Notes under the pieces: generated by a model | Told to the model about the DNA's origin: nothing | The model's database searches: none | Seen by the model: only the letters and a program-made list of their open reading frames with translations | Assembly: GCA_001768325.1 (NCBI GenBank) | Contig: MENQ01000023.1 | Span: 124,001 to 188,000 of the forward strand | Direction: 5' to 3' | Length of the DNA: 64,000 bases | Source: Bacteroidetes bacterium GWC2_46_850 | GTDB taxonomy: Bacteria; Bacteroidota; Bacteroidia; Bacteroidales; Dysgonomonadaceae | Shown: piece by piece, positions 1 to 64,000 of the stretch | How the letters are laid out: each line of letters begins with the position of its first letter | Numbering within the stretch: position 1 is the first letter of the stretch | Position numbers and translations under genes: made by a program

Positions 1-3000
1 GGATCATCTCCACCGGTGAAACCTCCAATGTAATAACCTTCCTTGGCGGCATCTCGCTGCTGTTTGGCCACTGCAATCTGACTTCCACCGAACGCTACCG
101 CAGCTGCTGCTGCAATAGGGGCCAGTGCGAGACCAACAATAGGGATTTTGAGGGCATTGGCATAGGCATCTATGGCAGCCATGGCAGTAGAAGCAATAAC
201 ACTCGCTATAGTTAGTACAAATTGTTTGTCAGCATTTTTTGCCCGAATTCTGGCAATCTCTTCTTCTTTCTTCTCTTCAAGTTTGGTCGTATCTTTGCCG
301 GCTTTCCTGGCAGCCTTTATTTGTTTGTCATACTTCAGGGCAGTTCTATTTTCTTCAGCTGAAATGAGATTATCCATTGTTCCACTCAAATCACTGAAAA
401 TTGAGTTTACAGATGATGCAATTTCATAATACCCCTCCAGTCGCTTGTCAATTTCTTCCCGGAGATACTTATCATCTAATGCGGCTTTTACCCTCAAAGC
501 CTCTTCATGAGTTAGAATTCCAAGCCTTTCATATTCATCTATGACTGCCAGTTCAGAATCCTTCTGTGTTGTAAGTTCATTAATGCCGTATTTTTCAAAT
601 ATCTGTTTACGTTTATCAGCATTTTCTTCAGTAAGTTTTATAGATTCATCTTGTTCTTTTTTCAAATTGGCTAATACCTGATTGCGGTAATTTACATCCA
701 AATCAAGCAGATCATTATTCAACGTTTCAATCTGTTTTTTTATATCGGCTTGAACTTCTGGATCAGTTACTGATGACAGGGTATCTTGAAGGAGTAACTT
801 CTTTTTTTCAAGGAAATCACGTTGTTGATCTAACAATTCCTGATTATACTGCTCTTCCGTTTTTCTGTCATCGTCAATATAATCCCGTTTTATTTTTGCC
901 AACTCTTGGAAGTTTTGAATTTCAATTTCTTGAATTTCATCATTTAACTTCTTGCGTTCCTCTTGTGCTATTGTGGAAGTTCCACCTCCCGGTTTCTTTT
1001 TATCATCCGGTACCCAGAAGTCAGGTCCTGGATCTTCGGGGACAGTCCCACCATTTTCACTACCGGTAAAACCACCCGCTTTGTCAGACATGCTCTCATA
1101 TATACTAAGCCTCTGGTCAATTCCCTCATTTCTGTTCCTAAGCATTGACTGACGGGTTTTCCAGGCATTTTGACTCAATAAATTGCTGCGGAAAAATCCT
1201 TTACTTTTATCAGTATCAATCCTCATGTCCAGCTCCGCAATTTCGGCTTCATTTTTGAATTTGTCGGAGTAAAGCTTTGTAATATTTTCAGCAATTGCCT
1301 TCTGTTTGGCGTTGGCCTCTAAAGCTTTCGTGTAATCATTTACCGCGTTTTTGGCCGCATTTGTGTTGATAGTCTCCAAAGAAAGAAACCCCAGATGTTT
1401 CGGAGAAATTGCATTCAGTTTCTCAATCGCTTTCAAACGGGTTTCTTTCGATAAATTTTCATTACGGGCCGTCCTTAACAAAAGGTCCAGTTCGGTACGT
1501 TCGCGTGCTGTGCTTTCTGAAACCTGTTTATCTATACTTGCTTTAGCCTTGCCTTCTTCATTTAATCGATTAAAACCTGAAACGAGTTTGTAAACTCCAA
1601 TGGTAACAGCGGCAATTGCAGTTCCCAATAAAACGTAAGGATTTAGCAGCATTGTTTTATTAAACACCTGCATGGCAATTCGAGCCCTAGTAATATTACC
1701 TGTAAATAAAGCCTGAGCTGCAGCAGCGGCCAGATTGGCTGCTCTATTCGCGGCCAAGAAGAAGGTACTTAATTTTAATTGTGTATTTTTCAATAAAAGA
1801 GCAATTCTTGCTTTGTTTACTGCTAATGTATAATTACCAATAACAATGGCAAGTATAAGGATCAATCCTTTATTTTCTCTCAACCATTTGGGTAGTTCAA
1901 TCATCGATCTGATGAGGTAAGTTGTTCCTTTGGTTGATTTTAATAATACTGGGTTCAGTCTTTCACCCAACTCGAGGGCGGTTTCTTTAAAACCTTTTCT
2001 TGCTTTCTCTAATTCTGCAGCTAGATTGCTGTTCTTGATGTTATATTCATTTACAACTGAAGTACCTTCTTCAAATGATTTATTACTCAGATCAACCAAT
2101 TCACGGAATCTCGCGGTATTATTGGCAGCCGCTCCAATGGCTTTATTGGCACCGTCAGCATTGACTCCCAAATACTCCAATGTTTTGGCAGTCTGTGTCG
2201 CATCCATACCACGCATACCTTCTGCAAACTGCAGGAAGAACTCTAACGGATCGGTGTTGATCAGGTTCTCTACTTCATTAACCGGCAATCTCATTACTTT
2301 GGCAAACTTTTCCGTTTCGGTTGCCGCTTGCTTCAGAAAAATATTATATGCTCGGCTGGAGATCTCAGCTTCAATGCCGCTTTCTTCAAATGCGGCACCC
2401 AGGGCCAACGTCTCTGAAATGCTGGGCTTCAAAGAATCGGGTAGTGATCCCACGCGTAATGCAAAATTGGCGATATTCGGCTCACTGGCTGCACCTTTTG
2501 CTCCCAATTCATTGATGGCAGATCCGATGGAAAGATATGCCTTTTCAACCTCCATGTCTTTTGTTTCCTGAAACAGGGATTTCAACTTTCCGAGCTGTGT
2601 GGAAATCTCTTCCACGCCACCGGAGAATGAATCGCCCAACGCCACATTGGCAATGTCCATGGACCGGGTGAATTCAATAATATTCTCTTTGGCAATTCCG
2701 ATGCGTCCACCCGCTTCTGCAATTTTATTCAGTTCTTCGCGACTAGTACGGGTGTCAATTTTTTTAAACTCATCATTCATCGCAACCACTTCACTCCGGG
2801 TCATTCCGGTGGTTTTCATCACATCGGAATACACATCATCCATTTTGGCCACATCTTCCGCCAGTTTCCTGAATGCGAGTGACGCTCCGGTGATGGATCC
2901 TACAATTGCGCCCACTACGGCCAGATTACGATTAAACCAGCTGCTTATACTTGCAAAACCATCCTTGGCCCTTTGCGTGAGTGATCTGTATTCTTTAGAG

Positions 3001-3212
3001 AGATCCGCAGTCTTCTGCCGATGCTCGCTCAGAATTGAATTTAAATAGGCAATTTTTTTACCGGTACGGATATAATCTTCTGCACCAATTGTCATTTTAG
3101 ATTGATCTTTGATCAATGCACGGATCTCGGTACGGATGGCAGTTACATTTCGGGGGACTTCTTTTCCATCGATCCATATTTTAATACCCCTATTTACAAT
3201 TTTATCGGCCAT
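1..3212 (-). CDS. Phage tail tape measure protein (partial, C-terminus off the window)
   Basis: About 1,070 residues are visible from the ATG at 3212, and the frame is still open at base 1. The first 100 residues contain a basic helical stretch followed by a hydrophobic segment (VVGAIVGSITGASLAF). A region typical of TP901-type tape measure proteins follows (TRTSREELNKIAEAGGRIGI; AATQTAKTLEYLGVNADG-like). Central hydrophobic helices come next, then a long charged coiled coil rich in K, E and Q, and another hydrophobic block near the left edge followed by GYYIGGFTGGDD. Tape measure proteins set tail length and may form a channel at the host membrane. The size and lack of a sheath gene suggest a long non-contractile tail. 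The gene starts 2 bp after the end of its upstream neighbour, so the two are co-transcribed. Confidence 0.9.
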   Translation of the reverse strand, partial: MADKIVNRGIKIWIDGKEVPRNVTAIRTEIRALIKDQSKMTIGAEDYIRTGKKIAYLNSILSEHRQKTADLSKEYRSLTQRAKDGFASISSWFNRNLAVVGAIVGSITGASLAFRKLAEDVAKMDDVYSDVMKTTGMTRSEVVAMNDEFKKIDTRTSREELNKIAEAGGRIGIAKENIIEFTRSMDIANVALGDSFSGGVEEISTQLGKLKSLFQETKDMEVEKAYLSIGSAINELGAKGAASEPNIANFALRVGSLPDSLKPSISETLALGAAFEESGIEAEISSRAYNIFLKQAATETEKFAKVMRLPVNEVENLINTDPLEFFLQFAEGMRGMDATQTAKTLEYLGVNADGANKAIGAAANNTARFRELVDLSNKSFEEGTSVVNEYNIKNSNLAAELEKARKGFKETALELGERLNPVLLKSTKGTTYLIRSMIELPKWLRENKGLILILAIVIGNYTLAVNKARIALLLKNTQLKLSTFFLAANRAANLAAAAAQALFTGNITRARIAMQVFNKTMLLNPYVLLGTAIAAVTIGVYKLVSGFNRLNEEGKAKASIDKQVSESTARERTELDLLLRTARNENLSKETRLKAIEKLNAISPKHLGFLSLETINTNAAKNAVNDYTKALEANAKQKAIAENITKLYSDKFKNEAEIAELDMRIDTDKSKGFFRSNLLSQNAWKTRQSMLRNRNEGIDQRLSIYESMSDKAGGFTGSENGGTVPEDPGPDFWVPDDKKKPGGGTSTIAQEERKKLNDEIQEIEIQNFQELAKIKRDYIDDDRKTEEQYNQELLDQQRDFLEKKKLLLQDTLSSVTDPEVQADIKKQIETLNNDLLDLDVNYRNQVLANLKKEQDESIKLTEENADKRKQIFEKYGINELTTQKDSELAVIDEYERLGILTHEEALRVKAALDDKYLREEIDKRLEGYYEIASSVNSIFSDLSGTMDNLISAEENRTALKYDKQIKAARKAGKDTTKLEEKKEEEIARIRAKNADKQFVLTIASVIASTAMAAIDAYANALKIPIVGLALAPIAAAAAVAFGGSQIAVAKQQRDAAKEGYYIGGFTGGDD

Positions 3213-3214
3213 AG

Positions 3215-3700
3215 CTATCTTTCGATTAGGAACCTGTTTGTTTTATCGAGGACGGCGTGCATTGCTTTATCACCATAATATTCCTGGGCAATATTTGCCA
3301 GCTGGTTGATGCCTTGCCTTATTTCAATATCGAACCAGTCAACCGGCTTTCTCCCTTCACCTCCAACAGGCAAGAGATGAACCCGTCTGTTTTTACGTTT
3401 ACTCCTTTTTGCCGAAGCTGTCAGGCTTCCACGGACAATGGTATTGCCCTGGCGGATCCATCCACGACCCACTCCATAATGCACGAAAACACCATGTCGC
3501 GGAATAAGGAATTTTACATTTGATGCTTCTCCATCACGATTTAAGTTTACAAATGATCGAGTGCCGATAAGTTTATCTTCATCCCTGGCTGATTTAAACC
3601 CGACTGGAGCACGTCTGATCATCCTGTTTCGGGTTGATACTGCCCAATGCTCGATATCAGTGTTAAACTTTTCCGTGTTGACCAACCTTTTATTATCCAT
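3215..3700 (-). CDS. Phage virion protein, probable tail assembly or completion protein
   Basis: A basic protein of 161 residues directly upstream of the tape measure gene. It contains FVHYGVGRGW and VDWFDIEIRQGINQLANI. The short aromatic-glycine motif followed by a basic stretch is the pattern I associate with small HK97-gp10-like or tail-completion proteins of Bacteroidales phages, but no catalytic motif is visible. It is the first gene after a terminator-promoter unit (3721-3787) and shares a transcript with the tape measure gene. Function is inferred from position and could equally be a minor tail component. Confidence 0.6.
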   Translation of the reverse strand: MDNKRLVNTEKFNTDIEHWAVSTRNRMIRRAPVGFKSARDEDKLIGTRSFVNLNRDGEASNVKFLIPRHGVFVHYGVGRGWIRQGNTIVRGSLTASAKRSKRKNRRVHLLPVGGEGRKPVDWFDIEIRQGINQLANIAQEYYGDKAMHAVLDKTNRFLIER

Positions 3701-3720
3701 ACATCCATAATTTTATAGTA

Positions 3721-3755
3721 CAAAATTATGGTTGCTCATGGCCATTGAAAAGGAC
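3721..3755 (-). promoter_or_regulatory. Phage lytic promoter P1 (GTCC element, 27 nt, TAATTTTG)
   Basis: On the minus strand GTCCTTTTC begins at 3755 and the -7 box TAATTTTG occupies 3728-3721. The distance from the G of GTCC to the first T of the box is exactly 27 nt, as at six other intergenic sites in this prophage. It would drive the 3215-3700 gene and the tape measure gene. The intervening TGAGCAACCATA is shared with the promoter at 9674-9708. Confidence 0.7.
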
Positions 3756-3787
3756 AAAAAAAACGGCTTCAGGAGTTGAAGCCGTTT
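3756..3787 (-). terminator. Intrinsic terminator after the lysis block
   Basis: Perfect 10-bp stem AAACGGCTTC/GAAGCCGTTT (3761-3770 with 3778-3787), followed on the minus strand by eight T. It ends the transcript of the 3805-4173 gene. Its T-tract runs directly into the GTCC element of promoter P1. Confidence 0.85.
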
Positions 3788-3804
3788 CAGATCTGTTGAA
3801 GATC

Positions 3805-4173
3805 CTATATTGAATTTCGTATTGTATTCGGGAGTAATCTTGAAGGCAACCTATCATTATCAGGCTTAGGATCATTTAGTGGAATATAACATTGTCCATA
3901 ATGGTCAATTGTCGCCATGGTATGTATCTCTGCCGGCATTCTTAATACTGTATATTCTGCAAATGATATCGATATCGGTACCGCTCGAATCAGTACATCC
4001 GTCTCCAGATATACAATCACAAAATTGTGAGCCGTAGCCGATATATCTGATTTTTGGAATACATCCTCCATATATGAGGATTTTTCATCACTGCCGGGAC
4101 CTGTGTCAACGGCATAAGCTCCAACGGAGAACGTGAAGAGCAGAACTACAAAAAAGATAAATTTCTTCATCAC
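3805..4173 (-). CDS. Small secreted protein of unknown function
   Basis: 122 residues with a clear N-terminal signal peptide: MMKK, a hydrophobic core FIFFVVLLFTFSVGA and a probable cleavage after AYA. The mature part is short, has no cysteine cluster that I recognise, and carries no catalytic motif. A second in-frame ATG at codon 2 (4170) is an equally good start. It has its own GTCC-type promoter (4210-4244) and its own terminator (3756-3787), so it is a one-gene unit between the spanin-like gene and the tail genes. It could be a superinfection or lysis accessory protein acting in the periplasm, but that is only inference from export and position. Confidence 0.6.
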   Translation of the reverse strand: MMKKFIFFVVLLFTFSVGAYAVDTGPGSDEKSSYMEDVFQKSDISATAHNFVIVYLETDVLIRAVPISISFAEYTVLRMPAEIHTMATIDHYGQCYIPLNDPKPDNDRLPSRLLPNTIRNSI

Positions 4174-4209
4174 TTAAATAATTTAATGGGTTTATAAATA
4201 AAAACGATT

Positions 4210-4244
4210 CAAAATTACAAAGCTAAAATAGCCTGAAAAAGGAC
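4210..4244 (-). promoter_or_regulatory. Phage lytic promoter P2 (GTCC element, 27 nt, TAATTTTG)
   Basis: GTCCTTTTTC starts at 4244 on the minus strand and TAATTTTG lies at 4217-4210, again 27 nt from G to T. The element overlaps the last codons of the spanin-like gene (which ends at 4223), unlike the other members of the family, which are intergenic. It serves the secreted protein gene at 3805-4173. Confidence 0.6.
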
Positions 4245-4798
4245 AAAATATTTTGCAATTTCTTCCGAAAAAAAATAATCAGAGTTATAAACGCTCCCAA
4301 TACCATACCCCAAATGAATATTTTAAAATTAAACCCGGTCATGGGTATTATTTTTTTCTTCAGTTCTCTGTTCTCGTAGGCCAGCTTCTCAACTCGCAGC
4401 GCTAGGTTTGTTTTGACTGTTGTAAGGCTATCCATTTCCTTTACATGCTCTTGCTTCAACGACTCCATCTCCTTTATCGTCCGGTCTAGTTGGCTCTTCG
4501 TGGTGGTGATGATCTCCTGTAAGATCGGGTATTTGCCTGTCTCTGGTATCACCTGGGCCGTTGTATCGTAGATGATAGTGTGTGACGAAGATTCACTCTC
4601 TAACCGGCTTACCTCATCTCTTGATCGCTCTAAATCGCTTTTGAGCGTCTCTACTTCGATTATCTTTTTCTGTAATTCACTTTTAAGTGAAGTGATGGCT
4701 GTACTGTCAACTTTCGTAACGGTACGCTCAGTGAGGATCTGTTTCGGCTTACACCCGATCAGAAGAAGGAGAAATAGTATGGGTAGATATTTTTTCAT
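4223..4798 (-). CDS. Candidate unimolecular spanin (lipoprotein with coiled coil and C-terminal membrane helix)
   Basis: 191 residues. The N-terminus is a lipoprotein signal with lipobox LLIGC and lipidation cysteine 16. Residues about 35-72 and 95-150 are rich in heptad-like E, K, L and S and should form coiled coils. Residues about 158-177 (FKIFIWGMVLGAFITLIIFF) are a strong transmembrane segment with a basic tail. An outer-membrane lipid anchor at one end and an inner-membrane helix at the other is the defining layout of u-spanins such as T1 gp11, which fuse the two membranes in the last step of lysis. The neighbours are a muramidase and a membrane protein. The family is usually somewhat shorter, and I cannot test homology here. 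Start ATG overlaps the upstream stop as TAATG. Confidence 0.6.
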   Translation of the reverse strand: MKKYLPILFLLLLIGCKPKQILTERTVTKVDSTAITSLKSELQKKIIEVETLKSDLERSRDEVSRLESESSSHTIIYDTTAQVIPETGKYPILQEIITTTKSQLDRTIKEMESLKQEHVKEMDSLTTVKTNLALRVEKLAYENRELKKKIIPMTGFNFKIFIWGMVLGAFITLIIFFRKKLQNILSFFRLF

Positions 4799-5073
4799 TA
4801 GTCAGTCCAATTTGGGTGTAATGTTTCAAAATCGGGTATTTCAACTGTCTGTCCTTTTAATTTATGCGTGCAATCAGACAAAAATTGAATTTTCCCTTCG
4901 CGGATAAATGAATGACAAACATGATCAGGCCATCTAACCAATAAGGAAGGCGATATCGTTGGCATATCTACATTTTCATTGAATGACCATCTGGAGTCTA
5001 TAACGTGAATAGCGTTACATCCGGGACAATGGAAAACAAGATCATTGGATTTTGTCTTATGAAATTTTGCCAT
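4798..5073 (-). CDS. DUF6527-like small phage protein
   Basis: 91 residues from the ATG at 5073; a longer in-frame reading from 5193 would overlap the muramidase gene heavily and is rejected. It contains a CPGC pair near residue 15, a WSFN motif and a C-terminal segment with FIREGKIQFLSDCTHKL, which I recognise as typical of DUF6527 proteins often found in phage lysis or structural blocks. The two cysteine-rich points and the histidines suggest metal binding. Molecular function is unknown. It sits 4 bp after the muramidase stop and overlaps the spanin-like start by one base. Confidence 0.65.
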   Translation of the reverse strand: MAKFHKTKSNDLVFHCPGCNAIHVIDSRWSFNENVDMPTISPSLLVRWPDHVCHSFIREGKIQFLSDCTHKLKGQTVEIPDFETLHPNWTD

Positions 5074-5077
5074 GATG

Positions 5078-5653
5078 CTAAATCCCCTGCTTTTTATACT
5101 TTTCGTATGATTTTTGCATGGAGATGTCGTAAGGTTCCCGGCCCCACTTCTTCGCCATTTCCTTATATCTGGCACCGTTGTAGCGCATGGCAACCGTATG
5201 CCAGTCCTCGAGACTCAATGCATTGAAAAGAATATGATCCGTCCGGATAAATTCAGCCATCTGAAATATTTGTCTGTCTTCACCACATTTTGCATCATCC
5301 CACATGGATCCAACGGAATCATATCCCAACCTTTTCCAATGCAAACCGAGTACCTGACCAATGCCTATACTGGTGGCCATCATTGCGCTGTCTGGAGAAA
5401 TAGAAAAAGCATTGTTAAACGCAACCCATTCTGCGGCCTGTCTCTCAACACCGTTCAGGCTCCATCTTCCGGATGGAGCATATGGCTCAAACTTTCGAAA
5501 CCAAACCGGCTCAAACTGGATAATGATTTTCCCAGTCGTTTCATCAAAGCCTTTTCCTCCACTTTCAACCTCGATGAATGCGGCTAAAGCTTCTGTTTCT
5601 ACGCCAATCCGGCATGCTTCAAATTTGATGGACAATCGTTGTTCTTTTGTCAT
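5078..5653 (-). CDS. Phage endolysin, N-acetylmuramidase
   Basis: 191 residues matching the phage N-acetylmuramidase family (DUF3380-type): an N-terminal AAFIEVESGGKGF with the candidate catalytic glutamate at 28 or 30, then IIIQFEPVWF, then ATSIGIGQVLGLHW and a C-terminal MRYNGARYKE region. The enzyme would hydrolyse the MurNAc-GlcNAc bond of peptidoglycan at the end of infection. No signal peptide is visible, so export needs a holin, and the membrane protein encoded at 6017-6616 is the best candidate. The gene overlaps its upstream neighbour by 4 bp (ATGA). Confidence 0.88.
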   Translation of the reverse strand: MTKEQRLSIKFEACRIGVETEALAAFIEVESGGKGFDETTGKIIIQFEPVWFRKFEPYAPSGRWSLNGVERQAAEWVAFNNAFSISPDSAMMATSIGIGQVLGLHWKRLGYDSVGSMWDDAKCGEDRQIFQMAEFIRTDHILFNALSLEDWHTVAMRYNGARYKEMAKKWGREPYDISMQKSYEKYKKQGI

Positions 5654-6015
5654 GGCTTGTTTACGATTTTTGCGGCGATCACATTGCCATTTTCTTCATC
5701 TACGATCTGAATCACCTCTATCATATTCTCAATTGCTGGATCCACTTCGTTACCGGTCACATCGATAATATTCCCGGGTGAGTCAGCTTGTCGTGGTGAC
5801 TTTTTTTTCAATTCATTCTTCCTTGACAGATACAAATCTTCAGCTGTGAATGCACTCACGTGCCATGTAAGAATGCTTCTCACCGGAGAGCTTACAGCTG
5901 TGGAGGAACGGCTGGTAGATGCGGCCTCCATACCTGATGCCGGTAATCTGCTTGTTTTTAGCATCCCACACCCAAGCAACATTGAAATACCCACTAAAAA
6001 TAATATCCGCTTCAT
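5650..6015 (-). CDS. Small lipoprotein in the lysis block, function unknown
   Basis: 121 residues with a lipoprotein signal (MKRILFLVGISMLLGC, cysteine 16). The mature part has a low-complexity Ser/Thr/Ala linker at about residues 25-47 and a more acidic C-terminal half (VTGNEVDPAIENMIEVIQIV). No enzyme motif is seen. It overlaps the muramidase start by 4 bp. In this position it could be an outer-membrane spanin partner or an anti-superinfection lipoprotein; the sequence does not decide. Confidence 0.6.
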   Translation of the reverse strand: MKRILFLVGISMLLGCGMLKTSRLPASGMEAASTSRSSTAVSSPVRSILTWHVSAFTAEDLYLSRKNELKKKSPRQADSPGNIIDVTGNEVDPAIENMIEVIQIVDEENGNVIAAKIVNKP

Positions 6016-6016
6016 A

Positions 6017-6616
6017 TTACTTTTCTTTTATTAAGTTTTTTACTTTTTCTACAATGCTGTCAACCAGCATCTTCCTTATGTAATTACCATAATTCTCTAT
6101 AAGATCATTGTCGTTGATCCCCATCAATGTGCTACCACCTACAAGCCTTGTGATCACTTTTGTAATCGTGAATACAGAAGCAAGTATAGCCGCCCATGGA
6201 ACATCAAATATGTCGTTCAATACCATCAGCGTGTCAAAGATCGCCGAGAGAACCCATATTATCGCATAAAAGAAAATCCTGTCCGGTACCCGATAATATT
6301 GTAGATCCAGCTTTTTTATATTCTCCCTGTCTTCCTCGGTCAAACTGTCCTCTACGACTGGTTCTTTCTCTTTCAGCCTCTTATATGCTCGGTTCCAGCG
6401 CACGTTAACTAACGTGATCAGGATAGTGAATATCAATGCAAGAGGTATATACGTAAGCGTAAGAGTGATGTGCTCCTTGGCCGATTTTTCATCTATCATC
6501 TCTCCGAATGCCTGACTGTATAATGCTTTCAGATCCTTCTTGTTGATCTGATAGTATATTGTATCTGTCGTTATTACCCTCTCAGCCTGAACCACATATG
6601 TACTATCCTGTTCCAT
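6017..6616 (-). CDS. Phage membrane protein, holin candidate
   Basis: 199 residues. Hydrophobic segments lie at about residues 52-70 (LTLTYIPLALIFTILITLV), 112-135 (IFFYAIIWVLSAIFDTLMVL) and 140-160 (VPWAAILASVFTITKVITRL). A charged loop (KRLKEKEPVVEDSLTEEDRE) lies between the first two, and a charged amphipathic tail closes the protein. Three membrane segments next to a signal-less muramidase is the usual holin context, but the length is above the usual 70-150 residues. It is followed after one base by the lipoprotein gene. Confidence 0.5.
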   Translation of the reverse strand: MEQDSTYVVQAERVITTDTIYYQINKKDLKALYSQAFGEMIDEKSAKEHITLTLTYIPLALIFTILITLVNVRWNRAYKRLKEKEPVVEDSLTEEDRENIKKLDLQYYRVPDRIFFYAIIWVLSAIFDTLMVLNDIFDVPWAAILASVFTITKVITRLVGGSTLMGINDNDLIENYGNYIRKMLVDSIVEKVKNLIKEK

Positions 6617-6798
6617 TACGCTATATCATATTTAATCCCGTCATCACTCAAAATATGTTCTATCTCTTCAATGTAAACTACATCGTATATATTCCATTTT
6701 ATACCTGTCCACCTACCAACCATTTCCTGCAGATTCTCGTTGTTATTATATAGCTTATTAAACCTGTCAAGATATCCAAACCTTATGTATAAAGTCAT
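6616..6798 (-). CDS. Small phage protein of unknown function
   Basis: 60 residues, acidic, with aromatic residues throughout (RFGYLDRFNKLYNN; IEEIEHILSDDGIKYDIA). There is no membrane segment or known motif. It overlaps the upstream gene by 4 bp and the downstream gene by one base, which supports it as a translated member of the operon rather than a chance frame. Confidence 0.55.
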   Translation of the reverse strand: MTLYIRFGYLDRFNKLYNNNENLQEMVGRWTGIKWNIYDVVYIEEIEHILSDDGIKYDIA

Positions 6799-7136
6799 TC
6801 CAGGTATTTTAAAAAGGCATACGGTTTCCTTTTATCCAGATATTCATGGTTGTTCTGGTAAGCGTATGCTTCCCTCTCAAAGCTGATTTTCCTGTATGCA
6901 ATATTGCTATTCCTGAATCTGATCAGATGGACAATGAATTCAATACCGTACCATAAGTAAAAGAAAATGTACAATGCCTCTTTAATCTGCCCGGTATGAA
7001 TCTTTTCGTGATTGACCATAATATCGTCAATTCTCGCATTTTTCCTCACGAAAAGGATCCCGAACAAATTTATTGCCCGGAACCCTTTAAATGGGATGAT
7101 GTTGTTTCTGATTATTTTCATATCAAAATGTTTCAA
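6795..7136 (-). CDS. Small protein with an HExxH zinc-protease-like motif
   Basis: 113 residues. The key segment is MVNHEKIHTGQ with H43, E44 and H47, the zinc-ligand and catalytic pattern of gluzincin-type metalloproteases. A possible third ligand is in FEREAYAY (E87 or E89), about 40 residues later. The spacing and small size recall minimal M48/M56-like or putative cell-wall metallopeptidases. A hydrophobic stretch (ALYIFFYLWYGIEFIVHLI) between the motifs suggests membrane association. It lies between the tail fibre and lysis genes. Protease activity is inferred from the motif alone. Confidence 0.6.
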   Translation of the reverse strand: MKHFDMKIIRNNIIPFKGFRAINLFGILFVRKNARIDDIMVNHEKIHTGQIKEALYIFFYLWYGIEFIVHLIRFRNSNIAYRKISFEREAYAYQNNHEYLDKRKPYAFLKYLE

Positions 7137-7153
7137 ATCGTCGCCTAATTGAA

Positions 7154-9655
7154 TTAGGATTCACGCTCTACAACATACCCGACAAAGTCGGCGATAAGTG
7201 CATCAGAAATTTGAAAGAATCCAGCATCAGAAGGATGGACGTAATCCTTTCCCCTCACCTCCGTTAGATTGATTCTGCCATTTACATTCGCATTCAACTC
7301 CTGTAATGAATACTCTGAATCTATTTGAGCAGTAGTCCAAACAACATCTACATTTGTAAATTCAGCGGCTAAGGTTTTATATGCCTCTGAGAGCGTAAGC
7401 ATAAGTATCTTTGCCCGTTGTTCATCTGTCCATTCTGTAGAACCGAATGGATGCGCACCGAACCCCCCTCTTGTGCCTGGAACATTCTGAGTCCATAATT
7501 TTATTTTTGTTGTAGGCCATTGCGTAGTCATGGCGGTTAAAAAAGCTCTTGCATTCCCAATAACGGTATCAAGATTATAGCTTTGCCCAAGTATTGTCGC
7601 AATGTCGTTCCACCCCAATCCTATGTAAACAATGTCTGGTTGGGTAAAACTGTTAACTGTTAAGTAGTTATTAAAATCTAATACATCTACAGAATAAAAT
7701 GGAGAACCTGAACCATTGAAGTTACTCCATCTCCATCCTGAGTAACCTTCATGATATGTCTGCCCTATCCACCCTAAATAATTCAGCTTTTGCGTGCCAA
7801 TTAATTGAATGTTCCCCCATGATCTGCCGGCAAGTTTAATTACTGTATATAGAGAACAGGTGTCCTGAACAATTGATTGAGCGTCAGAACTTGTTAACAC
7901 TCTTAGAAATTCATCGCTTAACCGATTGTAGTAGGTTAATGAATCACCAATAAATAAAACAGTTACAGGACTTATTGGCTGGGTAGTTCTATTTATAACA
8001 TTTATGGTCACGGTTTTTTCATCAAGTAGCACTCGTTCATTATTATAAAGACGGATAGTAGCTATTCTTGCTCCTGTTAATGTTGGGGTGTACAACCAAT
8101 ATCTGTTAAAATCATCACCTGCTGGATGGTCGGCATCAAGTATTACCTGTATATTATAATTTTTATAATTAAAGGCATTAGTAAGAGCATGCTTAAATAA
8201 ATATAGAGGCTTCCCTAATTCAGCCGTTATATGGTCGGGCAAATAAAGTCTAACATTTGTATCTCTTTGTGATAGATCAATTATTTTAGATACCGATATT
8301 TTCCACGAACTATTAAACGGATTCGACGGGTCGGCATAGCACAATATGTGATATTCCTGACCTATTGCGTTACCAGTTATCACACCAGGATATCCAATTG
8401 CGTCATAAGGAAGGAGTCTCTTCTCTATTGTAGAGTCAAAAACAGAGGTATATGCGACTTTTGCAAAATAATAGTCGCCACTTTGCTCTGTAATCTCCAC
8501 GTTTATTGAAAAATCTAAATTAGAGGCCTCCTTTAATCCTCCAACGGATATTTCGGTTGGTATAAAATCAACATTAATAAAAGCAACTGGAGATGGGACA
8601 ATTTTTGAAAGTTGCACCCTCAACCTTGTATAGTTTGATTTTTTGAACCAAAAGCCATACTCTCCATTCTGCTCATAATTAATGAAGTACACAGGGTACA
8701 ACAATCCGCCTGTACGCACATAGGATGATACGGTAATTTCATTAAGTCCTTCTATTGGGTTAGTAATATCTGACTTTGCATAACCAGTAGATATCACAGA
8801 ACTAACAGTATTATTAAGTAAAAGGGGAATAGATCCTGCCCCTGAATTAGTTCTGTTTTCCGGCAGCCATAACTTTTTTAATTCATTTATATTCTCCGTC
8901 ACTACTTTTTGATTAATAACGTCCACTTCAGAACTACCTAAAACATTTTTAACTGCTGTCTTTGGTAGCTTTTCCTCGATAGTTTCCTTGATATTATAAG
9001 AGACGTGAATTGAGTAGTCGAACTCCAATAGATTCGCAACTTTTTGTGTTGATAATGTTCCAACAACCATCCCTACACTATTGAATCCGTACGAATAAAC
9101 GTCCCCCTGAATATTTGATTTGTATAGATGGTCAGAACCAGTTATTATATTAACAATGCCTACATATTGTCCTTTCTCGACAATAATATTTTGAGCTGTC
9201 AAATCAAGTAGTTGAGAGTTTATTGTAATGTCGTGTATGGATAGCACCCTCATATTGGATGTTAGAGGTTTATCACATATAATTAATTTTGAGGAAAAAG
9301 AAATAGGTATTGGTTGAGCAAATTCTAATTTTTCTATCTTGCCAGGGTATTTTATGGGTGTTTCTTTTACGAATGCCCATGTAGATGTAACAGATACAGC
9401 GAATGGGATATCTGATTGTTGGTACTTCTCTATTGATATTTTTTCAGCCACATCGCCCGCTAATTGAACTATCTCCCCTTCCACTGCTTTCAAGGTATTC
9501 GTACTTCCACCGCTGTCAGCTTTGTTTGCAATTTCTTGCAAGTGAGGGATCACTTCCTCCATCCAGGCGCCCACGCGTGAGGCAGAGTTGTTATTCTCGA
9601 CGGTTTCGTTCTTTATTGTGGTGGCCTGAGCCAATAAATCTTCAACAGGTATCAT
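7154..9655 (-). CDS. Tail fibre or receptor-binding protein with C-terminal SGNH esterase domain
   Basis: 833 residues. The N-terminal 80 residues are a typical fibre attachment region (LLAQATTIKNETVENNNSA, then a coiled segment). The middle is beta-rich. The C-terminal domain is an SGNH/GDSL hydrolase: block I FIGDSLTYYN with nucleophile S572, block III GLGWND, and block V DYVHPSDAG with D804 and H807. The domain would remove acyl or acetyl groups from surface polysaccharide during adsorption, as in other esterase-bearing tail proteins. Its own GTCC-type promoter (9674-9708) lies just upstream, and the small genes down to 4223 follow with short gaps. Confidence 0.82.
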   Translation of the reverse strand: MIPVEDLLAQATTIKNETVENNNSASRVGAWMEEVIPHLQEIANKADSGGSTNTLKAVEGEIVQLAGDVAEKISIEKYQQSDIPFAVSVTSTWAFVKETPIKYPGKIEKLEFAQPIPISFSSKLIICDKPLTSNMRVLSIHDITINSQLLDLTAQNIIVEKGQYVGIVNIITGSDHLYKSNIQGDVYSYGFNSVGMVVGTLSTQKVANLLEFDYSIHVSYNIKETIEEKLPKTAVKNVLGSSEVDVINQKVVTENINELKKLWLPENRTNSGAGSIPLLLNNTVSSVISTGYAKSDITNPIEGLNEITVSSYVRTGGLLYPVYFINYEQNGEYGFWFKKSNYTRLRVQLSKIVPSPVAFINVDFIPTEISVGGLKEASNLDFSINVEITEQSGDYYFAKVAYTSVFDSTIEKRLLPYDAIGYPGVITGNAIGQEYHILCYADPSNPFNSSWKISVSKIIDLSQRDTNVRLYLPDHITAELGKPLYLFKHALTNAFNYKNYNIQVILDADHPAGDDFNRYWLYTPTLTGARIATIRLYNNERVLLDEKTVTINVINRTTQPISPVTVLFIGDSLTYYNRLSDEFLRVLTSSDAQSIVQDTCSLYTVIKLAGRSWGNIQLIGTQKLNYLGWIGQTYHEGYSGWRWSNFNGSGSPFYSVDVLDFNNYLTVNSFTQPDIVYIGLGWNDIATILGQSYNLDTVIGNARAFLTAMTTQWPTTKIKLWTQNVPGTRGGFGAHPFGSTEWTDEQRAKILMLTLSEAYKTLAAEFTNVDVVWTTAQIDSEYSLQELNANVNGRINLTEVRGKDYVHPSDAGFFQISDALIADFVGYVVERES

Positions 9656-9673
9656 AGTTCTTCGTTTTTATTG

Positions 9674-9708
9674 CAAAAATATGGTTGCTCACAGGGACGG
9701 AAAAGGAC
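9674..9708 (-). promoter_or_regulatory. Phage lytic promoter P3 (GTCC element, 27 nt, TATTTTTG)
   Basis: GTCCTTTTCC starts at 9708 on the minus strand; TATTTTTG is at 9681-9674, 27 nt from G to T. It lies in the 58-bp gap before the tail fibre gene. The segment TGAGCAACCATA before and at the box is identical to the one at 3726-3737. No strong terminator precedes it. Confidence 0.7.
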
Positions 9709-9713
9709 AATAA

Positions 9714-10211
9714 TTACAGGAACCGGTCGGCAGCAAGACAGCCCGGGAATGGAAGTTCATATTGAGCGGACAGCAATACTCCATAGAGCGTGGCGCTTTC
9801 ATTCTCAATGTAGTTTATCTCAACGCCATCCATCACCAAGCCACGGAGGAAGGGGAATGCCCGGCGGTCCTTCCTGTCTTCATCAATCTTAAGGAGAAAC
9901 TCTTCGGCAATCTTCTCCATGTTATTTTTTATAGCTTGTATCCTTGCAAAGTCGCCGGCATCGGATACATTATCCAGGAACATCATTTCCAGGTACCGGC
10001 GTTTTCTCCGGTTGTCGTCGTTCCACGGGTAAGTGACAGTCAGCTTGTCGAGGGTAACGAAAGGATAATAGAGACTCTTCATCTTCTGCATCATCTTATC
10101 GGTGCTCAGTTCCACAAAATGTCGTTCACCCGACGGGTTATGCTTTATATCCACATGCTTTTCGCAGAGCGACTCGATGTACGCAGTGAAATCATTCAAT
10201 AAATCTGCCAT
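9714..10211 (-). CDS. Phage virion protein of unknown function
   Basis: 165 residues, mostly helical and charged in the middle (KNNMEKIAEEFLLKIDEDRKDRR), with a C-terminal beta-like segment ending in ESATLYGVLLSAQYELPFPG. No domain is recognised. It forms an operon with the two upstream genes (gap of 2 bp) and precedes the tail fibre promoter, so a tail or connector role is likely from position only. Confidence 0.55.
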   Translation of the reverse strand: MADLLNDFTAYIESLCEKHVDIKHNPSGERHFVELSTDKMMQKMKSLYYPFVTLDKLTVTYPWNDDNRRKRRYLEMMFLDNVSDAGDFARIQAIKNNMEKIAEEFLLKIDEDRKDRRAFPFLRGLVMDGVEINYIENESATLYGVLLSAQYELPFPGCLAADRFL

Positions 10212-10213
10212 GG

Positions 10214-10996
10214 TTATTTTGTTTGATGCGTTTTTATACGTGCATTGATGCGCTTGAACATCAGTATGCAGTTAGTTTTCTTGTAATGATCGTAGTTCAG
10301 GATGTCATCGCCTACGAAGGCATCAAGGATCCCCGTCCAGTCGGGTAGAGAGGTCGATGTTTTCTTAGTGATTCCTCTCTTCGTACTTTCCCTGTCGTCG
10401 GTCGATTTTGATTCGAATAGTAGAGGAAAAGGTTTCTCGAGCCATTTATGGATAAAAATGTAATTCATGAATATGGCGTTGCGTGTAGCTTCATCAACAT
10501 GCTTCCTGATGTACTTTATCCGCTTTTCAAAGTCGATATCGGTAACCGATTCATTGCTTTTCAGGTATAGAGCCGCGATAAACCGGCATAGATCTTCTTC
10601 TTTATGATCCCGTACGTACATGAAGAAATAAGTGTCAAACAGGGCAAAACGCTCGAAATCCACATCTCTGAATTTTGCTTTGGGGGCCATTAACCCGGTA
10701 CCCGGGATTACCTGCATGTAGAAGAAATTAACCGATCCATTCGGCCTGGCTGCAAAAGTGCACAGCTCGGTAAGTTTATAAAGTTCGAATTTTGAAAATT
10801 TACGGGTTATCCTTTTCGGAATTGAAAAGAAACGGCTTGCAAATTCAAAGTCAGCAATATTATTCAGGTAGATATCGCTGCAAACAGAAAACTGATCCCC
10901 GTTCAGTTCATGCCATTTTTCCGGAACATCCAGTTCTTTTGTCTTCCGGAATATAAAAAACTGTTTGTATTGAATTTTCAGTCTTCTCATGCCCAA
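10214..10996 (-). CDS. Phage protein of unknown function in the virion block
   Basis: 260 residues; MGMRR offers starts at 10996 and 10990, the first overlapping the upstream gene by 10 bp. It is rich in aromatic residues (FFIFRK, FFYMQV, DTYFFMYVRDH), with a basic Ser/Thr-rich linker near residue 205 (RESTKRGITKKTSTS) followed by LPDWTGILDAFVG. The late LPDW-type helix after a linker recalls tail assembly chaperone or connector proteins of Bacteroidales phages, but I cannot name the family. Confidence 0.5.
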   Translation of the reverse strand: MGMRRLKIQYKQFFIFRKTKELDVPEKWHELNGDQFSVCSDIYLNNIADFEFASRFFSIPKRITRKFSKFELYKLTELCTFAARPNGSVNFFYMQVIPGTGLMAPKAKFRDVDFERFALFDTYFFMYVRDHKEEDLCRFIAALYLKSNESVTDIDFEKRIKYIRKHVDEATRNAIFMNYIFIHKWLEKPFPLLFESKSTDDRESTKRGITKKTSTSLPDWTGILDAFVGDDILNYDHYKKTNCILMFKRINARIKTHQTK

Positions 10997-11958
10997 AAGC
11001 TTTTTTTATCGGTATTATCCCGTTTTGGAATCAGAGTACCGGCGCTGGAAGTATACTCGAAATCAGCTGTCAAAAGTTTCTCGGCAATTTTCCAGTAAGA
11101 AATGCCATCGGCTTCAAGCATATTCGCCTGCATCATGATGCGTTCGTCGCTCACCGGTTGATGCACGGTTTCATTGTCGCCAGTGGATCCTGAGAGAGAA
11201 TCAAAGAATAGGCCCTTCTCCGTGATGCTGCCGGTTTCTTTTACCAGGCGTGCCAGCGAGTAAAACACGACTACGGGGATAAGCGCTTCACGCAATTTCG
11301 TGTATTTGTCTTCCGGGGTGTCCGTTGCTAAATTTGCGATGAAGGCATCATACACTGCAGTACCTATCCGTGCTTTGATCATGCCAATGGAAATGTTCTG
11401 CATGTGCTGTTTCAATCGCAGGTAGATGAGCCGGCTCCCGTTGATGAAATAGTACCGGTCAATCTCGGCAGCATTGCGAACAATCGCCTTTTTGTTTTCC
11501 GTGTAGTACGACGATTCAGCGAAATGTGGAAATTCCGGCTTATGCTCCTCCAGGTATTTCAGCAGATCATCCAGGGCATTGAATCCCTTTTCCTTCCAGC
11601 TTCTTTTTAATGCCTGTTCCTGGTATTTATACGGAGTCTTGGCATCTTCGCTTTCCTGCCGTAAGGTTCCACTGCCGCCGATCAGCATCTGCATTTCGTC
11701 GTAGTTGTCCCAGAAAGCCAGCCGGGCATTGGCCATCTGTGCCAGGAACAGCAACCGTGATTGTACGGGTGTGGGTGATGTGGCCGTGTATATAGCAATG
11801 AGATCTTCAGTCATCAAGTCCCCCAGCAGCGGTCGGAGGAACTTTTCGAAAGCACTCCGAAGCGGCGCTTCCACGGTCTGAAATTCAAGAGAACGTGATA
11901 CGCTGATGAAAGGCATCATTTCATCGGCATTGCTCCATTTTTCCTTTGAGAATATCAT
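10987..11958 (-). CDS. DUF6712-like phage structural protein
   Basis: 323 residues, mainly helical: QSRLLFLAQMANARLAFWDNYDEMQM, then ALKRSWKEKGFNALDDLLKYLEEHK, then YFINGSRLIYLRL. This order matches my memory of the DUF6712 family of Bacteroidota phages, found in head-tail or tail blocks. The name is a recollection and not a search result. It is the first gene after promoter P4 (11979-12013), so it leads a three-gene operon with the genes ending at 10214 and 9714. Confidence 0.55.
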   Translation of the reverse strand: MIFSKEKWSNADEMMPFISVSRSLEFQTVEAPLRSAFEKFLRPLLGDLMTEDLIAIYTATSPTPVQSRLLFLAQMANARLAFWDNYDEMQMLIGGSGTLRQESEDAKTPYKYQEQALKRSWKEKGFNALDDLLKYLEEHKPEFPHFAESSYYTENKKAIVRNAAEIDRYYFINGSRLIYLRLKQHMQNISIGMIKARIGTAVYDAFIANLATDTPEDKYTKLREALIPVVVFYSLARLVKETGSITEKGLFFDSLSGSTGDNETVHQPVSDERIMMQANMLEADGISYWKIAEKLLTADFEYTSSAGTLIPKRDNTDKKSFWA

Positions 11959-11978
11959 ATCGGTACATTTTTATGATA

Positions 11979-12013
11979 CAAAAATATACCGACCATAATG
12001 GTGGGAAAAGGAC
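11979..12013 (-). promoter_or_regulatory. Phage lytic promoter P4 (GTCC element, 27 nt, TATTTTTG)
   Basis: GTCCTTTTCC starts at 12013 on the minus strand and TATTTTTG is at 11986-11979, 27 nt away. GGTCGGT immediately before the box is shared with the promoter at 17588-17622. It drives the DUF6712-like operon. Confidence 0.72.
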
Positions 12014-12046
12014 AAAAAAAAGCCCCTGTTGACAAACAACAAGGGC
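12014..12046 (-). terminator. Intrinsic terminator fused to promoter P4
   Basis: On the minus strand GCCCTTGTTG pairs with CAACAGGGGC (one G-T pair) around the loop TTTGT, followed by eight T. The T-tract abuts GTCC of promoter P4. It ends the 12895-12067 transcript. Confidence 0.82.
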
Positions 12047-12066
12047 AATTGAATTATCAATCAGGT

Positions 12067-12396
12067 TCAGGAATTTTTTATTTTCTCATACAGAACCCAG
12101 TTGCTCACGCCATCAATGAAAATTGTTTTGAAACCTTTACCATGGAGAATCTTATTCACGGTTCTCATCCCCACGTCAACCATTTCACTCATTTCAGTGA
12201 TCAGTTCCAGTGTGGTTCTGAATTCTTTTTGATCTACATCGCCGTCCGGAGCATAGTTTTCATCGATATATCTGGTGGCCATTTCTTCATTGAAAGAGAA
12301 TCCGAAAGGATCATTATCATTCTCATTCTCATTCTCATTCTCATTCTCATTCTCTTCTTTCTCAGGTAATGAATTTACAAAGCCAATTTTTCTCAT
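12067..12396 (-). CDS. Phage protein with Glu-Asn hexanucleotide repeat tract
   Basis: 109 residues from the ATG at 12396, chosen because AAAGGAGG lies seven bases upstream, an unusually strong ribosome binding site for this genome. Residues about 13-28 are alternating E and N, encoded by a tandem (CATTCT)n microsatellite on the plus strand at about 12319-12354. The rest is helical (TLELITEMSEMVDVGMRTVNKILHGKGF) and ends in VSNWVLYEKIKNS; the helix-plus-basic-helix pattern could be a small DNA-binding fold. It overlaps the upstream gene by 4 bp. Confidence 0.6.
   Translation of the reverse strand: MRKIGFVNSLPEKEENENENENENENDNDPFGFSFNEEMATRYIDENYAPDGDVDQKEFRTTLELITEMSEMVDVGMRTVNKILHGKGFKTIFIDGVSNWVLYEKIKNS
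12319..12354. repeat. Hexanucleotide microsatellite (CATTCT)n, about six copies
   Basis: Consecutive cattct units in the plus strand, inside the 12067-12396 gene, where they code for alternating Glu and Asn. Because the unit is six bases, copy-number change would alter tract length without shifting the frame. Confidence 0.85.
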
Positions 12397-12677
12397 GATG
12401 CACCTCCTTTTTTTGGCGTGGAGATCTGGCATTGTGCCATAAAAGAGAAGAGATCTCGGATCTCATAAAGGAACATGATCATAGACTGGCGCTCTTCGTT
12501 ATCCATCCATACAGGGGTCTCAGATAATGAAATGAATTTAATGCCGGTATCGGCCCAGGTCAATGCTTCATCCAGAGAGTACCACTGCATCAGCCGAAAG
12601 AACGGCTCCACATTCATCAGTACATCTTTGTACGGGTTATTCACTATCACCGGGCTGGAGTCGTCGCGTGCTCTCAT
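12393..12677 (-). CDS. Small phage protein of unknown function
   Basis: 94 residues: an N-terminal RARDDSSPVIVNNPYKDVL, a helical middle with several tryptophans (LMQWYSLDEALTWADTGIKF) and a C-terminal PKKGGAS. No domain is recognised. The last codons encode the purine-rich ribosome binding site of the next gene, which starts within the stop as ATGA. The start also overlaps the upstream stop by 4 bp, so the three genes 12895-12067 form a tightly coupled cassette. Confidence 0.6.
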   Translation of the reverse strand: MRARDDSSPVIVNNPYKDVLMNVEPFFRLMQWYSLDEALTWADTGIKFISLSETPVWMDNEERQSMIMFLYEIRDLFSFMAQCQISTPKKGGAS

Positions 12678-12895
12678 GAGGCCGCTCCTTTCCTTTTAGG
12701 AAGTTCCTGAATGTGCAGCGTGGCGCATACCCCGTTTGCCATCATCACAATTACCAGGTCATTGCCAACCTTGTGTTTCTCGCAATGGACATTGCTTTCC
12801 TTGAACATGCTCGAAAGGGCATCGTTCATTGTTTCCTTCACTACCGCCGATGGCACATTGGCCATCAGTGGCCGGTTAGATTTTGTTTTACTCAT
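12674..12895 (-). CDS. Small phage protein of unknown function, first gene behind the structured leader
   Basis: 73 residues with a helical N-terminal half (VPSAVVKETMNDALSSMF), a beta-like NDLVIVMMANGVCATLHIQEL, and the C-terminus KRKGAAS. The end resembles that of its downstream neighbour because both encode a ribosome binding site for the next ATG. No function is recognised. It is the first gene after a leader of about 200 nt with alternative hairpins (12896-13095), so its expression is probably controlled at that leader. Confidence 0.6.
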   Translation of the reverse strand: MSKTKSNRPLMANVPSAVVKETMNDALSSMFKESNVHCEKHKVGNDLVIVMMANGVCATLHIQELPKRKGAAS

Positions 12896-13095
12896 AACTT
12901 ACGAAATTTTTTAGCATTAAAAAAAAGAACGGTTTCGCTACCCGTTGCTAAAAGTCTTTCGTAAAAGGCTCGCATACACCATTACAATGTATGCACGGGG
13001 CGAAACCGCCATATTTTAAGATATGGAATGGACACAAAAAAAGCCAGACACTTCCGGCAACATCCATTGCCTCTTACGAATTAAAAACTTTTAGC
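12896..13095 (-). promoter_or_regulatory. Structured 5' leader, attenuator or riboswitch candidate
   Basis: On the minus strand the leader begins with segment A (GCTAAAAG...TTCGTAA, 13095-13074), then a GGCAA/TTGCC hairpin (13071-13056) that shares bases with a terminator-like hairpin (13058-13043 plus seven T). A nested stem follows: P1 CGGTTTCGC/GCGAAACCG (13008-13000 with 12938-12930), P2 CCCGT/ACGGG and P3 GCATACA/TGTATGC, ending in GTTC and eight T. Segment B (12964-12947), inside P2, is complementary both to A and to segment C (12915-12899), and C lies four bases from the start codon. A-B and B-C pairings are about 15 bp each and mutually exclusive. Confidence 0.6.
13036..13058 (-). terminator. 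Terminator-like hairpin inside the 12.9-kb leader
   Basis: GCCGGA/TCTGGC (one G-T pair) with a four-base loop, followed by seven T on the minus strand. It shares GCC with the preceding GGCAA/TTGCC hairpin (13056-13071), so the two cannot form together. Confidence 0.55.
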
Positions 13096-13099
13096 GTGA

Positions 13100-13130
13100 C
13101 AAATATCAGCATAAGTTTTTAATTGGCAAA
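13100..13130 (-). promoter_or_regulatory. Promoter of the structured leader (TTTG-N19-GATATTTG)
   Basis: On the minus strand TTTG at 13130-13127 and GATATTTG at 13107-13100 are 19 bases apart, one base off the Bacteroidota -7 consensus TAnnTTTG. The predicted start site falls at the beginning of leader segment A. A 12-bp inverted repeat (13079-13090 with 13112-13123) overlaps the spacer and could be an operator. Confidence 0.55.
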
Positions 13131-13155
13131 GAAAAACCCCGAAAATTTCGGGGTT
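13131..13155 (-). terminator. Intrinsic terminator after the lipoprotein gene
   Basis: AACCCCGAAA/TTTCGGGGTT is a 10-bp palindromic stem with a one-base loop, followed on the minus strand by TTTTTC. It overlaps the stop codon of the 13154-13768 gene. Confidence 0.85.
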
Positions 13156-13768
13156 AATTTTTAAAGATTTGCTTTTCACCGGTAGCTGTATTTTCTATAA
13201 TTAATTTTGAATAGGACCAATTTTTTATATCTTTCCAATCTCCACCATTAAAATTCATCCATATTTTATAAACATATTCACTTGTTACTCCAAAAGCATT
13301 CTTTGTGGTAAACTTATTGATTACTATAGCTTGATCCCCTTCAACTTCATGTACATGAGTAGATGTTTTTATTTTGCTTTCCAATGGAAATTTTAATTTT
13401 GATTTTACAAAGTCTTCAGAAATTATTGCGCACTTATTACCATCATAAATGAAAGAAGATACTGAAGATTTAGAACCAGAAGATGGTTTTTCAAATTTTT
13501 TATATGCATAGTTGTTGTCAACCTTATAAAGTTCAGCATATGAGAAGTTGCTTTGATTCATAAAAGAAATTGTTTGACAATTTTCAAGCCCTAGCAGTTT
13601 CACACTTTTTATAAGTATGCTCTCATCCTCCACAGTACGCGAAGTACTTACGAGATAATATAAGTTCCTTTCACCGGTAATCTTAGTGAATGTGACTCCA
13701 TCGATCATAACATTCTTTTTACAAGAAATTAGAATAAAGATCATTAAGAATAAAATTATTTTTCTCAT
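13154..13768 (-). CDS. Phage-borne lipoprotein, probable cargo gene
   Basis: 204 residues from the ATG at 13768; a longer reading from 13876 would cross the preceding terminator and promoter. The N-terminus MRKIILFLMIFILISC is a lipoprotein signal with cysteine 16. The mature protein is beta-rich and ends in WSYSKLIIENTATGEKQIF, with no recognised domain. The gene is more AT-rich than its neighbours and has its own promoter (13798-13830) and terminator (13131-13155), the layout of a moron expressed from the lysogen. Possible roles are surface alteration or superinfection exclusion, but nothing in the sequence proves either. Confidence 0.65.
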   Translation of the reverse strand: MRKIILFLMIFILISCKKNVMIDGVTFTKITGERNLYYLVSTSRTVEDESILIKSVKLLGLENCQTISFMNQSNFSYAELYKVDNNYAYKKFEKPSSGSKSSVSSFIYDGNKCAIISEDFVKSKLKFPLESKIKTSTHVHEVEGDQAIVINKFTTKNAFGVTSEYVYKIWMNFNGGDWKDIKNWSYSKLIIENTATGEKQIFKN

Positions 13769-13797
13769 GATAAAAACATTAATAATTAAACATTTGG

Positions 13798-13830
13798 CAA
13801 ATATAAATATAATTCCTGATGATAGACAAA
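13798..13830 (-). promoter_or_regulatory. Promoter of the lipoprotein cargo gene (TTTG-N21-TATATTTG)
   Basis: TTTG at 13830-13827 and TATATTTG at 13805-13798 on the minus strand, 21 bases apart, a full match to the host-type consensus. It lacks the GTCC element, so it should work without phage late factors. Confidence 0.7.
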
Positions 13831-13845
13831 GTTTTATCAATGTAG

Positions 13846-13873
13846 TAAAAAAAAATCCGGCAAGACACCGGAT
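13846..13873 (-). terminator. Intrinsic terminator after the retropepsin-like gene
   Basis: ATCCGG/CCGGAT stem with a seven-base loop, followed by nine T on the minus strand. Confidence 0.85.
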
Positions 13874-13899
13874 CATATTAAAATAGTAAAGGGGAGATT

Positions 13900-14451
13900 C
13901 TATTTCCCGTGACAGTATTTATATTTCTTTTTACTTCCGCATGGGCACATGTCATTTCTTCCTGGAATTTTGTCTTTAACTAAAGGGGTTGAACCATTCA
14001 CGCCCCTCACAAAGTCAATCTTCTGCACAGATGGAATCCGAAAACTCATCATGGTTTTTCCTCCGTAGTTAGTTATGGCGAAATCTCCCAAATTAATGAC
14101 ATTCATACCAATAATGAAGTTGATTTCATTATTGGCTGATAACTCCACGCACTCTGTAACAAGCGTATCTATTTTAATCTGTTCATTATTTAGAGTAAGG
14201 TTCAGTTTATATACATTTACCTCTTTTGCACCATGAACACCATTTGATAATGCCTTCTGAATGGTAACTAAACCTAACTCACTGGCTGCACTTGCTGTTA
14301 TAACCGAATTGGTGGCACCTGTATCCCAAATTGCATGAGTTTCAAGTGTCTTTCCCGTAAATGTGTTTTTTAAAGTAACAGGAGATATTATAACATTTTG
14401 AAGTCCGTTATTACTCTCCGTGGTTAAAGCGTGGATTGGAATACCATTCAT
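13900..14451 (-). CDS. Retropepsin-like aspartic protease with C-terminal SEC-C zinc motif
   Basis: 183 residues. The segment HAIWDTGATNSVIT carries the catalytic DTG (D43-T44-G45) of retropepsin-type aspartic proteases, and FIIGMNVINLGDFAITNYGG matches the hydrophobic-hydrophobic-G block that supports the active site. One DTG per chain implies a homodimer. The last 20 residues are a SEC-C motif with C169, C171, C180 and H181 for zinc, as at the end of SecA. The start overlaps the stop of a small partner gene as TAATG. The pair has its own terminator and a gene-free upstream region, inserted between portal and tail genes. Substrate and role are unknown; peptide processing in defence or stress response is a guess. 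Confidence 0.82.
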   Translation of the reverse strand: MNGIPIHALTTESNNGLQNVIISPVTLKNTFTGKTLETHAIWDTGATNSVITASAASELGLVTIQKALSNGVHGAKEVNVYKLNLTLNNEQIKIDTLVTECVELSANNEINFIIGMNVINLGDFAITNYGGKTMMSFRIPSVQKIDFVRGVNGSTPLVKDKIPGRNDMCPCGSKKKYKYCHGK

Positions 14452-14687
14452 TATGCAAAAATAACTCTAGAGTGGAATGTTTGCGTGTAACCCTCTTTAT
14501 CCTTAGTGCATAGCTGAATTAGGAACGTTCCTAATTCATAATGTTCTGCCGCAAAGCTAAGAGCTTCATCAAAAGAATCGGAGGCAAATTTGACCTCTTC
14601 ATCCTTAATCACAATATTTTTATTTGGGTATAAATTAAAAAGTTTATCGTGATTATCGGTGAAATATTTGAAGTTCTTATCTGGCAT
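14451..14687 (-). CDS. Small partner of the retropepsin-like protease (DUF5678-like)
   Basis: 78 residues: FTDNHDKLFNLYPNKNIVIKD, a helix DSFDEALSFAAEHYELGTFL, and the ending TQTFHSRVIFA. I recall this pattern (helix, VIKD strand, GTFLIQ, SRVxF) as a small family that often sits directly upstream of SEC-C or retropepsin-like proteases; DUF5678 is my best name for it. It could be a substrate, regulator or antitoxin of the protease. Translational coupling to the protease through TAATG argues for fixed stoichiometry. Confidence 0.65.
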   Translation of the reverse strand: MPDKNFKYFTDNHDKLFNLYPNKNIVIKDEEVKFASDSFDEALSFAAEHYELGTFLIQLCTKDKEGYTQTFHSRVIFA

Positions 14688-14815
14688 ACTATATGAAATT
14701 ATTTAATACAAAAACGCATTAATGCTGCGAAGTTATAAACAAAAAGTCGATAAATGAATTTTTATAACATCATTTATGTATGTTCTATAACATACAATCA
14801 AAATGATATGTTTTT
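14688..14815 (-). promoter_or_regulatory. Upstream region of the protease pair with palindrome
   Basis: 128 bp without a gene. It holds the perfect inverted repeat GTATGTT-ctat-AACATAC (14776-14793), which looks like an operator. The AT content is high. I see no exact TAnnTTTG box in it, so the promoter is not located. Confidence 0.4.
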
Positions 14816-16177
14816 TTAAGAAAGTGTTTTTTTCGTTCCGGCTCCTGTATCCAAAGTCGTGAGTACTGTATTGCGGAAGCGCAACTCAACATCTGTGTAA
14901 CCATTGATGCGTAACATCATTTCCAGTGGATCCAGCAGGTTCTGCCGGTCTATCCAGGCATTGGCAATATTCACCAGGAAAGCCTCACGGATATTACTGC
15001 CTCCCTGGTTGCCGGCATAGGTGCCACCGGGCATACCGGCGCCCAGTACATTCGGATTGACAAGCAATGCAAAGAGGATCTCGCTGTTGGCCGCCGCACT
15101 GGTCACCAGCTTATCTCCTTCCTTGCTCTTGTTATCCAGCGGGGTGATCTTCCACTCTTCTTCCACTTTCCCGTTCAGATCATTGATTGAGTAATGGGTG
15201 AACAGCGGCTTTTCTGCATTTTCCGTTCCCAGGAGGTTACTTTCGATCTCATCCATGTACAGATCAATCGCGGCCGTACGATCTTTCGCATTTTCAAACT
15301 CCGCTTCAGGAAATTTCTTCTCCCAGAAAGAGTATGGGATCTGCACATGCCATTTCCACGTGGCCTGATTCTTATACACCTTTTTCAGGTACGACGGCAC
15401 TTCTTTGGCAATGTCAATCCATCCGGCCAGATATGCAGACAGCCATACCGGCTCGCTGTACGTGTCGCGGTTGCTCCAGCTGTCTCTCACAATCATCATG
15501 AAGCTTTCCTTTGTTTTGCCTTCAAACTTCATGATATCGTAATCCAGCTCAGGATCATATTCCATCAGCACAGGATAGGCATTGTAATCGCCTTTTGCCG
15601 GCGATTCAGGAAACTTCCCGCTCACGATGCATGTTTCCTTTCCCATTTTATCACGTTCACTCAGGCGCCAGAAGAAAGCATTTACAGGATTTAGACCCAC
15701 AATCTTATCACCGGTTTCATTCGGAATGAACTGGATGGCCGATGAACCAAACTTAAAGTAGTCACGGGCGGCTTTTTCCAGGTATCTCCTGGCTTTCCGG
15801 CTGAGAAGGAAATGTTGCAGCTCCGTGTCGCCATACGGAGCCAGCATCTCATTCCCGTCGGCATCATATCCCTCTATTTTGCATGCATAGATACCCTGGC
15901 CACAGGTAAAATTCCTGATAAACTTCAATCCGCTGTTCAACACACTGGTACTGGTTATAATGTCATTTGCCCACTGTGGAAAATCATTATTTTTTCCCCA
16001 CATCAGCATCTTGATGTTTGAAACAGAAAAGAAATCCTGATCAGGGCTTGTGTTCACCGTCTGATCTGCTTTTTTCTTCTGTTCTTTCAGAATACCGGGG
16101 GCTCCGGTGGTCTGCATGAATGCCGATGAGCAGGAGATGATGAGTGGCGTGCCGTTTTTGCTGTATAAAATATCCAT
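14816..16177 (-). CDS. Phage portal protein
   Basis: 453 residues. The order of features fits the portal family of Bacteroidales phages: WGKNNDFPQWANDIITSTSVLNSG near residue 60, a GSSAIQFIP segment near residue 145, DSWSNRDTY, a basic YKNQATWKWHVQIPYSFWEK region, then SEILFALLVNPNVLGAG and GSNIREAFLVNIANAWIDRQNLLDPLE, the last two typical of the clip and stem helices. Portals form the dodecameric ring through which DNA is packaged. It lies far downstream of the capsid and terminase genes, separated by RadC-like and HicAB cargo. Confidence 0.82.
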   Translation of the reverse strand: MDILYSKNGTPLIISCSSAFMQTTGAPGILKEQKKKADQTVNTSPDQDFFSVSNIKMLMWGKNNDFPQWANDIITSTSVLNSGLKFIRNFTCGQGIYACKIEGYDADGNEMLAPYGDTELQHFLLSRKARRYLEKAARDYFKFGSSAIQFIPNETGDKIVGLNPVNAFFWRLSERDKMGKETCIVSGKFPESPAKGDYNAYPVLMEYDPELDYDIMKFEGKTKESFMMIVRDSWSNRDTYSEPVWLSAYLAGWIDIAKEVPSYLKKVYKNQATWKWHVQIPYSFWEKKFPEAEFENAKDRTAAIDLYMDEIESNLLGTENAEKPLFTHYSINDLNGKVEEEWKITPLDNKSKEGDKLVTSAAANSEILFALLVNPNVLGAGMPGGTYAGNQGGSNIREAFLVNIANAWIDRQNLLDPLEMMLRINGYTDVELRFRNTVLTTLDTGAGTKKTLS

Positions 16178-16199
16178 ATAGCCTGTTATTTTCGAGTGT

Positions 16200-16484
16200 C
16201 TATAAAATTACTTCCATGCCGTTAAACTGTGTGATCAGATCGATCCCTACCGGGAAAACATGTCCTTCGGGACGACCGGCACAATCACACGGTTGAATGC
16301 CTCTCTGGCGTGCCTGCTGAACGTTGTACGGCAATCCTCTGACATAAGCCTGGGGAAAGAAATAGAGTTTTCCTGTTTTTGTCACGAACTTCACTGAAAA
16401 AATGTTTCGTTTTCCATTCTGAAAGAATCTGATATCCATTTCCTTCAGCATCATGTTACGACGTATCCGTGTAGGTTTTCCCAT
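16200..16484 (-). CDS. Small phage protein of unknown function
   Basis: 94 residues, basic N-terminus (GKPTRIRRNMMLKEMDIRF), a beta-like FSVKFVTKTGKLYFFPQAYVRG, a CDC pair near residue 70 and a C-terminal GIDLITQFNGMEVIL. No fold is recognised. It is separated by one base from the upstream structural gene and by 22 bp from the portal gene, so it is part of that operon and may be a connector or minor head protein. Confidence 0.55.
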   Translation of the reverse strand: MGKPTRIRRNMMLKEMDIRFFQNGKRNIFSVKFVTKTGKLYFFPQAYVRGLPYNVQQARQRGIQPCDCAGRPEGHVFPVGIDLITQFNGMEVIL

Positions 16485-16485
16485 T

Positions 16486-17565
16486 TTAATTAAATGTTAG
16501 ATCAAACGTACTATCAAATACGCCGGCAAGCGGACGTGTAACGTACCGGAATCGCTGGTACCTATCTTCTGCATATCGGTAGCTGAACTCAACCGATATC
16601 AGTTCGTCCCGTTTCTCTGAAATCTTAATTGAGTCGGTCTGAATAATTATTGGAACGAAAGTGTTATCTTCCCATATACCCACCCGCTGCGAAGTGAGGA
16701 AATCTTCAAGTACCGGCAGTTCATTCCGTTTCAACCAGCCAGTATCAACGGAGACTATTTTCTCAACTTGTGGCCTGAATTGCCTTCTAACCCCGGTGAT
16801 AGTGCCAATATTCCTGTCAAATTTTGTTTGAAAGTTACCAGCTTCCATGGCGTGAAAAGTTTCCTGTCCGTAAAAGCTGTTGATGAATCCGAATGTTTTC
16901 AAATGAGGGTACATACGTTCTGACATCACAAAACGGATCACCCTTGTAGAAGATTTGTAAATATTGTAATACACCAGGTCATTTTCATTGCATCCAATCC
17001 TGGAAGCTACAAGTGACGGAGATACATCGAAAGAAAATACTCCAACATATGAATACGTAGGCGTGGCGTAATTTGAGATCGTTATCCCTTTGTCACCCGT
17101 CGGTGATTTGTATACGGCATAGAGTGAGATGGATTCCGTACCAAAAAATGAGATGAATTCCTTTCTGCCAATACCTGTTCGTTTCTCGTTTGTCAGTGAA
17201 AGTGGCGTGATCACCATGTTGTCATGATTTACGGTTCCATTGGTATTTACGCTCGACACATAAAAATAACGGATTACTTCCACCGGCGCTGTATACCTCT
17301 GAGTCAGTTTAATTGTAAGACTCACATAAAAAACGCCAATAGATTTATTAATGTTACTCAGTTCCGGAATACTTGCAAGATTTAAAGCAACTTCGCCGAT
17401 GTTATATATGGTGACATAACCATGTTTGTTTGGATAATATCGCTCGTTTAATATCGAAGTGGATTCAAAGATTATCTCCATATCCACATAACCAGATACG
17501 GAACTCAATTCGATGTTTCCAAATTCAGAAGTCAGTGCATAATCTGGCAAACGGTCTATTACCAT
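16486..17565 (-). CDS. Phage virion protein of unknown function
   Basis: 359 residues, strongly beta-rich with many Y, F and T residues and no cysteine cluster beyond one CNEND. The C-terminal 90 residues (VDTGWLKRNELPVLEDFLTS, then SVEFSYRYAEDRYQRF) have the look of a tail baseplate or distal tail jelly-roll domain. It is the first gene behind the GTCC-type promoter at 17588-17622 and leads the portal operon. Its exact role in the virion is not recognisable. Confidence 0.55.
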   Translation of the reverse strand: MVIDRLPDYALTSEFGNIELSSVSGYVDMEIIFESTSILNERYYPNKHGYVTIYNIGEVALNLASIPELSNINKSIGVFYVSLTIKLTQRYTAPVEVIRYFYVSSVNTNGTVNHDNMVITPLSLTNEKRTGIGRKEFISFFGTESISLYAVYKSPTGDKGITISNYATPTYSYVGVFSFDVSPSLVASRIGCNENDLVYYNIYKSSTRVIRFVMSERMYPHLKTFGFINSFYGQETFHAMEAGNFQTKFDRNIGTITGVRRQFRPQVEKIVSVDTGWLKRNELPVLEDFLTSQRVGIWEDNTFVPIIIQTDSIKISEKRDELISVEFSYRYAEDRYQRFRYVTRPLAGVFDSTFDLTFN

Positions 17566-17587
17566 AGCTATTTATTTATTTACGCTA

Positions 17588-17622
17588 CAAAAATAAACCG
17601 ACCTGTATGGAAGGAAAAGGAC
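17588..17622 (-). promoter_or_regulatory. Phage lytic promoter P5 (GTCC element, 27 nt, TATTTTTG)
   Basis: GTCCTTTTCC starts at 17622 on the minus strand; TATTTTTG is at 17595-17588, 27 nt from G to T. GGTCGGT before the box matches promoter P4. It drives the portal operon. Confidence 0.72.
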
Positions 17623-17656
17623 AAAAAAAACGCCGTGAGCTAGAGGGCCCACGGCG
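17623..17656 (-). terminator. Intrinsic terminator after hicB, fused to promoter P5
   Basis: CGCCGTG/CACGGCG stem with a 12-base loop, followed by eight T on the minus strand that abut GTCC of promoter P5. Confidence 0.82.
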
Positions 17657-17671
17657 GTAAAAAATATTTTG

Positions 17672-18097
17672 CTAAACGAATTCTACTTGTGAGATTTCGG
17701 CTGCAAAATTATGCAATTCTTTTTCAATTTTGATGACTGTTTTTTTGCTTGGTTTTCTTCTTCCTGTTACGTAGTGACTCAATTGTCCCTGATTTACACC
17801 GGTCAACTTTTCGAGACCGGCTAATGAAATAATTTTTGAATAATATGAGAGGAACGATGCAAGATCATATTTGAAAGAAAATTCCACATTTTTTGGAAAT
17901 TCTTTTTTTACCTTAGCATAATATTCTTTCATCTCTTCAAAACTTTTTTCAAAATCTTCAATTGCTTCTTTTACACTGTTTCCATCGCCTAATATACCAA
18001 AAGGAAGAGAGTTTTCACTGCTTATAAAAGCAGTGTAGGTGTTGTCATTACCTTTTTCAACTGTTACTTCAATTTTGTAAATTTCATTTGCTTTCAT
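17672..18097 (-). CDS. hicB: HicB-family antitoxin
   Basis: 141 residues from the ATG at 18097; an in-frame ATG at 18127 adds ten charged residues and cannot be excluded. The N-terminal half is the degenerate RNase-H-like HicB fold (YKIEVTVEKGNDNTYTAFIS, then GDGNSVKEAIEDFEKSF). The C-terminal half is a Cro-like helix-turn-helix (GLEKLTGVNQGQLSHYVTGRRKPSKKTV) that would bind the operon promoter. It neutralises the toxin encoded just upstream and acts with it as autorepressor. The cassette sits between radC-like and virion genes and has its own promoter. Confidence 0.85.
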   Translation of the reverse strand: MKANEIYKIEVTVEKGNDNTYTAFISSENSLPFGILGDGNSVKEAIEDFEKSFEEMKEYYAKVKKEFPKNVEFSFKYDLASFLSYYSKIISLAGLEKLTGVNQGQLSHYVTGRRKPSKKTVIKIEKELHNFAAEISQVEFV

Positions 18098-18190
18098 AAT
18101 TTTTTCGTCCTTGCTTTTTCTGTTCATGTTGCCATTCCAATTATATAAATAGTGTGTATCGAGTGTGATAAGGAGGGTGTGATGTGGGGG

Positions 18191-18379
18191 TTATAATTTA
18201 ACCCCCGACTCACGCTCGATACTTCGGAGAGTACCTGATTTTACTTCTTGTGATTTGTGATGACCGAGTTGAAATTCCTTTCCGGTAATCGGACTAAACC
18301 ACATGGGATGATTTCCATTACTATCACAGCAATAACATCCCCTTTTTTTGAGCTTTCGCTCGACTTCTGAGTACTTCAT
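18191..18379 (-). CDS. hicA: HicA-family mRNA interferase toxin
   Basis: 62 residues, the usual size for HicA. The double-stranded-RNA-binding-like fold is indicated by KYSEVERKLKKRGC at the start, the candidate catalytic histidine in NGNHPMWF (H24), and the C-terminal GHHKSQEVKSGTLRSIERES, a close match to the HicA family ending. It would cleave mRNA when not held by HicB. Toxin-before-antitoxin order is normal for hicAB. The gap to hicB is 93 bp and has no other gene. A promoter and palindrome lie upstream at 18431-18485. Confidence 0.85.
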   Translation of the reverse strand: MKYSEVERKLKKRGCYCCDSNGNHPMWFSPITGKEFQLGHHKSQEVKSGTLRSIERESGVKL

Positions 18380-18430
18380 TTAAAATATTTTTAAAGTTCA
18401 TAATGTCAAAGAGCCCTTTTTAGAACACCA

Positions 18431-18462
18431 CAAAGATACGAAATATAATATCAATTACCAAA
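18431..18462 (-). promoter_or_regulatory. hicAB promoter (TTTG-N20-TATCTTTG)
   Basis: TTTG at 18462-18459 and TATCTTTG at 18438-18431 on the minus strand with a 20-base spacer, a full match to the Bacteroidota consensus. Independent expression from the prophage is therefore likely. Confidence 0.75.
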
Positions 18463-18467
18463 TAAAA

Positions 18468-18485
18468 GATATTAAATTTAATATC
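18468..18485. promoter_or_regulatory. Palindromic operator candidate for HicAB autoregulation
   Basis: Perfect 18-bp palindrome GATATTAAATTTAATATC, six bases upstream of the -33 element of the hicAB promoter. HicB proteins with a helix-turn-helix normally bind such sites. Confidence 0.6.
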
Positions 18486-18571
18486 ATCTATAAAATAAAA
18501 TGTATTTAATAATCTGATTCATCTCTCTTTCTCTGACAGAGAAAGGTTTTAAGGCGTTTCTTTGCTACTTT

Positions 18572-18636
18572 CTTCGTCGCCATAACAAGAAAGTAGCGCC
18601 GAAGAGTACGAGTCATTTTATAATCTCCGTACTCTT
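18572..18636 (-). repeat. Two adjacent hairpins between radC-like gene and hicAB
   Basis: GCTACTTTCTT/AAGAAAGTAGC (11 bp, about 18572-18606) and AAGAGTACG/CGTACTCTT (about 18610-18636) lie back to back after the radC-like stop. Neither is followed by a long T-tract, so they may be RNA 3'-end stabilisers or weak terminators. Confidence 0.5.
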
Positions 18637-18644
18637 CTGGCAGT

Positions 18645-19136
18645 CTAAATCACCCCATCATCCGCAAGGCTGTAATATTCCTGATCTGTGATGATCATGC
18701 TATCCAATAGGGCGATATCTATCCACTGCAGAGCCTCTTTTAATTTCTTGGATATTTGTTTATCCTGCGGACTTGGTAAAGTGTTTCCCGATGGGTGATT
18801 GTGTGCCATGATCACACCACATGAAAGGCTGTCAATTGCATATTTGCAAATGATTTTCACGTCTACCACCGTACCGGAAACACCACCCTGTGAGATTTTT
18901 GCAAATCCAATCGTATGATTTGACCGGTTTAATAGCAGAATGAAAACACTTTCAAAAATGTGGATATCGTCATTATAAAATTGCCGGATATATTCATGAG
19001 CATCCCGGCTACTTGTAATTTTCATTTTTTTAAATTCGCTCACTTTTGCCGATAAACTGTATTCAACGGCTTTTTTAGTACTCTTCAGTTCTTTTGGAAG
19101 TTGGTCACCTGCATTGCTCTTTGAAATAGATTTCAT
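18645..19136 (-). CDS. radC: RadC-family JAB/MPN protein
   Basis: 163 residues, corresponding to the C-terminal JAB domain of RadC without the N-terminal helix-hairpin-helix part. The metal motif is visible: VMAHNHPSGNTLPSPQD gives H-x-H, then S and D. The family ending (ALLDSMIITDQEYYSLADDG) follows. Truncated RadC proteins of this kind are common on prophages and integrative elements; their biochemical role is unsettled. It has its own promoter (19221-19251) and a hairpin in the leader. Confidence 0.82.
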   Translation of the reverse strand: MKSISKSNAGDQLPKELKSTKKAVEYSLSAKVSEFKKMKITSSRDAHEYIRQFYNDDIHIFESVFILLLNRSNHTIGFAKISQGGVSGTVVDVKIICKYAIDSLSCGVIMAHNHPSGNTLPSPQDKQISKKLKEALQWIDIALLDSMIITDQEYYSLADDGVI

Positions 19137-19178
19137 ACCTTTGAAATGTTTTAAGTTTGTAAAAATTTAGAATGCTTT

Positions 19179-19213
19179 AAAGGCGGTGCGGTCTCCAAAC
19201 TTGTACCGCCTTT
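19179..19213 (-). repeat. Hairpin in the radC-like leader
   Basis: AAAGGCGGT/ACCGCCTTT, a 9-bp stem with a 17-base loop, just downstream of the predicted start site of the radC-like transcript. It could protect the 5' end or control translation. No T-tract follows. Confidence 0.5.
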
Positions 19214-19220
19214 ACTTTAT

Positions 19221-19251
19221 CAAATATACAAAATATTAACCATCTGTGCAA
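19221..19251 (-). promoter_or_regulatory. Promoter of the radC-like gene (TTG-N20-TATATTTG)
   Basis: TTG at 19251-19249 and TATATTTG at 19228-19221 on the minus strand, 20 bases apart. Confidence 0.65.
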
Positions 19252-19625
19252 TAGGTAGATACATGTTAATTTGTCGACAAGTAACGACCTAAAGAAATAT
19301 ATCACCCTATTACTTCATTTAATAATGTCTAAGGAACAAAGATTTTATTTGATTCAAAAAGTAGAAAATTTCCAAAAAAACCGTTTGGGTCGGGTTTATT
19401 AGCTTCATAAAATAGGCGTTATGTTAAATAAACATAAATATTTCGTATTTTGTTAATTTTCTGATGTGTTAGAGTGGATTTTTAAGGCGAAATCATCGCC
19501 TTAAATCGCCGACATGGCTAACGCGCCCTATCGGTCAAAGCCCGAAAAAAAGCATTTTTTCGTTGAAATATGAAAATACGTTAACATTTTAACTTTTGGA
19601 AGTCCTATACTATGGAAGGAAGTCC
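19252..19625. other. AT-rich gap after the terminase gene
   Basis: No gene is visible. It holds a perfect 9-bp hairpin TTAAGGCGA/TCGCCTTAA at 19482-19504 and two direct copies of GGAAGTCCT (19598-19606 and 19618-19626), the second overlapping the terminase stop codon. A packaging site near the terminase gene is conceivable but not shown. Confidence 0.4.
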
Positions 19626-21350
19626 TCAGATGCGAGGAGCAATGAAAGACCGGTTTTGGCGTAGCGCATAGCCATACTTTGTCCACACACGTTTGTCCAC
19701 GGCATCACCGAAGTGGGTAGCCTCTTCCGGCAAAACAGATTCGCGTGCTTCGCTTTTCTTGTCTTTCTCAAATAGTCCGTTGGGCTTTTGGAAAACAGAT
19801 GTGTTATTCATTGAGATTAGCGTATACTTGCACCGGGTACCGTTGAATCGTTTCTTAGGTAAAAATGGATTTGTTTCAGCCAGTATTGATTGCCAAAGCA
19901 AATATTTTTCATTGTGTGGTGGTTCCTTTCCCGGATGTTTTCTCTGTGTTACTTTCCATTTATTCCGCTCGAGTCTGGCAATGGCAAGCTGATTGTATGT
20001 CTTACGTGAACTGGCCAGGCGTATATCACCATAGGTGTCCACTGTATAGATTACTTCTTTCTTCTTATGATGGCGATAGTAATGGCAGAACATATCTATC
20101 AGGGTATTGATCATTGTGTCGGTATGTTCCTGGGGTTTCACATAGAATTCGTTGATATTGTTATCAGTCTTCTGGATCAGGCCGGACACAAAATCATACA
20201 TGCGTTCCTGGGCAACCTCGATCAATGCAATCTTGCTGCCCCAGTCTGGCGTTATCTCAATGGGTTGGTTTGGATCACAATCGGCATCAAACAGAGAATG
20301 CCGGTTCTCGAGTTTGGTCCAGTCAAACTCCGTGTCATCGGCCAGGCCACGGATGTAATTATCATTGTCGGCCTTATAATATATATGCCGGTCATCTAAA
20401 TTGTAATAACAGTCTGTAACCTTATCAATATAGTAGTTCAGTATCTCAATCATGAATGTCATCAGATCCATGGTCTGGTACATTTTTACAATGTACGAAA
20501 ATCCGATGTTGATGATGTTGTCAAATGCATTGGAAAGCATGAAGAGTATTCCATCCTTAGATACAAAAGGAGTGATCTGTTTCTTTAAACGGTTCACTTC
20601 TTTCCATATTTCCACGGCAATAGCTGTTTCACCATCCAGCTTTGCACGGATCAGATCCAATTGAAGCTTAACAATCTGATTCCAAATTTTGAATAATTGG
20701 ATCCCGGCTTCATCTTCATAATACTTGGCAGGCTCTGTGAGCCATTTATGTTCCGGTAAGTATCCCATGGATGAAGTAAAAGTGCTACCGTGATGTTTAA
20801 ACACTGGCTTAACAGACAAGTCTCCAAAATGCTCAAGGTTTCCCCTATTTGTGGCTGCCGACTCCTGGTCGAACTTCAACTTGTCAATTGTCAGCGCTTC
20901 ATCGGTAATGTTATAATCCACATTCGGACCACGACCACTTGTTTTTTGTGAGATGAGATAAAGAGCGTGCCCGTTGCTGAATGTGATCATATTGTCGTAA
21001 CTCATGATCTTCTCATAAGGCAATAAGAAATGATCAGGCGGTTTTTGACAGACAACGTAATCTCCTGTCTTTGTTTTCTGGTCGTACTTCTTGTAGCCAA
21101 GCTGTTCAAGCAGTTTAAAGGTCGATGGCAACGTTTTGGTGAGTGCCTGGCCAATGGTGTCCTGCGTGATTGAAGTGATTCCACGTGGCAGCAAACGGAC
21201 GTTCTCGTCCACTTCAGCTCCCACGATGTATGATTTACCGGTAGCACGACCGGCAATAAGGTATTTTAATTTGGCGGAAAGTAACTGATATTTGACCTGA
21301 AAAGAGTTCAGGGATAAAGTTTCCTCCCAAACATCTTCTTTATACATCAT
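19626..21350 (-). CDS. terL: Phage terminase large subunit
   Basis: 574 residues. The ATPase P-loop is YLIAGRATGKS (residues 34-40 for GRATGKS), the Walker B region is NVDYNITDEAL near residue 150, and the C-terminal half has acidic clusters typical of the RNase-H-like nuclease (ITPDWGSKIALIEV, YTVDTYGDIRLA). The enzyme cuts concatemeric DNA and pumps it into the prohead. The start overlaps the small-subunit candidate by 4 bp, so the two are coupled. Confidence 0.88.
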   Translation of the reverse strand: MMYKEDVWEETLSLNSFQVKYQLLSAKLKYLIAGRATGKSYIVGAEVDENVRLLPRGITSITQDTIGQALTKTLPSTFKLLEQLGYKKYDQKTKTGDYVVCQKPPDHFLLPYEKIMSYDNMITFSNGHALYLISQKTSGRGPNVDYNITDEALTIDKLKFDQESAATNRGNLEHFGDLSVKPVFKHHGSTFTSSMGYLPEHKWLTEPAKYYEDEAGIQLFKIWNQIVKLQLDLIRAKLDGETAIAVEIWKEVNRLKKQITPFVSKDGILFMLSNAFDNIINIGFSYIVKMYQTMDLMTFMIEILNYYIDKVTDCYYNLDDRHIYYKADNDNYIRGLADDTEFDWTKLENRHSLFDADCDPNQPIEITPDWGSKIALIEVAQERMYDFVSGLIQKTDNNINEFYVKPQEHTDTMINTLIDMFCHYYRHHKKKEVIYTVDTYGDIRLASSRKTYNQLAIARLERNKWKVTQRKHPGKEPPHNEKYLLWQSILAETNPFLPKKRFNGTRCKYTLISMNNTSVFQKPNGLFEKDKKSEARESVLPEEATHFGDAVDKRVWTKYGYALRQNRSFIAPRI

Positions 21351-21934
21351 GAGTCGAGCATTTTGGTAATTTCGTCATCAGTGTAATCGGGCGTGTCCAG
21401 GACCTCTATCACAGTTTGAATGTCATCTCTGTTCAATCCTCTCAGTTTTTCAAGGGGGATATTGATTGTCTTCTGGTTATTATTAAGCTGAATGTAAAAA
21501 ACATTTTTCTCCATGCGCCGGGGATCTTCCTCTCCGATTGTTTTTTCCCCGATCACTTCCCGGAGAGCTTTATGAGCGGCGATACGTTCTTTTTGTTTAT
21601 TCAGATTCTTGCAAGTCCTGATTGTATCCACCAGGTCTTTTATCTGCCATTGCTGCCAGTAGTCCCAGTCAAAGGTGTGTTTCGATTTAAAGAGTTCCTG
21701 AGCGAGTTTTATGTCTTTCCGGGCGGTGGTAGGGCTTATGTTGTATTTTGCCAACAGACGCGGAATAACTGCACTGGGATGATACGTATCCAGCATTTTG
21801 GCGGCAGATACAACCCGATTGAACTGATCAATGAGATTGCTCGGTAATGGAGAATTATCCGGGTCAAGAATGTGGGCCAGGATAATATCATGCTGCTGCA
21901 GCTCGAGTGCCGCTTTTGGGGTTGTCTTATTCAT
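21347..21934 (-). CDS. Phage terminase small subunit candidate
   Basis: 195 residues. The N-terminal half has a helix-turn-helix-like segment (AVIPRLLAKYNISPTTARKDIKLAQELF), followed by a tryptophan-rich linker (FDWDYWQQWQIKDLV) and a coiled helix with KQKERIAAHKALREV. The acidic tail (TPDYTDDEITKMLDS) could contact the large subunit. DNA recognition plus position directly before terL makes the small subunit role likely. It overlaps the upstream gene by 8 bp. Confidence 0.7.
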   Translation of the reverse strand: MNKTTPKAALELQQHDIILAHILDPDNSPLPSNLIDQFNRVVSAAKMLDTYHPSAVIPRLLAKYNISPTTARKDIKLAQELFKSKHTFDWDYWQQWQIKDLVDTIRTCKNLNKQKERIAAHKALREVIGEKTIGEEDPRRMEKNVFYIQLNNNQKTINIPLEKLRGLNRDDIQTVIEVLDTPDYTDDEITKMLDS

Positions 21935-22205
21935 TGAGTGATGAATGAAAGATTTGTAATAATCTAATCAGTTGCTCCTGCGCTGGATTGCTACCATTCA
22001 GGGCTGCTTTGATTATTTGTTCCCTGATTTCATTCTCATGCCGGATTATACCTTTGTAAAAAGCAGTCCTCGCGAGTGATTTCTGATAGATCTCTTCAAT
22101 AAATTCATCTTCATCAACCTCCAGGTTGATAGCAATCAAATGAGGCTGAAAAAGCCTGTAAGACATCTCTTCGATTGTTTTAAGTTGTTCCTCTGAGAAA
22201 TGCAT
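21927..22205 (-). CDS. Small helical phage protein of unknown function
   Basis: 92 residues from the ATG at 22205; a start at 22289 would overlap the PLD-like gene by about 110 bp and is less likely. Entirely helical by appearance (FSEEQLKTIEEMSYRLFQPH; EDEFIEEIYQKSLARTAFYK; PAQEQLIRLLQIFHSS). It sits between the PLD-like gene and the terminase small subunit candidate and overlaps both, so it belongs to the packaging operon. Confidence 0.6.
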   Translation of the reverse strand: MHFSEEQLKTIEEMSYRLFQPHLIAINLEVDEDEFIEEIYQKSLARTAFYKGIIRHENEIREQIIKAALNGSNPAQEQLIRLLQIFHSSLNE

Positions 22206-22761
22206 CTTCCAATACTTTTTTATCGAATTCAAATATTGTCTTGTCCGTGAAAATTGTTCCTCGTTCCCATTTAGGATTATCAGTTGCATTCTGACTTGTT
22301 ACAACAGAAATGTGCCATTTATTATTCCAGATACAGGCCACCTTTGCATGAATTGAGATGCACCGATAATCAAAATTACTTACCATCAGCGCGAACGGTT
22401 TTGGAGAAAGCGATCTGACACGATTATCCACGATAAAACGGATATCCCTGATAATGCCTTTTTCTCTACGATTCATTACACCCTGCAATGTTTTCGGACT
22501 GATTGAGTACGTACTGAGCAGGATGTCTGCCGGACCTGTTTGCTCTAGGATCCAGAAAACCAGGCGCATCATATTGAAATTACCAAAACTCCAAAAGTGT
22601 TTTGTTTCCCCCTCTGAAATGACTCCGAGCCGCTGTGTGAGCAATGATTCTTCTGCAGTAAGGTAGATCGCAGACTCCGAAGTGTCTAACACTTCGGGCT
22701 GCATTCTACCCTCCTGACACGGAGTTTCTTTTGGTAATTCACCAAATGTAACGAGTGTCAC
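22180..22761 (-). CDS. Phospholipase-D-like domain protein
   Basis: 193 residues. The single PLD-type motif is CISIHAKVACIWNNKWHISV with H-x-K, followed by TSQNATDNPKWERG, the S/T-x-N-x-N-x-E/W-G continuation seen in PLD-like nucleases. One motif per chain implies a dimer. In phages such proteins near terminase genes are thought to act on DNA, but a role in packaging here is inference. The start overlaps the stop of the upstream gene by 4 bp. Confidence 0.72.
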   Translation of the reverse strand: MTLVTFGELPKETPCQEGRMQPEVLDTSESAIYLTAEESLLTQRLGVISEGETKHFWSFGNFNMMRLVFWILEQTGPADILLSTYSISPKTLQGVMNRREKGIIRDIRFIVDNRVRSLSPKPFALMVSNFDYRCISIHAKVACIWNNKWHISVVTSQNATDNPKWERGTIFTDKTIFEFDKKVLEDAFLRGTT

Positions 22762-23597
22762 GATTGTTCCGCTATTGCGTATTCAATCTGTTCTTTTTCA
22801 ACCTTCATCCTCTCGATTTTTTTTTCAAGAGTAATCCGTTTCGGTCCTTTCGGCATTGGATTTTCTTTGGCCAGTTTCTTTTCAGACTGATAAAGCAATT
22901 TGTTTTCGGCTTTTGCAATCTTAATGCGCCAGTTTTCTTTTTGTTTCTTCAGTCCCTCTATATCATCAGCCAGTGTGATACCTGTATCCTGTTTTTTTGT
23001 TTCAACAGGTGAAGACGGATTATCCGGATCGAAAGGTTTATTGAACAGATCATCAGATGGTACAATTCCTGAATCTTTGTAAGCAGAATAGCTTTTCCAG
23101 AGTTCTTCCATTCGGTGACTTACTCCAAGTATCGATGCAGCAATCGTCTTTCTTCTGGCGACTGCGTCTTCTGAATTCGTTTCGCCAATTTCTTTTAGTT
23201 CTTTGTGCAGGATACTTCGCTGTTTGTACAGATCGCTGTATTCGGTTAATACCCTTTTCACAACGTCAGGGTATTCTTTATTGGCAAAATCCTGGTCAAT
23301 TTCTGCTGTCACCTTTTCAATATTTACATTCACTTCAGAAGGGATCTCGTTTTCGATATCGTCATGATCGGGATCATTCGGATTAATCGGATAACGAAGA
23401 TAATCACGCAGTACCCTGTCAATTTTCTGAGGAATATCTCTCCGAAATTTATTCTTCAGAAAATTTTCGTACACATTCGGCTTGTAACCTGTTTGATGGA
23501 GAAGATCTATTCCATCATCCACTGTTTTTCTCCGCGAATCTCTGTTAATATAGGCTGCTACCTTTTCCCGCAGTTGAACACTGATGTTTACTTCCAT
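22758..23597 (-). CDS. Phage protein with coiled coils, first gene of the terminase operon
   Basis: 279 residues. Residues about 5-60 hold a helical region with NRDSRRKTVDDGIDLLHQTGYKPNVYENF. A linker with DPDHDDIENEIPSEV follows, then coiled-coil segments (KQRSILHKELKEIGE; LKKQKENWRIKIAKAENKLL; KIERMKVEKEQIEYAIAE). No domain is recognised. It is the first gene downstream of a GTCC-type promoter (23631-23665) and leads the operon that ends with terL. Confidence 0.6.
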   Translation of the reverse strand: MEVNISVQLREKVAAYINRDSRRKTVDDGIDLLHQTGYKPNVYENFLKNKFRRDIPQKIDRVLRDYLRYPINPNDPDHDDIENEIPSEVNVNIEKVTAEIDQDFANKEYPDVVKRVLTEYSDLYKQRSILHKELKEIGETNSEDAVARRKTIAASILGVSHRMEELWKSYSAYKDSGIVPSDDLFNKPFDPDNPSSPVETKKQDTGITLADDIEGLKKQKENWRIKIAKAENKLLYQSEKKLAKENPMPKGPKRITLEKKIERMKVEKEQIEYAIAEQS

Positions 23598-23630
23598 TTG
23601 ATTATAATTTAGTGAGTATTTATTTGCGGT

Positions 23631-23665
23631 TAAAATTAGTGCTGAAAAACGTGCGCCGAAAGGAC
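23631..23665 (-). promoter_or_regulatory. Phage lytic promoter P6 (GTCC element, 27 nt, TAATTTTA)
   Basis: GTCCTTTCG starts at 23665 on the minus strand and TAATTTTA is at 23638-23631, 27 nt from G to T. It differs from the other six in the last base of the box and in the T-tract of the element. It drives the terminase operon. Confidence 0.65.
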
Positions 23666-23699
23666 AAAAAAAGTACCTCCTCTGATGGAAGGTACTTTT
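23666..23699 (-). terminator. Intrinsic terminator of the capsid operon, fused to promoter P6
   Basis: AAAAGTACC/GGTACTTTT stem with a 13-base loop and a T-tract on the minus strand that runs into GTCC of promoter P6. Confidence 0.82.
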
Positions 23700-23723
23700 G
23701 AAGTGTATGAGAAAAAGAGGAAG

Positions 23724-24320
23724 TTAAGGAACCAGCACAAGAAGTTCTTCAACCAGTCCTGTATATACCAAGGCTTTTCCGGTACGGAACCTGAACTGCA
23801 TGGATGCCTGGTTTCTGTCGCTTGCCGTGGTGCCGGTAACAGCTCCATCGCCTCCCGTGACAAATGTGGCTCCACGGCGCTTGTTACCCATCAGGTAATA
23901 TTCACCGTTTTCATCCGGGACGATAAAAAACATTTTCCTTTGACTGGCAGCATTCATAAATCCGAGGATAGTTTGTGAAATACGGGCTTTCACAATGTTC
24001 AGGTTATATTCGAAGTGAGTGCCATCCACTTCTCCAACCGGCACGATACTGAAATTACCGGCATCCTCGGTAAACTTGAACTTGAAGGCCCTTGTGCCGG
24101 GCTTCATTGTCAAATTCCCCACCAGCGCTCCTGCAGCTTCCAGTTCTACAGGAGTAACCACCTGGGTGGTCCCGTCGATAGTAGGCACCGGTTCTGTTGG
24201 CCATACGGCAACGTCTTCGTGGTAACCGAAGATGATCTCGGGAACAATACCGGCCATATTGCCACCCTCACAACTGAGTTGGTGGTCAATATCAGCTAAA
24301 CTTATACAATTTTCAGCCAT
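23724..24320 (-). CDS. Phage virion protein, minor capsid or tail-tube candidate
   Basis: 198 residues, beta-rich, with an even spread of short hydrophobic strands (GTRAFKFKFTEDAGNFSIVPV, RKMFFIVPDENGEYYLMGNK, GDGAVTGTTASDRNQASMQF). The pattern of a small beta-barrel with a G/T-rich loop fits a tail-tube or capsid-decoration protein. It lies 27 bp after the major capsid gene and is the last gene before the terminator, so it should be made in large amounts with the capsid protein. Confidence 0.6.
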   Translation of the reverse strand: MAENCISLADIDHQLSCEGGNMAGIVPEIIFGYHEDVAVWPTEPVPTIDGTTQVVTPVELEAAGALVGNLTMKPGTRAFKFKFTEDAGNFSIVPVGEVDGTHFEYNLNIVKARISQTILGFMNAASQRKMFFIVPDENGEYYLMGNKRRGATFVTGGDGAVTGTTASDRNQASMQFRFRTGKALVYTGLVEELLVLVP

Positions 24321-24347
24321 AATACGTTTGTTTTAGAGATTCAAAAA

Positions 24348-25295
24348 TTAAGGAATAACCACTTCGGCCACGTTCGTCCAGACCACTTCGTTGATACCGA
24401 AGCCAAGACCTTCCCACCAGTCGGTAAGCATGTTCACCACTCGTTTCGATTCCTCGATCTTCACCTTTGCTGCATTTTCACCTTTTTTGGTGATATGCAG
24501 GAAGTTGTCAACCGGTGTTGCCCAGATGTCATCGGTACCGATCATGGAAGGAAGACCAACTACTCTGGCGGGGGAGAAATCGAGCGTGTCGTCGATCTGG
24601 GAAGGACTGGTGATATCGTAATATCCAAGTGAACGTTTGTCCTTCATGAAGGCACGTTTCCACTTCGGAGCCATTCCGATGATCATTTTCGAGTTCTGAT
24701 ACTGTTCAGAGATACTTTCGTAGAAAGTTTCAATCTGATCATAGATTGTTGCGGCATCCAAAGCTGCCATGGTCACGTGGTTCACCTTGTCACTTGTGAG
24801 GAAGGTTTTCAATCCGTTCATCGACTGGCCGGAGATACCTGCAGTTCCCGCTGTGGGGGCAGTGAACACACCTTTGTAATATTCAAGTTCTTCCATGTCA
24901 GTATTGATCTGACCGTAGAAGTGAGATTCCAGAATGTAACGGATGAGAGGCCATTCTTTGCGACTCAGATCATTGCTGGCAAGAAAACCAAGCCAGTTGT
25001 TTTCCACATCGTCCGGATAAACTTCAAAATCCACCTTCAGATGGAAAAGTTCAATCGGATTGGGCGTGAAGGTCAAATCTCCCTTGGGAGTCCATGATTT
25101 CTGAAATGACTGCACAAGGCGTGTCATTACAGATTGAGCCAGGCGATAAACGGTATCATCCGTCTTTATCTTGGTTGCCAGCTTGGTTGTTTCGCGTCCA
25201 AAGAGCAGAAGTCGTTTCAGGCGCGCCATGTTTTGTCCGGAATTGATGTAATATGCACCATATTCGGTTACGATGTCGGTAGTAGTAATTGCCAT
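24348..25295 (-). CDS. Phage major capsid protein candidate
   Basis: 315 residues, the size expected for an HK97-fold capsid subunit. Visible features are a helical N-terminus, a long spine-like stretch with TFTPNPIELFHLKVDFEVYPDD, an A-domain-like YQNSKMIIGMAPKWKRAFM, and a C-terminal FLHITKKGENAAKVKIEESKR. It follows the ClpP-like protease gene after 23 bp, the normal protease-then-capsid order. The assignment rests on size, order and style rather than on a motif. Confidence 0.78.
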   Translation of the reverse strand: MAITTTDIVTEYGAYYINSGQNMARLKRLLLFGRETTKLATKIKTDDTVYRLAQSVMTRLVQSFQKSWTPKGDLTFTPNPIELFHLKVDFEVYPDDVENNWLGFLASNDLSRKEWPLIRYILESHFYGQINTDMEELEYYKGVFTAPTAGTAGISGQSMNGLKTFLTSDKVNHVTMAALDAATIYDQIETFYESISEQYQNSKMIIGMAPKWKRAFMKDKRSLGYYDITSPSQIDDTLDFSPARVVGLPSMIGTDDIWATPVDNFLHITKKGENAAKVKIEESKRVVNMLTDWWEGLGFGINEVVWTNVAEVVIP

Positions 25296-25318
25296 ATTAT
25301 TGCGAATTAATGGGTTGA

Positions 25319-26425
25319 TTAAATGATTTCGGCGTCAGCAATCTTGTTATGAGGAAGATTGTCAATAGTGTTCCAGTCCGTTTCGTCCTTTACTTCTGCC
25401 GGATTCGATGAACCTCCTTGCGGATTTTCTGCAGCAGCTGCCGGGCGAGCGGCTAATTTTGCTTTCACAGCTGCTACTTTTGCAGCTGCATCAGCGGATG
25501 CTTTCACAGTAGGATCCAGGTCATCGAGCAGGTCGAGAACCAATTGCAGTGCATTTGTCGCTTCCGATACCTTTGCGGCATTTTCGGTGATCGTTTTGAT
25601 CTCTGCATCGAGCGACTTCATTTGATCGATTGAAACAATTACGTTTCCCTCTTTTTCTTCAAAGCCTTCCACTTTCAGCAGGGTGTTGATTTGTTGAAAA
25701 TCTTTCTTCATTTCGGTTTTATTTTTGGGTGAAAAAATATCCATCAGCATTTGAAAAAGGCTTTTTTTGTCTTTTTCATCCATTTTGTTCACCATCTCAG
25801 TAGTGATTTCAATAGGCTCTGTTTCTTTCATTACGGGTACCGGAAGATCCAGCGCTTTCATCTTTGCCGCAGTCTCATTAGAGACAGCTACCTTTTCTTT
25901 AGTTTTAACCGGTACCAGTTCATCTACTAAACCAAGCTCAACAGCTTCCTTGGCCGATAACCAGCGGGATTCCTTCATGAGGTTCATCACGGTTTTAAAG
26001 TCAATACCTCTACTCTTCACATAGTCCTGAGCGACGGATAAGGTAAACACTTCAGCTTCCTTTTTCTGAGCAATCAGATCATTGATTGTCTGATCCAGGT
26101 CATCTTCATTCATGTTTCCCCAGGCATCAACCCAGATAGATGGTTTGTGAATAAGATAAAAAGAGTCCTCACGGATACGTGATTTTACGGCACCATGTCC
26201 AATGATCGTTGCAGCCGATGCGTTGAAGCCAACATACTCGAGCGTCACGTCACCATGTGTTTCGAACATTTCCTTAATTTTGAGGGCATGATTGAGATCT
26301 CCCCCCAGAGAAGTGCATTTCACGACAATTGGACCTTTTCCCAGATCATCCATCATTGTTTTGACGAATTGCATTGAGATACCCCAACGTCCCACTTCTC
26401 CAATCAACTCTAGCGTTTTAGCCAT
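25319..26425 (-). CDS. ClpP-like prohead protease fused to a scaffold-like C-terminal domain
   Basis: 368 residues from the ATG at 26425; a longer reading from 26617 would cross a promoter and a terminator. Residues about 1-190 are a ClpP/S49-type fold: GEVGRWGISMQFVKTM, the serine region YVGFNASAATIIGHG, the histidine region SFYLIHKPSIWVDAWG, and DLIAQKKEAEVFTLSVAQDY. Residues about 230-368 are charged and helical with an Ala-rich stretch (AAAKVAAVKAKLAARPAAAA), as expected of a scaffold that is digested during maturation. The gene directly precedes the major capsid gene. Confidence 0.82.
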   Translation of the reverse strand: MAKTLELIGEVGRWGISMQFVKTMMDDLGKGPIVVKCTSLGGDLNHALKIKEMFETHGDVTLEYVGFNASAATIIGHGAVKSRIREDSFYLIHKPSIWVDAWGNMNEDDLDQTINDLIAQKKEAEVFTLSVAQDYVKSRGIDFKTVMNLMKESRWLSAKEAVELGLVDELVPVKTKEKVAVSNETAAKMKALDLPVPVMKETEPIEITTEMVNKMDEKDKKSLFQMLMDIFSPKNKTEMKKDFQQINTLLKVEGFEEKEGNVIVSIDQMKSLDAEIKTITENAAKVSEATNALQLVLDLLDDLDPTVKASADAAAKVAAVKAKLAARPAAAAENPQGGSSNPAEVKDETDWNTIDNLPHNKIADAEII

Positions 26426-26442
26426 AATCTTATGATTTTGAG

Positions 26443-26477
26443 CAAAAGTATCCATATAAAAAAAACAGCAAAAGGAC
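26443..26477 (-). promoter_or_regulatory. Phage lytic promoter P7 (GTCC element, 27 nt, TACTTTTG)
   Basis: GTCCTTTTG starts at 26477 on the minus strand and TACTTTTG is at 26450-26443, 27 nt from G to T. The element lies in the loop and 3' arm of the overlapping terminator. It drives the protease-capsid operon. Confidence 0.68.
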
Positions 26478-26493
26478 ATGAGCCATTTGCTGT
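26457..26493 (-). terminator. Intrinsic terminator overlapping promoter P7
   Basis: ACAGCAAA/TTTGCTGT stem (26493-26486 with 26472-26465), followed by a run of T on the minus strand. The GTCC of promoter P7 is inside the loop. Confidence 0.75.
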
Positions 26494-26513
26494 CTCTGTT
26501 TGATAGAAGTATA

Positions 26514-26978
26514 TTATAGAATGTTGATACCCGAATTCTCAATGAAGAGGGCCTGTTCGTCCTGATATCCGGCAAAAGAACAATTGACCTGATTCCTCCC
26601 GGAAGTGGATGCTTCAAGAGAAAAACGCAACTGATTCTCTTCGGTACCTATCAGCCTTATGTAATTGTTTTGATCCACGAATAACACAAACCAATAACCA
26701 GCCAGTAGTTCTCTGAAAATGTTTCTATTCACGGGTTGATCCTTTGGTGCAACCAGAATCAGCTCCGTTTTGTACCCGTTATTTTCACCAACCTGTTTGA
26801 ATTGTGCCGTGTCGTCTGTAAAATAAAACTCAATGATTTGTTCCAGATTAACAAGTTCAAGGAAAAAATTTTCGTGTGTATAATCACGACGCACCCGTTT
26901 CAAACTTGATGGTGGAATTGCATATACCATTGAAAGTCCAGGCAGGTTCGTTTTAAAATCGAATGATATCTTTTTCAT
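26514..26978 (-). CDS. Phage protein of unknown function upstream of the capsid operon
   Basis: 154 residues, mixed alpha-beta: a basic SLKRVRRDYTHENFFLEL, then FYFTDDTAQFKQVGENNGYK, LLAGYWFVLFVDQNNYIRL, and a C-terminal FSLEASTSGRNQVNCSFAG. No domain is recognised. It ends at a terminator, so it belongs to the unit that starts at or before the 27531 gene, and it may be an early-middle or head-morphogenesis protein. Confidence 0.55.
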   Translation of the reverse strand: MKKISFDFKTNLPGLSMVYAIPPSSLKRVRRDYTHENFFLELVNLEQIIEFYFTDDTAQFKQVGENNGYKTELILVAPKDQPVNRNIFRELLAGYWFVLFVDQNNYIRLIGTEENQLRFSLEASTSGRNQVNCSFAGYQDEQALFIENSGINIL

Positions 26979-27036
26979 AATGAATTAATTATTTGTTATA
27001 TAATAATTCACGTGTCCATTTATGGGACAACGTCAC

Positions 27037-27531
27037 TCAAACAATATTGTTAATGTTGTTTAATATTCTTTTGAATAGTTCCCCTCTGTCAATATTAAGA
27101 TTTCTCTGACATTCCTTCCGGATCGCCTCGAAGCTCCAGATGTCTTCCGTAAATCCAAATTCATCCTGAAATGATTCGATTGTTTCTGTCCAGTTAAAAC
27201 CTACCGCTATCCTTGGAGCAATAAACGCATGCATGAACGTTTTTGCTTTCATCTCAATGGCCTGGTTGAACTCTACAATTTCTGTGCGAGTGAGATCCCA
27301 GCCGAGTCGATAAAAGTCATTTCTTTTGATTGTAATATTAACTACTTCGGTATAATTGGAAAAGGCCAAAGATTCGTACTTTTTTCTATATCGGTTAGAA
27401 TTCTTCTCCAAACTTAACACAAGCTGTCGGTAGAGCAATTTATCGCGCATGAGGAGTACCGGATCTCCATATTTCAACTCAAGGTAATGTTTTGAGTATG
27501 ATTTGCAAGGTACCTGGATAGTGAATGCCAT
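27037..27531 (-). CDS. Phage protein of unknown function
   Basis: 164 residues, basic and rich in aromatic amino acids (KKYESLAFSNYTEVVNITIKR; FNWTETIESFQDEFGFTEDIWSFEAIRKECQRN). The C-terminal helical part could hold a helix-turn-helix, and the whole looks like a small DNA-binding or recruiter protein, but I do not recognise a family. It has its own promoter with a candidate repressor operator just upstream (27555-27606). Confidence 0.5.
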   Translation of the reverse strand: MAFTIQVPCKSYSKHYLELKYGDPVLLMRDKLLYRQLVLSLEKNSNRYRKKYESLAFSNYTEVVNITIKRNDFYRLGWDLTRTEIVEFNQAIEMKAKTFMHAFIAPRIAVGFNWTETIESFQDEFGFTEDIWSFEAIRKECQRNLNIDRGELFKRILNNINNIV

Positions 27532-27554
27532 AACTGAAAACGTTAATAATCATT

Positions 27555-27606
27555 CAAATATACAATAAATATTTGGTAAAATGCAATAATAACGTGGATA
27601 TTAATG
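27555..27606 (-). promoter_or_regulatory. Promoter with repressor-type operator upstream of the 27531 gene
   Basis: TATATTTG lies at 27562-27555 on the minus strand, with a TTG about 21 bases upstream. Immediately upstream of that is AATAACGTGGATATT (about 27588-27602), one of three copies of AATANCGTGGATAT in the window; the other two are at the repressor locus. Control by the repressor is inferred. Confidence 0.55.
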
Positions 27607-27639
27607 ATGTTTACAAATGTGGCTTGGACGGATCATCGC

Positions 27640-27880
27640 TGAAAAATAGTACAATCGTGCGGTTTATATACAACGTGATTGTTAATGCTCTATGATTCAA
27701 TGAAATAATGGCGTACTTTTTCCGTACTATTTTGTACAATAATGATGTTTTTCGTACTTTTTTGAAAATCGTGCGGAAAAGTGCAAATCGTGCAAAATCG
27801 TGCAAAAATAGTACGCTTATAAATCATTATATTTCAGTGATATATACTTTCATTTTCAGGTTATGCACGATTGCACGATT
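27640..27880. repeat. Iteron-like repeats AATCGTGC and GTAC in a non-coding region
   Basis: AATCGTGC occurs in direct orientation at 27653, 27767, 27786 and 27796 and inverted at 27865 and 27873. GTAC occurs at 27649, 27713, 27724, 27734, 27754 and 27811, often as CGTACTTTTT or ATAGTAC. The whole region is AT-rich and lies between the early and late gene blocks. Such clusters are typical of initiator or regulator binding sites, so this is the best candidate for the phage replication origin in the window. Confidence 0.65.
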
Positions 27881-28132
27881 TTCATTTTAATTTTTCTATT
27901 AGTCCTTTTTGTAAATATAAATATTAAAAAAAAAGAATATATATATGTCTGTCTACGTGATTTTTGCGCCCTCTTCAGTCTCGATTTTTGCCATAGTACA
28001 ATTGTTCCATTTCTTTCAATCCCTGGAAAAAGGGTGCAAGGGAAAAACGATGTTCCCGGGAATACGATATGCGCCCGGCTAAATGCCGAGCGCAAGAGAT
28101 AAGGTATTCGCGCCGTCGGCGCTCATAGTTAA

Positions 28133-28162
28133 TAAACAAGCCCACGCTATCAGCGCAGGCTT
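28133..28162 (-). terminator. Hairpin terminator of the early operon
   Basis: AAGCCTGCGCT/AGCGTGGGCTT (28162-28152 with 28148-28138, two G-T pairs) with a three-base loop, followed by TGTTTATTAA on the minus strand. The T-tract is interrupted, so efficiency may be modest. Confidence 0.6.
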
Positions 28163-28188
28163 GAGTCGTGAGATGTTATAGTATCCGG

Positions 28189-28500
28189 TCATTCATATAC
28201 TGCTTCACTGATAAATTCAAATTCGGCCTGTAAACGCTTTGTCCCGATGATCACGGCAATACCGCGAGCGGCCAGTTCAAACAATCTTTGCCGGGTAATG
28301 GGACTGTCCCGCAAATTGTAAGTAGCGGCACATACGTAATAACATTCTGCCAGGTCGAAATCATGAACTGTCGGCCTGATGAGTTTTGATGCATCTGTTG
28401 GTGTGTTGGCAAAACTTAACTTCACGAGAATGCGCTGTATTATCTTGCGCCTTACCTGTTCATCTGGATGCACCGCTACGATGATCTTATTCTGTTTCAT
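28189..28500 (-). CDS. Small phage early protein of unknown function
   Basis: 103 residues: a basic N-terminus with VAVHPDEQVRRKIIQRILVKL, then DLAECYYVCAATYNLRDSPITRQRLFELAARGIAVIIGTKRL. The helix-strand alternation and conserved-looking PITRQRLFELAARG could be a DprA/Rossmann-like or nucleic-acid-binding fragment, but I cannot name it. It is the last gene of the early operon, 23 bp after the methyltransferase gene and before the hairpin terminator. Confidence 0.55.
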   Translation of the reverse strand: MKQNKIIVAVHPDEQVRRKIIQRILVKLSFANTPTDASKLIRPTVHDFDLAECYYVCAATYNLRDSPITRQRLFELAARGIAVIIGTKRLQAEFEFISEAVYE

Positions 28501-28523
28501 TTTTTATTGTCTAGAAGTGGTTA

Positions 28524-30209
28524 TTAATTAAAAGTTCCCATCCCACGCTCAAGCAACCAGGTCATTGCCGGTGGCGTTACAGCATTTCCAAGTTGTTTAA
28601 CTTTGTCTCTTCCGGATCCCAATACAATGTAATCGTTCTCGAAGGCCATGGCGGCCTGTACTTCGTGAGGCTGAATCATCCTGTATGTGCAATCTTCCAG
28701 CTTGACATTTTCCGGAGAGCTTAATACTATAGCAACCCGGTCACGCGTTGACATGGTTCCGATCGGATCTTCCATTCCGGATGATTGTGCTTTTCCATAA
28801 TAGTAGGAAAAGAAAGCGTTCACAGCCTCAGTGGAAAGAATGCCATGTGTGACTATGCTCGTTTGTGTGCTCATGGGCTGATCGATCTCTCTTGAGCGTG
28901 ATTGCCCTCTATTTTCAACCATGAATGGCATGCCTAATACACCATACGTTCCGGCAGTTGTCACAGTGTCGATTGCTTTATAAAGTGACAAACCTGCGAG
29001 TTTTGGATTAAATCCTCCGCCGTAGTTTTTAATGATCATAGGCATACCTAACAGGCCATGATGATTTCCACCAGCTAAGACTATAGAGACAAACTCATTC
29101 AAGGATCTACTTTTCCCGTTTTTGTTTTGTTCATCGATCATGGCCGGCATGCCGACAACTCCGAAATTATTCTGTGTGGTCATCGTAAACTGAGGTGAAG
29201 ACAGGGGAGTGATATCACCTCCGTAACTGCCCTTTGTTACAAACGCGGCAACCTGGCGGGTGGCTTGAGTGAACATTTTATCGGTAATGCCAGACGATCG
29301 TTTCAAATTGCTAGAATGGTCGGTGTAGATTATGAACGATGAATCTTTTTGCTTCAGGAGTCCGTGTTTAATGCGTTCGATTGTGTTTGGAGACAATGGT
29401 TTTGATCTGTCACCAATTCGAACACTAGGAATGGACCAGTCTATGATGTTGAACGCTGCATAGTAGTACGGCTCTACGATGCTGCCACAATTGGCACACC
29501 GATAATCGTATTGCTGCTTGTATTTTCCGAATTTCTTTCGAGGGTTCCTCCAGCTTTGTATAGATTCCACTTCCTTCCCGCAATTTGAACAAAATGATTT
29601 TGGACGAAAATCCAAATCGGGGACAGGGTTCCCTTTTTTCCAGAACACAACATACATTCGATCCCGGCTCTGCGGTGTTGGAAGAGCATGCATTGAATTA
29701 AGATATACGCATTTGTGCGTGTATCCAAGATTGTGCATTGCATGCAACCAGGCATCCCACATAATCCAGACTCTTGCTTCAACAACATTTTCAACAATGA
29801 TCAGATTGTAGTTGTGAATTTCAGCAAATCTGGGAACATCCCACATGGTTGCGCGTGAGCGGATGGCTCCAGGGTCTATAGTAAGATCCCCAAATAAATT
29901 TTTTGTCAGCTGGTACTTCCTGCTCACGCCCTTTGCAATGGTATGATTCGTACATTCCGGAGAAGTTATAAGAATATCGGTACTCTGGTACCTACGAGGA
30001 TCTGTGGCAGAAACATCAGCACAATCGTGATCCGTATCCGGGAAGTTGGTGTTGTGCGTTTTTATGGCCAAATCCCAGTGGTTCATAGCAAGTTTTACTT
30101 CCAAGCCTCCACCCATGTTTTGGGCCAGCCTTCGAACGCCCTGCGATGATCCGCCGGCGCCACAGAATTGATCTGTTACAGTCAGGTAACTCTTTTTTTT
30201 CATAGTCAA
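28524..30209 (-). CDS. DNA cytosine-5 methyltransferase with inserted zinc-ribbon and repeats
   Basis: 561 residues. Motif I is VTDQFCGAGGSSQG (residues 11-24) for S-adenosylmethionine binding, motif IV is ITSPECTNHT with catalytic C86, motif VI is VENVVEAR (E139-N140-V141), motif VIII is PQSRDRMYVVFW, motif IX is RMIQPHEVQAAMAF, and motif X is KQLGNAVTPPAM. A four-cysteine ribbon (C206, C209, C237, C240) is inserted before the target-recognition region. That region contains about three imperfect repeats ending in GVVGMPAM, GLLGMPMI and GVLGMPFM. It probably protects phage DNA from host restriction. The start overlaps the upstream stop by 4 bp. Confidence 0.88.
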   Translation of the reverse strand: MTMKKKSYLTVTDQFCGAGGSSQGVRRLAQNMGGGLEVKLAMNHWDLAIKTHNTNFPDTDHDCADVSATDPRRYQSTDILITSPECTNHTIAKGVSRKYQLTKNLFGDLTIDPGAIRSRATMWDVPRFAEIHNYNLIIVENVVEARVWIMWDAWLHAMHNLGYTHKCVYLNSMHALPTPQSRDRMYVVFWKKGNPVPDLDFRPKSFCSNCGKEVESIQSWRNPRKKFGKYKQQYDYRCANCGSIVEPYYYAAFNIIDWSIPSVRIGDRSKPLSPNTIERIKHGLLKQKDSSFIIYTDHSSNLKRSSGITDKMFTQATRQVAAFVTKGSYGGDITPLSSPQFTMTTQNNFGVVGMPAMIDEQNKNGKSRSLNEFVSIVLAGGNHHGLLGMPMIIKNYGGGFNPKLAGLSLYKAIDTVTTAGTYGVLGMPFMVENRGQSRSREIDQPMSTQTSIVTHGILSTEAVNAFFSYYYGKAQSSGMEDPIGTMSTRDRVAIVLSSPENVKLEDCTYRMIQPHEVQAAMAFENDYIVLGSGRDKVKQLGNAVTPPAMTWLLERGMGTFN

Positions 30210-30661
30210 TATCTGAATTTTGTGAAATGAATGATTGCCATCGGTTCATTCAGACTGTAGTTTTTGAACCATTTCCTGAAATCATTAGATGAGAGACCGT
30301 CGTTTTTGGCAATACAAATTGGGCTTATCCTCTTTGCGCTGTTTTTTGTATTTAAAAAACAGAGTCCTAAGTCGCTAAATATAGATAAATCAATACACTG
30401 CAACCCAATACCATCTTCTTTTATAAGCCTCTTAAATTCTACCTGATTAGACCGGTATGGTTTTCCTTCCCAATATCTTAATGAAAGGTAAGCATTGCCT
30501 TTTTCAATCTCATCGAATCGTTTGCGCCAAAATTCGTAATTGCTACGAATGGTGTGGATCTTTTTAAACGCCAGAATATTGTCAATAAACCCTGTTTCTT
30601 CACCTTTCCTGGGATGTGTTGCCGGGAAGTTTCTACTTAAAGTTAATGTATATGTTTTCAT
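30206..30661 (-). CDS. ASCH-like phage protein
   Basis: 151 residues from the ATG at 30661; an ATG at 30670 adds three residues. The N-terminal part has YTLTLSRNFPATHPRKGEET and KKIHTIRSNYEFWRKRFDEI, then AYLSLRYWEGKPYRSNQVEF, a pattern that recalls the RNA/base-binding ASCH/PUA-like fold. The end is FTKFRY. Location directly upstream of the methyltransferase suggests a role in nucleic-acid modification or recognition. The ASCH assignment is from memory of motif shape and is tentative. Confidence 0.55.
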   Translation of the reverse strand: MKTYTLTLSRNFPATHPRKGEETGFIDNILAFKKIHTIRSNYEFWRKRFDEIEKGNAYLSLRYWEGKPYRSNQVEFKRLIKEDGIGLQCIDLSIFSDLGLCFLNTKNSAKRISPICIAKNDGLSSNDFRKWFKNYSLNEPMAIIHFTKFRY

Positions 30662-30663
30662 AA

Positions 30664-30855
30664 CTACCATCCTTTTAAGAGTTCCTTCGGCATTGTTGGC
30701 GCCATGATCTTGATCTCGATCCTGGCACTTAAATGGAGAGGTACCATGCGATACGTGCCTTCATTTTCTCTACACCATTTCATTGCTTCGTCCTCTTCTA
30801 TAGCTATCGCTACAGCTTCGCGGTCCTTGTTTTGGAGTATGTATGCGTGATCCAT
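30664..30855 (-). CDS. Small phage early protein of unknown function
   Basis: 63 residues: AYILQNKDREAVAIAIEEDEAMKW, an N-terminal strand and a helix, and then RMVPLHLSARIEIKIMAPTM. No domain is recognised. Its stop overlaps the next start region within a few bases, which supports translation as part of the early operon. Confidence 0.55.
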   Translation of the reverse strand: MDHAYILQNKDREAVAIAIEEDEAMKWCRENEGTYRMVPLHLSARIEIKIMAPTMPKELLKGW

Positions 30856-30878
30856 AATTGCTTTGTTTCATTATTAAT

Positions 30879-31148
30879 TCAACGATGTCTGATATATAAA
30901 TCAGGAAATTTTGATTGTGCGTATTTTAATTCGCATGCTTTTACATACTTGTAAATTTTCTTATATTTTGAAGTCTGAAAAACTGCTTTAATTGTTTTTT
31001 CAGCTTCACTTTTAGTGCTAAAATTCCGCGATATCATTTGTCGCTTCCCAGTCTCTTTATATGTCCCGACTATAACATATTGGCTGTCTATCTCTGCCTG
31101 TGTGTTTTTTTTTCTTGTTCCCATGTTACTCATCTCATTAGTACTCAA
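30879..31148 (-). CDS. Small phage early protein of unknown function
   Basis: 89 residues, basic at both ends. The core is YVIVGTYKETGKRQMISRNF followed by a helix STKSEAEKTIKAVFQTS, a beta-hairpin-plus-helix pattern as in small DNA-mimic or accessory proteins. The ATG at 31148 overlaps the upstream stop by 4 bp; ATGs at codons 6 and 9 are alternatives. Confidence 0.5.
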   Translation of the reverse strand: MSTNEMSNMGTRKKNTQAEIDSQYVIVGTYKETGKRQMISRNFSTKSEAEKTIKAVFQTSKYKKIYKYVKACELKYAQSKFPDLYIRHR

Positions 31149-31360
31149 TAATTCAGTCTATCTCTTTCGAGTTTCTGTAAGAACCGGTTGATTTGTGCGG
31201 CATGATCCTGGTGTGCGTGGATCAGAATCACCGTGTTGTTATCAATACGGTGCGGAATCAGATCCTTGAATTTTTGTTTCACTTCACTCCCAACTTTTAT
31301 TGCAGTTTCACGGGAGTCTGCAGCTTCGGACGTGGTTATAATTCCCTTTTTTCGTGCCAT
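31145..31360 (-). CDS. Small phage early protein of unknown function
   Basis: 71 residues, basic: MARKKGIITTSEAADSRETA, VKQKFKDLIPHRIDNNTVIL, and a C-terminal helix QDHAAQINRFLQKLERDRLNY. No enzyme motif is visible. It follows the primase-helicase gene after 28 bp. Confidence 0.5.
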   Translation of the reverse strand: MARKKGIITTSEAADSRETAIKVGSEVKQKFKDLIPHRIDNNTVILIHAHQDHAAQINRFLQKLERDRLNY

Positions 31361-31388
31361 GTTAATCCTGTTTTATTTGTTACTATTT

Positions 31389-34300
31389 TTAAAATGGTTT
31401 ATCATCATTAGGTATGAATGGTATCTCAATATTCAGCTTTTCAGCCACAGCGGCATACTGCTCTATAGAACCAAGCATGAAGTATTCTATTCCACCAGAC
31501 TTGTCATCATAATCCGGCCGGCCATCTTTGTCAAAAAACATGGGATCGCCGGTAGTAGGATCGAACTTGTGAGGATTAAAGATTAACCCTTTCCAATGGC
31601 AATATTTCTGAATTTTCTTTTTGAAAATGGTGGCACCCGTATATCGCCGCTGTTCCGGGGCATACTCCACAAAGTTGTCATAGATTTCTTTGCGTGGTAT
31701 CCTCACATTCAGTTTCTCTGCACTGGAGAAATATTCCTCTGCCCAGGCAAGGAAGTCCTCACCCATGGATTGTCTCAATTGTCGGTTTTCAATCCTTTCC
31801 GATGGAGATTGTACCACGCCAAAACGAAGATAGAGCTGCACGCATTCTGCCAGGAGATTCCATAGCAAGTTCCATTGCTCAAAATCCCAATCATCGAAGA
31901 AAAGAACGCCGAAGTCATCAACCGGCTTATGGCTGTCATTATAATAATCGGAAAAAGCAATTTTCCACTGCCGGTCATTGTATGAGGATCCTTCCCCGTT
32001 CAAGGCATGATTTGTAGTTATGTAAATTTTGGGTGATCTGTGAAACGGGAATGTGGCACGACGATTACCCTTATAATTCACCGACCAGTCACCGGTGATG
32101 TTGGCAAAAAGAAATTCAAAAGGGAAATTAGTCCTGACATCATCTATAAAAACAATCTTAGTTTTTACAGTCATTTCATCCCAAAGGAAGTTGTCGGCAT
32201 CAATATCTTTATATTTCCCGTTAATAGAAATGGCGGGGAGCACCTGTTTGAACATTTCACCAATAATCGATTTACCGGAGCGACCATTTGAAAGACCAAC
32301 CTCGGACTGTTTGCCATCCATGGCCACAAGCGCCCGGCTGACGCTTCGGTCTTTGGCCGACATCATCATGTATCCAATACCGCAAAGTTTTGATATGAGA
32401 TGTGCCCTGTTTTCCTCAAGTTCTTCCTCCGGTATTTCTTCACCATGTTTTTCTTTTCTCCAAGTGAAATTTGAAGTGTTGATGAGAAACTGAAGGAAAT
32501 GACACGTTTGGCCGGCTTTGCTCAGTGTGTAATTGAATACATTGTTTTCCTCGTCATGTGTTACCGTAATCAGCCGATCCGTACGTCGTGCCGGAATGTC
32601 ATGCCGCTGATCTTCCCATATCTGATGAGATATTTCACTATAGGTGTGCTCTTCGATACTGTCTTTTTTCACTTCCCAGTAGTTCTCGGAAAAATAGAAC
32701 ATTTGCCTGTCACGCTGTGGGTCCTCCAGTGCCGGTATTGTCTTCACCAGGTTAGACAGTTTTTCTGGTCCTAAAAACTGCGGACCACCCCGGTGCAACA
32801 TTTCAAGAACCTCTTCGTTAGCAATCTCGCGTGTGAAATCTTTCACGAAGTCCCGAATATCATCAGTCTTGTACACTGTTTTCACAAATGGATGTTCGGT
32901 AAGGATATAATCATATTCACCATCCGGTTTCTGAAATCGGGAAAAACCCCTATTCTGCAGGAAACGGAAACATCGTTCATACCGAAATCGATATTCTGTT
33001 CTTACATTACCCGACCTGTCTGCACGTTCAATCTCTTCCCAAAACTTTTCATCGGCCTCGATGGGTTGAGCGCTCTCAATCTCTCCGGAAGCATTAAAAC
33101 GCCACCGATGTTTACCGATTCTAAACTCAGGCAATTCCTGCAGGATATCCCGATGTCTTTTAGCAAACTCAGATGCATTGTGAAGCGACCAAAGTTCAAG
33201 CAACTTCCCGTCGGAAATAGTGGTGATCTTGTGTAATTGAAGGTATTTACCGGTGAGTGATCGTTCATTGATCAGGTAATCGATGTCATTTTTCAAATCA
33301 TCTTCGTTCCCTTTGAGGGTGTTGGCCAGCAGATCATCTATTCCTTTGTCGTTATTCTCATTCTTCTGTACATTGCCGATGTACAGCTCCAGATAAATGT
33401 TGCGACTATTTTTAAGCTGATTGGCATATTCCTTGAAATTCTTTGCGGCATAGAAGAAGTTACGGGGGCGCTGGTCGGCCAGATCATTGATCCCCAAGTT
33501 GGAAGATATGTCATTCCAGTCTGCATCAAATAGCAGTACCAGTTCTTTGACCTTACAGCGGGATATCAGATTAACAAGATCTTCATGAAGCCGGCCATTG
33601 CTCGCAATATTGTGAATACCTGAGATGGCCACGGATGGAATGCCATGCTTGCATGCTTTTTCGGCTTTCTTCTCTCCTTCCTGAATAAATAGTCGCGGGA
33701 TCTCGGTGCCAGCCTGGTACACTTCGCGGATCCGTTGCGGGATATAAATGAATGATCCGCTTCCCGACGGGCTTCTGTATTTAAAAGGTTTTCCCTCTTT
33801 GTCGAGATGTTCTTGCGGGAACTGCCAACGGACCCGGAAGTATTCTTTCATTTTTCCGGTTGGTTTTCCTTTGTGATATTGTTCGTACATCACCGGTGAA
33901 CCTTCCAGGTTATAATACTCTATGATGACATCATTCCCGTCGATGATCTCGGCACGGCTGTTGATGGTCCCCGACCGGAATACCCTGCCAACAGTGGTGG
34001 TTTTGTTTTCATCCTGTAAAAACACTTTTGCCTGAACATCCGATTCGGTCAGCCCTGACTGTTGAAGCAGTTGTTTGCAGTAATTGTTCTTTGCCGTCTT
34101 TTTGGCAGGTTGGATCTCATCCTCCTGTTCTATGAAAATATTAAATTGATGGGCAAGAAGCTGAAGGGTTTCCGGATATGTCTTTCCAAGCTTCATGTAG
34201 AAGTCAACAGGAGAATTTCCGCCAAAGCCACATTTGAAACACTTGAAAATATTCTTTGCAGGCGCATATTCAAATCCCTTGTCTTCTTCGCAGCTGGGGC

Positions 34301-34418
34301 ATTTCCCTTTGAAACTGGCACCGCGTTTGGTGAGTGATGTTTCAGATTCAATCACCTCGAGTAATTTCCCTTCTGCAGCTTGCAGGATGCGTTCCTTATC
34401 TTCTTTGCTTATTCTCAT
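31389..34418 (-). CDS. Phage primase-helicase (zinc-finger primase fused to SF3/D5-like helicase)
   Basis: 1,009 residues. An N-terminal zinc ribbon of the CHC2 type has C40, C43, C60 and C63 (GKCPSCEEDKGFEYAP; FKCFKCGFGGN). A TOPRIM-like region follows (LFIQEGEKKAEKACKHGIPS; LVLLFDADWND). The helicase P-loop is GLSNGRSGKSIIGEM in the last third, Walker B is KIVFIDDVRT, and sensor 1 is KIYITTNHAL. The protein would make primers and unwind DNA during phage replication. It is the largest early gene and lies downstream of the antirepressor-like gene. Confidence 0.88.
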   Translation of the reverse strand: MRISKEDKERILQAAEGKLLEVIESETSLTKRGASFKGKCPSCEEDKGFEYAPAKNIFKCFKCGFGGNSPVDFYMKLGKTYPETLQLLAHQFNIFIEQEDEIQPAKKTAKNNYCKQLLQQSGLTESDVQAKVFLQDENKTTTVGRVFRSGTINSRAEIIDGNDVIIEYYNLEGSPVMYEQYHKGKPTGKMKEYFRVRWQFPQEHLDKEGKPFKYRSPSGSGSFIYIPQRIREVYQAGTEIPRLFIQEGEKKAEKACKHGIPSVAISGIHNIASNGRLHEDLVNLISRCKVKELVLLFDADWNDISSNLGINDLADQRPRNFFYAAKNFKEYANQLKNSRNIYLELYIGNVQKNENNDKGIDDLLANTLKGNEDDLKNDIDYLINERSLTGKYLQLHKITTISDGKLLELWSLHNASEFAKRHRDILQELPEFRIGKHRWRFNASGEIESAQPIEADEKFWEEIERADRSGNVRTEYRFRYERCFRFLQNRGFSRFQKPDGEYDYILTEHPFVKTVYKTDDIRDFVKDFTREIANEEVLEMLHRGGPQFLGPEKLSNLVKTIPALEDPQRDRQMFYFSENYWEVKKDSIEEHTYSEISHQIWEDQRHDIPARRTDRLITVTHDEENNVFNYTLSKAGQTCHFLQFLINTSNFTWRKEKHGEEIPEEELEENRAHLISKLCGIGYMMMSAKDRSVSRALVAMDGKQSEVGLSNGRSGKSIIGEMFKQVLPAISINGKYKDIDADNFLWDEMTVKTKIVFIDDVRTNFPFEFLFANITGDWSVNYKGNRRATFPFHRSPKIYITTNHALNGEGSSYNDRQWKIAFSDYYNDSHKPVDDFGVLFFDDWDFEQWNLLWNLLAECVQLYLRFGVVQSPSERIENRQLRQSMGEDFLAWAEEYFSSAEKLNVRIPRKEIYDNFVEYAPEQRRYTGATIFKKKIQKYCHWKGLIFNPHKFDPTTGDPMFFDKDGRPDYDDKSGGIEYFMLGSIEQYAAVAEKLNIEIPFIPNDDKPF

Positions 34419-34449
34419 TGCCTTTGTTTGTTTCTCCGGTTCATTTGTT

Positions 34450-34477
34450 CCCGATGCACCAACAAAGCTGCATCGGG
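34450..34477 (-). repeat. Intercistronic hairpin upstream of the primase-helicase gene
   Basis: CCCGATGCA/TGCATCGGG, a perfect 9-bp stem with a 10-base loop, between the antirepressor-like stop (34493) and the primase start (34418). No T-tract follows on the minus strand, so it is more likely an mRNA-processing or stability element than a terminator. Confidence 0.6.
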
Positions 34478-34492
34478 CGTTTTGTGTTCGTG

Positions 34493-35074
34493 TCAGTTTT
34501 CAATTTCAGCTGACTCGAACGGGATAATAAGTTGCCGATTATTGGCTCTCCAGTCATCAATGGTGATGGCCATTATTTCATTGAGTTCTTTTTTGGCATC
34601 GTCCATTTCCTTGCGGGCATTCTTGAAGTTTGCCTGTTTTTCCTGGTAAATTGTCACCATGCGCTCCATCTGTTCCTGTTTCTGCTTGAGGAATGTTTGT
34701 GGTTCGGTGAAATACTCGAACAGTGCCTGGTAACATTGCAGTTTGTAACGGGTGACTGATTCGCGTGCCTCGGGAGATACGTTTTTCGGGTTGATGGTGA
34801 AGAGCCACCCAAATACAAATTCGAGGGGTAAACATAGCATTTCACGCTCTTTTCCATCTGCTGCAACTGAGGTGCTCAGCACCCCAGTTGAACTCAGAAT
34901 TTCATCCTCCTGAATCTTTGTTCTTTGTACTTTGGCATCTATTCCCAGCGCCTCACAGATTGGACGAATAGGGATGAATCTTTTGTTGTTATTTTCGATA
35001 CAAGTGATCGAAACATTGTTTACCTTTGTTACTTGAAATTCGGAAGTAACCACCATTGGTTGAATTGTTTCCAT
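34493..35074 (-). CDS. Phage antirepressor (P22_AR_N-type)
   Basis: 193 residues. The N-terminal domain matches the P22 antirepressor N-terminal family: ITCIENNNKRFIPIRPICEA, then LGIDAKVQRTKIQEDEILSS, then LCLPLEFVFGWLFTINPKNV and YKLQCYQALFEYF. The C-terminal third is a coiled coil (KQEQMERMVTIYQEKQANF; EMDDAKKELNEI). Such proteins bind a prophage repressor and release lytic genes. It sits in the early operon between the small gene at 35178 and the primase. Confidence 0.85.
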   Translation of the reverse strand: METIQPMVVTSEFQVTKVNNVSITCIENNNKRFIPIRPICEALGIDAKVQRTKIQEDEILSSTGVLSTSVAADGKEREMLCLPLEFVFGWLFTINPKNVSPEARESVTRYKLQCYQALFEYFTEPQTFLKQKQEQMERMVTIYQEKQANFKNARKEMDDAKKELNEIMAITIDDWRANNRQLIIPFESAEIEN

Positions 35075-35110
35075 TCTTCTGGATTTTAAAAATTAATATA
35101 AGAGTTAGCG

Positions 35111-35146
35111 GCAGTTGCGGGGAATGATCCTGCAACTGCTTTTTTT
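35111..35146 (+). terminator. Hairpin with T-tract on the plus strand, antisense to early genes
   Basis: GCAGTTGC/GCAACTGC flanking a loop with GGGG and CC, followed by seven T on the plus strand. The adjacent genes are on the minus strand, so it would stop an antisense transcript. On the minus strand it lies just upstream of the antirepressor start and could also act in translation control. Confidence 0.5.
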
Positions 35147-35177
35147 GTTTGGCCACACGAAGACCAGGCTTCCGGCA

Positions 35178-35495
35178 TTACACCGGTAGCAGAAATTCTT
35201 GATAATTGAATGATGAAATGAAGTTGCGTGCGGCGTTCTGTGGAGTATATCCTTTTGCCGAAAAGGTTCGCCGGCTTTTTTTTACCCGCACCACATAAAC
35301 CTGTCCGGTCTTCTTGAAACGGATTTTTGTGAGACCGGGATAAACTGTGTCCACGAGTGAGATAAACTGCTGAACGAAGGGATTGTCTGCGCTGTTGGAG
35401 TGGTTGCGCGTGGATGCGGTGCATGTCGCTGCACAAGGCGTTGCTTGTAAGGTACTGTTTTTCGCTTGCAAACAAATTGATTCTGTGTAAGGCAT
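35178..35495 (-). CDS. Small phage protein of unknown function
   Basis: 105 residues from the ATG at 35495; a longer reading from 35582 has an unconvincing N-terminus. The C-terminal 70 residues look real and conserved in style: NPFVQQFISLVDTVYPGLTK, IRFKKTGQVYVVRVKKSRR, TFSAKGYTPQNAARNFISSF. The mix of strands and basic residues may bind nucleic acid. A hairpin GGCTGTA/TACAGCC lies upstream at about 35517-35543. Confidence 0.5.
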   Translation of the reverse strand: MPYTESICLQAKNSTLQATPCAATCTASTRNHSNSADNPFVQQFISLVDTVYPGLTKIRFKKTGQVYVVRVKKSRRTFSAKGYTPQNAARNFISSFNYQEFLLPV

Positions 35496-35720
35496 TACAG
35501 ATAATTTGCTGTATAGGCTGTAAAATAAAAAGAGGTACAGCCTTTCCCTCTGCCTTACACTCACTCGGAGCAGTGGCGCCATTAAGCGTCCACGAGGGGG
35601 TACTGTACCAATATTGGTTGAGATGCGGACATAAAAAATCCGCTCTCAGTATTGAAGCGGTTTCCCACTCCGAGTTTATGTAAGGCAATGCAAATATGAG
35701 CATAATATTTGAGATAGCAA
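35496..35720 (-). other. 225-bp leader region between early genes
   Basis: No gene is supported. It contains the terminator at 35633-35660, the hairpin at about 35517-35543, and three scattered copies of GTAAGGCA or its complement. Several weak coding frames overlap it, and none looks protein-like. Confidence 0.4.
35633..35660 (-). terminator. Intrinsic terminator after the first early genes
   Basis: CCGCT/AGCGG stem with an 11-base loop, followed by ATTTTTT on the minus strand. It ends the operon 37245-35721 and so separates the regulator genes from the replication genes. Confidence 0.65.
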
Positions 35721-36029
35721 TCATTTTTCAGATTTTTTTTCCTGTGTAATTTTAAAAACCTCTTTTTGTCGGCCAAAGACAGTAAAGGAATCATTGAAAA
35801 TGAAGTCGGGTGTTGCTCCCGATTGAATGAACCAACATAATAATTTGATAAACAGGTCCCTGTTTTTATCTTTCACCAGATTATTTACCCGGAAAGTCTC
35901 TCCCGGTTTCATCAGCAAAACCATGCTGAACAGTTTATTCCCAAATGTCCAGAATTGCGCGGATCCCATTTGTGCGTGATAAGAAAGCAAATCAGCCTCA
36001 TTGGTGAGACGATGTACAGAAAAGTCCAT
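35721..36029 (-). CDS. Small phage early protein of unknown function
   Basis: 102 residues: MGSAQFWTFGNKLFSMVLLM, then ETFRVNNLVKDKNRDLFIKLLCWFIQSG, then DFIFNDSFTVFGRQKEVFKI. The regular helix-strand pattern and the central GETFRVNNLV... region resemble a winged-helix fold, but no family is recognised. It lies just before the terminator at 35633-35660. Confidence 0.5.
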   Translation of the reverse strand: MDFSVHRLTNEADLLSYHAQMGSAQFWTFGNKLFSMVLLMKPGETFRVNNLVKDKNRDLFIKLLCWFIQSGATPDFIFNDSFTVFGRQKEVFKITQEKKSEK

Positions 36030-36044
36030 AGCAGTGATGTTTTA

Positions 36045-36191
36045 TTACCAGGCACCCTGGCAAATGATAATATCTTTTTCGGTAAATATCTGAAGGAGTA
36101 TCAGGAATAGAGCGACGAGTGCAAGGAGAACGACAAAAGAGGCATAAATGAGCACCTCAAGCCAATCAGGAGAGATTCTGTTCAGTTTCAT
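36045..36191 (-). CDS. Small single-span membrane protein (48 residues)
   Basis: 48 residues from the ATG at 36191 to TAA at 36045-36047. It starts MKLNRISPDWLEVLIYASF, continues as one uninterrupted hydrophobic helix of about 22 residues (VVLLALVALFLILLQIF), and ends EKDIIICQGAW. The start overlaps the end of the upstream gene by 26 bp, and the stop is 15 bp before the next start, so it fills the only gap in this part of the operon. A short inner-membrane protein in an early phage operon could act in superinfection exclusion. No homology is claimed. Confidence 0.55.
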   Translation of the reverse strand: MKLNRISPDWLEVLIYASFVVLLALVALFLILLQIFTEKDIIICQGAW

Positions 36192-36459
36192 ATTTTTCAA
36201 GGATATCAATGATTAATTCAATCATCAGCGGGATCTGGTAGAAGTCACGCCATTTAAAAATCAGGATTCCATCTCCGGAAAACTGTTGTACTGTCACGAT
36301 ACCCGATTGGTCCAGTAAATCGGCTGTTTTGGGTGTTACGGGCATGGAGAATGTAACGCCGATCATTCCATCGTCATTGGCCTCTCGTTGCAGTATGGCA
36401 AATTCATTTCCACAAATCACGAGAACCAGTTTTTCTTTAATCAGGATTTCTTTTTTCAT
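36166..36459 (-). CDS. Small phage early protein of unknown function
   Basis: 97 residues: LIKEKLVLVICGNEFAILQR, a beta-like IGVTFSMPVTPKTADLL, GIVTVQQFSGDGILIFKWRD, and a C-terminal helix LMIELIIDILEKYE. It overlaps the LuxR-type gene by 4 bp and the small membrane gene by 26 bp. The fold is not recognised. Confidence 0.5.
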   Translation of the reverse strand: MKKEILIKEKLVLVICGNEFAILQREANDDGMIGVTFSMPVTPKTADLLDQSGIVTVQQFSGDGILIFKWRDFYQIPLMIELIIDILEKYETEQNLS

Positions 36460-37025
36460 TTTAGGTTATTTCTATGCCAGTAATCCACCAATTCAGCCAC
36501 AGATCGCGTAGATGTCTTGATATGAATATTCCGGCGGTGATTGTTTACGGTGTGAGGACTTAAATGAAGTTTATCAGCAATTTCAACGGCTTCGTAATGG
36601 CCTACAATGAGTCGCAGTATTTCAGTTTCTCTGTGCGAAAGACCAGAGGTGAATTTAGGTTTGCAACAGATGTTTTCCAGTTTACATTCTCCCCTGAGAG
36701 GGCAACGTACTTCTTCGAACTGTAAACGGCCATTGTGATCGATGTCAGAATTCAACCTGTCATATTCTCCGGCGTTGCATCTGATGAACCTGCTCACAAT
36801 CCAATATTCGTAATTGTACCTGTTGGGTTCTTTTGCCGAATACTCTTTGCAAAGCGCCTCAAATGCTTCCACATGAAATGTCCTGAGATAATCAATGAAC
36901 TGCTGAATAAAATGACGGGAATTTATTCCAGTCTCTTTTAATTCCCACACAGGTCCATTTTCAGGTTTAATCATGACACATCCATCCGGAGTAGTGTAAA
37001 ATTCTGTATTAGCAAAAATATCCAT
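36456..37025 (-). CDS. LuxR-type transcription regulator of the early region
   Basis: 189 residues from the ATG at 37025 (MDIFANTEFY), chosen because it begins five bases after the upstream stop; a longer reading from 37157 overlaps the Cro-like gene. The C-terminal LuxR helix-turn-helix is clear: GLSHRETEILRLIVGHYEAVEIADKL, then HLSPHTVNNHRRNIHIKTS. The N-terminal domain (TTPDGCVMIKPENGPVWELK; HIDHNGRLQFEEVR-like with CPLRGECKLENICC, several cysteines) could sense a ligand or bind metal. It may activate phage genes; a link to the GTCC promoters is a hypothesis only. Confidence 0.72.
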   Translation of the reverse strand: MDIFANTEFYTTPDGCVMIKPENGPVWELKETGINSRHFIQQFIDYLRTFHVEAFEALCKEYSAKEPNRYNYEYWIVSRFIRCNAGEYDRLNSDIDHNGRLQFEEVRCPLRGECKLENICCKPKFTSGLSHRETEILRLIVGHYEAVEIADKLHLSPHTVNNHRRNIHIKTSTRSVAELVDYWHRNNLK

Positions 37026-37029
37026 GATA

Positions 37030-37245
37030 TTATGCTTTTGTTGTCTCCGGGAAAAGTGTTTCTTCCGGAATACCCATTTCTTCGGCAATAATTGCCCGTC
37101 TCCGTCTCGATGGTTTAAATTCACCACTAATCCACCGTGACACAGTGGTTGGATCACAGGTAGTTATTTCAGCAATTCGTTTGATAAATTCTGTTCTCTC
37201 GTTAGATAGAGAAGATCCATAGTCTTTGAATGTCATTTTTTTCAT
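37030..37245 (-). CDS. Small Cro-like helix-turn-helix protein
   Basis: 71 residues. FIKRIAEITTCDPTTVSRWI followed by SGEFKPSRRRRAIIAEEMG is a typical helix-turn-helix with a basic arm. It is divergent from the repressor gene at 37375 and is the first gene of the early operon. The divergent arrangement is that of a lytic/lysogenic switch with Cro-like and CI-like partners. Confidence 0.68.
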   Translation of the reverse strand: MKKMTFKDYGSSLSNERTEFIKRIAEITTCDPTTVSRWISGEFKPSRRRRAIIAEEMGIPEETLFPETTKA

Positions 37246-37313
37246 TTTTAATAGAAATTGAATTGTTTAATTATTTATTTTGCTTAATTTCGAAAGCAGT
37301 TAAACAGCGTTTG

Positions 37314-37383
37314 CAAATATCGTGGATATCTACGGTAAAAGCAAATATAATAACGTTAATAAAAATTAAATAGCGTGGATATT
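37314..37383. promoter_or_regulatory. Early promoter and two repressor operator candidates
   Basis: On the minus strand TTTG at 37345-37342 and GATATTTG at 37321-37314 (20-base spacer) form the early promoter. AATATCGTGGATATC lies at 37316-37330, between the two boxes, and AATAGCGTGGATATT lies at 37369-37383, overlapping the GTG start of the repressor. Both contain AATANCGTGGATAT, which also occurs at 27588. Confidence 0.65.
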
Positions 37384-37746
37384 TTTGATAGGCTACAATA
37401 TATAGTTGATAAAGAGGGCTGTAAAAATTTGGCAGATTTCTCAATTAGAGCAAAGGTCAAGTATGAAACTTTGAGAGGAACTCTCAAATACAAAAGATCT
37501 AAACCAGGTTATGAGGTTCTTAAAAATATCATCATAAATATTGAATGGGTGAACCCAGACTGGTTAATGACGGGTAGGGGTGATCCCGAGAAAAAGAAAG
37601 ATATCCCAGAAGTGATTGAGAATGTAATTTCATCCGAGGTGTATAGGAAAAAGGAAGATCGGCTCCTTACAATAATAGAATCACAGCAGCGGACAATTGA
37701 AAACCTTTCAAAAAACGAGAGGAAAAATATTGCGGGTATTGCGTGA
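37375..37746 (+). CDS. CI-like phage repressor
   Basis: 123 residues starting at GTG 37375 (MDIFDRLQ). The first 60 residues are a lambda-type helix-turn-helix: LADFSIRAKVKYETLRGTLK followed by KYKRSKPGYEVLKNI, then NPDWLMTGRGDPEKK, the WLxTGxGD signature common in Bacteroidota phage repressors. The C-terminal part is a coiled helix (EDRLLTIIESQQRTIENL) that could dimerise. There is no peptidase domain, so it should be inactivated by an antirepressor rather than by self-cleavage, in agreement with the P22_AR_N-type gene at 34493. The start codon overlaps a putative operator, suggesting autorepression. Confidence 0.78.
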   Translation: MDIFDRLQYIVDKEGCKNLADFSIRAKVKYETLRGTLKYKRSKPGYEVLKNIIINIEWVNPDWLMTGRGDPEKKKDIPEVIENVISSEVYRKKEDRLLTIIESQQRTIENLSKNERKNIAGIA

Positions 37747-37912
37747 ACTGCAGTTGCAAAAAAAACAAAACAGTGAAAATGTTTCCTGATGCTGAAAAGA
37801 AGGTAAAAACGCCGGCACAAAAACGGCACAGAAAGCGGTAAATTTTTAGTTTTTATAAAAGTTTATATATCTAATAATCAAATATATAGTAAAACAAACA
37901 GGGTGGAGAAAT

Positions 37913-37929
37913 AATCCCTCTCTCTCCGC
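37913..37929 (+). other. Candidate right attachment site (tRNA-Ser 3'-end-like)
   Basis: AATCCCTCTCTCTCCGC reads as the 3' end of a tRNA: A58, A59, T60, T-stem strand CCCTC, acceptor strand TCTCTCC and discriminator G73, which is the tRNA-Ser identity base. It lies between the repressor and the first chromosomal genes. No complete tRNA is present here, so the intact gene should be at the left end of the prophage, outside the window. This is inference from the base pattern. Confidence 0.45.
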
Positions 37930-37932
37930 AAA

Positions 37933-37974
37933 AAAAGGGTGTAGATCAAATAGTTAAGAGATTTACACCCTTTT
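37933..37974. terminator. Hairpin at the prophage right edge
   Basis: AAAAGGGTGTA/TACACCCTTTT, an 11-bp stem with a 20-base loop, just beyond the attachment site candidate. A- and T-runs at its ends allow function in both directions, so it may insulate prophage and host transcription. Confidence 0.55.
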
Positions 37975-38005
37975 CTACACCCAGAAAATTATCGTTGTTT
38001 ACTTA

Positions 38006-38143
38006 TTACAATTCCAAACGTAGTATAGGATAATCTTTTTCTCTGCTTGACGTCTCAACTTCATCTCCGGCAACCGGAAAATATTTCAATCCAATAATAA
38101 TTGGTAGCTTCATGTCCCACGACGAGCGAATCTTAAAATTCAT
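38006..38143 (-). CDS. Short orphan reading frame (45 residues), possible gene fragment
   Basis: From ATG 38143: MNFKIRSSWDMKLPIIIGL, then KYFPVAGDEVETSSREKDYP, then ILRLEL. The composition looks protein-like, and the frame stays open upstream of the ATG without an obvious start, so it may be the C-terminal piece of a gene truncated at the prophage edge. No function is recognised. It is the only coding signal in the 489 bp between repressor and the next host gene. Confidence 0.3.
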   Translation of the reverse strand: MNFKIRSSWDMKLPIIIGLKYFPVAGDEVETSSREKDYPILRLEL

Positions 38144-38235
38144 TCCGCATAATTCTTGATTCGATGAATCATTGTGATTCCTGCCAATCGTTGTTGAAAA
38201 AAAATGTATATTTGGAGTTCTATAACTGATTGTTT

Positions 38236-39297
38236 ATGAATCACGATGAACTGCTGTACATCCGCCTTTATAACCAGTTGCTTACCCTGCATGCGCTGAA
38301 GGAACCACGCGATGTGGTGGCACACATGGGTGCGATGCAGTCGCAGACACTGGAGATGGCCAAGTGGGCCATTGGTTCGCGGCTGCAGAACTACACTGCG
38401 AAAAATATTACCGAATCCCTGAACCGGGGTGATGTGATCCGCACCCATATCCTGCGTCCGACTTGGCATTTTGTGGCTGCGGAGGATCTGCGCTGGATGT
38501 ATAATCTCTCCTATCCGCGGTTGAAGCCCGTCTACCGCTCCTACTCGAAGATGCTGGGTGCCGACGAAGCGGTGATATACCGTTACATTCCCCTTGTCGA
38601 GGAACTTCTCTCAGGAGGAAGGCATCTCTCGAAGCAGGAGATGGGTGATGCGTTGACCAGGAAGGGTGTGCTCCTCGACGACAATCATCTCTCCTTGCTG
38701 CTCTCCTTCGCTGAACTGGAGGGGCTTATTGTGAATGGGGAGCTCGATGGCAGTCGGCAGACCTTCACGTTGCTGGAAGAGTGGGTGCCACGGACAGCTC
38801 CCTTGTCACGCGAAGAGTCATTGGGGCGGCTTGCACGAAAATATTTCTCCAGCCACGGTCCCGCCACCCTGCAGGACTTCACCTGGTGGTCCGGCCTGTC
38901 GATCACCGAATGCCGGCAGGCGATGGAAATGATTCGTCCCGATTTCATCAGGGAGAAGATCAACGGGCGGGAGTGCTGGATGCCAGGCAACCTCTGCACA
39001 CCTCCCACAGACCACGACCTGGCTTTGTTGCTGGCTCCCTTCGATGAGTTTGTAGTAAGTTATAAGGATCGTTCGGAAATAATAGAAGAGACTCATTATG
39101 GAAAAGTGATCACCAAAAACGGCATCTTTTCACCCACCATCACGTTGAACGGCAAAATCATCGGTTCCTGGAAAAAGAGCATAAAGAAAAACATTCCCCA
39201 GATCACACTCACTTTTTTTGGAAACGTACCTAAAAAAACCATCCGTCTCTTTCAGCCCGAAATAGAACGGCTGGAGAAATTCTATGCCCGATCATGA
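38236..39297 (+). CDS. AlkZ-like winged-helix DNA-binding protein (HTH_42)
   Basis: 353 residues from the ATG at 38236; a TTG two codons earlier is possible. The family pattern of winged-helix DNA-binding (DUF1006/HTH_42) proteins is clear: VVAHMGAMQSQTLEMAKWAI with the QxQ motif used by AlkZ glycosylases, then HILRPTWHFVAAEDLRWM, then AAFDEFVVSYKDRSE-like LLAPFDEFVVSYKDR near the end. AlkZ excises bulky or cross-linked bases; the host protein is probably a DNA glycosylase, but only the QxQ is visible as support. It overlaps the next start by 4 bp. Confidence 0.72.
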   Translation: MNHDELLYIRLYNQLLTLHALKEPRDVVAHMGAMQSQTLEMAKWAIGSRLQNYTAKNITESLNRGDVIRTHILRPTWHFVAAEDLRWMYNLSYPRLKPVYRSYSKMLGADEAVIYRYIPLVEELLSGGRHLSKQEMGDALTRKGVLLDDNHLSLLLSFAELEGLIVNGELDGSRQTFTLLEEWVPRTAPLSREESLGRLARKYFSSHGPATLQDFTWWSGLSITECRQAMEMIRPDFIREKINGRECWMPGNLCTPPTDHDLALLLAPFDEFVVSYKDRSEIIEETHYGKVITKNGIFSPTITLNGKIIGSWKKSIKKNIPQITLTFFGNVPKKTIRLFQPEIERLEKFYARS

Positions 39298-40496
39298 AGT
39301 TGCGTACACCCGAATCATTCTGGTTGCTTAAGAATGGCATCCTGCACAGTTATCCTTCGTTGAACGAAGACAGCAGCTGCGACATCGCCGTGCTGGGTGC
39401 CGGCATCACCGGAGCACTCATCAGCCACGCCCTGTTGCGGGCGGGCTATGATACGGTGGTGATCGACCGCCGCGACGTGGGCACGGGCAGCTCCTCGGCT
39501 ACCACCTCCATGCTGCAGTATGAAATTGATACGCCCCTTACCCAGCTGGCCGAAATGATCGGCGAGGAGGGTGCCGTGACCTGCTACCGTGCCGGCATCG
39601 AGTCGATCCGCACCCTCCATGCGCTGGTGGAGAAGGAGCAGATCGACTGTGGCTTCGAGTTGAAACAGTCGCTCCAGGTGTCCCATAGCACCAAGGGCAT
39701 CGCAAGCCTCAAGGAGGAGTACCTGCTTCGCAAGAAGCATGGCTTTCAGGTGGAATGGCTCACCAGCGAGGAGATCGGGCAGCGCTATCAGATGGCGTCG
39801 CACCCGGGCATCCTCTCCGCCGCAGGTGCCTCGCTCGATGCGTTCCAGTTTGCACACCGCCTGCTATACCGCAACCAGCAGCGCGGCTTGCGCATCTATG
39901 ATCATACCGATATCCTGAAGATCGATTACCAGGGGCCGGTAGTGATCGAAACCGATGGCGGATACCGGCTCACCTGCAAGCGTGTGGTCTTCTGTACCGG
40001 CTTTGAAACGGTGAAGATGTTTCGTAAGAAAATCGCCGACATCGTCACCACCTTTGCCCTTGTGAGCGAGCAGGAGCTCAATCTCTACGATCAGCTGAAA
40101 GATACCCTGATCTGGGATACGGGCGATCCTTATATTTATATGCGTACTACCGACGACCGGCGACTGCTTATCGGGGGTGAAGACGTGCCCCACAAATACA
40201 ACGGCTTCACCGACAAACTCAAGAACAAGAAAGCCAATACCCTGATCGCGAAGGTGCGACAGCTCTTCCCCACCATCCGGTTTACGGAAGATTACAACTG
40301 GGCCGGCGCCTTCGGTAACACCAAAGACGGGTTGCCCTATATTGGTGAGCATCCCGATTTTCCCAATGCCATCTTTGTGCTGGGCTTTGGCGGCAACGGC
40401 ATCACCTTCTCGGTGCAGGGAATGCGGCTCGTCCTGAAACTGCTTGCCCGTGAACAGAATGACCCGCTCCTTACCCATTATCGGTTTAACAGATAA
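39294..40496 (+). CDS. FAD-dependent oxidoreductase of the D-amino-acid oxidase family
   Basis: 400 residues. The FAD-binding Rossmann motif is DIAVLGAGITGALISHALLR at residues about 29-48, followed by VVIDRRDVGTGSSSATTSML. The C-terminal half has YIYMRTTDDRRLLIGGED and the FAD-contacting GLPYIGEHPDFPNAIFVLGF. This is the DAO family, which oxidises amino acids or related amines; substrate cannot be told. It overlaps the preceding gene by 4 bp, so the two probably form an operon. Confidence 0.8.
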   Translation: MKLRTPESFWLLKNGILHSYPSLNEDSSCDIAVLGAGITGALISHALLRAGYDTVVIDRRDVGTGSSSATTSMLQYEIDTPLTQLAEMIGEEGAVTCYRAGIESIRTLHALVEKEQIDCGFELKQSLQVSHSTKGIASLKEEYLLRKKHGFQVEWLTSEEIGQRYQMASHPGILSAAGASLDAFQFAHRLLYRNQQRGLRIYDHTDILKIDYQGPVVIETDGGYRLTCKRVVFCTGFETVKMFRKKIADIVTTFALVSEQELNLYDQLKDTLIWDTGDPYIYMRTTDDRRLLIGGEDVPHKYNGFTDKLKNKKANTLIAKVRQLFPTIRFTEDYNWAGAFGNTKDGLPYIGEHPDFPNAIFVLGFGGNGITFSVQGMRLVLKLLAREQNDPLLTHYRFNR

Positions 40497-40536
40497 ATTC
40501 AATTCATATTCATAAATTTGCGTTATATTTGCGGAT

Positions 40537-41622
40537 ATGAACCGCAAGATCATCCATGTTGATATGGACGCCTTCTACGCCTCCATAGAACAACGCGACA
40601 ATCCCGATTACCGCGGGAAACCGGTTGCGGTGGGTTATGGCGAAAAGAGGGGTGTGGTAGCGGCTGCCAGCTATGAGGCGCGCCGCTATGGAGTACACTC
40701 AGCCATGCCGTCGGTTACGGCGCTGCGCAAATGTCCCCACCTCATCTTCGTGATGCCGCGGTTCGATCACTACCGCAATGTCTCCAATCAGATCATGCAG
40801 ATCTTCCTCGAGTATACCGACAAGGTGGAACCGCTCTCGCTCGACGAGGCTTTTCTCGATGTTACTGTCAACCACAAAGGAAATCGCTCTGCCACGCTCA
40901 TCGCCAAGGAGATCAAACAGAAGATACTGAACCGCACCCGGCTTACAGCCTCTGCGGGTGTTTCCTACAACAAGTTTTTGGCAAAGATCGCCTCCGACTA
41001 TAAAAAGCCGAACGGCCTCTTCGTGATAGAACCTGCCGAGGCAGAGGTGTTTGTGGAGAAATTACCGGTTAGTAGCTTTTTTGGTGTGGGCAAGGTTACG
41101 GCTGCACGGATGGAGGAGCTGGGCATCAAAACGGGTGCCGACCTGAAGCAGTGGTCCGAGATCGATCTGGTTCGCGAGTTCGGCAAAGCCGGTATCGCCT
41201 ATTATCATTTTGCCAGGGGTATCGACGACAGGGAAGTGGAGTCGGAGCGAGTGCGCAAATCTCTTGGTGCCGAGGAGACTTTTACCGAAGACCTGGGTGA
41301 GATGGTCGACATCCTCGCCGCGCTAGATCAGCTTGCTGCAGAGGTGCATCGCCGTGCCGACAAGAAAAAGTTCCTGGCCCGCACGCTCACGCTGAAGATC
41401 AAGTATGCAGATTTCACGGTGATTACCCGCAGCCGCACCGTAGGCCACTATATCCGCACCTACCGTCAGCTATTCGACTTAGGTAAAGAGTTGTTGTTGC
41501 AGGTCGATGATCTTCAGGAGCAAAAGATCCGCTTGATGGGGCTGACCCTGAAAAATGCCGATGCCGACCCGGGCGCCCTTCCCGAAGAGGGTGTCCAGCT
41601 AATGCTTGAGTTTGAAGATTGA
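40537..41622 (+). CDS. dinB: DNA polymerase IV
   Basis: 361 residues of the Y-family. The N-terminus IHVDMDAFYASIEQRDNPDY has the metal-binding D, the SLDEAFLDVT motif carries the second D and E, and VSYNKFLAKIASDYKKPNGL and FFGVGKVTAARMEELGI are the palm and helix-hairpin-helix signatures. It performs translesion synthesis past damaged bases. A box TATATTTG lies at 40524-40531, only six bases before the ATG, so the mRNA could be leaderless or nearly so. No convincing -33 element was found for it. Confidence 0.9.
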   Translation: MNRKIIHVDMDAFYASIEQRDNPDYRGKPVAVGYGEKRGVVAAASYEARRYGVHSAMPSVTALRKCPHLIFVMPRFDHYRNVSNQIMQIFLEYTDKVEPLSLDEAFLDVTVNHKGNRSATLIAKEIKQKILNRTRLTASAGVSYNKFLAKIASDYKKPNGLFVIEPAEAEVFVEKLPVSSFFGVGKVTAARMEELGIKTGADLKQWSEIDLVREFGKAGIAYYHFARGIDDREVESERVRKSLGAEETFTEDLGEMVDILAALDQLAAEVHRRADKKKFLARTLTLKIKYADFTVITRSRTVGHYIRTYRQLFDLGKELLLQVDDLQEQKIRLMGLTLKNADADPGALPEEGVQLMLEFED

Positions 41623-41623
41623 T

Positions 41624-42166
41624 TTACGGAATAAAATTCTCCGGTTTCTTAGGCTGAATATCTTTGTAGTATGATTTTATCTTCACGATATCTTCTCTGT
41701 AGTTGCCCGTGGGATGAAACATCTCCAGTACGCGGGCCTCTTTTTTGCCGTAATCGAGCCCGATGAGCAGGATGGGTACCTTCGCTTTCATGGCAATAAA
41801 ATAGAATCCTTTTTTCCACTCTTTTACCGGCTTGCGTGTCCCCTCAGGGGTGATGCCCAGGTGCATCCACTCTCTGGTCTGAAACTCTCTTGACAAGACG
41901 TCGGTCAATGATCCGCTTTTCCCTCTCTTCACCGGAATCCCTCCAATGCTGCTGAAAAAAATATTGAACGGAAAGAAAAACCATTCCGCCTTGATCAGAA
42001 AGTTCGCCTGGCGTCCCAGGGTGGAGTAGGCCAGTTTGCCCACCACAAAATCCCAGTTGCTGGTGTGTGGTGCCACTGCCATTACACATTTCGGTACGAC
42101 AGGAAATGTGTTTACCACTTTCCATCCCATGATCTTGTTTAATACGAATTTGCTGAAATTGCTCAT
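41624..42166 (-). CDS. 1-acyl-glycerol-3-phosphate acyltransferase family protein
   Basis: 180 residues. The HX4D block is VAPHTSNWDFVVGKLAYS, and the later EGTR block is GITPEGTRKPVKEWKKG. FFFPFNIFFSSIGGIPVKR between them is the membrane-contacting part of PlsC-type enzymes. Transfers an acyl chain to a lysophospholipid or related acceptor at the inner membrane. It is short for a full PlsC and may act on another lipid acceptor. The gene lies 18 bp after the ABC-F gene and is convergent with dinB, ending one base apart. Confidence 0.82.
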   Translation of the reverse strand: MSNFSKFVLNKIMGWKVVNTFPVVPKCVMAVAPHTSNWDFVVGKLAYSTLGRQANFLIKAEWFFFPFNIFFSSIGGIPVKRGKSGSLTDVLSREFQTREWMHLGITPEGTRKPVKEWKKGFYFIAMKAKVPILLIGLDYGKKEARVLEMFHPTGNYREDIVKIKSYYKDIQPKKPENFIP

Positions 42167-42183
42167 CCTCTTTTATATAAAGT

Positions 42184-44163
42184 TTAGCGTGTAAACTCCT
42201 CTAATTCTAACGTTAATCGTTCCCAATTGTTCATGATCCTATCCAGTTTCTTTTTGATTTCCAGGTAGTTTTGAAGCATGATGGCATTCGTCGCCCCTTC
42301 CGGCGTAGCCAACTCCTGTTCCATGGCTGAAAGCGTCGCTTCGAGTACTTCAATTTCACTTTCCGCCTCTTCTACCTGTTTCTCCAGCCTACGCTGACGA
42401 CGGTTGAACTCTTTCTGTTCCTGGTAGGAAAGCTTCTGCTCTGCGGCTCCACCCACTACTGCTTTCCCCCTGTTTGACTTATCCTCTTTTTTTGCTGATG
42501 ATGTGGACTGCTGTGTTGCGGCCGGTGATTTTGAAAGCTCCAGCTGTTGCAGGTTATCCAGTTTCTTTTTTTGCAGATAATCGTAGATACCGCCAATATG
42601 TTCCATCACTTTTCCTCCGCCGAACTCATAGACTTTGTTTACCAGTCCGTCCAGGAAGTCACGATCATGCGAGACGATGATTGCCGTGCCGTCGAACTCC
42701 CTGATTGCCTTCTTCAGCACATCCTTTGATGCCAGGTCAAGGTGATTGGTCGGCTCATCCAGAATCAACAGGTTTACCGGTTCCAGCAGCAGCCGGATCA
42801 TAGCAAGACGGCTCCGTTCACCCCCGGAGAGCACTTTCACTTTTTTTTCCGATGCCTCACCACCGAACATGAAAGCACCCAGGATATCGCGTACCTTTGT
42901 GCGGATATCTCCCACAGCCACATCATCGATCGTCTCAAAGACTGACAGGTTCTCATCGAGCAGCTGCGCCTGGTTTTGGGCAAAATAGCCGATCTTCACG
43001 TTGTGACCCAGCGTAAGTTTTCCTTCGTGGTCAATCTCCTGCATGATGCACTTCACCAGCGTCGATTTCCCTTCGCCATTCTTACCCACGAAGGCAAGCT
43101 TCTCACCCCGTTCAATGGTGAGCGTCACATCCTGAAACACCAGATGGTCGCCATACTTTTTTTGTACATCCTCCATAATCACGGGGTAGGAGCCCGAGCG
43201 GGGTGCCGGTGGAAACTTCAGGTTGAGTCGCGAAGTATCCACCTCATCCACCTCAATGCGATCTATCTTTTCCAGCTGCTTGATGCGCGACTGTACCTGG
43301 TTCGACTTGGTCGCCTTATACCGGAACCGCTCAATAAAGTCCTCGGTGTCCTTTATCTGCTTCTGCTGATTTTCATATGCCCTGAGTTGCTGCTCCCGAC
43401 GTTCCTGACGCAGGACCACATATTTTGAATAATTTACCCTGTAATCGTGTACGTTGCCGAGCAGAATCTCAATGGTTCGGTTGGTTACCGCATCGAGAAA
43501 GGCACGGTCGTGCGACACCAGCATGACTGCGTTGGCGTGCGTGGCCAGAAAGTTTTCCAGCCACTGGATCGACTCAATGTCGAGATGGTTGGTCGGCTCA
43601 TCCAGCAGCAGCACATCAGGAGCTTGCAGCAGGATCTTTGCCAGCTCAATGCGCATGCGCCAACCGCCGCTGAACTCACGCGTGGGACGGTGGAAGTCGC
43701 TCCGCAGGAAGCCCAACCCCATCAGCGTTTTTTCCACCTCGGCCTCGAAATTGTGAATGCCAGACATCTGCAGTAGTTCCTGCAGATCGGTAGCCCGCTC
43801 AATGATGGCATGATAGGCGTCCGACTCATAATCGGTCCGCTCTGCCATCTCCCGGTGCAGTTCTTCCAGCTCCCTTTCCATCTTTTGCAGATGATCGAAA
43901 GCTTTGGAGGCTTCCTCCTTCACCGTGCCATGGTCGTTCAGCTTCATCTGCTGCGGCAGGTAGCCCACCGACACCTCCCTGGGGTAGGCAATGTTGCCGT
44001 GCGTGGGTTGCTGCAGGCCGGCCATGATCTTGAGCAGGGTCGATTTGCCCGCCCCGTTCTTGCCGACGAGTGCCACACGTTCATTTTTATTCAATACGAA
44101 CGATATCCGGTCGAGGAGGGTAAACCCCCCGAATTCGACGGTGATATTTTCGATAGAAACCAT
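42184..44163 (-). CDS. ABC-F family ATPase (Uup/YheS-like)
   Basis: 659 residues with two ABC domains: Walker A VGKNGAGKSTLLK and VGKNGEGKSTLVK, signature motifs FSGGWRMRIELAKIL and LSGGERSRLAMIRLL, and Walker B DVLLLDEPTNHLDI and LLILDEPTNHLDLA. A charged linker lies between them (RYKATKSNQVQSRIKQLEKI), and a C-terminal coiled coil follows (EFNRRQRRLEKQVEEAESEI). There are no membrane segments, so it is a ribosome-associated translation factor or antibiotic-resistance-type ABC-F, not a transporter. Confidence 0.9.
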   Translation of the reverse strand: MVSIENITVEFGGFTLLDRISFVLNKNERVALVGKNGAGKSTLLKIMAGLQQPTHGNIAYPREVSVGYLPQQMKLNDHGTVKEEASKAFDHLQKMERELEELHREMAERTDYESDAYHAIIERATDLQELLQMSGIHNFEAEVEKTLMGLGFLRSDFHRPTREFSGGWRMRIELAKILLQAPDVLLLDEPTNHLDIESIQWLENFLATHANAVMLVSHDRAFLDAVTNRTIEILLGNVHDYRVNYSKYVVLRQERREQQLRAYENQQKQIKDTEDFIERFRYKATKSNQVQSRIKQLEKIDRIEVDEVDTSRLNLKFPPAPRSGSYPVIMEDVQKKYGDHLVFQDVTLTIERGEKLAFVGKNGEGKSTLVKCIMQEIDHEGKLTLGHNVKIGYFAQNQAQLLDENLSVFETIDDVAVGDIRTKVRDILGAFMFGGEASEKKVKVLSGGERSRLAMIRLLLEPVNLLILDEPTNHLDLASKDVLKKAIREFDGTAIIVSHDRDFLDGLVNKVYEFGGGKVMEHIGGIYDYLQKKKLDNLQQLELSKSPAATQQSTSSAKKEDKSNRGKAVVGGAAEQKLSYQEQKEFNRRQRRLEKQVEEAESEIEVLEATLSAMEQELATPEGATNAIMLQNYLEIKKKLDRIMNNWERLTLELEEFTR

Positions 44164-44639
44164 TTCCTTAAGTTTTGTGTATGCAAAGAAAATGCTTTTT
44201 GGGGGACTATGAAAATTTATTTAGGAGTCAGGGGTCAGGAGTCGGGATTCAGGATTCAGCTTTGGAGGTGGGAGCTTGTCAGGGTCAGCGGTTTGGAAGG
44301 GATAAATCAGAGTCAGGGATCAGGATTCAGTTTTGGAGGTGGAAGCTTGTTAGAGTCCGCGGCTGGGGAGTAGGTTTTATCGGGCAGCGGTTTTAATTGG
44401 CGCTGGGAATTTGAGATTTGAGGAAGGATTTGGAACGGGAATAGGATAATTGGAAAATTTTGATTAATTTTGTAGCCGGTAACATTTTGTGTTGGTTCTA
44501 CTCATACAGTTCTTCCCCCACCATTTGTTAAATTCAAGCCGTTTTAAGCAAATGCCGACAGGTTATCAATCTTAGTCAATGCGGGAAAACGGAAAATCAA
44601 CAACCGCTGCCCCGGCGAGGTGCAGCATAAATAAATTAG
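44164..44639. other. 476-bp intergenic region between divergent genes with imperfect repeat
   Basis: The genes on each side point away from each other, so promoters must lie here. A TAATTTTG box sits at 44465-44472 in the rhlE direction, with no good -33. The only notable structure is the imperfect repeat described separately at 44225-44362. Confidence 0.5.
44225..44362. repeat. Two imperfect direct repeats of about 55 bp
   Basis: Each copy has GAGTCAGGG, AGGATTCAG, TTTGGAGGTGG and AGCTTGT in this order (44225-44290 and 44310-44362). Short (T)CAGGA(G/T)TC runs suggest slippage-derived growth. No gene is involved. Confidence 0.65.
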
Positions 44640-45761
44640 ATGACATTTAAGGAATTAACATTGATCGAGCCCATTTTAAAGGCGCTCGACGAAAAAGGAT
44701 ACACCACCCCCACACCCATACAGGAACAAGCCATCCTCCCGGCACTGCAAAACCGCGACATACTGGGATTGGCACAAACAGGCACCGGAAAGACAGCCGC
44801 TTTTGCACTACCCATCATTCAGCAACTCTATCAGGATAAAACGCATGGAAAAAGAAGAGAGATCAAAGCATTGATCCTCACGCCTACCCGTGAACTGGCC
44901 ATCCAGATCGACGATAGCCTGCGTGAGTATACCACATATACCGGCATTCGTCACTGTGTGATCTATGGCGGAGTAAAACAACATGCACAGGTCAGCGCAC
45001 TGAAGAATGGCGTAGATATTCTGGTTGCCACGCCTGGTCGACTGCTCGACCTGATCAACCAGCGTTACATCAGCCTGCAGGCTATCCGCCATTTCGTGCT
45101 GGATGAAGCAGACAGGATGCTCGACATGGGATTCATCCACGATATCAAGCGACTACTACCATTACTTCCGCGTGAGAAACAAACGCTTTTTTTCTCAGCT
45201 ACCATGCCCATATCCATCGCCTCTCTCTCGCGTTCTATCCTGCGTGATCCGGTGAGGGTAGAGGTTAACCCCACTTCTTCTGTCGTGGATACCATCGAAC
45301 AGTATATTTATTATGTGGAGAAGCAGGAGAAGAAAGATCTGTTGATCGACCTGCTGAAGAAAGATAAGCGCAAGTCGGTGCTGGTCTTCTCACGTACGAA
45401 GCATGGTGCCGACAAGATTGCGAGGGTGCTCTCCAAGGCGGGCATCGGCAGCGAGGCGATCCATGGGAATAAGTCACAGAACGCCCGTCAGCGTGCACTT
45501 ACCAATTTCAAGTCGCACGAGACAAGGGTGCTCATCGCCACCGACATTGCTGCCCGGGGAATCGACATCGACCAGCTCGATATGGTGATCAACTATGATC
45601 TGCCCGATGTGCCCGAGACGTATGTTCACCGCATTGGCCGTACGGGAAGGGCGGGAAACAGCGGAATGGCACTCTCTTTCTGCGCTACCGACGAGCAGCC
45701 GATGTTGAAGGATATTCAGAAGCTGACCGGCAGGGTATTGAAAAAGGCGGCGGGGTATTAA
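44640..45761 (+). CDS. rhlE: DEAD-box RNA helicase
   Basis: 373 residues. All core motifs are present: Q-motif YTTPTPIQEQAILPALQ, motif I GLAQTGTGKTAAFALP, Ia PTRELAIQ, II VLDEADRMLDMG, III FFSATMP, V ATDIAARGIDI and VI HRIGRTGRAG. The C-terminal extension is very short, placing it among minimal RhlE-type helicases. It remodels RNA, for example in ribosome assembly or cold adaptation. A gene for a cold-shock-domain protein follows. Confidence 0.88.
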   Translation: MTFKELTLIEPILKALDEKGYTTPTPIQEQAILPALQNRDILGLAQTGTGKTAAFALPIIQQLYQDKTHGKRREIKALILTPTRELAIQIDDSLREYTTYTGIRHCVIYGGVKQHAQVSALKNGVDILVATPGRLLDLINQRYISLQAIRHFVLDEADRMLDMGFIHDIKRLLPLLPREKQTLFFSATMPISIASLSRSILRDPVRVEVNPTSSVVDTIEQYIYYVEKQEKKDLLIDLLKKDKRKSVLVFSRTKHGADKIARVLSKAGIGSEAIHGNKSQNARQRALTNFKSHETRVLIATDIAARGIDIDQLDMVINYDLPDVPETYVHRIGRTGRAGNSGMALSFCATDEQPMLKDIQKLTGRVLKKAAGY

Positions 45762-45880
45762 TAATCACCATTTTTTTGCGTAACTTTATACCGCTAAAAT
45801 GGTCCATCCGCTGCATACATTTACTGTAGTGGGTTACCGACTGTGTTACATCAAATTTTATAAAAACTATAGACATTTAA

Positions 45881-46327
45881 ATGGCAAGATCAAATTCATT
45901 TCACAAAAAAGAGATCGAGAAGAACAAACAGCAGAAGAAAAAAGAAAAATTGCAGCGCAAGGAAGAGCGCAAGCAGCAGGGTGTCAGCTCCTTTGAGGAT
46001 ATGATTGCCTATGTGGATGCCAATGGTATGATCGTTGACGAGCCGCCCACACCCACCAAGAAAGATGAGATAGCTATTGAAGACATCGAAGTATCCATAC
46101 CTCGCAAAGAGGTTACGGAAGAGGTGGGAGATCCTACCGGGCGTGTCGACTTTTTCGATGAGAGTCGCGGCTTTGGCTTTATCAAGGAACAACACAGTGT
46201 GAATAAATACTTCTTTCATAAGAGCAACGCCGAGTCGGGAATTCAGGAAGACCACATGGTCACCTTCCGGCTCGAACGCGGTCCCAAGGGAATGAATGCC
46301 GTGGATGTGAAAATCATCCGTTCATAA
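45881..46327 (+). CDS. Cold-shock-domain protein with basic N-terminus
   Basis: 148 residues. The first 40 are very basic (HKKEIEKNKQQKKKEKLQRK). The C-terminal 65 residues are a cold-shock domain: PTGRVDFFDESRGFGFIKEQ with the RNP1-like GFGFI, VNKYFFHKSN with the second motif, and MVTFRLERGPKGMNAVDVKI. It would bind single-stranded RNA or DNA. Adjacent DEAD-box gene and own downstream terminator fit a cold-shock or RNA-chaperone role. Confidence 0.85.
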   Translation: MARSNSFHKKEIEKNKQQKKKEKLQRKEERKQQGVSSFEDMIAYVDANGMIVDEPPTPTKKDEIAIEDIEVSIPRKEVTEEVGDPTGRVDFFDESRGFGFIKEQHSVNKYFFHKSNAESGIQEDHMVTFRLERGPKGMNAVDVKIIRS

Positions 46328-46332
46328 AACAA

Positions 46333-46360
46333 AAAACTCCGGTATTTCCGGAGTTTTTTT
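46333..46360 (+). terminator. Intrinsic terminator of the cold-shock gene
   Basis: ACTCCGG/CCGGAGT stem with a short loop, followed by seven T on the plus strand, 10 bp after the stop. The A-run on the other side could also serve the convergent hisS transcript. Confidence 0.82.
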
Positions 46361-46408
46361 GCTACCCTGTGAAAAGCAATCGATTTGGTTCACACTATGT
46401 GATCGTAG

Positions 46409-47785
46409 TTACTCAGGAAGCGTCTTTTTACCGACAATGTCCTTTATTTCACCCGGGAAAACGCTCTTCTGCTCTCCTGTCTGCATATTTTTTAGCGTGA
46501 TCGTTCCTTCCTTCATCTCGTTCTCGCCCACCATTGCCACAAACGGAATGAGGTTGCTGTCGGCATAGGAGAGCTGCTTCTTTATCTTGGATGTCTCGGG
46601 ATAGAGTTCGCAACTGATGCCTGCACGCCGCAGCTGCGTGATCACCGGCAGCAGGTAGTCCGCCTCCTGCTCACCGAAGTTCACAAAGAGCAGGTCGCTG
46701 TCCTGTGAGAAGCTCTCCGGAAAGAGATTCAGCTGATTCAGCACATCATAAATTCTATCCGCCCCAAACGAGATACCTACGCCCGATACGCCGGGCAGAC
46801 CGAAGATGCCGGTCAGGTTGTCATACCTGCCGCCGCCCGTGATGCTCCCGATCTCCACATCCAACGCCTTCACCTCGATGATGGCCCCGGTGTAGTAGTT
46901 CAGTCCGCGCGCCAGCGTCAGGTCGAGTACCACCTCATTATTCAGAGTTAGCATTTTGGCCTTCCCAAAAATAAAGGCCATCTCATCTACCCCCTTCAGT
47001 CCAATCTCTGAGGTGGCAAGCACCTTCCGCAACTGCGAAAGTTTTTCTTCCGTGGTTCCACTCAGCATCAGGATGGGCTGTAGCTTGTCAATGGCTTCCT
47101 GGGCAATCCCTTTTGTCCCCAGCTCCTCATTCACCTGCTTCAGGCCAATTTTATCCAGCTTATCGATGGCCACAGTGATGTCGGTGATTTTGTCTGCCTC
47201 ACCAATGATCTCAGCGATACCCGAGAGGATCTTGCGGTTATTCAGTTTCACCTGCACCCTGATACCAAGTCGGGTAAACACCTCATCCATGATCTGTATC
47301 AGTTCCACCTCATTTAACAGCGAATCCGATCCTACGATATCGGCATCACATTGAAAAAACTCGCGGTAACGGCCCTTCTGTGGTCGATCGGCTCGCCATA
47401 CGGGTTGAATCTGGAAACGCTTGAAGGGGAAGGTGATTTCGTTGCGATGCATCACCACATAGCGGGCGAAGGGGACGGTGAGATCATACCGCAGTCCCTT
47501 TTCCGATATCTTGTTGGCTGTCTTCACTGAATTTCCTTCGGCAAGGTCATCGCCGCTCATGGACGAGAGGTAGTCGCCCGAGTTCAGTATCCTGAACAGC
47601 AGCTTGTCGCCTTCCTCGCCATATTTCCCCATCAGCGTCGACAGGTTTTCCATTGCCGGTGTCTCAATCTGCTTAAATCCATAGAGGCGGTAGACCTCCT
47701 TGATGGTGTCAAATATATAATTGCGGCGAGCCATCTCCATGGGGGAGAAGTCGCGCGTACCTTTGGGTATCGAGGGCTTTTGCAT
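46409..47785 (-). CDS. hisS: Histidyl-tRNA synthetase
   Basis: 458 residues from the ATG at 47785 ([15 protein letters not shown]), chosen because that is the conserved HisRS start; a longer reading from 47836 adds 17 unrelated residues. Class II motif 2 is visible as [21 protein letters not shown], but split below 21 residues it includes [14 protein letters not shown]. Histidine-specific [12 protein letters not shown] and motif 3 [15 protein letters not shown] follow. The C-terminal anticodon-binding domain ends near [10 protein letters not shown]. It charges tRNA-His. Confidence 0.93.
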
Positions 47786-47832
47786 CGTTCTTTTTTTATG
47801 ATTGGGATGCAAAGATAATGAAAATTCAGGGA

Positions 47833-49263
47833 TCAAAGCAGATTGCTTGCCAGTTCCGAGAGTTCGCTTCGTTCCCCCTTCACCAGGTTCACATGGCCGA
47901 ATATCTGCTGTCCCCGCATCTTGTCGATCATGTAAGCCAGTCCGTTCGACTGCATGTCGAGATAGGGAGAGTCAATTTGCTGCAGGTCGCCCGTGAACAC
48001 CATCTTGGTGCCTTCTCCGGCGCGGGTGATGATTGTTTTCACTTCGTGCGGCGTCAGGTTCTGTGCTTCGTCGATGATACAGAAGGTACCCGAGAGGCTT
48101 CGTCCGCGAATGAAAGCCAGTGCTTCGATTTCCAGCTGTCCCGTTTTCTGCATCTCCTCAATCGCCCGCAGGTCGGAGCTGTTCTGTCCCAGATGCTGTT
48201 TGATCACATTCAGGTTGTCGAACAGCGGCTGCATGTAGGGCGCCACTTTCTGCTTCTCATCTCCCGGCAGATAACCGAGATCTTTGTTCGACAGCGAGAC
48301 GATGGGTCTTGCAAGCAGTATCTGACTGTAGGTCTTGTTTTGCCTGAGTGCTGATGCCAGTGCCAGCAATGTCTTGCCAGTGCCCGCCTTGCCGGTGAGG
48401 CCCACCAGCTTCACTTCCGGATCATTTAGCACCTCAAAGGCAAAGGCCTGCTCTGCATTGCGCGGCTGTATGCCGAAATTGTTCTCCTTCTCCACCTTCT
48501 TCACCTTTTGCGAGAACGGGTTGTAGCGCGCCAGCACGCTGTTTCGTTCACTTTTCATGATGAAGCATTGATTGGGTTCGGGTTGCGTTTCAAAGGTGAT
48601 CTCTTCCACATCCACACCCGCCGGCTGGGCATAAATTTTGTCGATGAGCTCCGGATTTACCCCTTCAATCACCACTTCGCCCTGATCGAATATGTCGATG
48701 TTGGTCACCTTGTCGTTGATGTAGTCCTCCGCCGTCATTCCCAGCGAGCGGGCTTTCATGCGCAGGTTGATGTCTTTCGATACCAGGATGGTCTTCATCT
48801 CCGGATGTTTTTCCGCAATGTCAGCCACTACGGTGAGGATGCGGTTATCTGGTATCTTTTCCGGAAATGCGTCGTTGATGCGTTTGTTATCACGTGATCC
48901 GTTCACAATGTACAGTTTTCCTTTGCCCACGCCCAGGTCGGCGCCATTGGTAAAGAGGTCGTCGTCGGTAATCAGGTCCAGCTCCCGCACGAAGGCACGG
49001 GCGTTGAAGTTGATCTGGTCACTTCCTTTTTTGAACTTATCCAGTTCCTCCAGCACCATAAATGGGATATAGATATCGTTCTCCTCAAAGTTGTCCAGAC
49101 AGTTATAATCATGCAGGATCACGTTGGTGTCGAGGATAAAGTTTTTCTTGGCTCCTGCGACGCTGCTTTTGCGGCGTCTTGTTGTACCTGTTGTACCTGT
49201 TTTTGTAGAATTGGCAGAGGTGCTCTTTTTGGTTTTCTCTTCGTTCTTTTCGGAAGTTGTCAT
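47833..49263 (-). CDS. PhoH-family ATPase with N-terminal PIN domain
   Basis: 476 residues. After a basic Ser/Thr-rich leader, the PIN domain starts at [16 protein letters not shown] and continues to [18 protein letters not shown], with acidic residues for metal. The PhoH ATPase half has the P-loop [19 protein letters not shown], Walker [19 protein letters not shown] and [21 protein letters not shown]-PhoH fusions unwind and cut RNA. A heptamer repeat lies just upstream of the start. Confidence 0.88.
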
Positions 49264-49277
49264 ATTTTTAAAATTTT

Positions 49278-49305
49278 AGCGTTCAGCGTTCAGCGTTCAG
49301 CGTTC
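49278..49305. repeat. Four tandem copies of the heptamer AGCGTTC
   Basis: Exact tandem copies in the gap between the divergent phoH-like and dcp genes, 15 bp upstream of the phoH-like start codon. Copy-number changes could alter the spacing of the promoter and start. Confidence 0.85.
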
Positions 49306-49371
49306 AGTTTTTGTCCCAATTTTTCAGTATCTTTGTTGCCATGATGTTCCCGCAAATGTAAAGAAAATTTT

Positions 49372-51462
49372 ATGAAGAAAACCCTTATAACTATTTTTTC
49401 TGTGATGATGACGATAACCGCAACTGCGGAGGAGAACCCCTTCTCCCGCCCTTTTGATACGCCGCATGGTACGGCACCGTTCAACGAAATAAAGATAACA
49501 CATTACGAACCCGCTTTCGGTAAGGCAATGGCAGAGCACCAGGCAGAGATAGACCGTATCACCACCAACACAGTTGCACCCACCTTCGACAACACCATTG
49601 CTGCGATGGAGCACTCCGGTGAGATGCTGAACCGCGTGAGCAGCGTCTTCTTCAACCTTCTGGGCTCGGAGAGCAACGATGAGATGATGGAAATCTCGCA
49701 GCGACTCAGCCCGAAGCTGTCTGAGCACAGCAACAACATCAACCTCAATGAGGCTTTATTTACCCGTGTGAAGGCTGTCTACGATGCACGTCACACTTCG
49801 GGGCTCACCCCGGAACAGATCCGCCTCACGGAGAAGTACTACGAAGGATTCGAGAACAGCGGTGCCACACTCTCAGCCGAAGGCAAGGAGAAGTACCGTG
49901 CCCTCTCCATGGAACTGAGCAAGGCGACGCTCAACTTTGGACAGAATAACCTGCGCGAGACCAATGCTTACGAAATGCTGCTCACCAATGAGGCTGACCT
50001 GGCGGGACTGCCCGCAAGCGTAACCGATGCTGCTGCAGCCAAAGCAAAAGCGAAAGGCAGGGAGGGATGGCTGATCGATCTGTCAGCACCCAGCTACATT
50101 GGCTTCATGAAATATTCTACCCGGCGCGACCTGCGCCAGAAGCTCTACATGGCCTATAACACCAAGGGGGTGAGCGGGGGAGACTACGACAACAGGGAGC
50201 TTGTCCGCCAGATCGTCAACCTCCGCCTCGAAATCGCAAACCTGCTGGGGTACGCGAGCTACTCCGACTATGTGCTGAAGAACCGCATGGCAAAGAACGC
50301 CACAGGGGTATTTGGCCTGCTCGATCGGCTGGCAACCGCTTTTGGCCTTGTTGCACGTGACGAGGTGAGGTCAGTGGCGGCATTTGCCACAGAAATGGAG
50401 GGAAAGCAGGTCGATTTACAGCCGTGGGACTGGAGCTTCTATGCCGATAAGCTGAAGGATGACCGTTACGGTGTGAACGACGAGATGACCCGTCCCTACT
50501 TCGAATTGGAACATGTGAAGAGGGGAGTCTTCGGACTGGCAACCTCCCTCTACGGGCTGCAGTTCGTGCCGAACCCCAACATACAGGTTTACCACCCCGA
50601 AGTGGAGGCATTCGACGTGCTCGATGAAGAGGGGAAGTTCCTCTCCGTGCTCTATACCGACTTCCACCCGCGCGATGGCAAACGCTCCGGCGCCTGGATG
50701 TCCTCCTTCAAGAGCCAGTACATACAGGATGGCATCGACAGCCGCCCCCACATCACCATCGTGATGAACTTCACCCGGCCCACCGCCACAAAACCGGCAT
50801 TGCTCACCTTCGACGAGGTGGAGACATTCCTCCACGAGTTTGGTCACGCCCTGCACGGCATGCTCTCACGCAGCACCTATGAGACCCTTTCCGGTACATC
50901 GGTTTACCGTGACTTCGTGGAACTGCCCTCACATATTATGGAGAACTGGCTCACAGAGAAGGAGTATCTCGACCGGTTTGCCTTCCACTATGAGACCGGC
51001 GAGAAGATGCCTGACACGCTGCTGCAGAAGATCATTGATGCCTCCAACTACAATGCGGGATATCTGACACTGCGTCAGCTCTCCTTCGGCTACCTCGATA
51101 TGGCCTGGCATTCGCTCACAGAACCATACAGCGGCGATGTCCGTGACTTCGAGCAGGAAGCCATGGCACGCGTACAGCTGCTGCCGGTGGTGCCCGACGC
51201 CTGCATGTCGACCTCCTTCGGCCATATCTTCTCCGGTGGATACGCCGCAGGCTACTACAGCTACAAGTGGGCCGAGGTGATGGATGCCGATGCCTTCTCC
51301 TTGTTTAAGGAGAATGGCATCTTCGACAGGGCTACGGCCGATTCGTTCCGGCGCAACATCCTTGAACGGGGCAATACCGAAGAGCCTATTGAACTCTACA
51401 AGCGGTTCCGGGGCCGTGAGGCATCAGTGGAGGCACTATTGAAAAGAAGCGGAGTAAATTGA
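49372..51462 (+). CDS. dcp: M3-family peptidyl-dipeptidase Dcp
   Basis: 696 residues with a signal peptide (MKKTLITIFSVMMTITATAE). The zinc motif is VETFLHEFGHALHGML with H488, E489 and H492, and the third ligand is a downstream glutamate. The typical M3 motifs NYNAGYLTLRQLSFGYLDMA and HIFSGGYAAGYYSYKWAEVM are present. It removes C-terminal dipeptides from peptides, here in the periplasm. It is divergent from the PhoH-family gene. Confidence 0.9.
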   Translation: MKKTLITIFSVMMTITATAEENPFSRPFDTPHGTAPFNEIKITHYEPAFGKAMAEHQAEIDRITTNTVAPTFDNTIAAMEHSGEMLNRVSSVFFNLLGSESNDEMMEISQRLSPKLSEHSNNINLNEALFTRVKAVYDARHTSGLTPEQIRLTEKYYEGFENSGATLSAEGKEKYRALSMELSKATLNFGQNNLRETNAYEMLLTNEADLAGLPASVTDAAAAKAKAKGREGWLIDLSAPSYIGFMKYSTRRDLRQKLYMAYNTKGVSGGDYDNRELVRQIVNLRLEIANLLGYASYSDYVLKNRMAKNATGVFGLLDRLATAFGLVARDEVRSVAAFATEMEGKQVDLQPWDWSFYADKLKDDRYGVNDEMTRPYFELEHVKRGVFGLATSLYGLQFVPNPNIQVYHPEVEAFDVLDEEGKFLSVLYTDFHPRDGKRSGAWMSSFKSQYIQDGIDSRPHITIVMNFTRPTATKPALLTFDEVETFLHEFGHALHGMLSRSTYETLSGTSVYRDFVELPSHIMENWLTEKEYLDRFAFHYETGEKMPDTLLQKIIDASNYNAGYLTLRQLSFGYLDMAWHSLTEPYSGDVRDFEQEAMARVQLLPVVPDACMSTSFGHIFSGGYAAGYYSYKWAEVMDADAFSLFKENGIFDRATADSFRRNILERGNTEEPIELYKRFRGREASVEALLKRSGVN

Positions 51463-51520
51463 ACCGAAAACTGATCGCTAAAAAAACAGCCCTGAAGGTT
51501 TATATCTGATTAGTTTTATT

Positions 51521-51528
51521 TATTTTTG
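51521..51528 (+). promoter_or_regulatory. Candidate -7 box of the ddh gene
   Basis: TATTTTTG matches TAnnTTTG 23 bases before the ddh start codon. No clear TTTG is found at the right distance upstream, so only the -7 part is supported. Confidence 0.4.
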
Positions 51529-51551
51529 AACAAATTTAAGAAGATCGCTAT

Positions 51552-52451
51552 ATGTCAGAAAAAATCAGAGCCGCTGTGGTCGGCTACGGAAATATCGGGA
51601 GATATGTTGTGGAAGCGTTGGAATCTGCTTCCGATTTTGAGATTGCAGGCATCGTACGGCGTGATGTCGCAAATATTCCATCCGAGTTAAAGGTCTATGA
51701 TGTGGTGAACACGATATCGCAACTGAATGCGGTGGATGTCGCCATACTCTGTACGCCAACCCGTAGTGTGGAAAAATTTGCAACAATCTGCCTGGAGTTA
51801 GGCATTAATACAGTGGATAGCTTTGATATTCATACACAGATTTTGCCATTGCGCCAATCACTGCATGCAACAGCAATGAAGCACAACGCCGTCTCGATCA
51901 TTTCTGCCGGATGGGATCCGGGAAGCGACTCGGTGATTCGTACCCTGCTCGAAGCGTTGGCTCCACGGGGAATCACCTACACCAACTTCGGTCCGGGCAT
52001 GAGCATGGGTCACACGGTGGCAGTAAAGGCTATTGCCGGTGTCAGAGCTGCACTCTCCATGACCATCCCCACCGGCACCGGTGTACATCGCAGAATGGTT
52101 TACGTTGAGTTGCAGGATGGATACGATTTTCATGCCGTGGCACAAGCCATCAAGGGCGATGAATATTTTGCGCATGACGAGACCCATGTTTTTCAGGTAG
52201 AGGATGTGGAAGCACTTAAAGATATGGGACACGGTGTGCTGATGGAGCGCAAAGGCGTATCGGGAAACACGCAGAATCAACTTTTCAGGTTCGATATGCG
52301 CATCAACAACCCTGCACTCACCGCGCAGGTGATGGTGGGATCCGCCCGTGCATCCATGAAACTGCAACCGGGCGCCTACACATTAATCGAGATTCCCGTC
52401 GTGGATTTGCTGCCGGGTGAAAAGGAGGGCTGGATTAAAAAGCTCGTGTAA
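51552..52451 (+). CDS. ddh: meso-diaminopimelate D-dehydrogenase
   Basis: 299 residues. The nucleotide-binding start is RAAVVGYGNIGRYVVEALE. Typical Ddh features follow: AILCTPTRSVEKFATICLEL, NTVDSFDIHTQIL, IISAGWDPGSDSVIRTL and GPGMSMGHTVAVKAIAGV. It makes meso-diaminopimelate from tetrahydrodipicolinate in one NADPH-dependent step, for lysine and peptidoglycan synthesis. This direct route is common in Bacteroidales. Gene lgt follows within 33 bp. Confidence 0.92.
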   Translation: MSEKIRAAVVGYGNIGRYVVEALESASDFEIAGIVRRDVANIPSELKVYDVVNTISQLNAVDVAILCTPTRSVEKFATICLELGINTVDSFDIHTQILPLRQSLHATAMKHNAVSIISAGWDPGSDSVIRTLLEALAPRGITYTNFGPGMSMGHTVAVKAIAGVRAALSMTIPTGTGVHRRMVYVELQDGYDFHAVAQAIKGDEYFAHDETHVFQVEDVEALKDMGHGVLMERKGVSGNTQNQLFRFDMRINNPALTAQVMVGSARASMKLQPGAYTLIEIPVVDLLPGEKEGWIKKLV

Positions 52452-52483
52452 TTTTATTACCTTTGTTGAAAATATCAAGACTG

Positions 52484-53383
52484 ATGGATATATTACTTTC
52501 TGTTACCTGGAATGTAGACCCCACGCTTTTTACCATTTTCGGACGCGAGATTCGCTGGTATGGACTGTTATGGGTCATTGGCCTGATTGTGGCCGTCTAC
52601 ATAGTACAAAAGATATTCAAACACGAGGATCTGCCCGAAAAGTGGTTCGACTCCCTGTTTGTTTACATGATCGTCGGCATCATCGTAGGTGCCCGTCTGG
52701 GGCATTGCCTCTTTTATGAACCAGCCTATTACCTGGCCAACCCCATTGAGATGATCAAAGTGTGGGAAGGTGGCCTTGCAAGTCATGGCGGAGTAATCGG
52801 AATCATTATCGCCGTGTGGCTTTACTCACGGAAAGTAACCCGTTTAAACATGTTATGGACATTCGACCGGGTAATGGTTCCCACGGGATTTACTGCAGCC
52901 ATGATCCGTTTCGGTAACCTGATGAATCATGAAATTTATGGCGGTCCTACCGACAGTCCCTGGGGATTCCGTTTTGTAGACAACCTCCACCAATGGATGC
53001 AGGGTGCCGCACCCATATATACCGAACCGTCACATCCCACGCAGATTTATGAAGCACTGGCCTATCTGGTCGTATTTGCCATTACGATGCATCTTTACTG
53101 GAAAACCGATGCCAAACACAGGCAAGGACTCATCACCGGCGTGGGCATCTTCCTCATCTTTCTGTTCCGTTTCTTCGTGGAATATCTGAAAAATGTGCAG
53201 GTAGATTCCGAAATTGCCATGCGCGAAAATACAGGCCTTATTCTGGGCCAGTGGCTAAGTATTCCTTTCATCCTTTGGGGAGTCTGGATGATATGGAACG
53301 CCTTGCGTAAACCCGCAAAAGTGGAACTCACACCCAAACAATCTGAACTGCCCAAACCAAAAACCAAACCGAAGAAGAAATAA
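52484..53383 (+). CDS. lgt: Prolipoprotein diacylglyceryl transferase
   Basis: 299 residues from the ATG at 52484 (MDILLSVTWN); a TTG at 52463 is less likely. Family motifs are IRWYGLLWVIGL, VGARLGHCLFYEPAYYL, GGLASHGGVIGIIIA, and the Lgt signature RFGNLMNHEIYGGPTD; HPTQIYEALAYLVVF is the last helix region. Seven membrane helices are apparent. It transfers diacylglycerol to the lipobox cysteine of prolipoproteins, a step needed for both host and prophage lipoproteins in this window. Confidence 0.93.
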   Translation: MDILLSVTWNVDPTLFTIFGREIRWYGLLWVIGLIVAVYIVQKIFKHEDLPEKWFDSLFVYMIVGIIVGARLGHCLFYEPAYYLANPIEMIKVWEGGLASHGGVIGIIIAVWLYSRKVTRLNMLWTFDRVMVPTGFTAAMIRFGNLMNHEIYGGPTDSPWGFRFVDNLHQWMQGAAPIYTEPSHPTQIYEALAYLVVFAITMHLYWKTDAKHRQGLITGVGIFLIFLFRFFVEYLKNVQVDSEIAMRENTGLILGQWLSIPFILWGVWMIWNALRKPAKVELTPKQSELPKPKTKPKKK

Positions 53384-53408
53384 ATAGCTGAAAGACTACC
53401 GTCAACAT

Positions 53409-54647
53409 ATGTACAAACCAATTCAAATAACCAAAGATATTTTTTATACAGGTGTAAACGATCGCACCAAGCACCTTTTTGAAAATTTATGGCCGCTCCC
53501 GCTGGGAGTCTCTTATAACGCTTATCTTATTGCGGATGAGAAGACTGCTTTGATCGATACGGTGGATCTTTGCTATTCTGATGTTTTCTTCCAAAAGATT
53601 ACCTCAGTGATCGGAAGCAGACCGATAGACTATCTGATTGTGAATCATATGGAGCCCGATCATTCAGGCTCTATATCCTGGCTTATATCAAAGTTCCCGA
53701 ACATCAGGATTGTAGGCAACAAGCGTACACTTGAAATGTTGAAGGGATTTTATGGTATTGGTGGCGACAATGTACTCCTGATACAGGATATGGAGGAGTT
53801 GAGCCTGGGCAGCTGCACCCTGCGGTTTTATCTGACACCCATGGTGCACTGGCCGGAAACGATGATGACCTACGTGCAGGAAAGAAAAACCTTGTTCAGT
53901 GGTGATGCATTCGGCACCTTTGGTACACTCGATGGAGGCGTACTCGACAGGCAACTTACTCCCCAACGGTACCGGGATGAGATGATCCGTTACTACTCCA
54001 ACATCGTGGGAAAATTCGGCTCTCCGGTGCAAACGGCCCTGAAAAAATTATCCGATGTTGAAATCGATGCAATTTGTTCCACGCACGGACCGGTCTGGAC
54101 ACAAAAAGAAAATATCCGGGAGGTTGTAGACCTGTATGACCGATTGAGTCGTTACGAGGCAGAACCGGGTTTGGTTATCGCCTACGGGAGCATGTACGGC
54201 CACACCGAACAACTGGCCGAAATCATCGCTACCTCCGCAGCAGAACAGGGCCTGAAGAAGATTGTGATACACAATGTCTCCAAGAGCCATGAGTCGGACA
54301 TCCTCCGTGATGTATTTGCATACAATGGACTGTTAATCGGATCACCCACGTACAACAACAAGCTATACCCGGCCGTCGAGAGCCTGATCTCCGCCCTGCA
54401 AAGTCGCTATCTCAAAAACAGGTTCTTTGGCTGTTTCGGCAGTTTTACCTGGTCCGACGCCACCGCCAAACAATTGTCGGCTTTCTCTGAGGCATCGGAA
54501 TTTGAAACTGTCGCCGATCCGGTGGTCATGAAGCAGGCCATGCTGCAGGATGTGGTAGAGAAAGCACGTAACCTGGGACAGGCCATGGCCTGTAGACTGT
54601 TATCCGGAACTGCAGTGGTTCCCAGCAATACGGAAAAATGTCATTAA
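53409..54647 (+). CDS. fprA: A-type flavoprotein (flavodiiron family)
   Basis: 412 residues. The N-terminal metallo-beta-lactamase-like diiron domain has [14 protein letters not shown] and the later HWPETMMTY and STHGPVW histidines. The C-terminal flavodoxin domain has [18 protein letters not shown] and [15 protein letters not shown]. Flavodiiron proteins reduce oxygen or nitric oxide to protect anaerobes. It lies 25 bp after lgt. Confidence 0.9.
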
Positions 54648-54657
54648 TAAACAAAAT

Positions 54658-55467
54658 ATGAGACTGATCATTCAACCAGATGCCGATCAAATGGCACAGT
54701 GGGCTGCAAACTATATTGCAGCAAAAATAAACAGGGCAAATCCCACCGCAGAGAAACCTTTTAAACTGGGTCTGCCCACCGGTTCATCTCCGCTGAAAAC
54801 CTACAAGGCACTGATTGCCTTGTATGAATCCGGTTTTGTTTCTTTCGAACATGTGATTACCTTCAACATGGACGAATACATCGGATTGCCGGCAGAACAT
54901 CCGCAGAGTTACCACACTTTCATGTGGGACAATTTCTTTCAATATATCGATATAAAGAAAGAAAACGTGCATATCCTCAATGGCATGGCAGAAGATTCCG
55001 ATGCGGAATGTGAGGCATATGAAAAAGCCATTACCGATGCAGGCGGAATCGATCTCTTTCTGGGTGGTATCGGCCCCGACGGACACATTGCATTCAACGA
55101 GCCGGGTTCATCGCTCTCTTCGCGTACACGTGTGAAGACGCTCACCACCGATACGGTGATCGCCAACTCACGCTTCTTCGATAACGATGTGAATAAAGTT
55201 CCCAAAACAGCACTCACCGTGGGTGTGGGTACTGTGCTTGATGCAAAGGAGGTACTCATCCTGGTTAACGGACATCACAAGGCTCGTGCACTGTATCACG
55301 CTGTAGAGGGTGCCATTACGCAGATGTGGACCATCAGCGCTTTGCAGCTACATCAGAAGGGAATCATCGTGACCGATTATGATGCCTGCGCTGAACTCAA
55401 GGTGGGCACCTACAAATATTTTCTGGATATCGAACACGATAACCTCGATCCTGCCTCGTTATTATAG
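54658..55467 (+). CDS. nagB: Glucosamine-6-phosphate deaminase
   Basis: 269 residues, the size of NagB. Motifs are [17 protein letters not shown] for phosphate binding, [20 protein letters not shown] with catalytic D and the DEY signature, and [38 protein letters not shown] closes it. It converts glucosamine-6-phosphate to fructose-6-phosphate and ammonia in amino sugar use. Ten bases separate it from the flavodiiron gene. Confidence 0.93.
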
Positions 55468-55492
55468 TTATCCGACTATCAGCAATCAGCAT

Positions 55493-55523
55493 AAAGTGCG
55501 GACTTCGGTCCGTGCTTTTTTTT
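55493..55523 (+). terminator. Intrinsic terminator of the nagB transcript
   Basis: AAGTGCGGAC/GTCCGTGCTT (one mismatch and one G-T pair) with a TTCG loop, followed by eight T on the plus strand, 26 bp after the stop. Confidence 0.8.
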
Positions 55524-55696
55524 ATATCCCCACCATGGATTGCCTTAACGTTTTTACTTGATATTTAACGTGTTCTCTTTCTCCTTTTGGTGAACAAAGG
55601 GTGTGCATGGTTGTTTAAAAAAAGAATCACAGCACATCTTAGACATACAAAATATCTAGGTTATCTACGCAGAATACAGATGCGATTATTAAAATC

Positions 55697-55761
55697 CGTC
55701 GGGACGTTTTTACAACCTAAAATATCTTTAAAAGGATATATGCAAAAACGACCCGACGGTC
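55697..55761. repeat. Large nested hairpin between nagB and the acetyltransferase gene
   Basis: CCGTCGGGaCGTTTTT pairs with AAAAACGaCCCGACGG in a stem of about 15 bp, and the loop contains a second hairpin ATATC/GATAT. It lies in the 343-bp gap between nagB and the convergent acetyltransferase gene, with no coding frame. It may be a bidirectional terminator, a small mobile repeat (MITE-like) or an ncRNA. Confidence 0.6.
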
Positions 55762-55810
55762 TATTTTATGGGAACATCAGTCCCGGGACCGATCCTTTAC
55801 CGTCAACTTG

Positions 55811-56146
55811 TTATTTCTTCGGCCTGATGCCGCACGCTTCTCCTGTAGGTTCATCGTCTGTGTGATACCATAGATCGGAAAAATCGTCGGGACGTCTGCG
55901 AAATTTAGCGAGTATGTATGAACAGGAAGGAATTACCTTGTATTCATTTTCGCGTGCATATTTCACCAGCTCATCAAAGAGCCTGCCGGCAATGCCCTGT
56001 CCCTCCAGCTCCGGGCGTACACCTGTATGGTAGGCGTTCAGTATGTTGCCCTTCACCTCGAAATCGAGTTCGGCTACCTGACGTCCTTCCTGATCGATAA
56101 AAAAGCTTCCCCTGTTTCCGTCGTCAATTCTAAATTGTATATCCAT
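55811..56146 (-). CDS. Small GNAT-family N-acetyltransferase (YidJ/YjdJ-like)
   Basis: 111 residues. The acetyl-CoA loop is GVRPELEGQGIAGRLFDELV, and the ending YKVIPSCSYILAKFRRRPDD is typical of this small acetyltransferase group. It acetylates an unknown small molecule or protein. The gene is convergent with nagB. Confidence 0.82.
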   Translation of the reverse strand: MDIQFRIDDGNRGSFFIDQEGRQVAELDFEVKGNILNAYHTGVRPELEGQGIAGRLFDELVKYARENEYKVIPSCSYILAKFRRRPDDFSDLWYHTDDEPTGEACGIRPKK

Positions 56147-56283
56147 ATTTTATATTTTTGATTGCGATAATAATAAAACATTTTTTTTACCGATTTGTTT
56201 TGTTGCGTATCCATTACCGGTGGTATGTGGTTTTTTTCTATATTTGCTTTTTTTAAAGTAACAAAATAAATACCCATCTTCCA

Positions 56284-57108
56284 ATGAAACGAATTGCATT
56301 CAGCAGCCTGTTATTGATCGCATCTTGTCTGTTTATCTTCTCTGCTACGGTTGATACCGTGATGGTGAAGAGTGAAAGCATGAATAAAAACGTGAAAGCC
56401 GTCGTTGTGAAACCGAAAATCTACGATGACCGGTCCGCCTTCCCGGTACTCTATCTCCTGCATGGTTACAGCGGACGCTATGATGGCTGGGTCAAGGATG
56501 CACCCCATATCAAAGAAATGGCCGATCAATACGGCCTGATGATTGTCTGCCCCGATGGTGGTTTTGATAGCTGGTACTGGGATAGTCCTGTTGACTCCAC
56601 TTATCGGTACGAGACATTTGTCTCCCGTGAATTGATTGCCTGGATCGATCGGCAATACAAAACAATCCCCTCACGCGAAGGGCGGGCCATTACCGGATTG
56701 AGCATGGGAGGGCACGGGGGATTGTACCTGGCTTTCCGCAACCAGGATGTTTTTGGCGGATGCGGAAGCATGAGTGGCGGGGTGGATATCCGCCCTTTTC
56801 CCAACAACTGGAATATGGCTGCGCGCATCGGAACACAAAGTGAACATCCCGCCAACTGGGAAAGCTATACTGTAATGAATCAGTTGCATCTGCTCACGCC
56901 CAATACGCTGGGGATCATCATCGACTGTGGTACGGAAGATTTCTTTTATCAGGTGAACAAAAGACTGCATGAGGAACTGCTTTACCGAAATATCCCCCAC
57001 GATTTTATCTCCCGCCCCGGAGCACATAATGGAGCCTACTGGAGTAATGCGGTGAAGTATCAGATACTTTTCTTCCACAATTTTTTCGAGAAAGCGAAAG
57101 GAAAATAA
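56284..57108 (+). CDS. Secreted esterase of the alpha/beta-hydrolase family (FrmB/esterase D-like)
   Basis: 274 residues with an N-terminal signal peptide (MKRIAFSSLLLIASCLFIFSA). The catalytic serine is in AITGLSMGGHGGLYLA, the acid in GIIIDCGTEDFF, and the histidine in SRPGAHNGAYW. VLYLLHGYSGRYDGW provides the oxyanion-hole HG. Relatives deacetylate xylan or hydrolyse S-formylglutathione; the export signal suggests action on glycan. It is followed after 12 bp by the phosphoesterase-PQQ gene. Confidence 0.82.
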   Translation: MKRIAFSSLLLIASCLFIFSATVDTVMVKSESMNKNVKAVVVKPKIYDDRSAFPVLYLLHGYSGRYDGWVKDAPHIKEMADQYGLMIVCPDGGFDSWYWDSPVDSTYRYETFVSRELIAWIDRQYKTIPSREGRAITGLSMGGHGGLYLAFRNQDVFGGCGSMSGGVDIRPFPNNWNMAARIGTQSEHPANWESYTVMNQLHLLTPNTLGIIIDCGTEDFFYQVNKRLHEELLYRNIPHDFISRPGAHNGAYWSNAVKYQILFFHNFFEKAKGK

Positions 57109-57120
57109 ACGCTGCGTGGC

Positions 57121-58974
57121 ATGAAGAAACTGTTGTCGATTCTCCTTACTCTTATTTTCGGTTTTGCTATTTCAGCGCAGCCAGGGAACTCATTCACATT
57201 TGCCCTGATTACCGATACGCACATCGGCAATCCCGATAACGATGAGGACCTTAATCGCACGGTGCAGGATATCAATGCACAAAAGAATATCGCTTTTGTG
57301 ATTGTATCCGGCGATGTGACAGAGTTTGGCTCCTACGATGAACTACGTACAGCGAAACGCTTGCTCGACAATCTGAAGATACCTTTTTACGCGATTCCCG
57401 GCAACCACGATTCCAACTGGTCTGAAAGCGGAACAAACGATTTTCTGCGGGTGTTCGGTAACGAGACATTTGGATTTGAATACAACGGTTACAAGTTTAT
57501 CGGACTGGCCTCGGGGCCCAATATGCGCATGGGGCCGGGACAGATACCACGTGAAAACCTCACCTGGCTTTTTAAAGAACTCAAAGAAACGGATACCGAC
57601 CTTCCCATCATTTACGTAAACCATTATCCCATGGACAACGGGTTAAACAATTGGTTTGAGGTGATGGATGCTTTACACCCCTACAATGTGAAGCTGATGT
57701 TGTGCGGTCACGGACATGCCAACCACGCAATGAATTTTGAAGGGATCCAGGCGGCGATGTGTCGTTCCAACCTCCACAAAAATGATGCATCCGGTGGATA
57801 TACATTGATTACGATAGATGCAGATTCAATTATTCTGCAGGAACGGAAGTCCTCAGGTGAAACGCTCTCTCCCTGGCTCACCTTTAATGATTCCAATAGG
57901 CCTTCGTGGGAACTTAATCCACCGCGTCCCGATTACAGCATGAATTCCCACCACCCTTCTGTTTCGGAGGTGTGGAGCTTGCAGGAGCACAGTGATATGG
58001 GCAGCGGCATGGCTCTGGAGGGTAAAAAATTGTTCTATACCAATACTGCCGGAGAGATCAAAGCCCTGGATGCCAGCAATGGACAACCGGTATGGACCTT
58101 TAAAACCGAAGGAAAGATCTATTCAACACCCACGCTCGATGAAAATAATGTCTGGTGTGCCTCGTCAGATTCCTACCTCTATGGCTTGGATATTCAGACA
58201 GGAGGTCTGCGGTTCAAACTGAAAAACGACAAGGCGGTGGTTTCATCTCCCGCCTGGTCGGAAAACAGAGTGATGGTGGCAGGTGGCGACGGGCACTGCC
58301 GGGCCTGGAATACTGCCACAGGAGATCTCGTGTGGGACTTCGACAGCGTGAAGAACTTTGTCGTCACCCGTCCGCTGATAAAAGATGGGGTGATCTATTT
58401 CGGAAGCTGGGGTAATGAGTTTTATGCAATCGACATTGAAACGGGGAAATCCCGGTGGATATGGAACAGCGGTCAAGCGAACCGGATGTTCTCGCCTGCA
58501 CAGGCGGTGCCGGTGGCTGCCGGTGGTAGGATCTATCTGGCATCGCCCGACCGGTATATGACGGTGCTCGATGAAAAAACAGGAGAAGTGATCTGGCGAT
58601 ACAATGATCCCGCAAACAGGGTGCGCGAATCCATCGGCATCTCTGAAGATGGCCGTACTGTGTATGCCAAAACGATGGATGGAAATATCCTGGCCATCGA
58701 CACGACGCTTCCGGAAAGAAAAGTGAAATGGATCTCTTTGGGCGAAACCATGGGCTATGAGCTGGCACCCACACCCCTGGTGGAAAAAAATGGGGTTGTT
58801 TTCGCACCGACCGATAAAGGTATGATTTATGCCTATCGTGCCTCAGACGGTGCTTTTCTCTGGAAGTATCGCATTTCAGCCGGACTCATCAACATGATCC
58901 TGCCCACGGATGGCAACGAACTGTATGTCTCGGCAATGGATGGCCGGCTGGTAAAACTGAGCGTAAATTATTAA
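57121..58974 (+). CDS. Secreted metallophosphoesterase fused to PQQ-type beta-propeller
   Basis: 617 residues with a signal peptide of about 19 residues. The calcineurin-like part has FALITDTHIGNPDNDEDLNR (D-x-H), IVSGDVTEFG, PGNHDSNW, VNHYPM and GHGHANH, the five metal blocks. From about residue 280 to the end there are PQQ/WD-like repeats (GKKLFYTNTAGEIKALDASN, NVWCASSDSYLYGLDIQTGG, GVIYFGSWGNEFYAIDIETG). The repeats probably fold into an outer blade ring for binding. Substrate is unknown. It shares an operon with the esterase. Confidence 0.82.
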   Translation: MKKLLSILLTLIFGFAISAQPGNSFTFALITDTHIGNPDNDEDLNRTVQDINAQKNIAFVIVSGDVTEFGSYDELRTAKRLLDNLKIPFYAIPGNHDSNWSESGTNDFLRVFGNETFGFEYNGYKFIGLASGPNMRMGPGQIPRENLTWLFKELKETDTDLPIIYVNHYPMDNGLNNWFEVMDALHPYNVKLMLCGHGHANHAMNFEGIQAAMCRSNLHKNDASGGYTLITIDADSIILQERKSSGETLSPWLTFNDSNRPSWELNPPRPDYSMNSHHPSVSEVWSLQEHSDMGSGMALEGKKLFYTNTAGEIKALDASNGQPVWTFKTEGKIYSTPTLDENNVWCASSDSYLYGLDIQTGGLRFKLKNDKAVVSSPAWSENRVMVAGGDGHCRAWNTATGDLVWDFDSVKNFVVTRPLIKDGVIYFGSWGNEFYAIDIETGKSRWIWNSGQANRMFSPAQAVPVAAGGRIYLASPDRYMTVLDEKTGEVIWRYNDPANRVRESIGISEDGRTVYAKTMDGNILAIDTTLPERKVKWISLGETMGYELAPTPLVEKNGVVFAPTDKGMIYAYRASDGAFLWKYRISAGLINMILPTDGNELYVSAMDGRLVKLSVNY

Positions 58975-58991
58975 TGCGAGAGTAGGGGATT

Positions 58992-61900
58992 TCATACCGG
59001 AACGATGATGCCAAGCTTCAGATATACAACAAACCCTTTCACATGCCTGAATCCCATCTCCTCTACGGTTTTCATATAACGTTGCACCTGCCGGATGTAT
59101 TGCCTGTTTTCCACCTCTCCGAACTTGTAGTCGGCCACGATCACTTCATCGGTACCAATCATTACCCGATCAGGACGACTTAATCCCATGCGGGGATGCA
59201 GCACCTGCGTTTCGTTTAGAACGGTGTACCGGTTGCTGTACCATTTGCTTATTTCCGGCAGCGAGAGAAAGTCTGTCAATTCGCGGACGGTACTTTCCCG
59301 GTCCAGTTCCTGCAACTCGCCGGCAGAGATCTTCCGCTCCACTGCCTGTGGAATATCGGCCAGGGTTTCTACGTTGCTCACAATCTCGTGCATCATCTTA
59401 CCGTAATCACGCCGCCCCTCGTCGCTGAAAAAACCAATGGAGTTCAGTCGCAGCTTCAGTCGCTCATTAAACGGAAACGATTCCCATTTTCCTGTTTTGT
59501 ACGCTTGGGTCCCTGTTTTTTCATCACGTCGATGCATGGAAGGCTGACCGAAAGTGAATAAGAAAACGGTTTCTTCTTCGGTGAAGCCAGCTGAAAGTGT
59601 GGCATGCTCCGAGATGCTTCGCCACAGCAGATCCGCCACCGTGGCGACTGGATCCGGTTTATTGGGTTTGCGCGCAAACAGGATCAATCTGTGCTTTGCC
59701 CGGGTAAAAGCCACGTACAGCAGGTTGAGGTTATCGATATAGGTAAATCGTTTTTCATTCAGATAATCATCCCTGAAAATTGTATCGGCAAGTGCCTTTC
59801 CATATTTCAGCGGAATCACGCTCAGCTCGTTAAAAGGAGCCACATCCGGCTTGCACCAGATGATGTCGTTGTGGGTGGGGGTATGATCCACTCCCCAGTC
59901 AACAAAGGGCATGATCACAACGCCGAAACCGAGTCCTTTCGATTTGTGGATGGTAATCAGGCGAATGGCATCCTGCTCCTCGGGAGAGAAGAGCGCTTTT
60001 TTACAGCCTTTTTCATCCCACCAGTCGAGGAATGCCCCCAAATCGGTCGTGGTGCGGGTACTAAACTTGAGTGCGATATCCAAAAAAGCCTGCATATATG
60101 CACTTTCCTGTTCATGTAGGGTATTACCGGAGAGTGCAAAGAAGCGCTCGATCATGTCGTAAAAGGGAAGTGAGACCAGCTCGTTCAGTTGTTGCTTCAC
60201 CTCATCCGGAAAATCGGTTGCTACTCCTTCCTGATCGTGGTGCACCTCATTATATTCATAAGCCGCCATCATACGGCGTGTATCGTCTTTGGGGTTGCGG
60301 AAGTGGCGCATCAGCGCAATCACCGCCTTCACACTCCGTGCACTGCCAATGAGCAGTGCTTCATTGGAGATGATGTCGTATCTGTAGGGCGATTCAGGAT
60401 GATCCTTTTTATACGACAGCAGCCTTTCGGCCACTTCTGCCGCTTCATTATTCCATCGTACCACCACAGCGATATCTTTTAACGCGAAGCCCTCATCCTG
60501 TAAGCGTTCAATCTCATATGGGAGCTGCTCCAGTACATCCTCCTTCCAACTTGTTTCTTTCTCCTTGTCTTCCTTTAGAAAGGTGATTCGTACCTGTCCG
60601 CCGCTTTCACTCTTCGTCGTTGGGACATGTTGACAGGCATCCCGGTAAGCGTCGGTGATCTGGGTATCGGCTAAACCCGTGGTGGCCGCATTAAAATCGT
60701 TTTGCAGGATGGCCGGTGCTTGCGTAAAGAAGGCATTGTTAAACCCCACGATGTTGGCGTCGCTACGCCAGTTGGTATCCAGCACGTGTTCCCGGATGTT
60801 TCCCTCCCGGAAATCGTCCGTCACCTGGCTCTCCAGCAACCGCCAGTCGGAGTTCCGGAACCGGTAGATGCTCTGTTTCACGTCGCCCACAATCAGGTTG
60901 AAATTGCCCGAGGCGAGACTTTCCCCTACCAGCGGCTTGAAATTGTTCCACTGCATGCGTGAGGTATCCTGAAACTCATCGATCATATAATTGGTAATCC
61001 GGGTGCCTGTCTTCTCGTAGATAAAGGGAGAGTCGGTGCCGGCGATCATGTTGTTCAGCAATTCCGTGGTGTCGGAGAGAAACAGGGTGTTGTTTTCCTG
61101 TTGCAGCCTGCGAAGTCTTCTTTTGATGTCGCTGAGGATGCCGAGGGTGTAGAAATTGCGAAGGATGCTTTTCGCGGAATTGTAAGGGATGTTGTTTTCA
61201 AAAAGTGAGACGGCTTCTTTTACCGCATCATTTAGCCCGGCAGAAAAGGCCGATTCAATGGCCGACCGCTTCTCCAGCGCAGCTGTTTTGGTTGTCCATT
61301 TCTCCGGATTATCCACCAGGTTGATGAACGTGGGGGTGGGCGCCTTCATCTCTCCGTTTGCCCATTTACCGAAGTGGGAGAAGGGGGAACGGCTTCCGCC
61401 GCTAAAGTCGGCGAAGTGCAAACCAAAGCGGTTCATTAGATTCAGACCCTTTTCACCCGCTTCTTTCACTGCTCTTTCAAAATCACGGATGATTTTCCGG
61501 AGCGTCTGCTGATAGGAGAGCAGAAACTCCTTGTCGTGAATTTTAGCCTGTTCCTCCCGGGAGAACGACTTATAGGTTTCGTTGGACAGCTCCCCGGCCA
61601 GATCCAGTACCTGGCGTTCAATCTTCCAACTTTTCCCCTCTTCAATGCTGTTCTGCATAAAGAGCAGCAGCCATTCGGAAAGCATTCTGTTTCCCGGTTT
61701 GTCCAGCTCCGAAAGCATCAGATCTACCGTTTCCATCAGATAAGATGATTCATCGAGCTCGATGTTGTATCCGCCCGAGAGGCCCATCTCACGGGTGAAG
61801 GCACGCATGGTCTGCTGAAAAAAACGGTCGATGGTGCTGATGGAGAAGGAAGAATAGTCGTGCAGAATATTCTCCAGAATGTTTTTTGCCTGCTGACGGA

Positions 61901-62174
61901 CAGCCTGTGACGATAATATAAAATCGCTCATCAGCTCTCGCATGTAGGCGGAGTCTTCGCCCGATGCCAGCCGGTGCAGCTCCTGGACAATGCGGGACTT
62001 CATCTCGTCGGTTGCCTTGTTGGTGAAAGTGACCGCAAGGATATGGCGGTGGCGTTGCGGTCCGGAGAAGAGCAGCCGCAGATATTCACCCGTCAACCGG
62101 TGTGTTTTCCCCGATCCGGCGGACGCTTTGATCACGTGGAGGCTTTCTCTCTCAGATGATGCGTGATTTGGCAT
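58992..62174 (-). CDS. UvrD/AddA-type helicase-nuclease
   Basis: 1,060 residues from the ATG at 62174 (MPNHASSERE), chosen over a start at 62264 that lies inside the SUI1 gene. Motif I is VIKASAGSGKTHRLTGEYLR (P-loop ASAGSGKT), motif II is MIDEFQDTSRMQW, motif IV-like KQSIYRFRNSDWRLLE, and motif VI LLYVAFTRAKHRLILFARK. The C-terminal VIVADYKFGEVENRQYIRQV is the PD-(D/E)xK nuclease block of AddA/RecB. It processes double-strand breaks. The partner AddB is not in the window. It overlaps the SUI1 gene by 23 bp. Confidence 0.88.
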   Translation of the reverse strand: MPNHASSERESLHVIKASAGSGKTHRLTGEYLRLLFSGPQRHRHILAVTFTNKATDEMKSRIVQELHRLASGEDSAYMRELMSDFILSSQAVRQQAKNILENILHDYSSFSISTIDRFFQQTMRAFTREMGLSGGYNIELDESSYLMETVDLMLSELDKPGNRMLSEWLLLFMQNSIEEGKSWKIERQVLDLAGELSNETYKSFSREEQAKIHDKEFLLSYQQTLRKIIRDFERAVKEAGEKGLNLMNRFGLHFADFSGGSRSPFSHFGKWANGEMKAPTPTFINLVDNPEKWTTKTAALEKRSAIESAFSAGLNDAVKEAVSLFENNIPYNSAKSILRNFYTLGILSDIKRRLRRLQQENNTLFLSDTTELLNNMIAGTDSPFIYEKTGTRITNYMIDEFQDTSRMQWNNFKPLVGESLASGNFNLIVGDVKQSIYRFRNSDWRLLESQVTDDFREGNIREHVLDTNWRSDANIVGFNNAFFTQAPAILQNDFNAATTGLADTQITDAYRDACQHVPTTKSESGGQVRITFLKEDKEKETSWKEDVLEQLPYEIERLQDEGFALKDIAVVVRWNNEAAEVAERLLSYKKDHPESPYRYDIISNEALLIGSARSVKAVIALMRHFRNPKDDTRRMMAAYEYNEVHHDQEGVATDFPDEVKQQLNELVSLPFYDMIERFFALSGNTLHEQESAYMQAFLDIALKFSTRTTTDLGAFLDWWDEKGCKKALFSPEEQDAIRLITIHKSKGLGFGVVIMPFVDWGVDHTPTHNDIIWCKPDVAPFNELSVIPLKYGKALADTIFRDDYLNEKRFTYIDNLNLLYVAFTRAKHRLILFARKPNKPDPVATVADLLWRSISEHATLSAGFTEEETVFLFTFGQPSMHRRDEKTGTQAYKTGKWESFPFNERLKLRLNSIGFFSDEGRRDYGKMMHEIVSNVETLADIPQAVERKISAGELQELDRESTVRELTDFLSLPEISKWYSNRYTVLNETQVLHPRMGLSRPDRVMIGTDEVIVADYKFGEVENRQYIRQVQRYMKTVEEMGFRHVKGFVVYLKLGIIVPV

Positions 62175-62499
62175 ATCCCTCCTTTTGTAGAATATCCAAC
62201 ACCTTTGCACGGTGATCACCCTGCACGATGATCTCACCCTCTTTGGCCGATCCGCCCACGCCACATTTCATCTTCAGCATCTTGCCCAGCTCCTGCAGGT
62301 CGTCATCCGTCCCGGAGAAACCGGTGATCAGTGTCACAGCCTTTCCTTTCCGGTTACGTTTGTCGAGGCTGATCCGCAACGGTTGTTTTTCTTTCGGTAT
62401 CGTGTCGGTAACCTCTTCATTATCTTTGTTATAATGATAGTCGGGATTGGTAGAGTAGACAATATCCAGTCGTTTTTTCCAGTCGTTCATATGATTCAT
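62152..62499 (-). CDS. SUI1/eIF1-family protein (YciH-like)
   Basis: 115 residues. LRISLDKRNRKGKAVTLITG and MKCGVGGSAKEGEIIVQGDH are the conserved eIF1 fold blocks; the second is the signature GGS. It probably affects start-codon choice or ribosome function. An extended N-terminus with DYHYNKDNEEVTDTIPKE precedes the domain. It is co-transcribed with the helicase gene that overlaps its end. Confidence 0.85.
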   Translation of the reverse strand: MNHMNDWKKRLDIVYSTNPDYHYNKDNEEVTDTIPKEKQPLRISLDKRNRKGKAVTLITGFSGTDDDLQELGKMLKMKCGVGGSAKEGEIIVQGDHRAKVLDILQKEGYAKSRII

Positions 62500-62627
62500 C
62501 TGTTAAGGGATTTGCATCTTGCACCACCCCAACAAAGATATTGTTTTTTGGGGATAGATAAAAGAAAAGGAGGGTTATGTCCGGAAAATAGTGTAATTTA
62601 GTGACCGGTTATTAAAAAGAGACACAC

Positions 62628-64000
62628 ATGAATGATAGCGTAAAAGTTCATTGCCTGAATACAGATGAATACAAGGAGGTTCCCATCGGCTCTTCACTGG
62701 AGGAACTGATCGATTTCTTGGGAGTGCAATCCCCCTATCTTATCGCCAATGCGAAAGTAAACAACAAAACCGAGTCGCTTGCTTACCGTATTTACCGACC
62801 CAAGACCATCGAGTATGTCGACCTGAGCAATTCTTCCGCCATGCGCACATACGTGCGTTCACTCTGCTTCATTCTTGCCAAGGCAGTGGACGACCTGTTG
62901 CCCAATGCTGAGATGTATATAGAACATGCCGTGGCGAAGGGATATTATTTTCAGATTGACTCAGATGTACCGGTGGGGAAACCGGAACTCGATGCCATCC
63001 GGAACAGGATGCGGGAGATTGTGGATGCCGATATCCCGTTTGTACAGGTGGAGGAGGAGACCACAAAGGTGGTGAAGCTCTTCCAGGAACGGGGTATGGA
63101 AGACAAGGCAAGGCTGCTGGAGACTTCCGACATGCTTTATTCACGCTATTCGCAGTTGGAGGAATACATCGACTATTTTTACGGTTGCCTCACCCCTTCA
63201 ACAGGGTACATCAAACTTTTCGACATACAACCTCACAACGGCGGTTTCCTGCTGCGAGTACCCAACCGGGAACATCCCGTGGAGCTGGAGCCTGAGGTGC
63301 AGCAGGAGAAACTACTGAATGTGTACCGGGAGCATTTAAAGTTTCTGAAGATCAGTCGGCTCGATAACGTGAGCGACCTGAACCGGGCTAAGAGGGAAGA
63401 CCGCATGTCGGAAGTGATTCAGGTGGCCGAAGCCTACCAGTCGAAGCAGATCGGTGAGATTGCCGAGGAGATCACCCGAAGGTTTCAGGATGGCGTGCGG
63501 GTGGTACTGATATCGGGTCCTTCCTCATCCGGAAAAACTACCTTCCGTAAACGGCTTGAAGTGCAGCTGCTGGTAAATATGCTGAAGCCGGTCGGACTGT
63601 CGCTTGACGATTACTTCGTAGACAGGGACAAAACGCCACTCGATGAAGTTGGAGAAAAAGACTATGAGTCGCTCTATGCCCTTGATCTACCCCTTTTTGA
63701 ACAGCATATGCTGCGGCTGATGCAAGGTGAAGAGGTGGAACTTCCTTTCTACAACTTCGTTACCGGAAAGCGGGAATTCAAAAAGAATTTCCTGAAGATG
63801 TCCGACAACAGCATCCTCATTGTGGAGGGTATCCATGGCCTCAATCCCGAGCTGACTGCACACATACCGCAGGAAAAAATATTCAAGGTTTATGTATCGG
63901 CACTGACAACCATCTCGCTCGATGATCACAACTGGATACCCGCTTCCGACAACCGGCTTATCCGGCGCATTGTACGCGATTACCGATACCGCGGTTACTC
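62628..64000 (+). CDS. TGS-domain uridine-kinase-like protein (partial, C-terminus off the window)
   Basis: 457 residues are visible from the ATG at 62628, and the frame is open to the end. The N-terminal part (VKVHCLNTDEYKEVPIGSSL; LANAKVNNK-like LIANAKVNNKTESL) is TGS-like, followed by a region similar to threonyl-tRNA synthetase second additional domain. The kinase P-loop is VLISGPSSSGKTTFRKRLEV at residues about 295-305, with VGLSLDDYFVDRDKTPLDEV and ILIVEGIHGLNPELT. It is the uridine/nucleoside kinase family found next to threonyl-tRNA synthetase-like domains in Bacteroidota. Substrate is uncertain. Confidence 0.86.
   Translation, partial: MNDSVKVHCLNTDEYKEVPIGSSLEELIDFLGVQSPYLIANAKVNNKTESLAYRIYRPKTIEYVDLSNSSAMRTYVRSLCFILAKAVDDLLPNAEMYIEHAVAKGYYFQIDSDVPVGKPELDAIRNRMREIVDADIPFVQVEEETTKVVKLFQERGMEDKARLLETSDMLYSRYSQLEEYIDYFYGCLTPSTGYIKLFDIQPHNGGFLLRVPNREHPVELEPEVQQEKLLNVYREHLKFLKISRLDNVSDLNRAKREDRMSEVIQVAEAYQSKQIGEIAEEITRRFQDGVRVVLISGPSSSGKTTFRKRLEVQLLVNMLKPVGLSLDDYFVDRDKTPLDEVGEKDYESLYALDLPLFEQHMLRLMQGEEVELPFYNFVTGKREFKKNFLKMSDNSILIVEGIHGLNPELTAHIPQEKIFKVYVSALTTISLDDHNWIPASDNRLIRRIVRDYRYRGY

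Follow-up and report, generated by a model that had tools for sequence, protein, structure and literature searches.

Putative phage-specific late promoters with a GTCC element at fixed distance from the −7 box in a Bacteroidota prophage

An element in fixed register ahead of seven gene units

The Bacteroidota housekeeping promoter combines a −33 TTTG with a −7 TAnnTTTG box. The question raised by this locus is how a set of prophage units preceded by the same −7 box, with a GTCC word further upstream, might be switched on together. The original prediction placed seven such sites in the window, by which we mean the whole 64-kb stretch of DNA analysed, and each was located as given: GTCCTTT-N20-TAnnTTT has seven exact matches, all on the minus strand, and at every one the G of GTCC precedes the T of TAnnTTT by 27 nt.

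26443..26478, minus strand: putative late promoter 1, TGTCCTTTT ... TACTTTTG, before the protease-capsid unit
23631..23666, minus strand: putative late promoter 2, before the unit leading to the terminase genes
17588..17623, minus strand: putative late promoter 3, before a 359-aa gene and a portal-family gene
11979..12014, minus strand: putative late promoter 4, before the DUF6712 gene
9674..9709, minus strand: putative late promoter 5, before the 833-aa GDSL-domain protein
4210..4245, minus strand: putative late promoter 6, before a 122-aa protein
3721..3756, minus strand: putative late promoter 7, before a 161-aa gene

The claim that such spacing lies beyond chance also held, and chance was rejected, since 100 dinucleotide shuffles of the window yielded a mean of 0.01 matches and a maximum of 1. 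With one mismatch allowed, CGCACGATT is clustered only and not enriched in the window (12 found versus 14 expected). Some spacers within the window are similar to one another.

The sites had further been said to lie directly before the first genes of their units. At all seven, the G is followed at 52–74 nt by the ATG of an ORF that runs for 80 codons or more (52 nt for 26477, 68 for 23665, 57 for 17622, 55 for 12013, 53 for 9708, 74 for 4244 and 55 for 3755). The DUF6712, portal, terminase and protease labels were matched by family members at 10987–11958 (DUF6712, Pfam 2.3e-17), 14816–16177 (portal), 19626–21350 (terminase large subunit) and within 25319–26617 (head maturation protease, for which the ATG at 26425 is the likely start). 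The 833-aa "tail fibre" protein contains a GDSL lipase domain according to Pfam, and a Pfam search with the 122-aa protein behind 4244 returned no match. Host-type promoters in the prophage were said to lack GTCC, which is true of hicA and radC: the regions 5′ of these genes, and of a 164-aa gene considered below, contain TATCTTTG or TATATTTG boxes, and GTCCT is absent.

The element is scarce in the host chromosome. The 3,749,613-base genome holds eight exact matches, seven in the window and one outside, versus five for a reversed-pattern control, and among 395 genomes of the class every other genome has at most three. These counts led us to reject a host regulon, and they bear directly on the idea that a host protein reads GTCC and was borrowed by the phage. 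In favour of such borrowing, the −7 box is of the host type and every phage concerned appears to have Bacteroidota as hosts, but the word also varies between related phages at fixed register, and we regard a host reader as highly improbable.

Conservation in related phages

Twenty-eight loci collected solely via the 164-aa protein, and so chosen without use of the motif, contained 15 sites at 27 nt and no more than one at each of 30 other coding-strand distances. In 53 pooled contig sets, TTTG ending 35 nt from the G occurred 88 times versus at most 9 at any other register; these sets are partly motif-selected, with the T before GTCC and the TA of the −7 box unselected. That T lies immediately 5′ of GTCC in 102 of 113 pooled sites, and within TAnnTTTG the bases T28 and A29 occur in 81 and 97 of them, respectively. 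The −7 box is thus common to these sites and the housekeeping promoter, whereas the −33 TTTG is not conserved: pooled sites have GTCCTTTT instead, with G at position 9 in 17 of 113, and TGTCCTTTT occupies the place at its fixed 27 nt.

Orthologous promoters have diverged in their spacers and retained the element, the register and the boxes. The element of putative late promoter 1 is retained in the orthologues of G051, G835 and G081a. That of promoter 2 is retained in the same three phage sets and was not observed ahead of the relatives in G833 and G081c. Promoter 3 is retained in G830 and G835 but not in G051, and promoter 4 in G830 and G835 but not before the G051, G837 and G833 relatives. 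The element of promoter 7 is also present at relatives in G835 (L176:3733) and G051 (L016:12387). Relatives that keep the −7 boxes without GTCC or its spacing would speak against the original prediction, which survived this comparison through the 27-nt peak and the diverged-spacer orthologues.

Among isolated phages, Ingeline_1 has four sites at 27 nt, and the flavobacterial phages laban6-1 and 6H retain the register with other words, GTCACAA and GTCTTAAA, respectively. In these two relatives the register stood and the exact word did not, a result that refines the claim. Neither of these words, nor GTCCTTT in phage Versailles, exceeds shuffles in copy number; what sets these sites apart is their register and gene context alone.

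GTCC of putative late promoter 1 sits within a terminator-like hairpin, which raises the question of whether the shared sequence might represent terminators or recently duplicated intergenic DNA and no promoter element at all. A hairpin with a T-run lies at or over the element in 45 of 113 sites, 35 of them strong, versus means of 25.3 and 11.7 with the first 45 nt shuffled, and the likeness of some window spacers points the same way. The majority of the 113 sites nevertheless have no such hairpin in this test, and orthologous spacers diverge while register and boxes stay, which makes this explanation scarcely credible. Overall, the loci gathered without the motif, the orthologous units and a host genome that shows no trace of such a regulon support the predicted phage-specific late regulon, and on sequence grounds we are highly confident that the sites belong to a phage-specific late promoter class, TGTCCTTTT-N19-TAnnTTTG.

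Candidate readers of the element

We propose that a temperate tailed phage uses these sites as its late promoters, at which host RNA polymerase and its main sigma factor would read the ordinary −7 box TAnnTTTG. A phage-encoded activator would bind TGTCCTTTT (about −40 to −32), where the −33 TTTG would otherwise sit, and contact polymerase, and such contact would explain the fixed 27-nt spacing; replacement of the −33 contact by the element is compatible with the geometry. The activator would most likely be the 164-aa protein, whose gene lies shortly before the first late unit; it would be made early and then switch on the seven late units together. We place the probability of this whole model, late promoters, activator at TGTCCTTTT and 164-aa reader, at roughly 0.6, judged from sequence.

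27037..27531, minus strand: 164-aa protein, proposed as late activator; precedes the first late unit
26514..26978, minus strand: 154-aa gene, between the 164-aa gene and putative late promoter 1
36456..37157, minus strand: LuxR/GerE-type HTH protein, rival reader (Pfam GerE 9.7e-12)

The 164-aa gene is preceded by a host-type −7 box. The intervening 154-aa gene belongs to the same broad family as 23724–24320, and its product is probably structural. An AlphaFold model of the 164-aa protein (pLDDT 84.2) has helices at 82–109, 114–125 and 134–144 and an HTH-like C-terminus. Searches of Pfam, PHROGs, PDB sequences and PDB folds matched no known fold or DNA-binding family: the sole Pfam match was Pif1_2B at 0.065, below the cut-off, Pfam gave no match to sigma factors (sigma-70 region 2/4), the best PDB sequence score was 0.12, and no PDB fold matched below E 0.7. 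In PHROGs, the 6H and laban6-1 forms share one family annotated as of unknown function, and other forms are matched only weakly.

Members of the 164-aa family were found below 1e-3 in 15 of 24 phage sets, two of these being model members, and in most sets with the family it lies ahead of an in-register element, as in G051, G835, G081a, 6H, laban6-1, Ingeline_1 and G832. The Microcystis phage encodes a family member 3.6 kb away from its nearest GTCCTTT element, and in G081b and G081c the family is present and the element was not found. Seven partial records (G830, G831, G833, G834, G837, G838 and MT836146) are without the family. The G836 match never fell below 0.01 (0.043, 0.11 and >1) and is assigned by synteny and a weak score only. 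The first enlarged family model did not recover the syntenic G832 and G836 genes and scored Ingeline_1 at 0.023, and hhalign gave no support for membership of G836, G832, Ingeline_1 or MT835875. A correspondence drawn by eye between an acidic recognition-helix residue and the C at position 4 was discarded, as the residue is absent from the G832 and MT835542 proteins despite their GTCC sites.

GerE/LuxR-type activators overlap the −35 region, and many of these phages encode such a protein. In this prophage it stands at the head of the early genes, and it might read the element, leaving the 164-aa protein with another role. Its GerE match is accompanied by a sub-threshold match to sigma region 4, and relatives fall below 1e-3 in 11 of 24 phage sets, including G832, G836, Ingeline_1, Leef_1, 6H, laban6-1 and the Microcystis phage (2.4e-28 in a six-frame search). 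However, six-frame searches of G051, G835 and G081a, all of which carry the element, gave no match up to E 1, the early region being covered in G051 and G835. Versailles encodes a close relative (44.8%) but has no in-register GTCC before any gene in the 49 of 58 kb examined; it is also without the 164-aa family. A LuxR/GerE-type reader in all these phages was rejected on the six-frame searches of the three element-carrying sets, and we consider it unlikely to be the reader here.

Another phage protein, such as a diverged sigma-like or sigma-binding factor, is a somewhat stronger competitor, though still a doubtful one. Small, fast-evolving early genes are hard to match, and the 164-aa family itself is barely detectable in G832 and G836. 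Against this, iterated searches from seven phages, run on a list of non-overlapping ORFs from which some genes are missing and with integrase, repressor-like, primase and LuxR types set aside, found no further non-structural family in most of the fuller phages.

Relation to known systems and implications

The proposed activation by the 164-aa protein resembles in outline that of phage Mu, in which Mor and C are early-made activators of middle and late promoters that have a good −10-type box but lack a −35. The sites bound by Mor and C are dyads lying further upstream, in contrast to the single asymmetric word here, and Pfam found no Mor domain in the 164-aa protein. In the MotA middle promoters of T4, too, a single short box replaces the −35 element at a fixed distance; these serve middle genes rather than late ones, and PDB sequence and fold searches gave no relation between MotA and the 164-aa protein. 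Members of Duneviridae and Helgolandviridae (6H, laban6-1, Ingeline_1 and Leef_1) have portal, adaptor and terminase families and the element register in common with the prophage, but 6H and laban6-1 use other words and terminase identity is only about 23–28%, so we place the prophage in neither family.

In the literature searched, which spanned few subscription journals and no bioRxiv preprints, no description of a class of late-gene promoters in Bacteroidota phages came up. The passages available for crAss001 contain no late promoter motif (PMC8375218). For Ingeline and Leef, the main text names LuxR and contains GTCC 0 times (PMC8776804).

The chances are evenly balanced, in our estimate, that late genes of temperate tailed phages throughout Bacteroidota are under the control of a new activator family, one for which no relative of known function was detected and which recognises a lone TGTC-type word where the −33 element would otherwise lie. 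The remaining letters of this word would drift between phages while the 27-nt geometry stays fixed, which would imply that activator and promoters co-evolve. The changed words of 6H and laban6-1 offer natural variants in which joint change of an activator and its sites at fixed geometry can be studied. The element allows late units to be mapped from sequence alone and singles out one small protein of 164 aa as its candidate reader, and it could yield promoters that are silent in the host until the phage protein is supplied.

A spaced element ahead of late units

The original prediction placed a GTCCTTT word, followed at exactly 27 nt by TAnnTTT, before seven late units on the minus strand of the prophage, and the sequence bore this out: at 3755/3728, 4244/4217, 9708/9681, 12013/11986, 17622/17595, 23665/23638 and 26477/26450, the T of TAnnTTT sits 27 nt past the G of GTCC, and at each site an ORF begins 52 to 74 nt beyond that G. 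The exact pattern occurs seven times in the window versus a shuffle mean of 0.01. Across the whole genome (3.75 Mb) there are eight matches, seven of them inside the prophage, and the pattern read backwards gives five. The minus strand of the prophage carries tail, adaptor, portal, terminase, capsid and protease genes after an integrase-family gene.

Features of the prophage and the host genome
L014:16569-17732, left of the window: integrase-family gene, one end of the prophage
Near 37 kb: primase, LuxR-type and repressor-like genes, the other end of the prophage
L001 (G000:C3:89981-90014): sole pattern match outside the prophage in this genome
13900-14451: 183-aa protein, aspartyl-protease-like domain fused to a SEC-C motif
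17672-19136: HicA-like toxin, HTH (HicB-like) and RadC genes between late units, with host-type boxes ahead
27037-27531, minus strand: 164-aa protein, candidate late activator
27653-27880, upstream of the 164-aa gene: [CT]GCACGATT six times within about 230 bases, perhaps an origin of replication or a site for a regulator
36456-37157, minus strand: LuxR/GerE-type HTH protein

Conservation in related phages

Independently of the motif, a search with aligned relatives of the 164-aa protein brought up 31 loci, including 29 new ones. In 28 new loci (L206, a duplicate of the relative G835, was excluded, and other near-duplicates were kept), TAnnTT[TG] followed GTCCT on the protein's strand at 27 nt in 15 cases and at any other value from 10 to 40 at most once each, so that the GTCC element with its 27-nt gap does recur in related phages, as expected of a phage-specific regulon. 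The opposite strand gave four pairs at 27 nt and up to three at other distances. By eye, allowing GTCCC and register 36, an element preceded a gene on the protein's strand in 28 of the 29 new loci; none was seen in L210, whose contig stops 475 bases past the gene.

A motif-led scan of viral contigs with a longer pattern returned at least 120 loci, and among those listed, three of which are pieces of the window's close kin, extra GTCCTTT/TAnnTTT pairs beyond the fetching sites numbered 13 at a gap of 20, and no other gap between 5 and 40 had more than three. Thirteen records (12 viral, one genome), 11 of them picked for motif or kinship with the window and some having sites in common, held 43 pattern matches versus three for the control, on a single strand within each record. 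The element also survives spacer divergence ahead of orthologous unit starts, including those of G051, a relative from the same family as the host.

Element ahead of orthologous units in the window and its relatives
Protease unit: kept in window, G051, G835, G081a
Unit starting 23597: kept in window, G051, G835, G081a, with the first box letter changed in G051 and G835; no element ahead of the G833 or G081c orthologues
359-aa gene: kept in window, G830, G835; G051 orthologue without element
DUF6712 gene: kept in window, G830, G835; without element in G051, G837 and G833, where the preceding gene comes close

In the window, G051 and G835, the 27-nt spacer of the terminase-unit promoter (window 23631-23666; L015:16878; L175:4907) contains a GCAC-type repeat, which could be an additional site, with terminase as one possible user. 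Elsewhere in relatives, reverse-transcriptase-like genes adjoin near-identical or similar variable-looking proteins (L015:4133-6368, L184:14613-16695), loci that we take to resemble diversity-generating retroelements.

Pooling 53 contig sets, some motif-chosen and some near-duplicates, yielded 352 GTCCT words preceding an ORF; TTTG ended at position 35 from the G in 88, and no other position between 20 and 49 had more than nine. Unique sites with TTTG, CTTG, ATTG or TTTA at this register numbered 113, from 42 of the 53 sets, several being plainly chance matches in coding DNA. Because the conserved letters include ones outside the selection (T before GTCC in 102 of 113, T6 in 93, T7 in 99, T28 in 81, A29 in 97), the element can be written TGTCCTTTT-N19-TAnnTTTG. 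Among the 11 sets with no register-35 site, G081a, 6H, laban6-1, MT835875, L226, L227 and L233 have GTC elements at register 34-36 or differing at the fourth or fifth base; later looks at G081b, G081c, Versailles and L210 found no element.

A hairpin with a T-run lies at or over the element in 45 of the 113 sites versus a mean of 25.3 when the first 45 nt were shuffled, and strong hairpins (-12 kcal/mol or better) in 35 versus 11.7; in several protease promoters GTCC itself is inside the hairpin. This excess suggests that many late promoters are linked with the end of the unit before them. Overall, the sequence comparisons support well a predicted late promoter class that is conserved and phage-specific, to which we assign a probability of about 0.95.

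Candidate readers of the element

Several phages carry changed words. In the flavobacterial phage laban6-1, GTCACAA occurs six times, always on the coding strand; five copies precede ORFs, four of these with TTG ending exactly at 35. Phage 6H has five copies of GTCTTAAA, four before ORFs, three of which have TTG ending at 34, 34 and 35. For both phages, copy number of the changed words alone was not above shuffles. GTCCTTTT occurs eight times in Ingeline_1, four before ORFs in register 35, and six times on the coding strand of Leef_1, mostly in register 34; by eye, GTCTTTCGC lies ahead of the G832 protease with TTTG ending at 35. That the word differs among related phages while the geometry is constant points to a phage-encoded reader.

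Such a reader might be the LuxR/GerE-type protein, found below 1e-3 in 11 of 24 surveyed phage sets; however, a six-frame search did not find it in G051, G835 or G081a, and Versailles encodes one yet shows no element in the 49 kb examined of its 58 kb. In its N-terminal part the window's protein contains a stretch with Cys, CPLRGEC, common to other phages, in one of which the protein with this stretch is annotated as an RNA polymerase sigma factor.

The 164-aa family, by comparison, was detected in 12 of the 24 sets by iterated profiles, in 13 by a 35-sequence model and in 15 once MT835875 and Ingeline_1 proteins were added, the enlarged model scoring G832 at 1.4e-5 (1.8e-4 in six frames) and G836 at 0.11 (above 1 in six frames). 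Profile alignment with hhalign supports laban6-1 membership (2.3e-5, across the HTH-like part) and did not support G836, G832, Ingeline_1 or MT835875 (E 0.025 to 0.31); two control neighbours gave 0.41 and 0.46. An AlphaFold model (pLDDT 84.2, pTM 0.75) has a helical C-terminal half. The viral library gave just one match below 0.001, a 157-aa Leef_1 protein (4.1e-6), whose length marks it as the Leef_1 relative.

Family members usually lie just ahead of an element: one gene intervenes in the window, G051, G835, G081a and Leef_1, and the element is within about 100 bases of the member's 3′ end in 6H, laban6-1 and Ingeline_1. In a Microcystis phage the closest GTCCTTT is 3.6 kb away. The 164-aa protein is our best guess, somewhat favoured, for the activator of the late promoter class.
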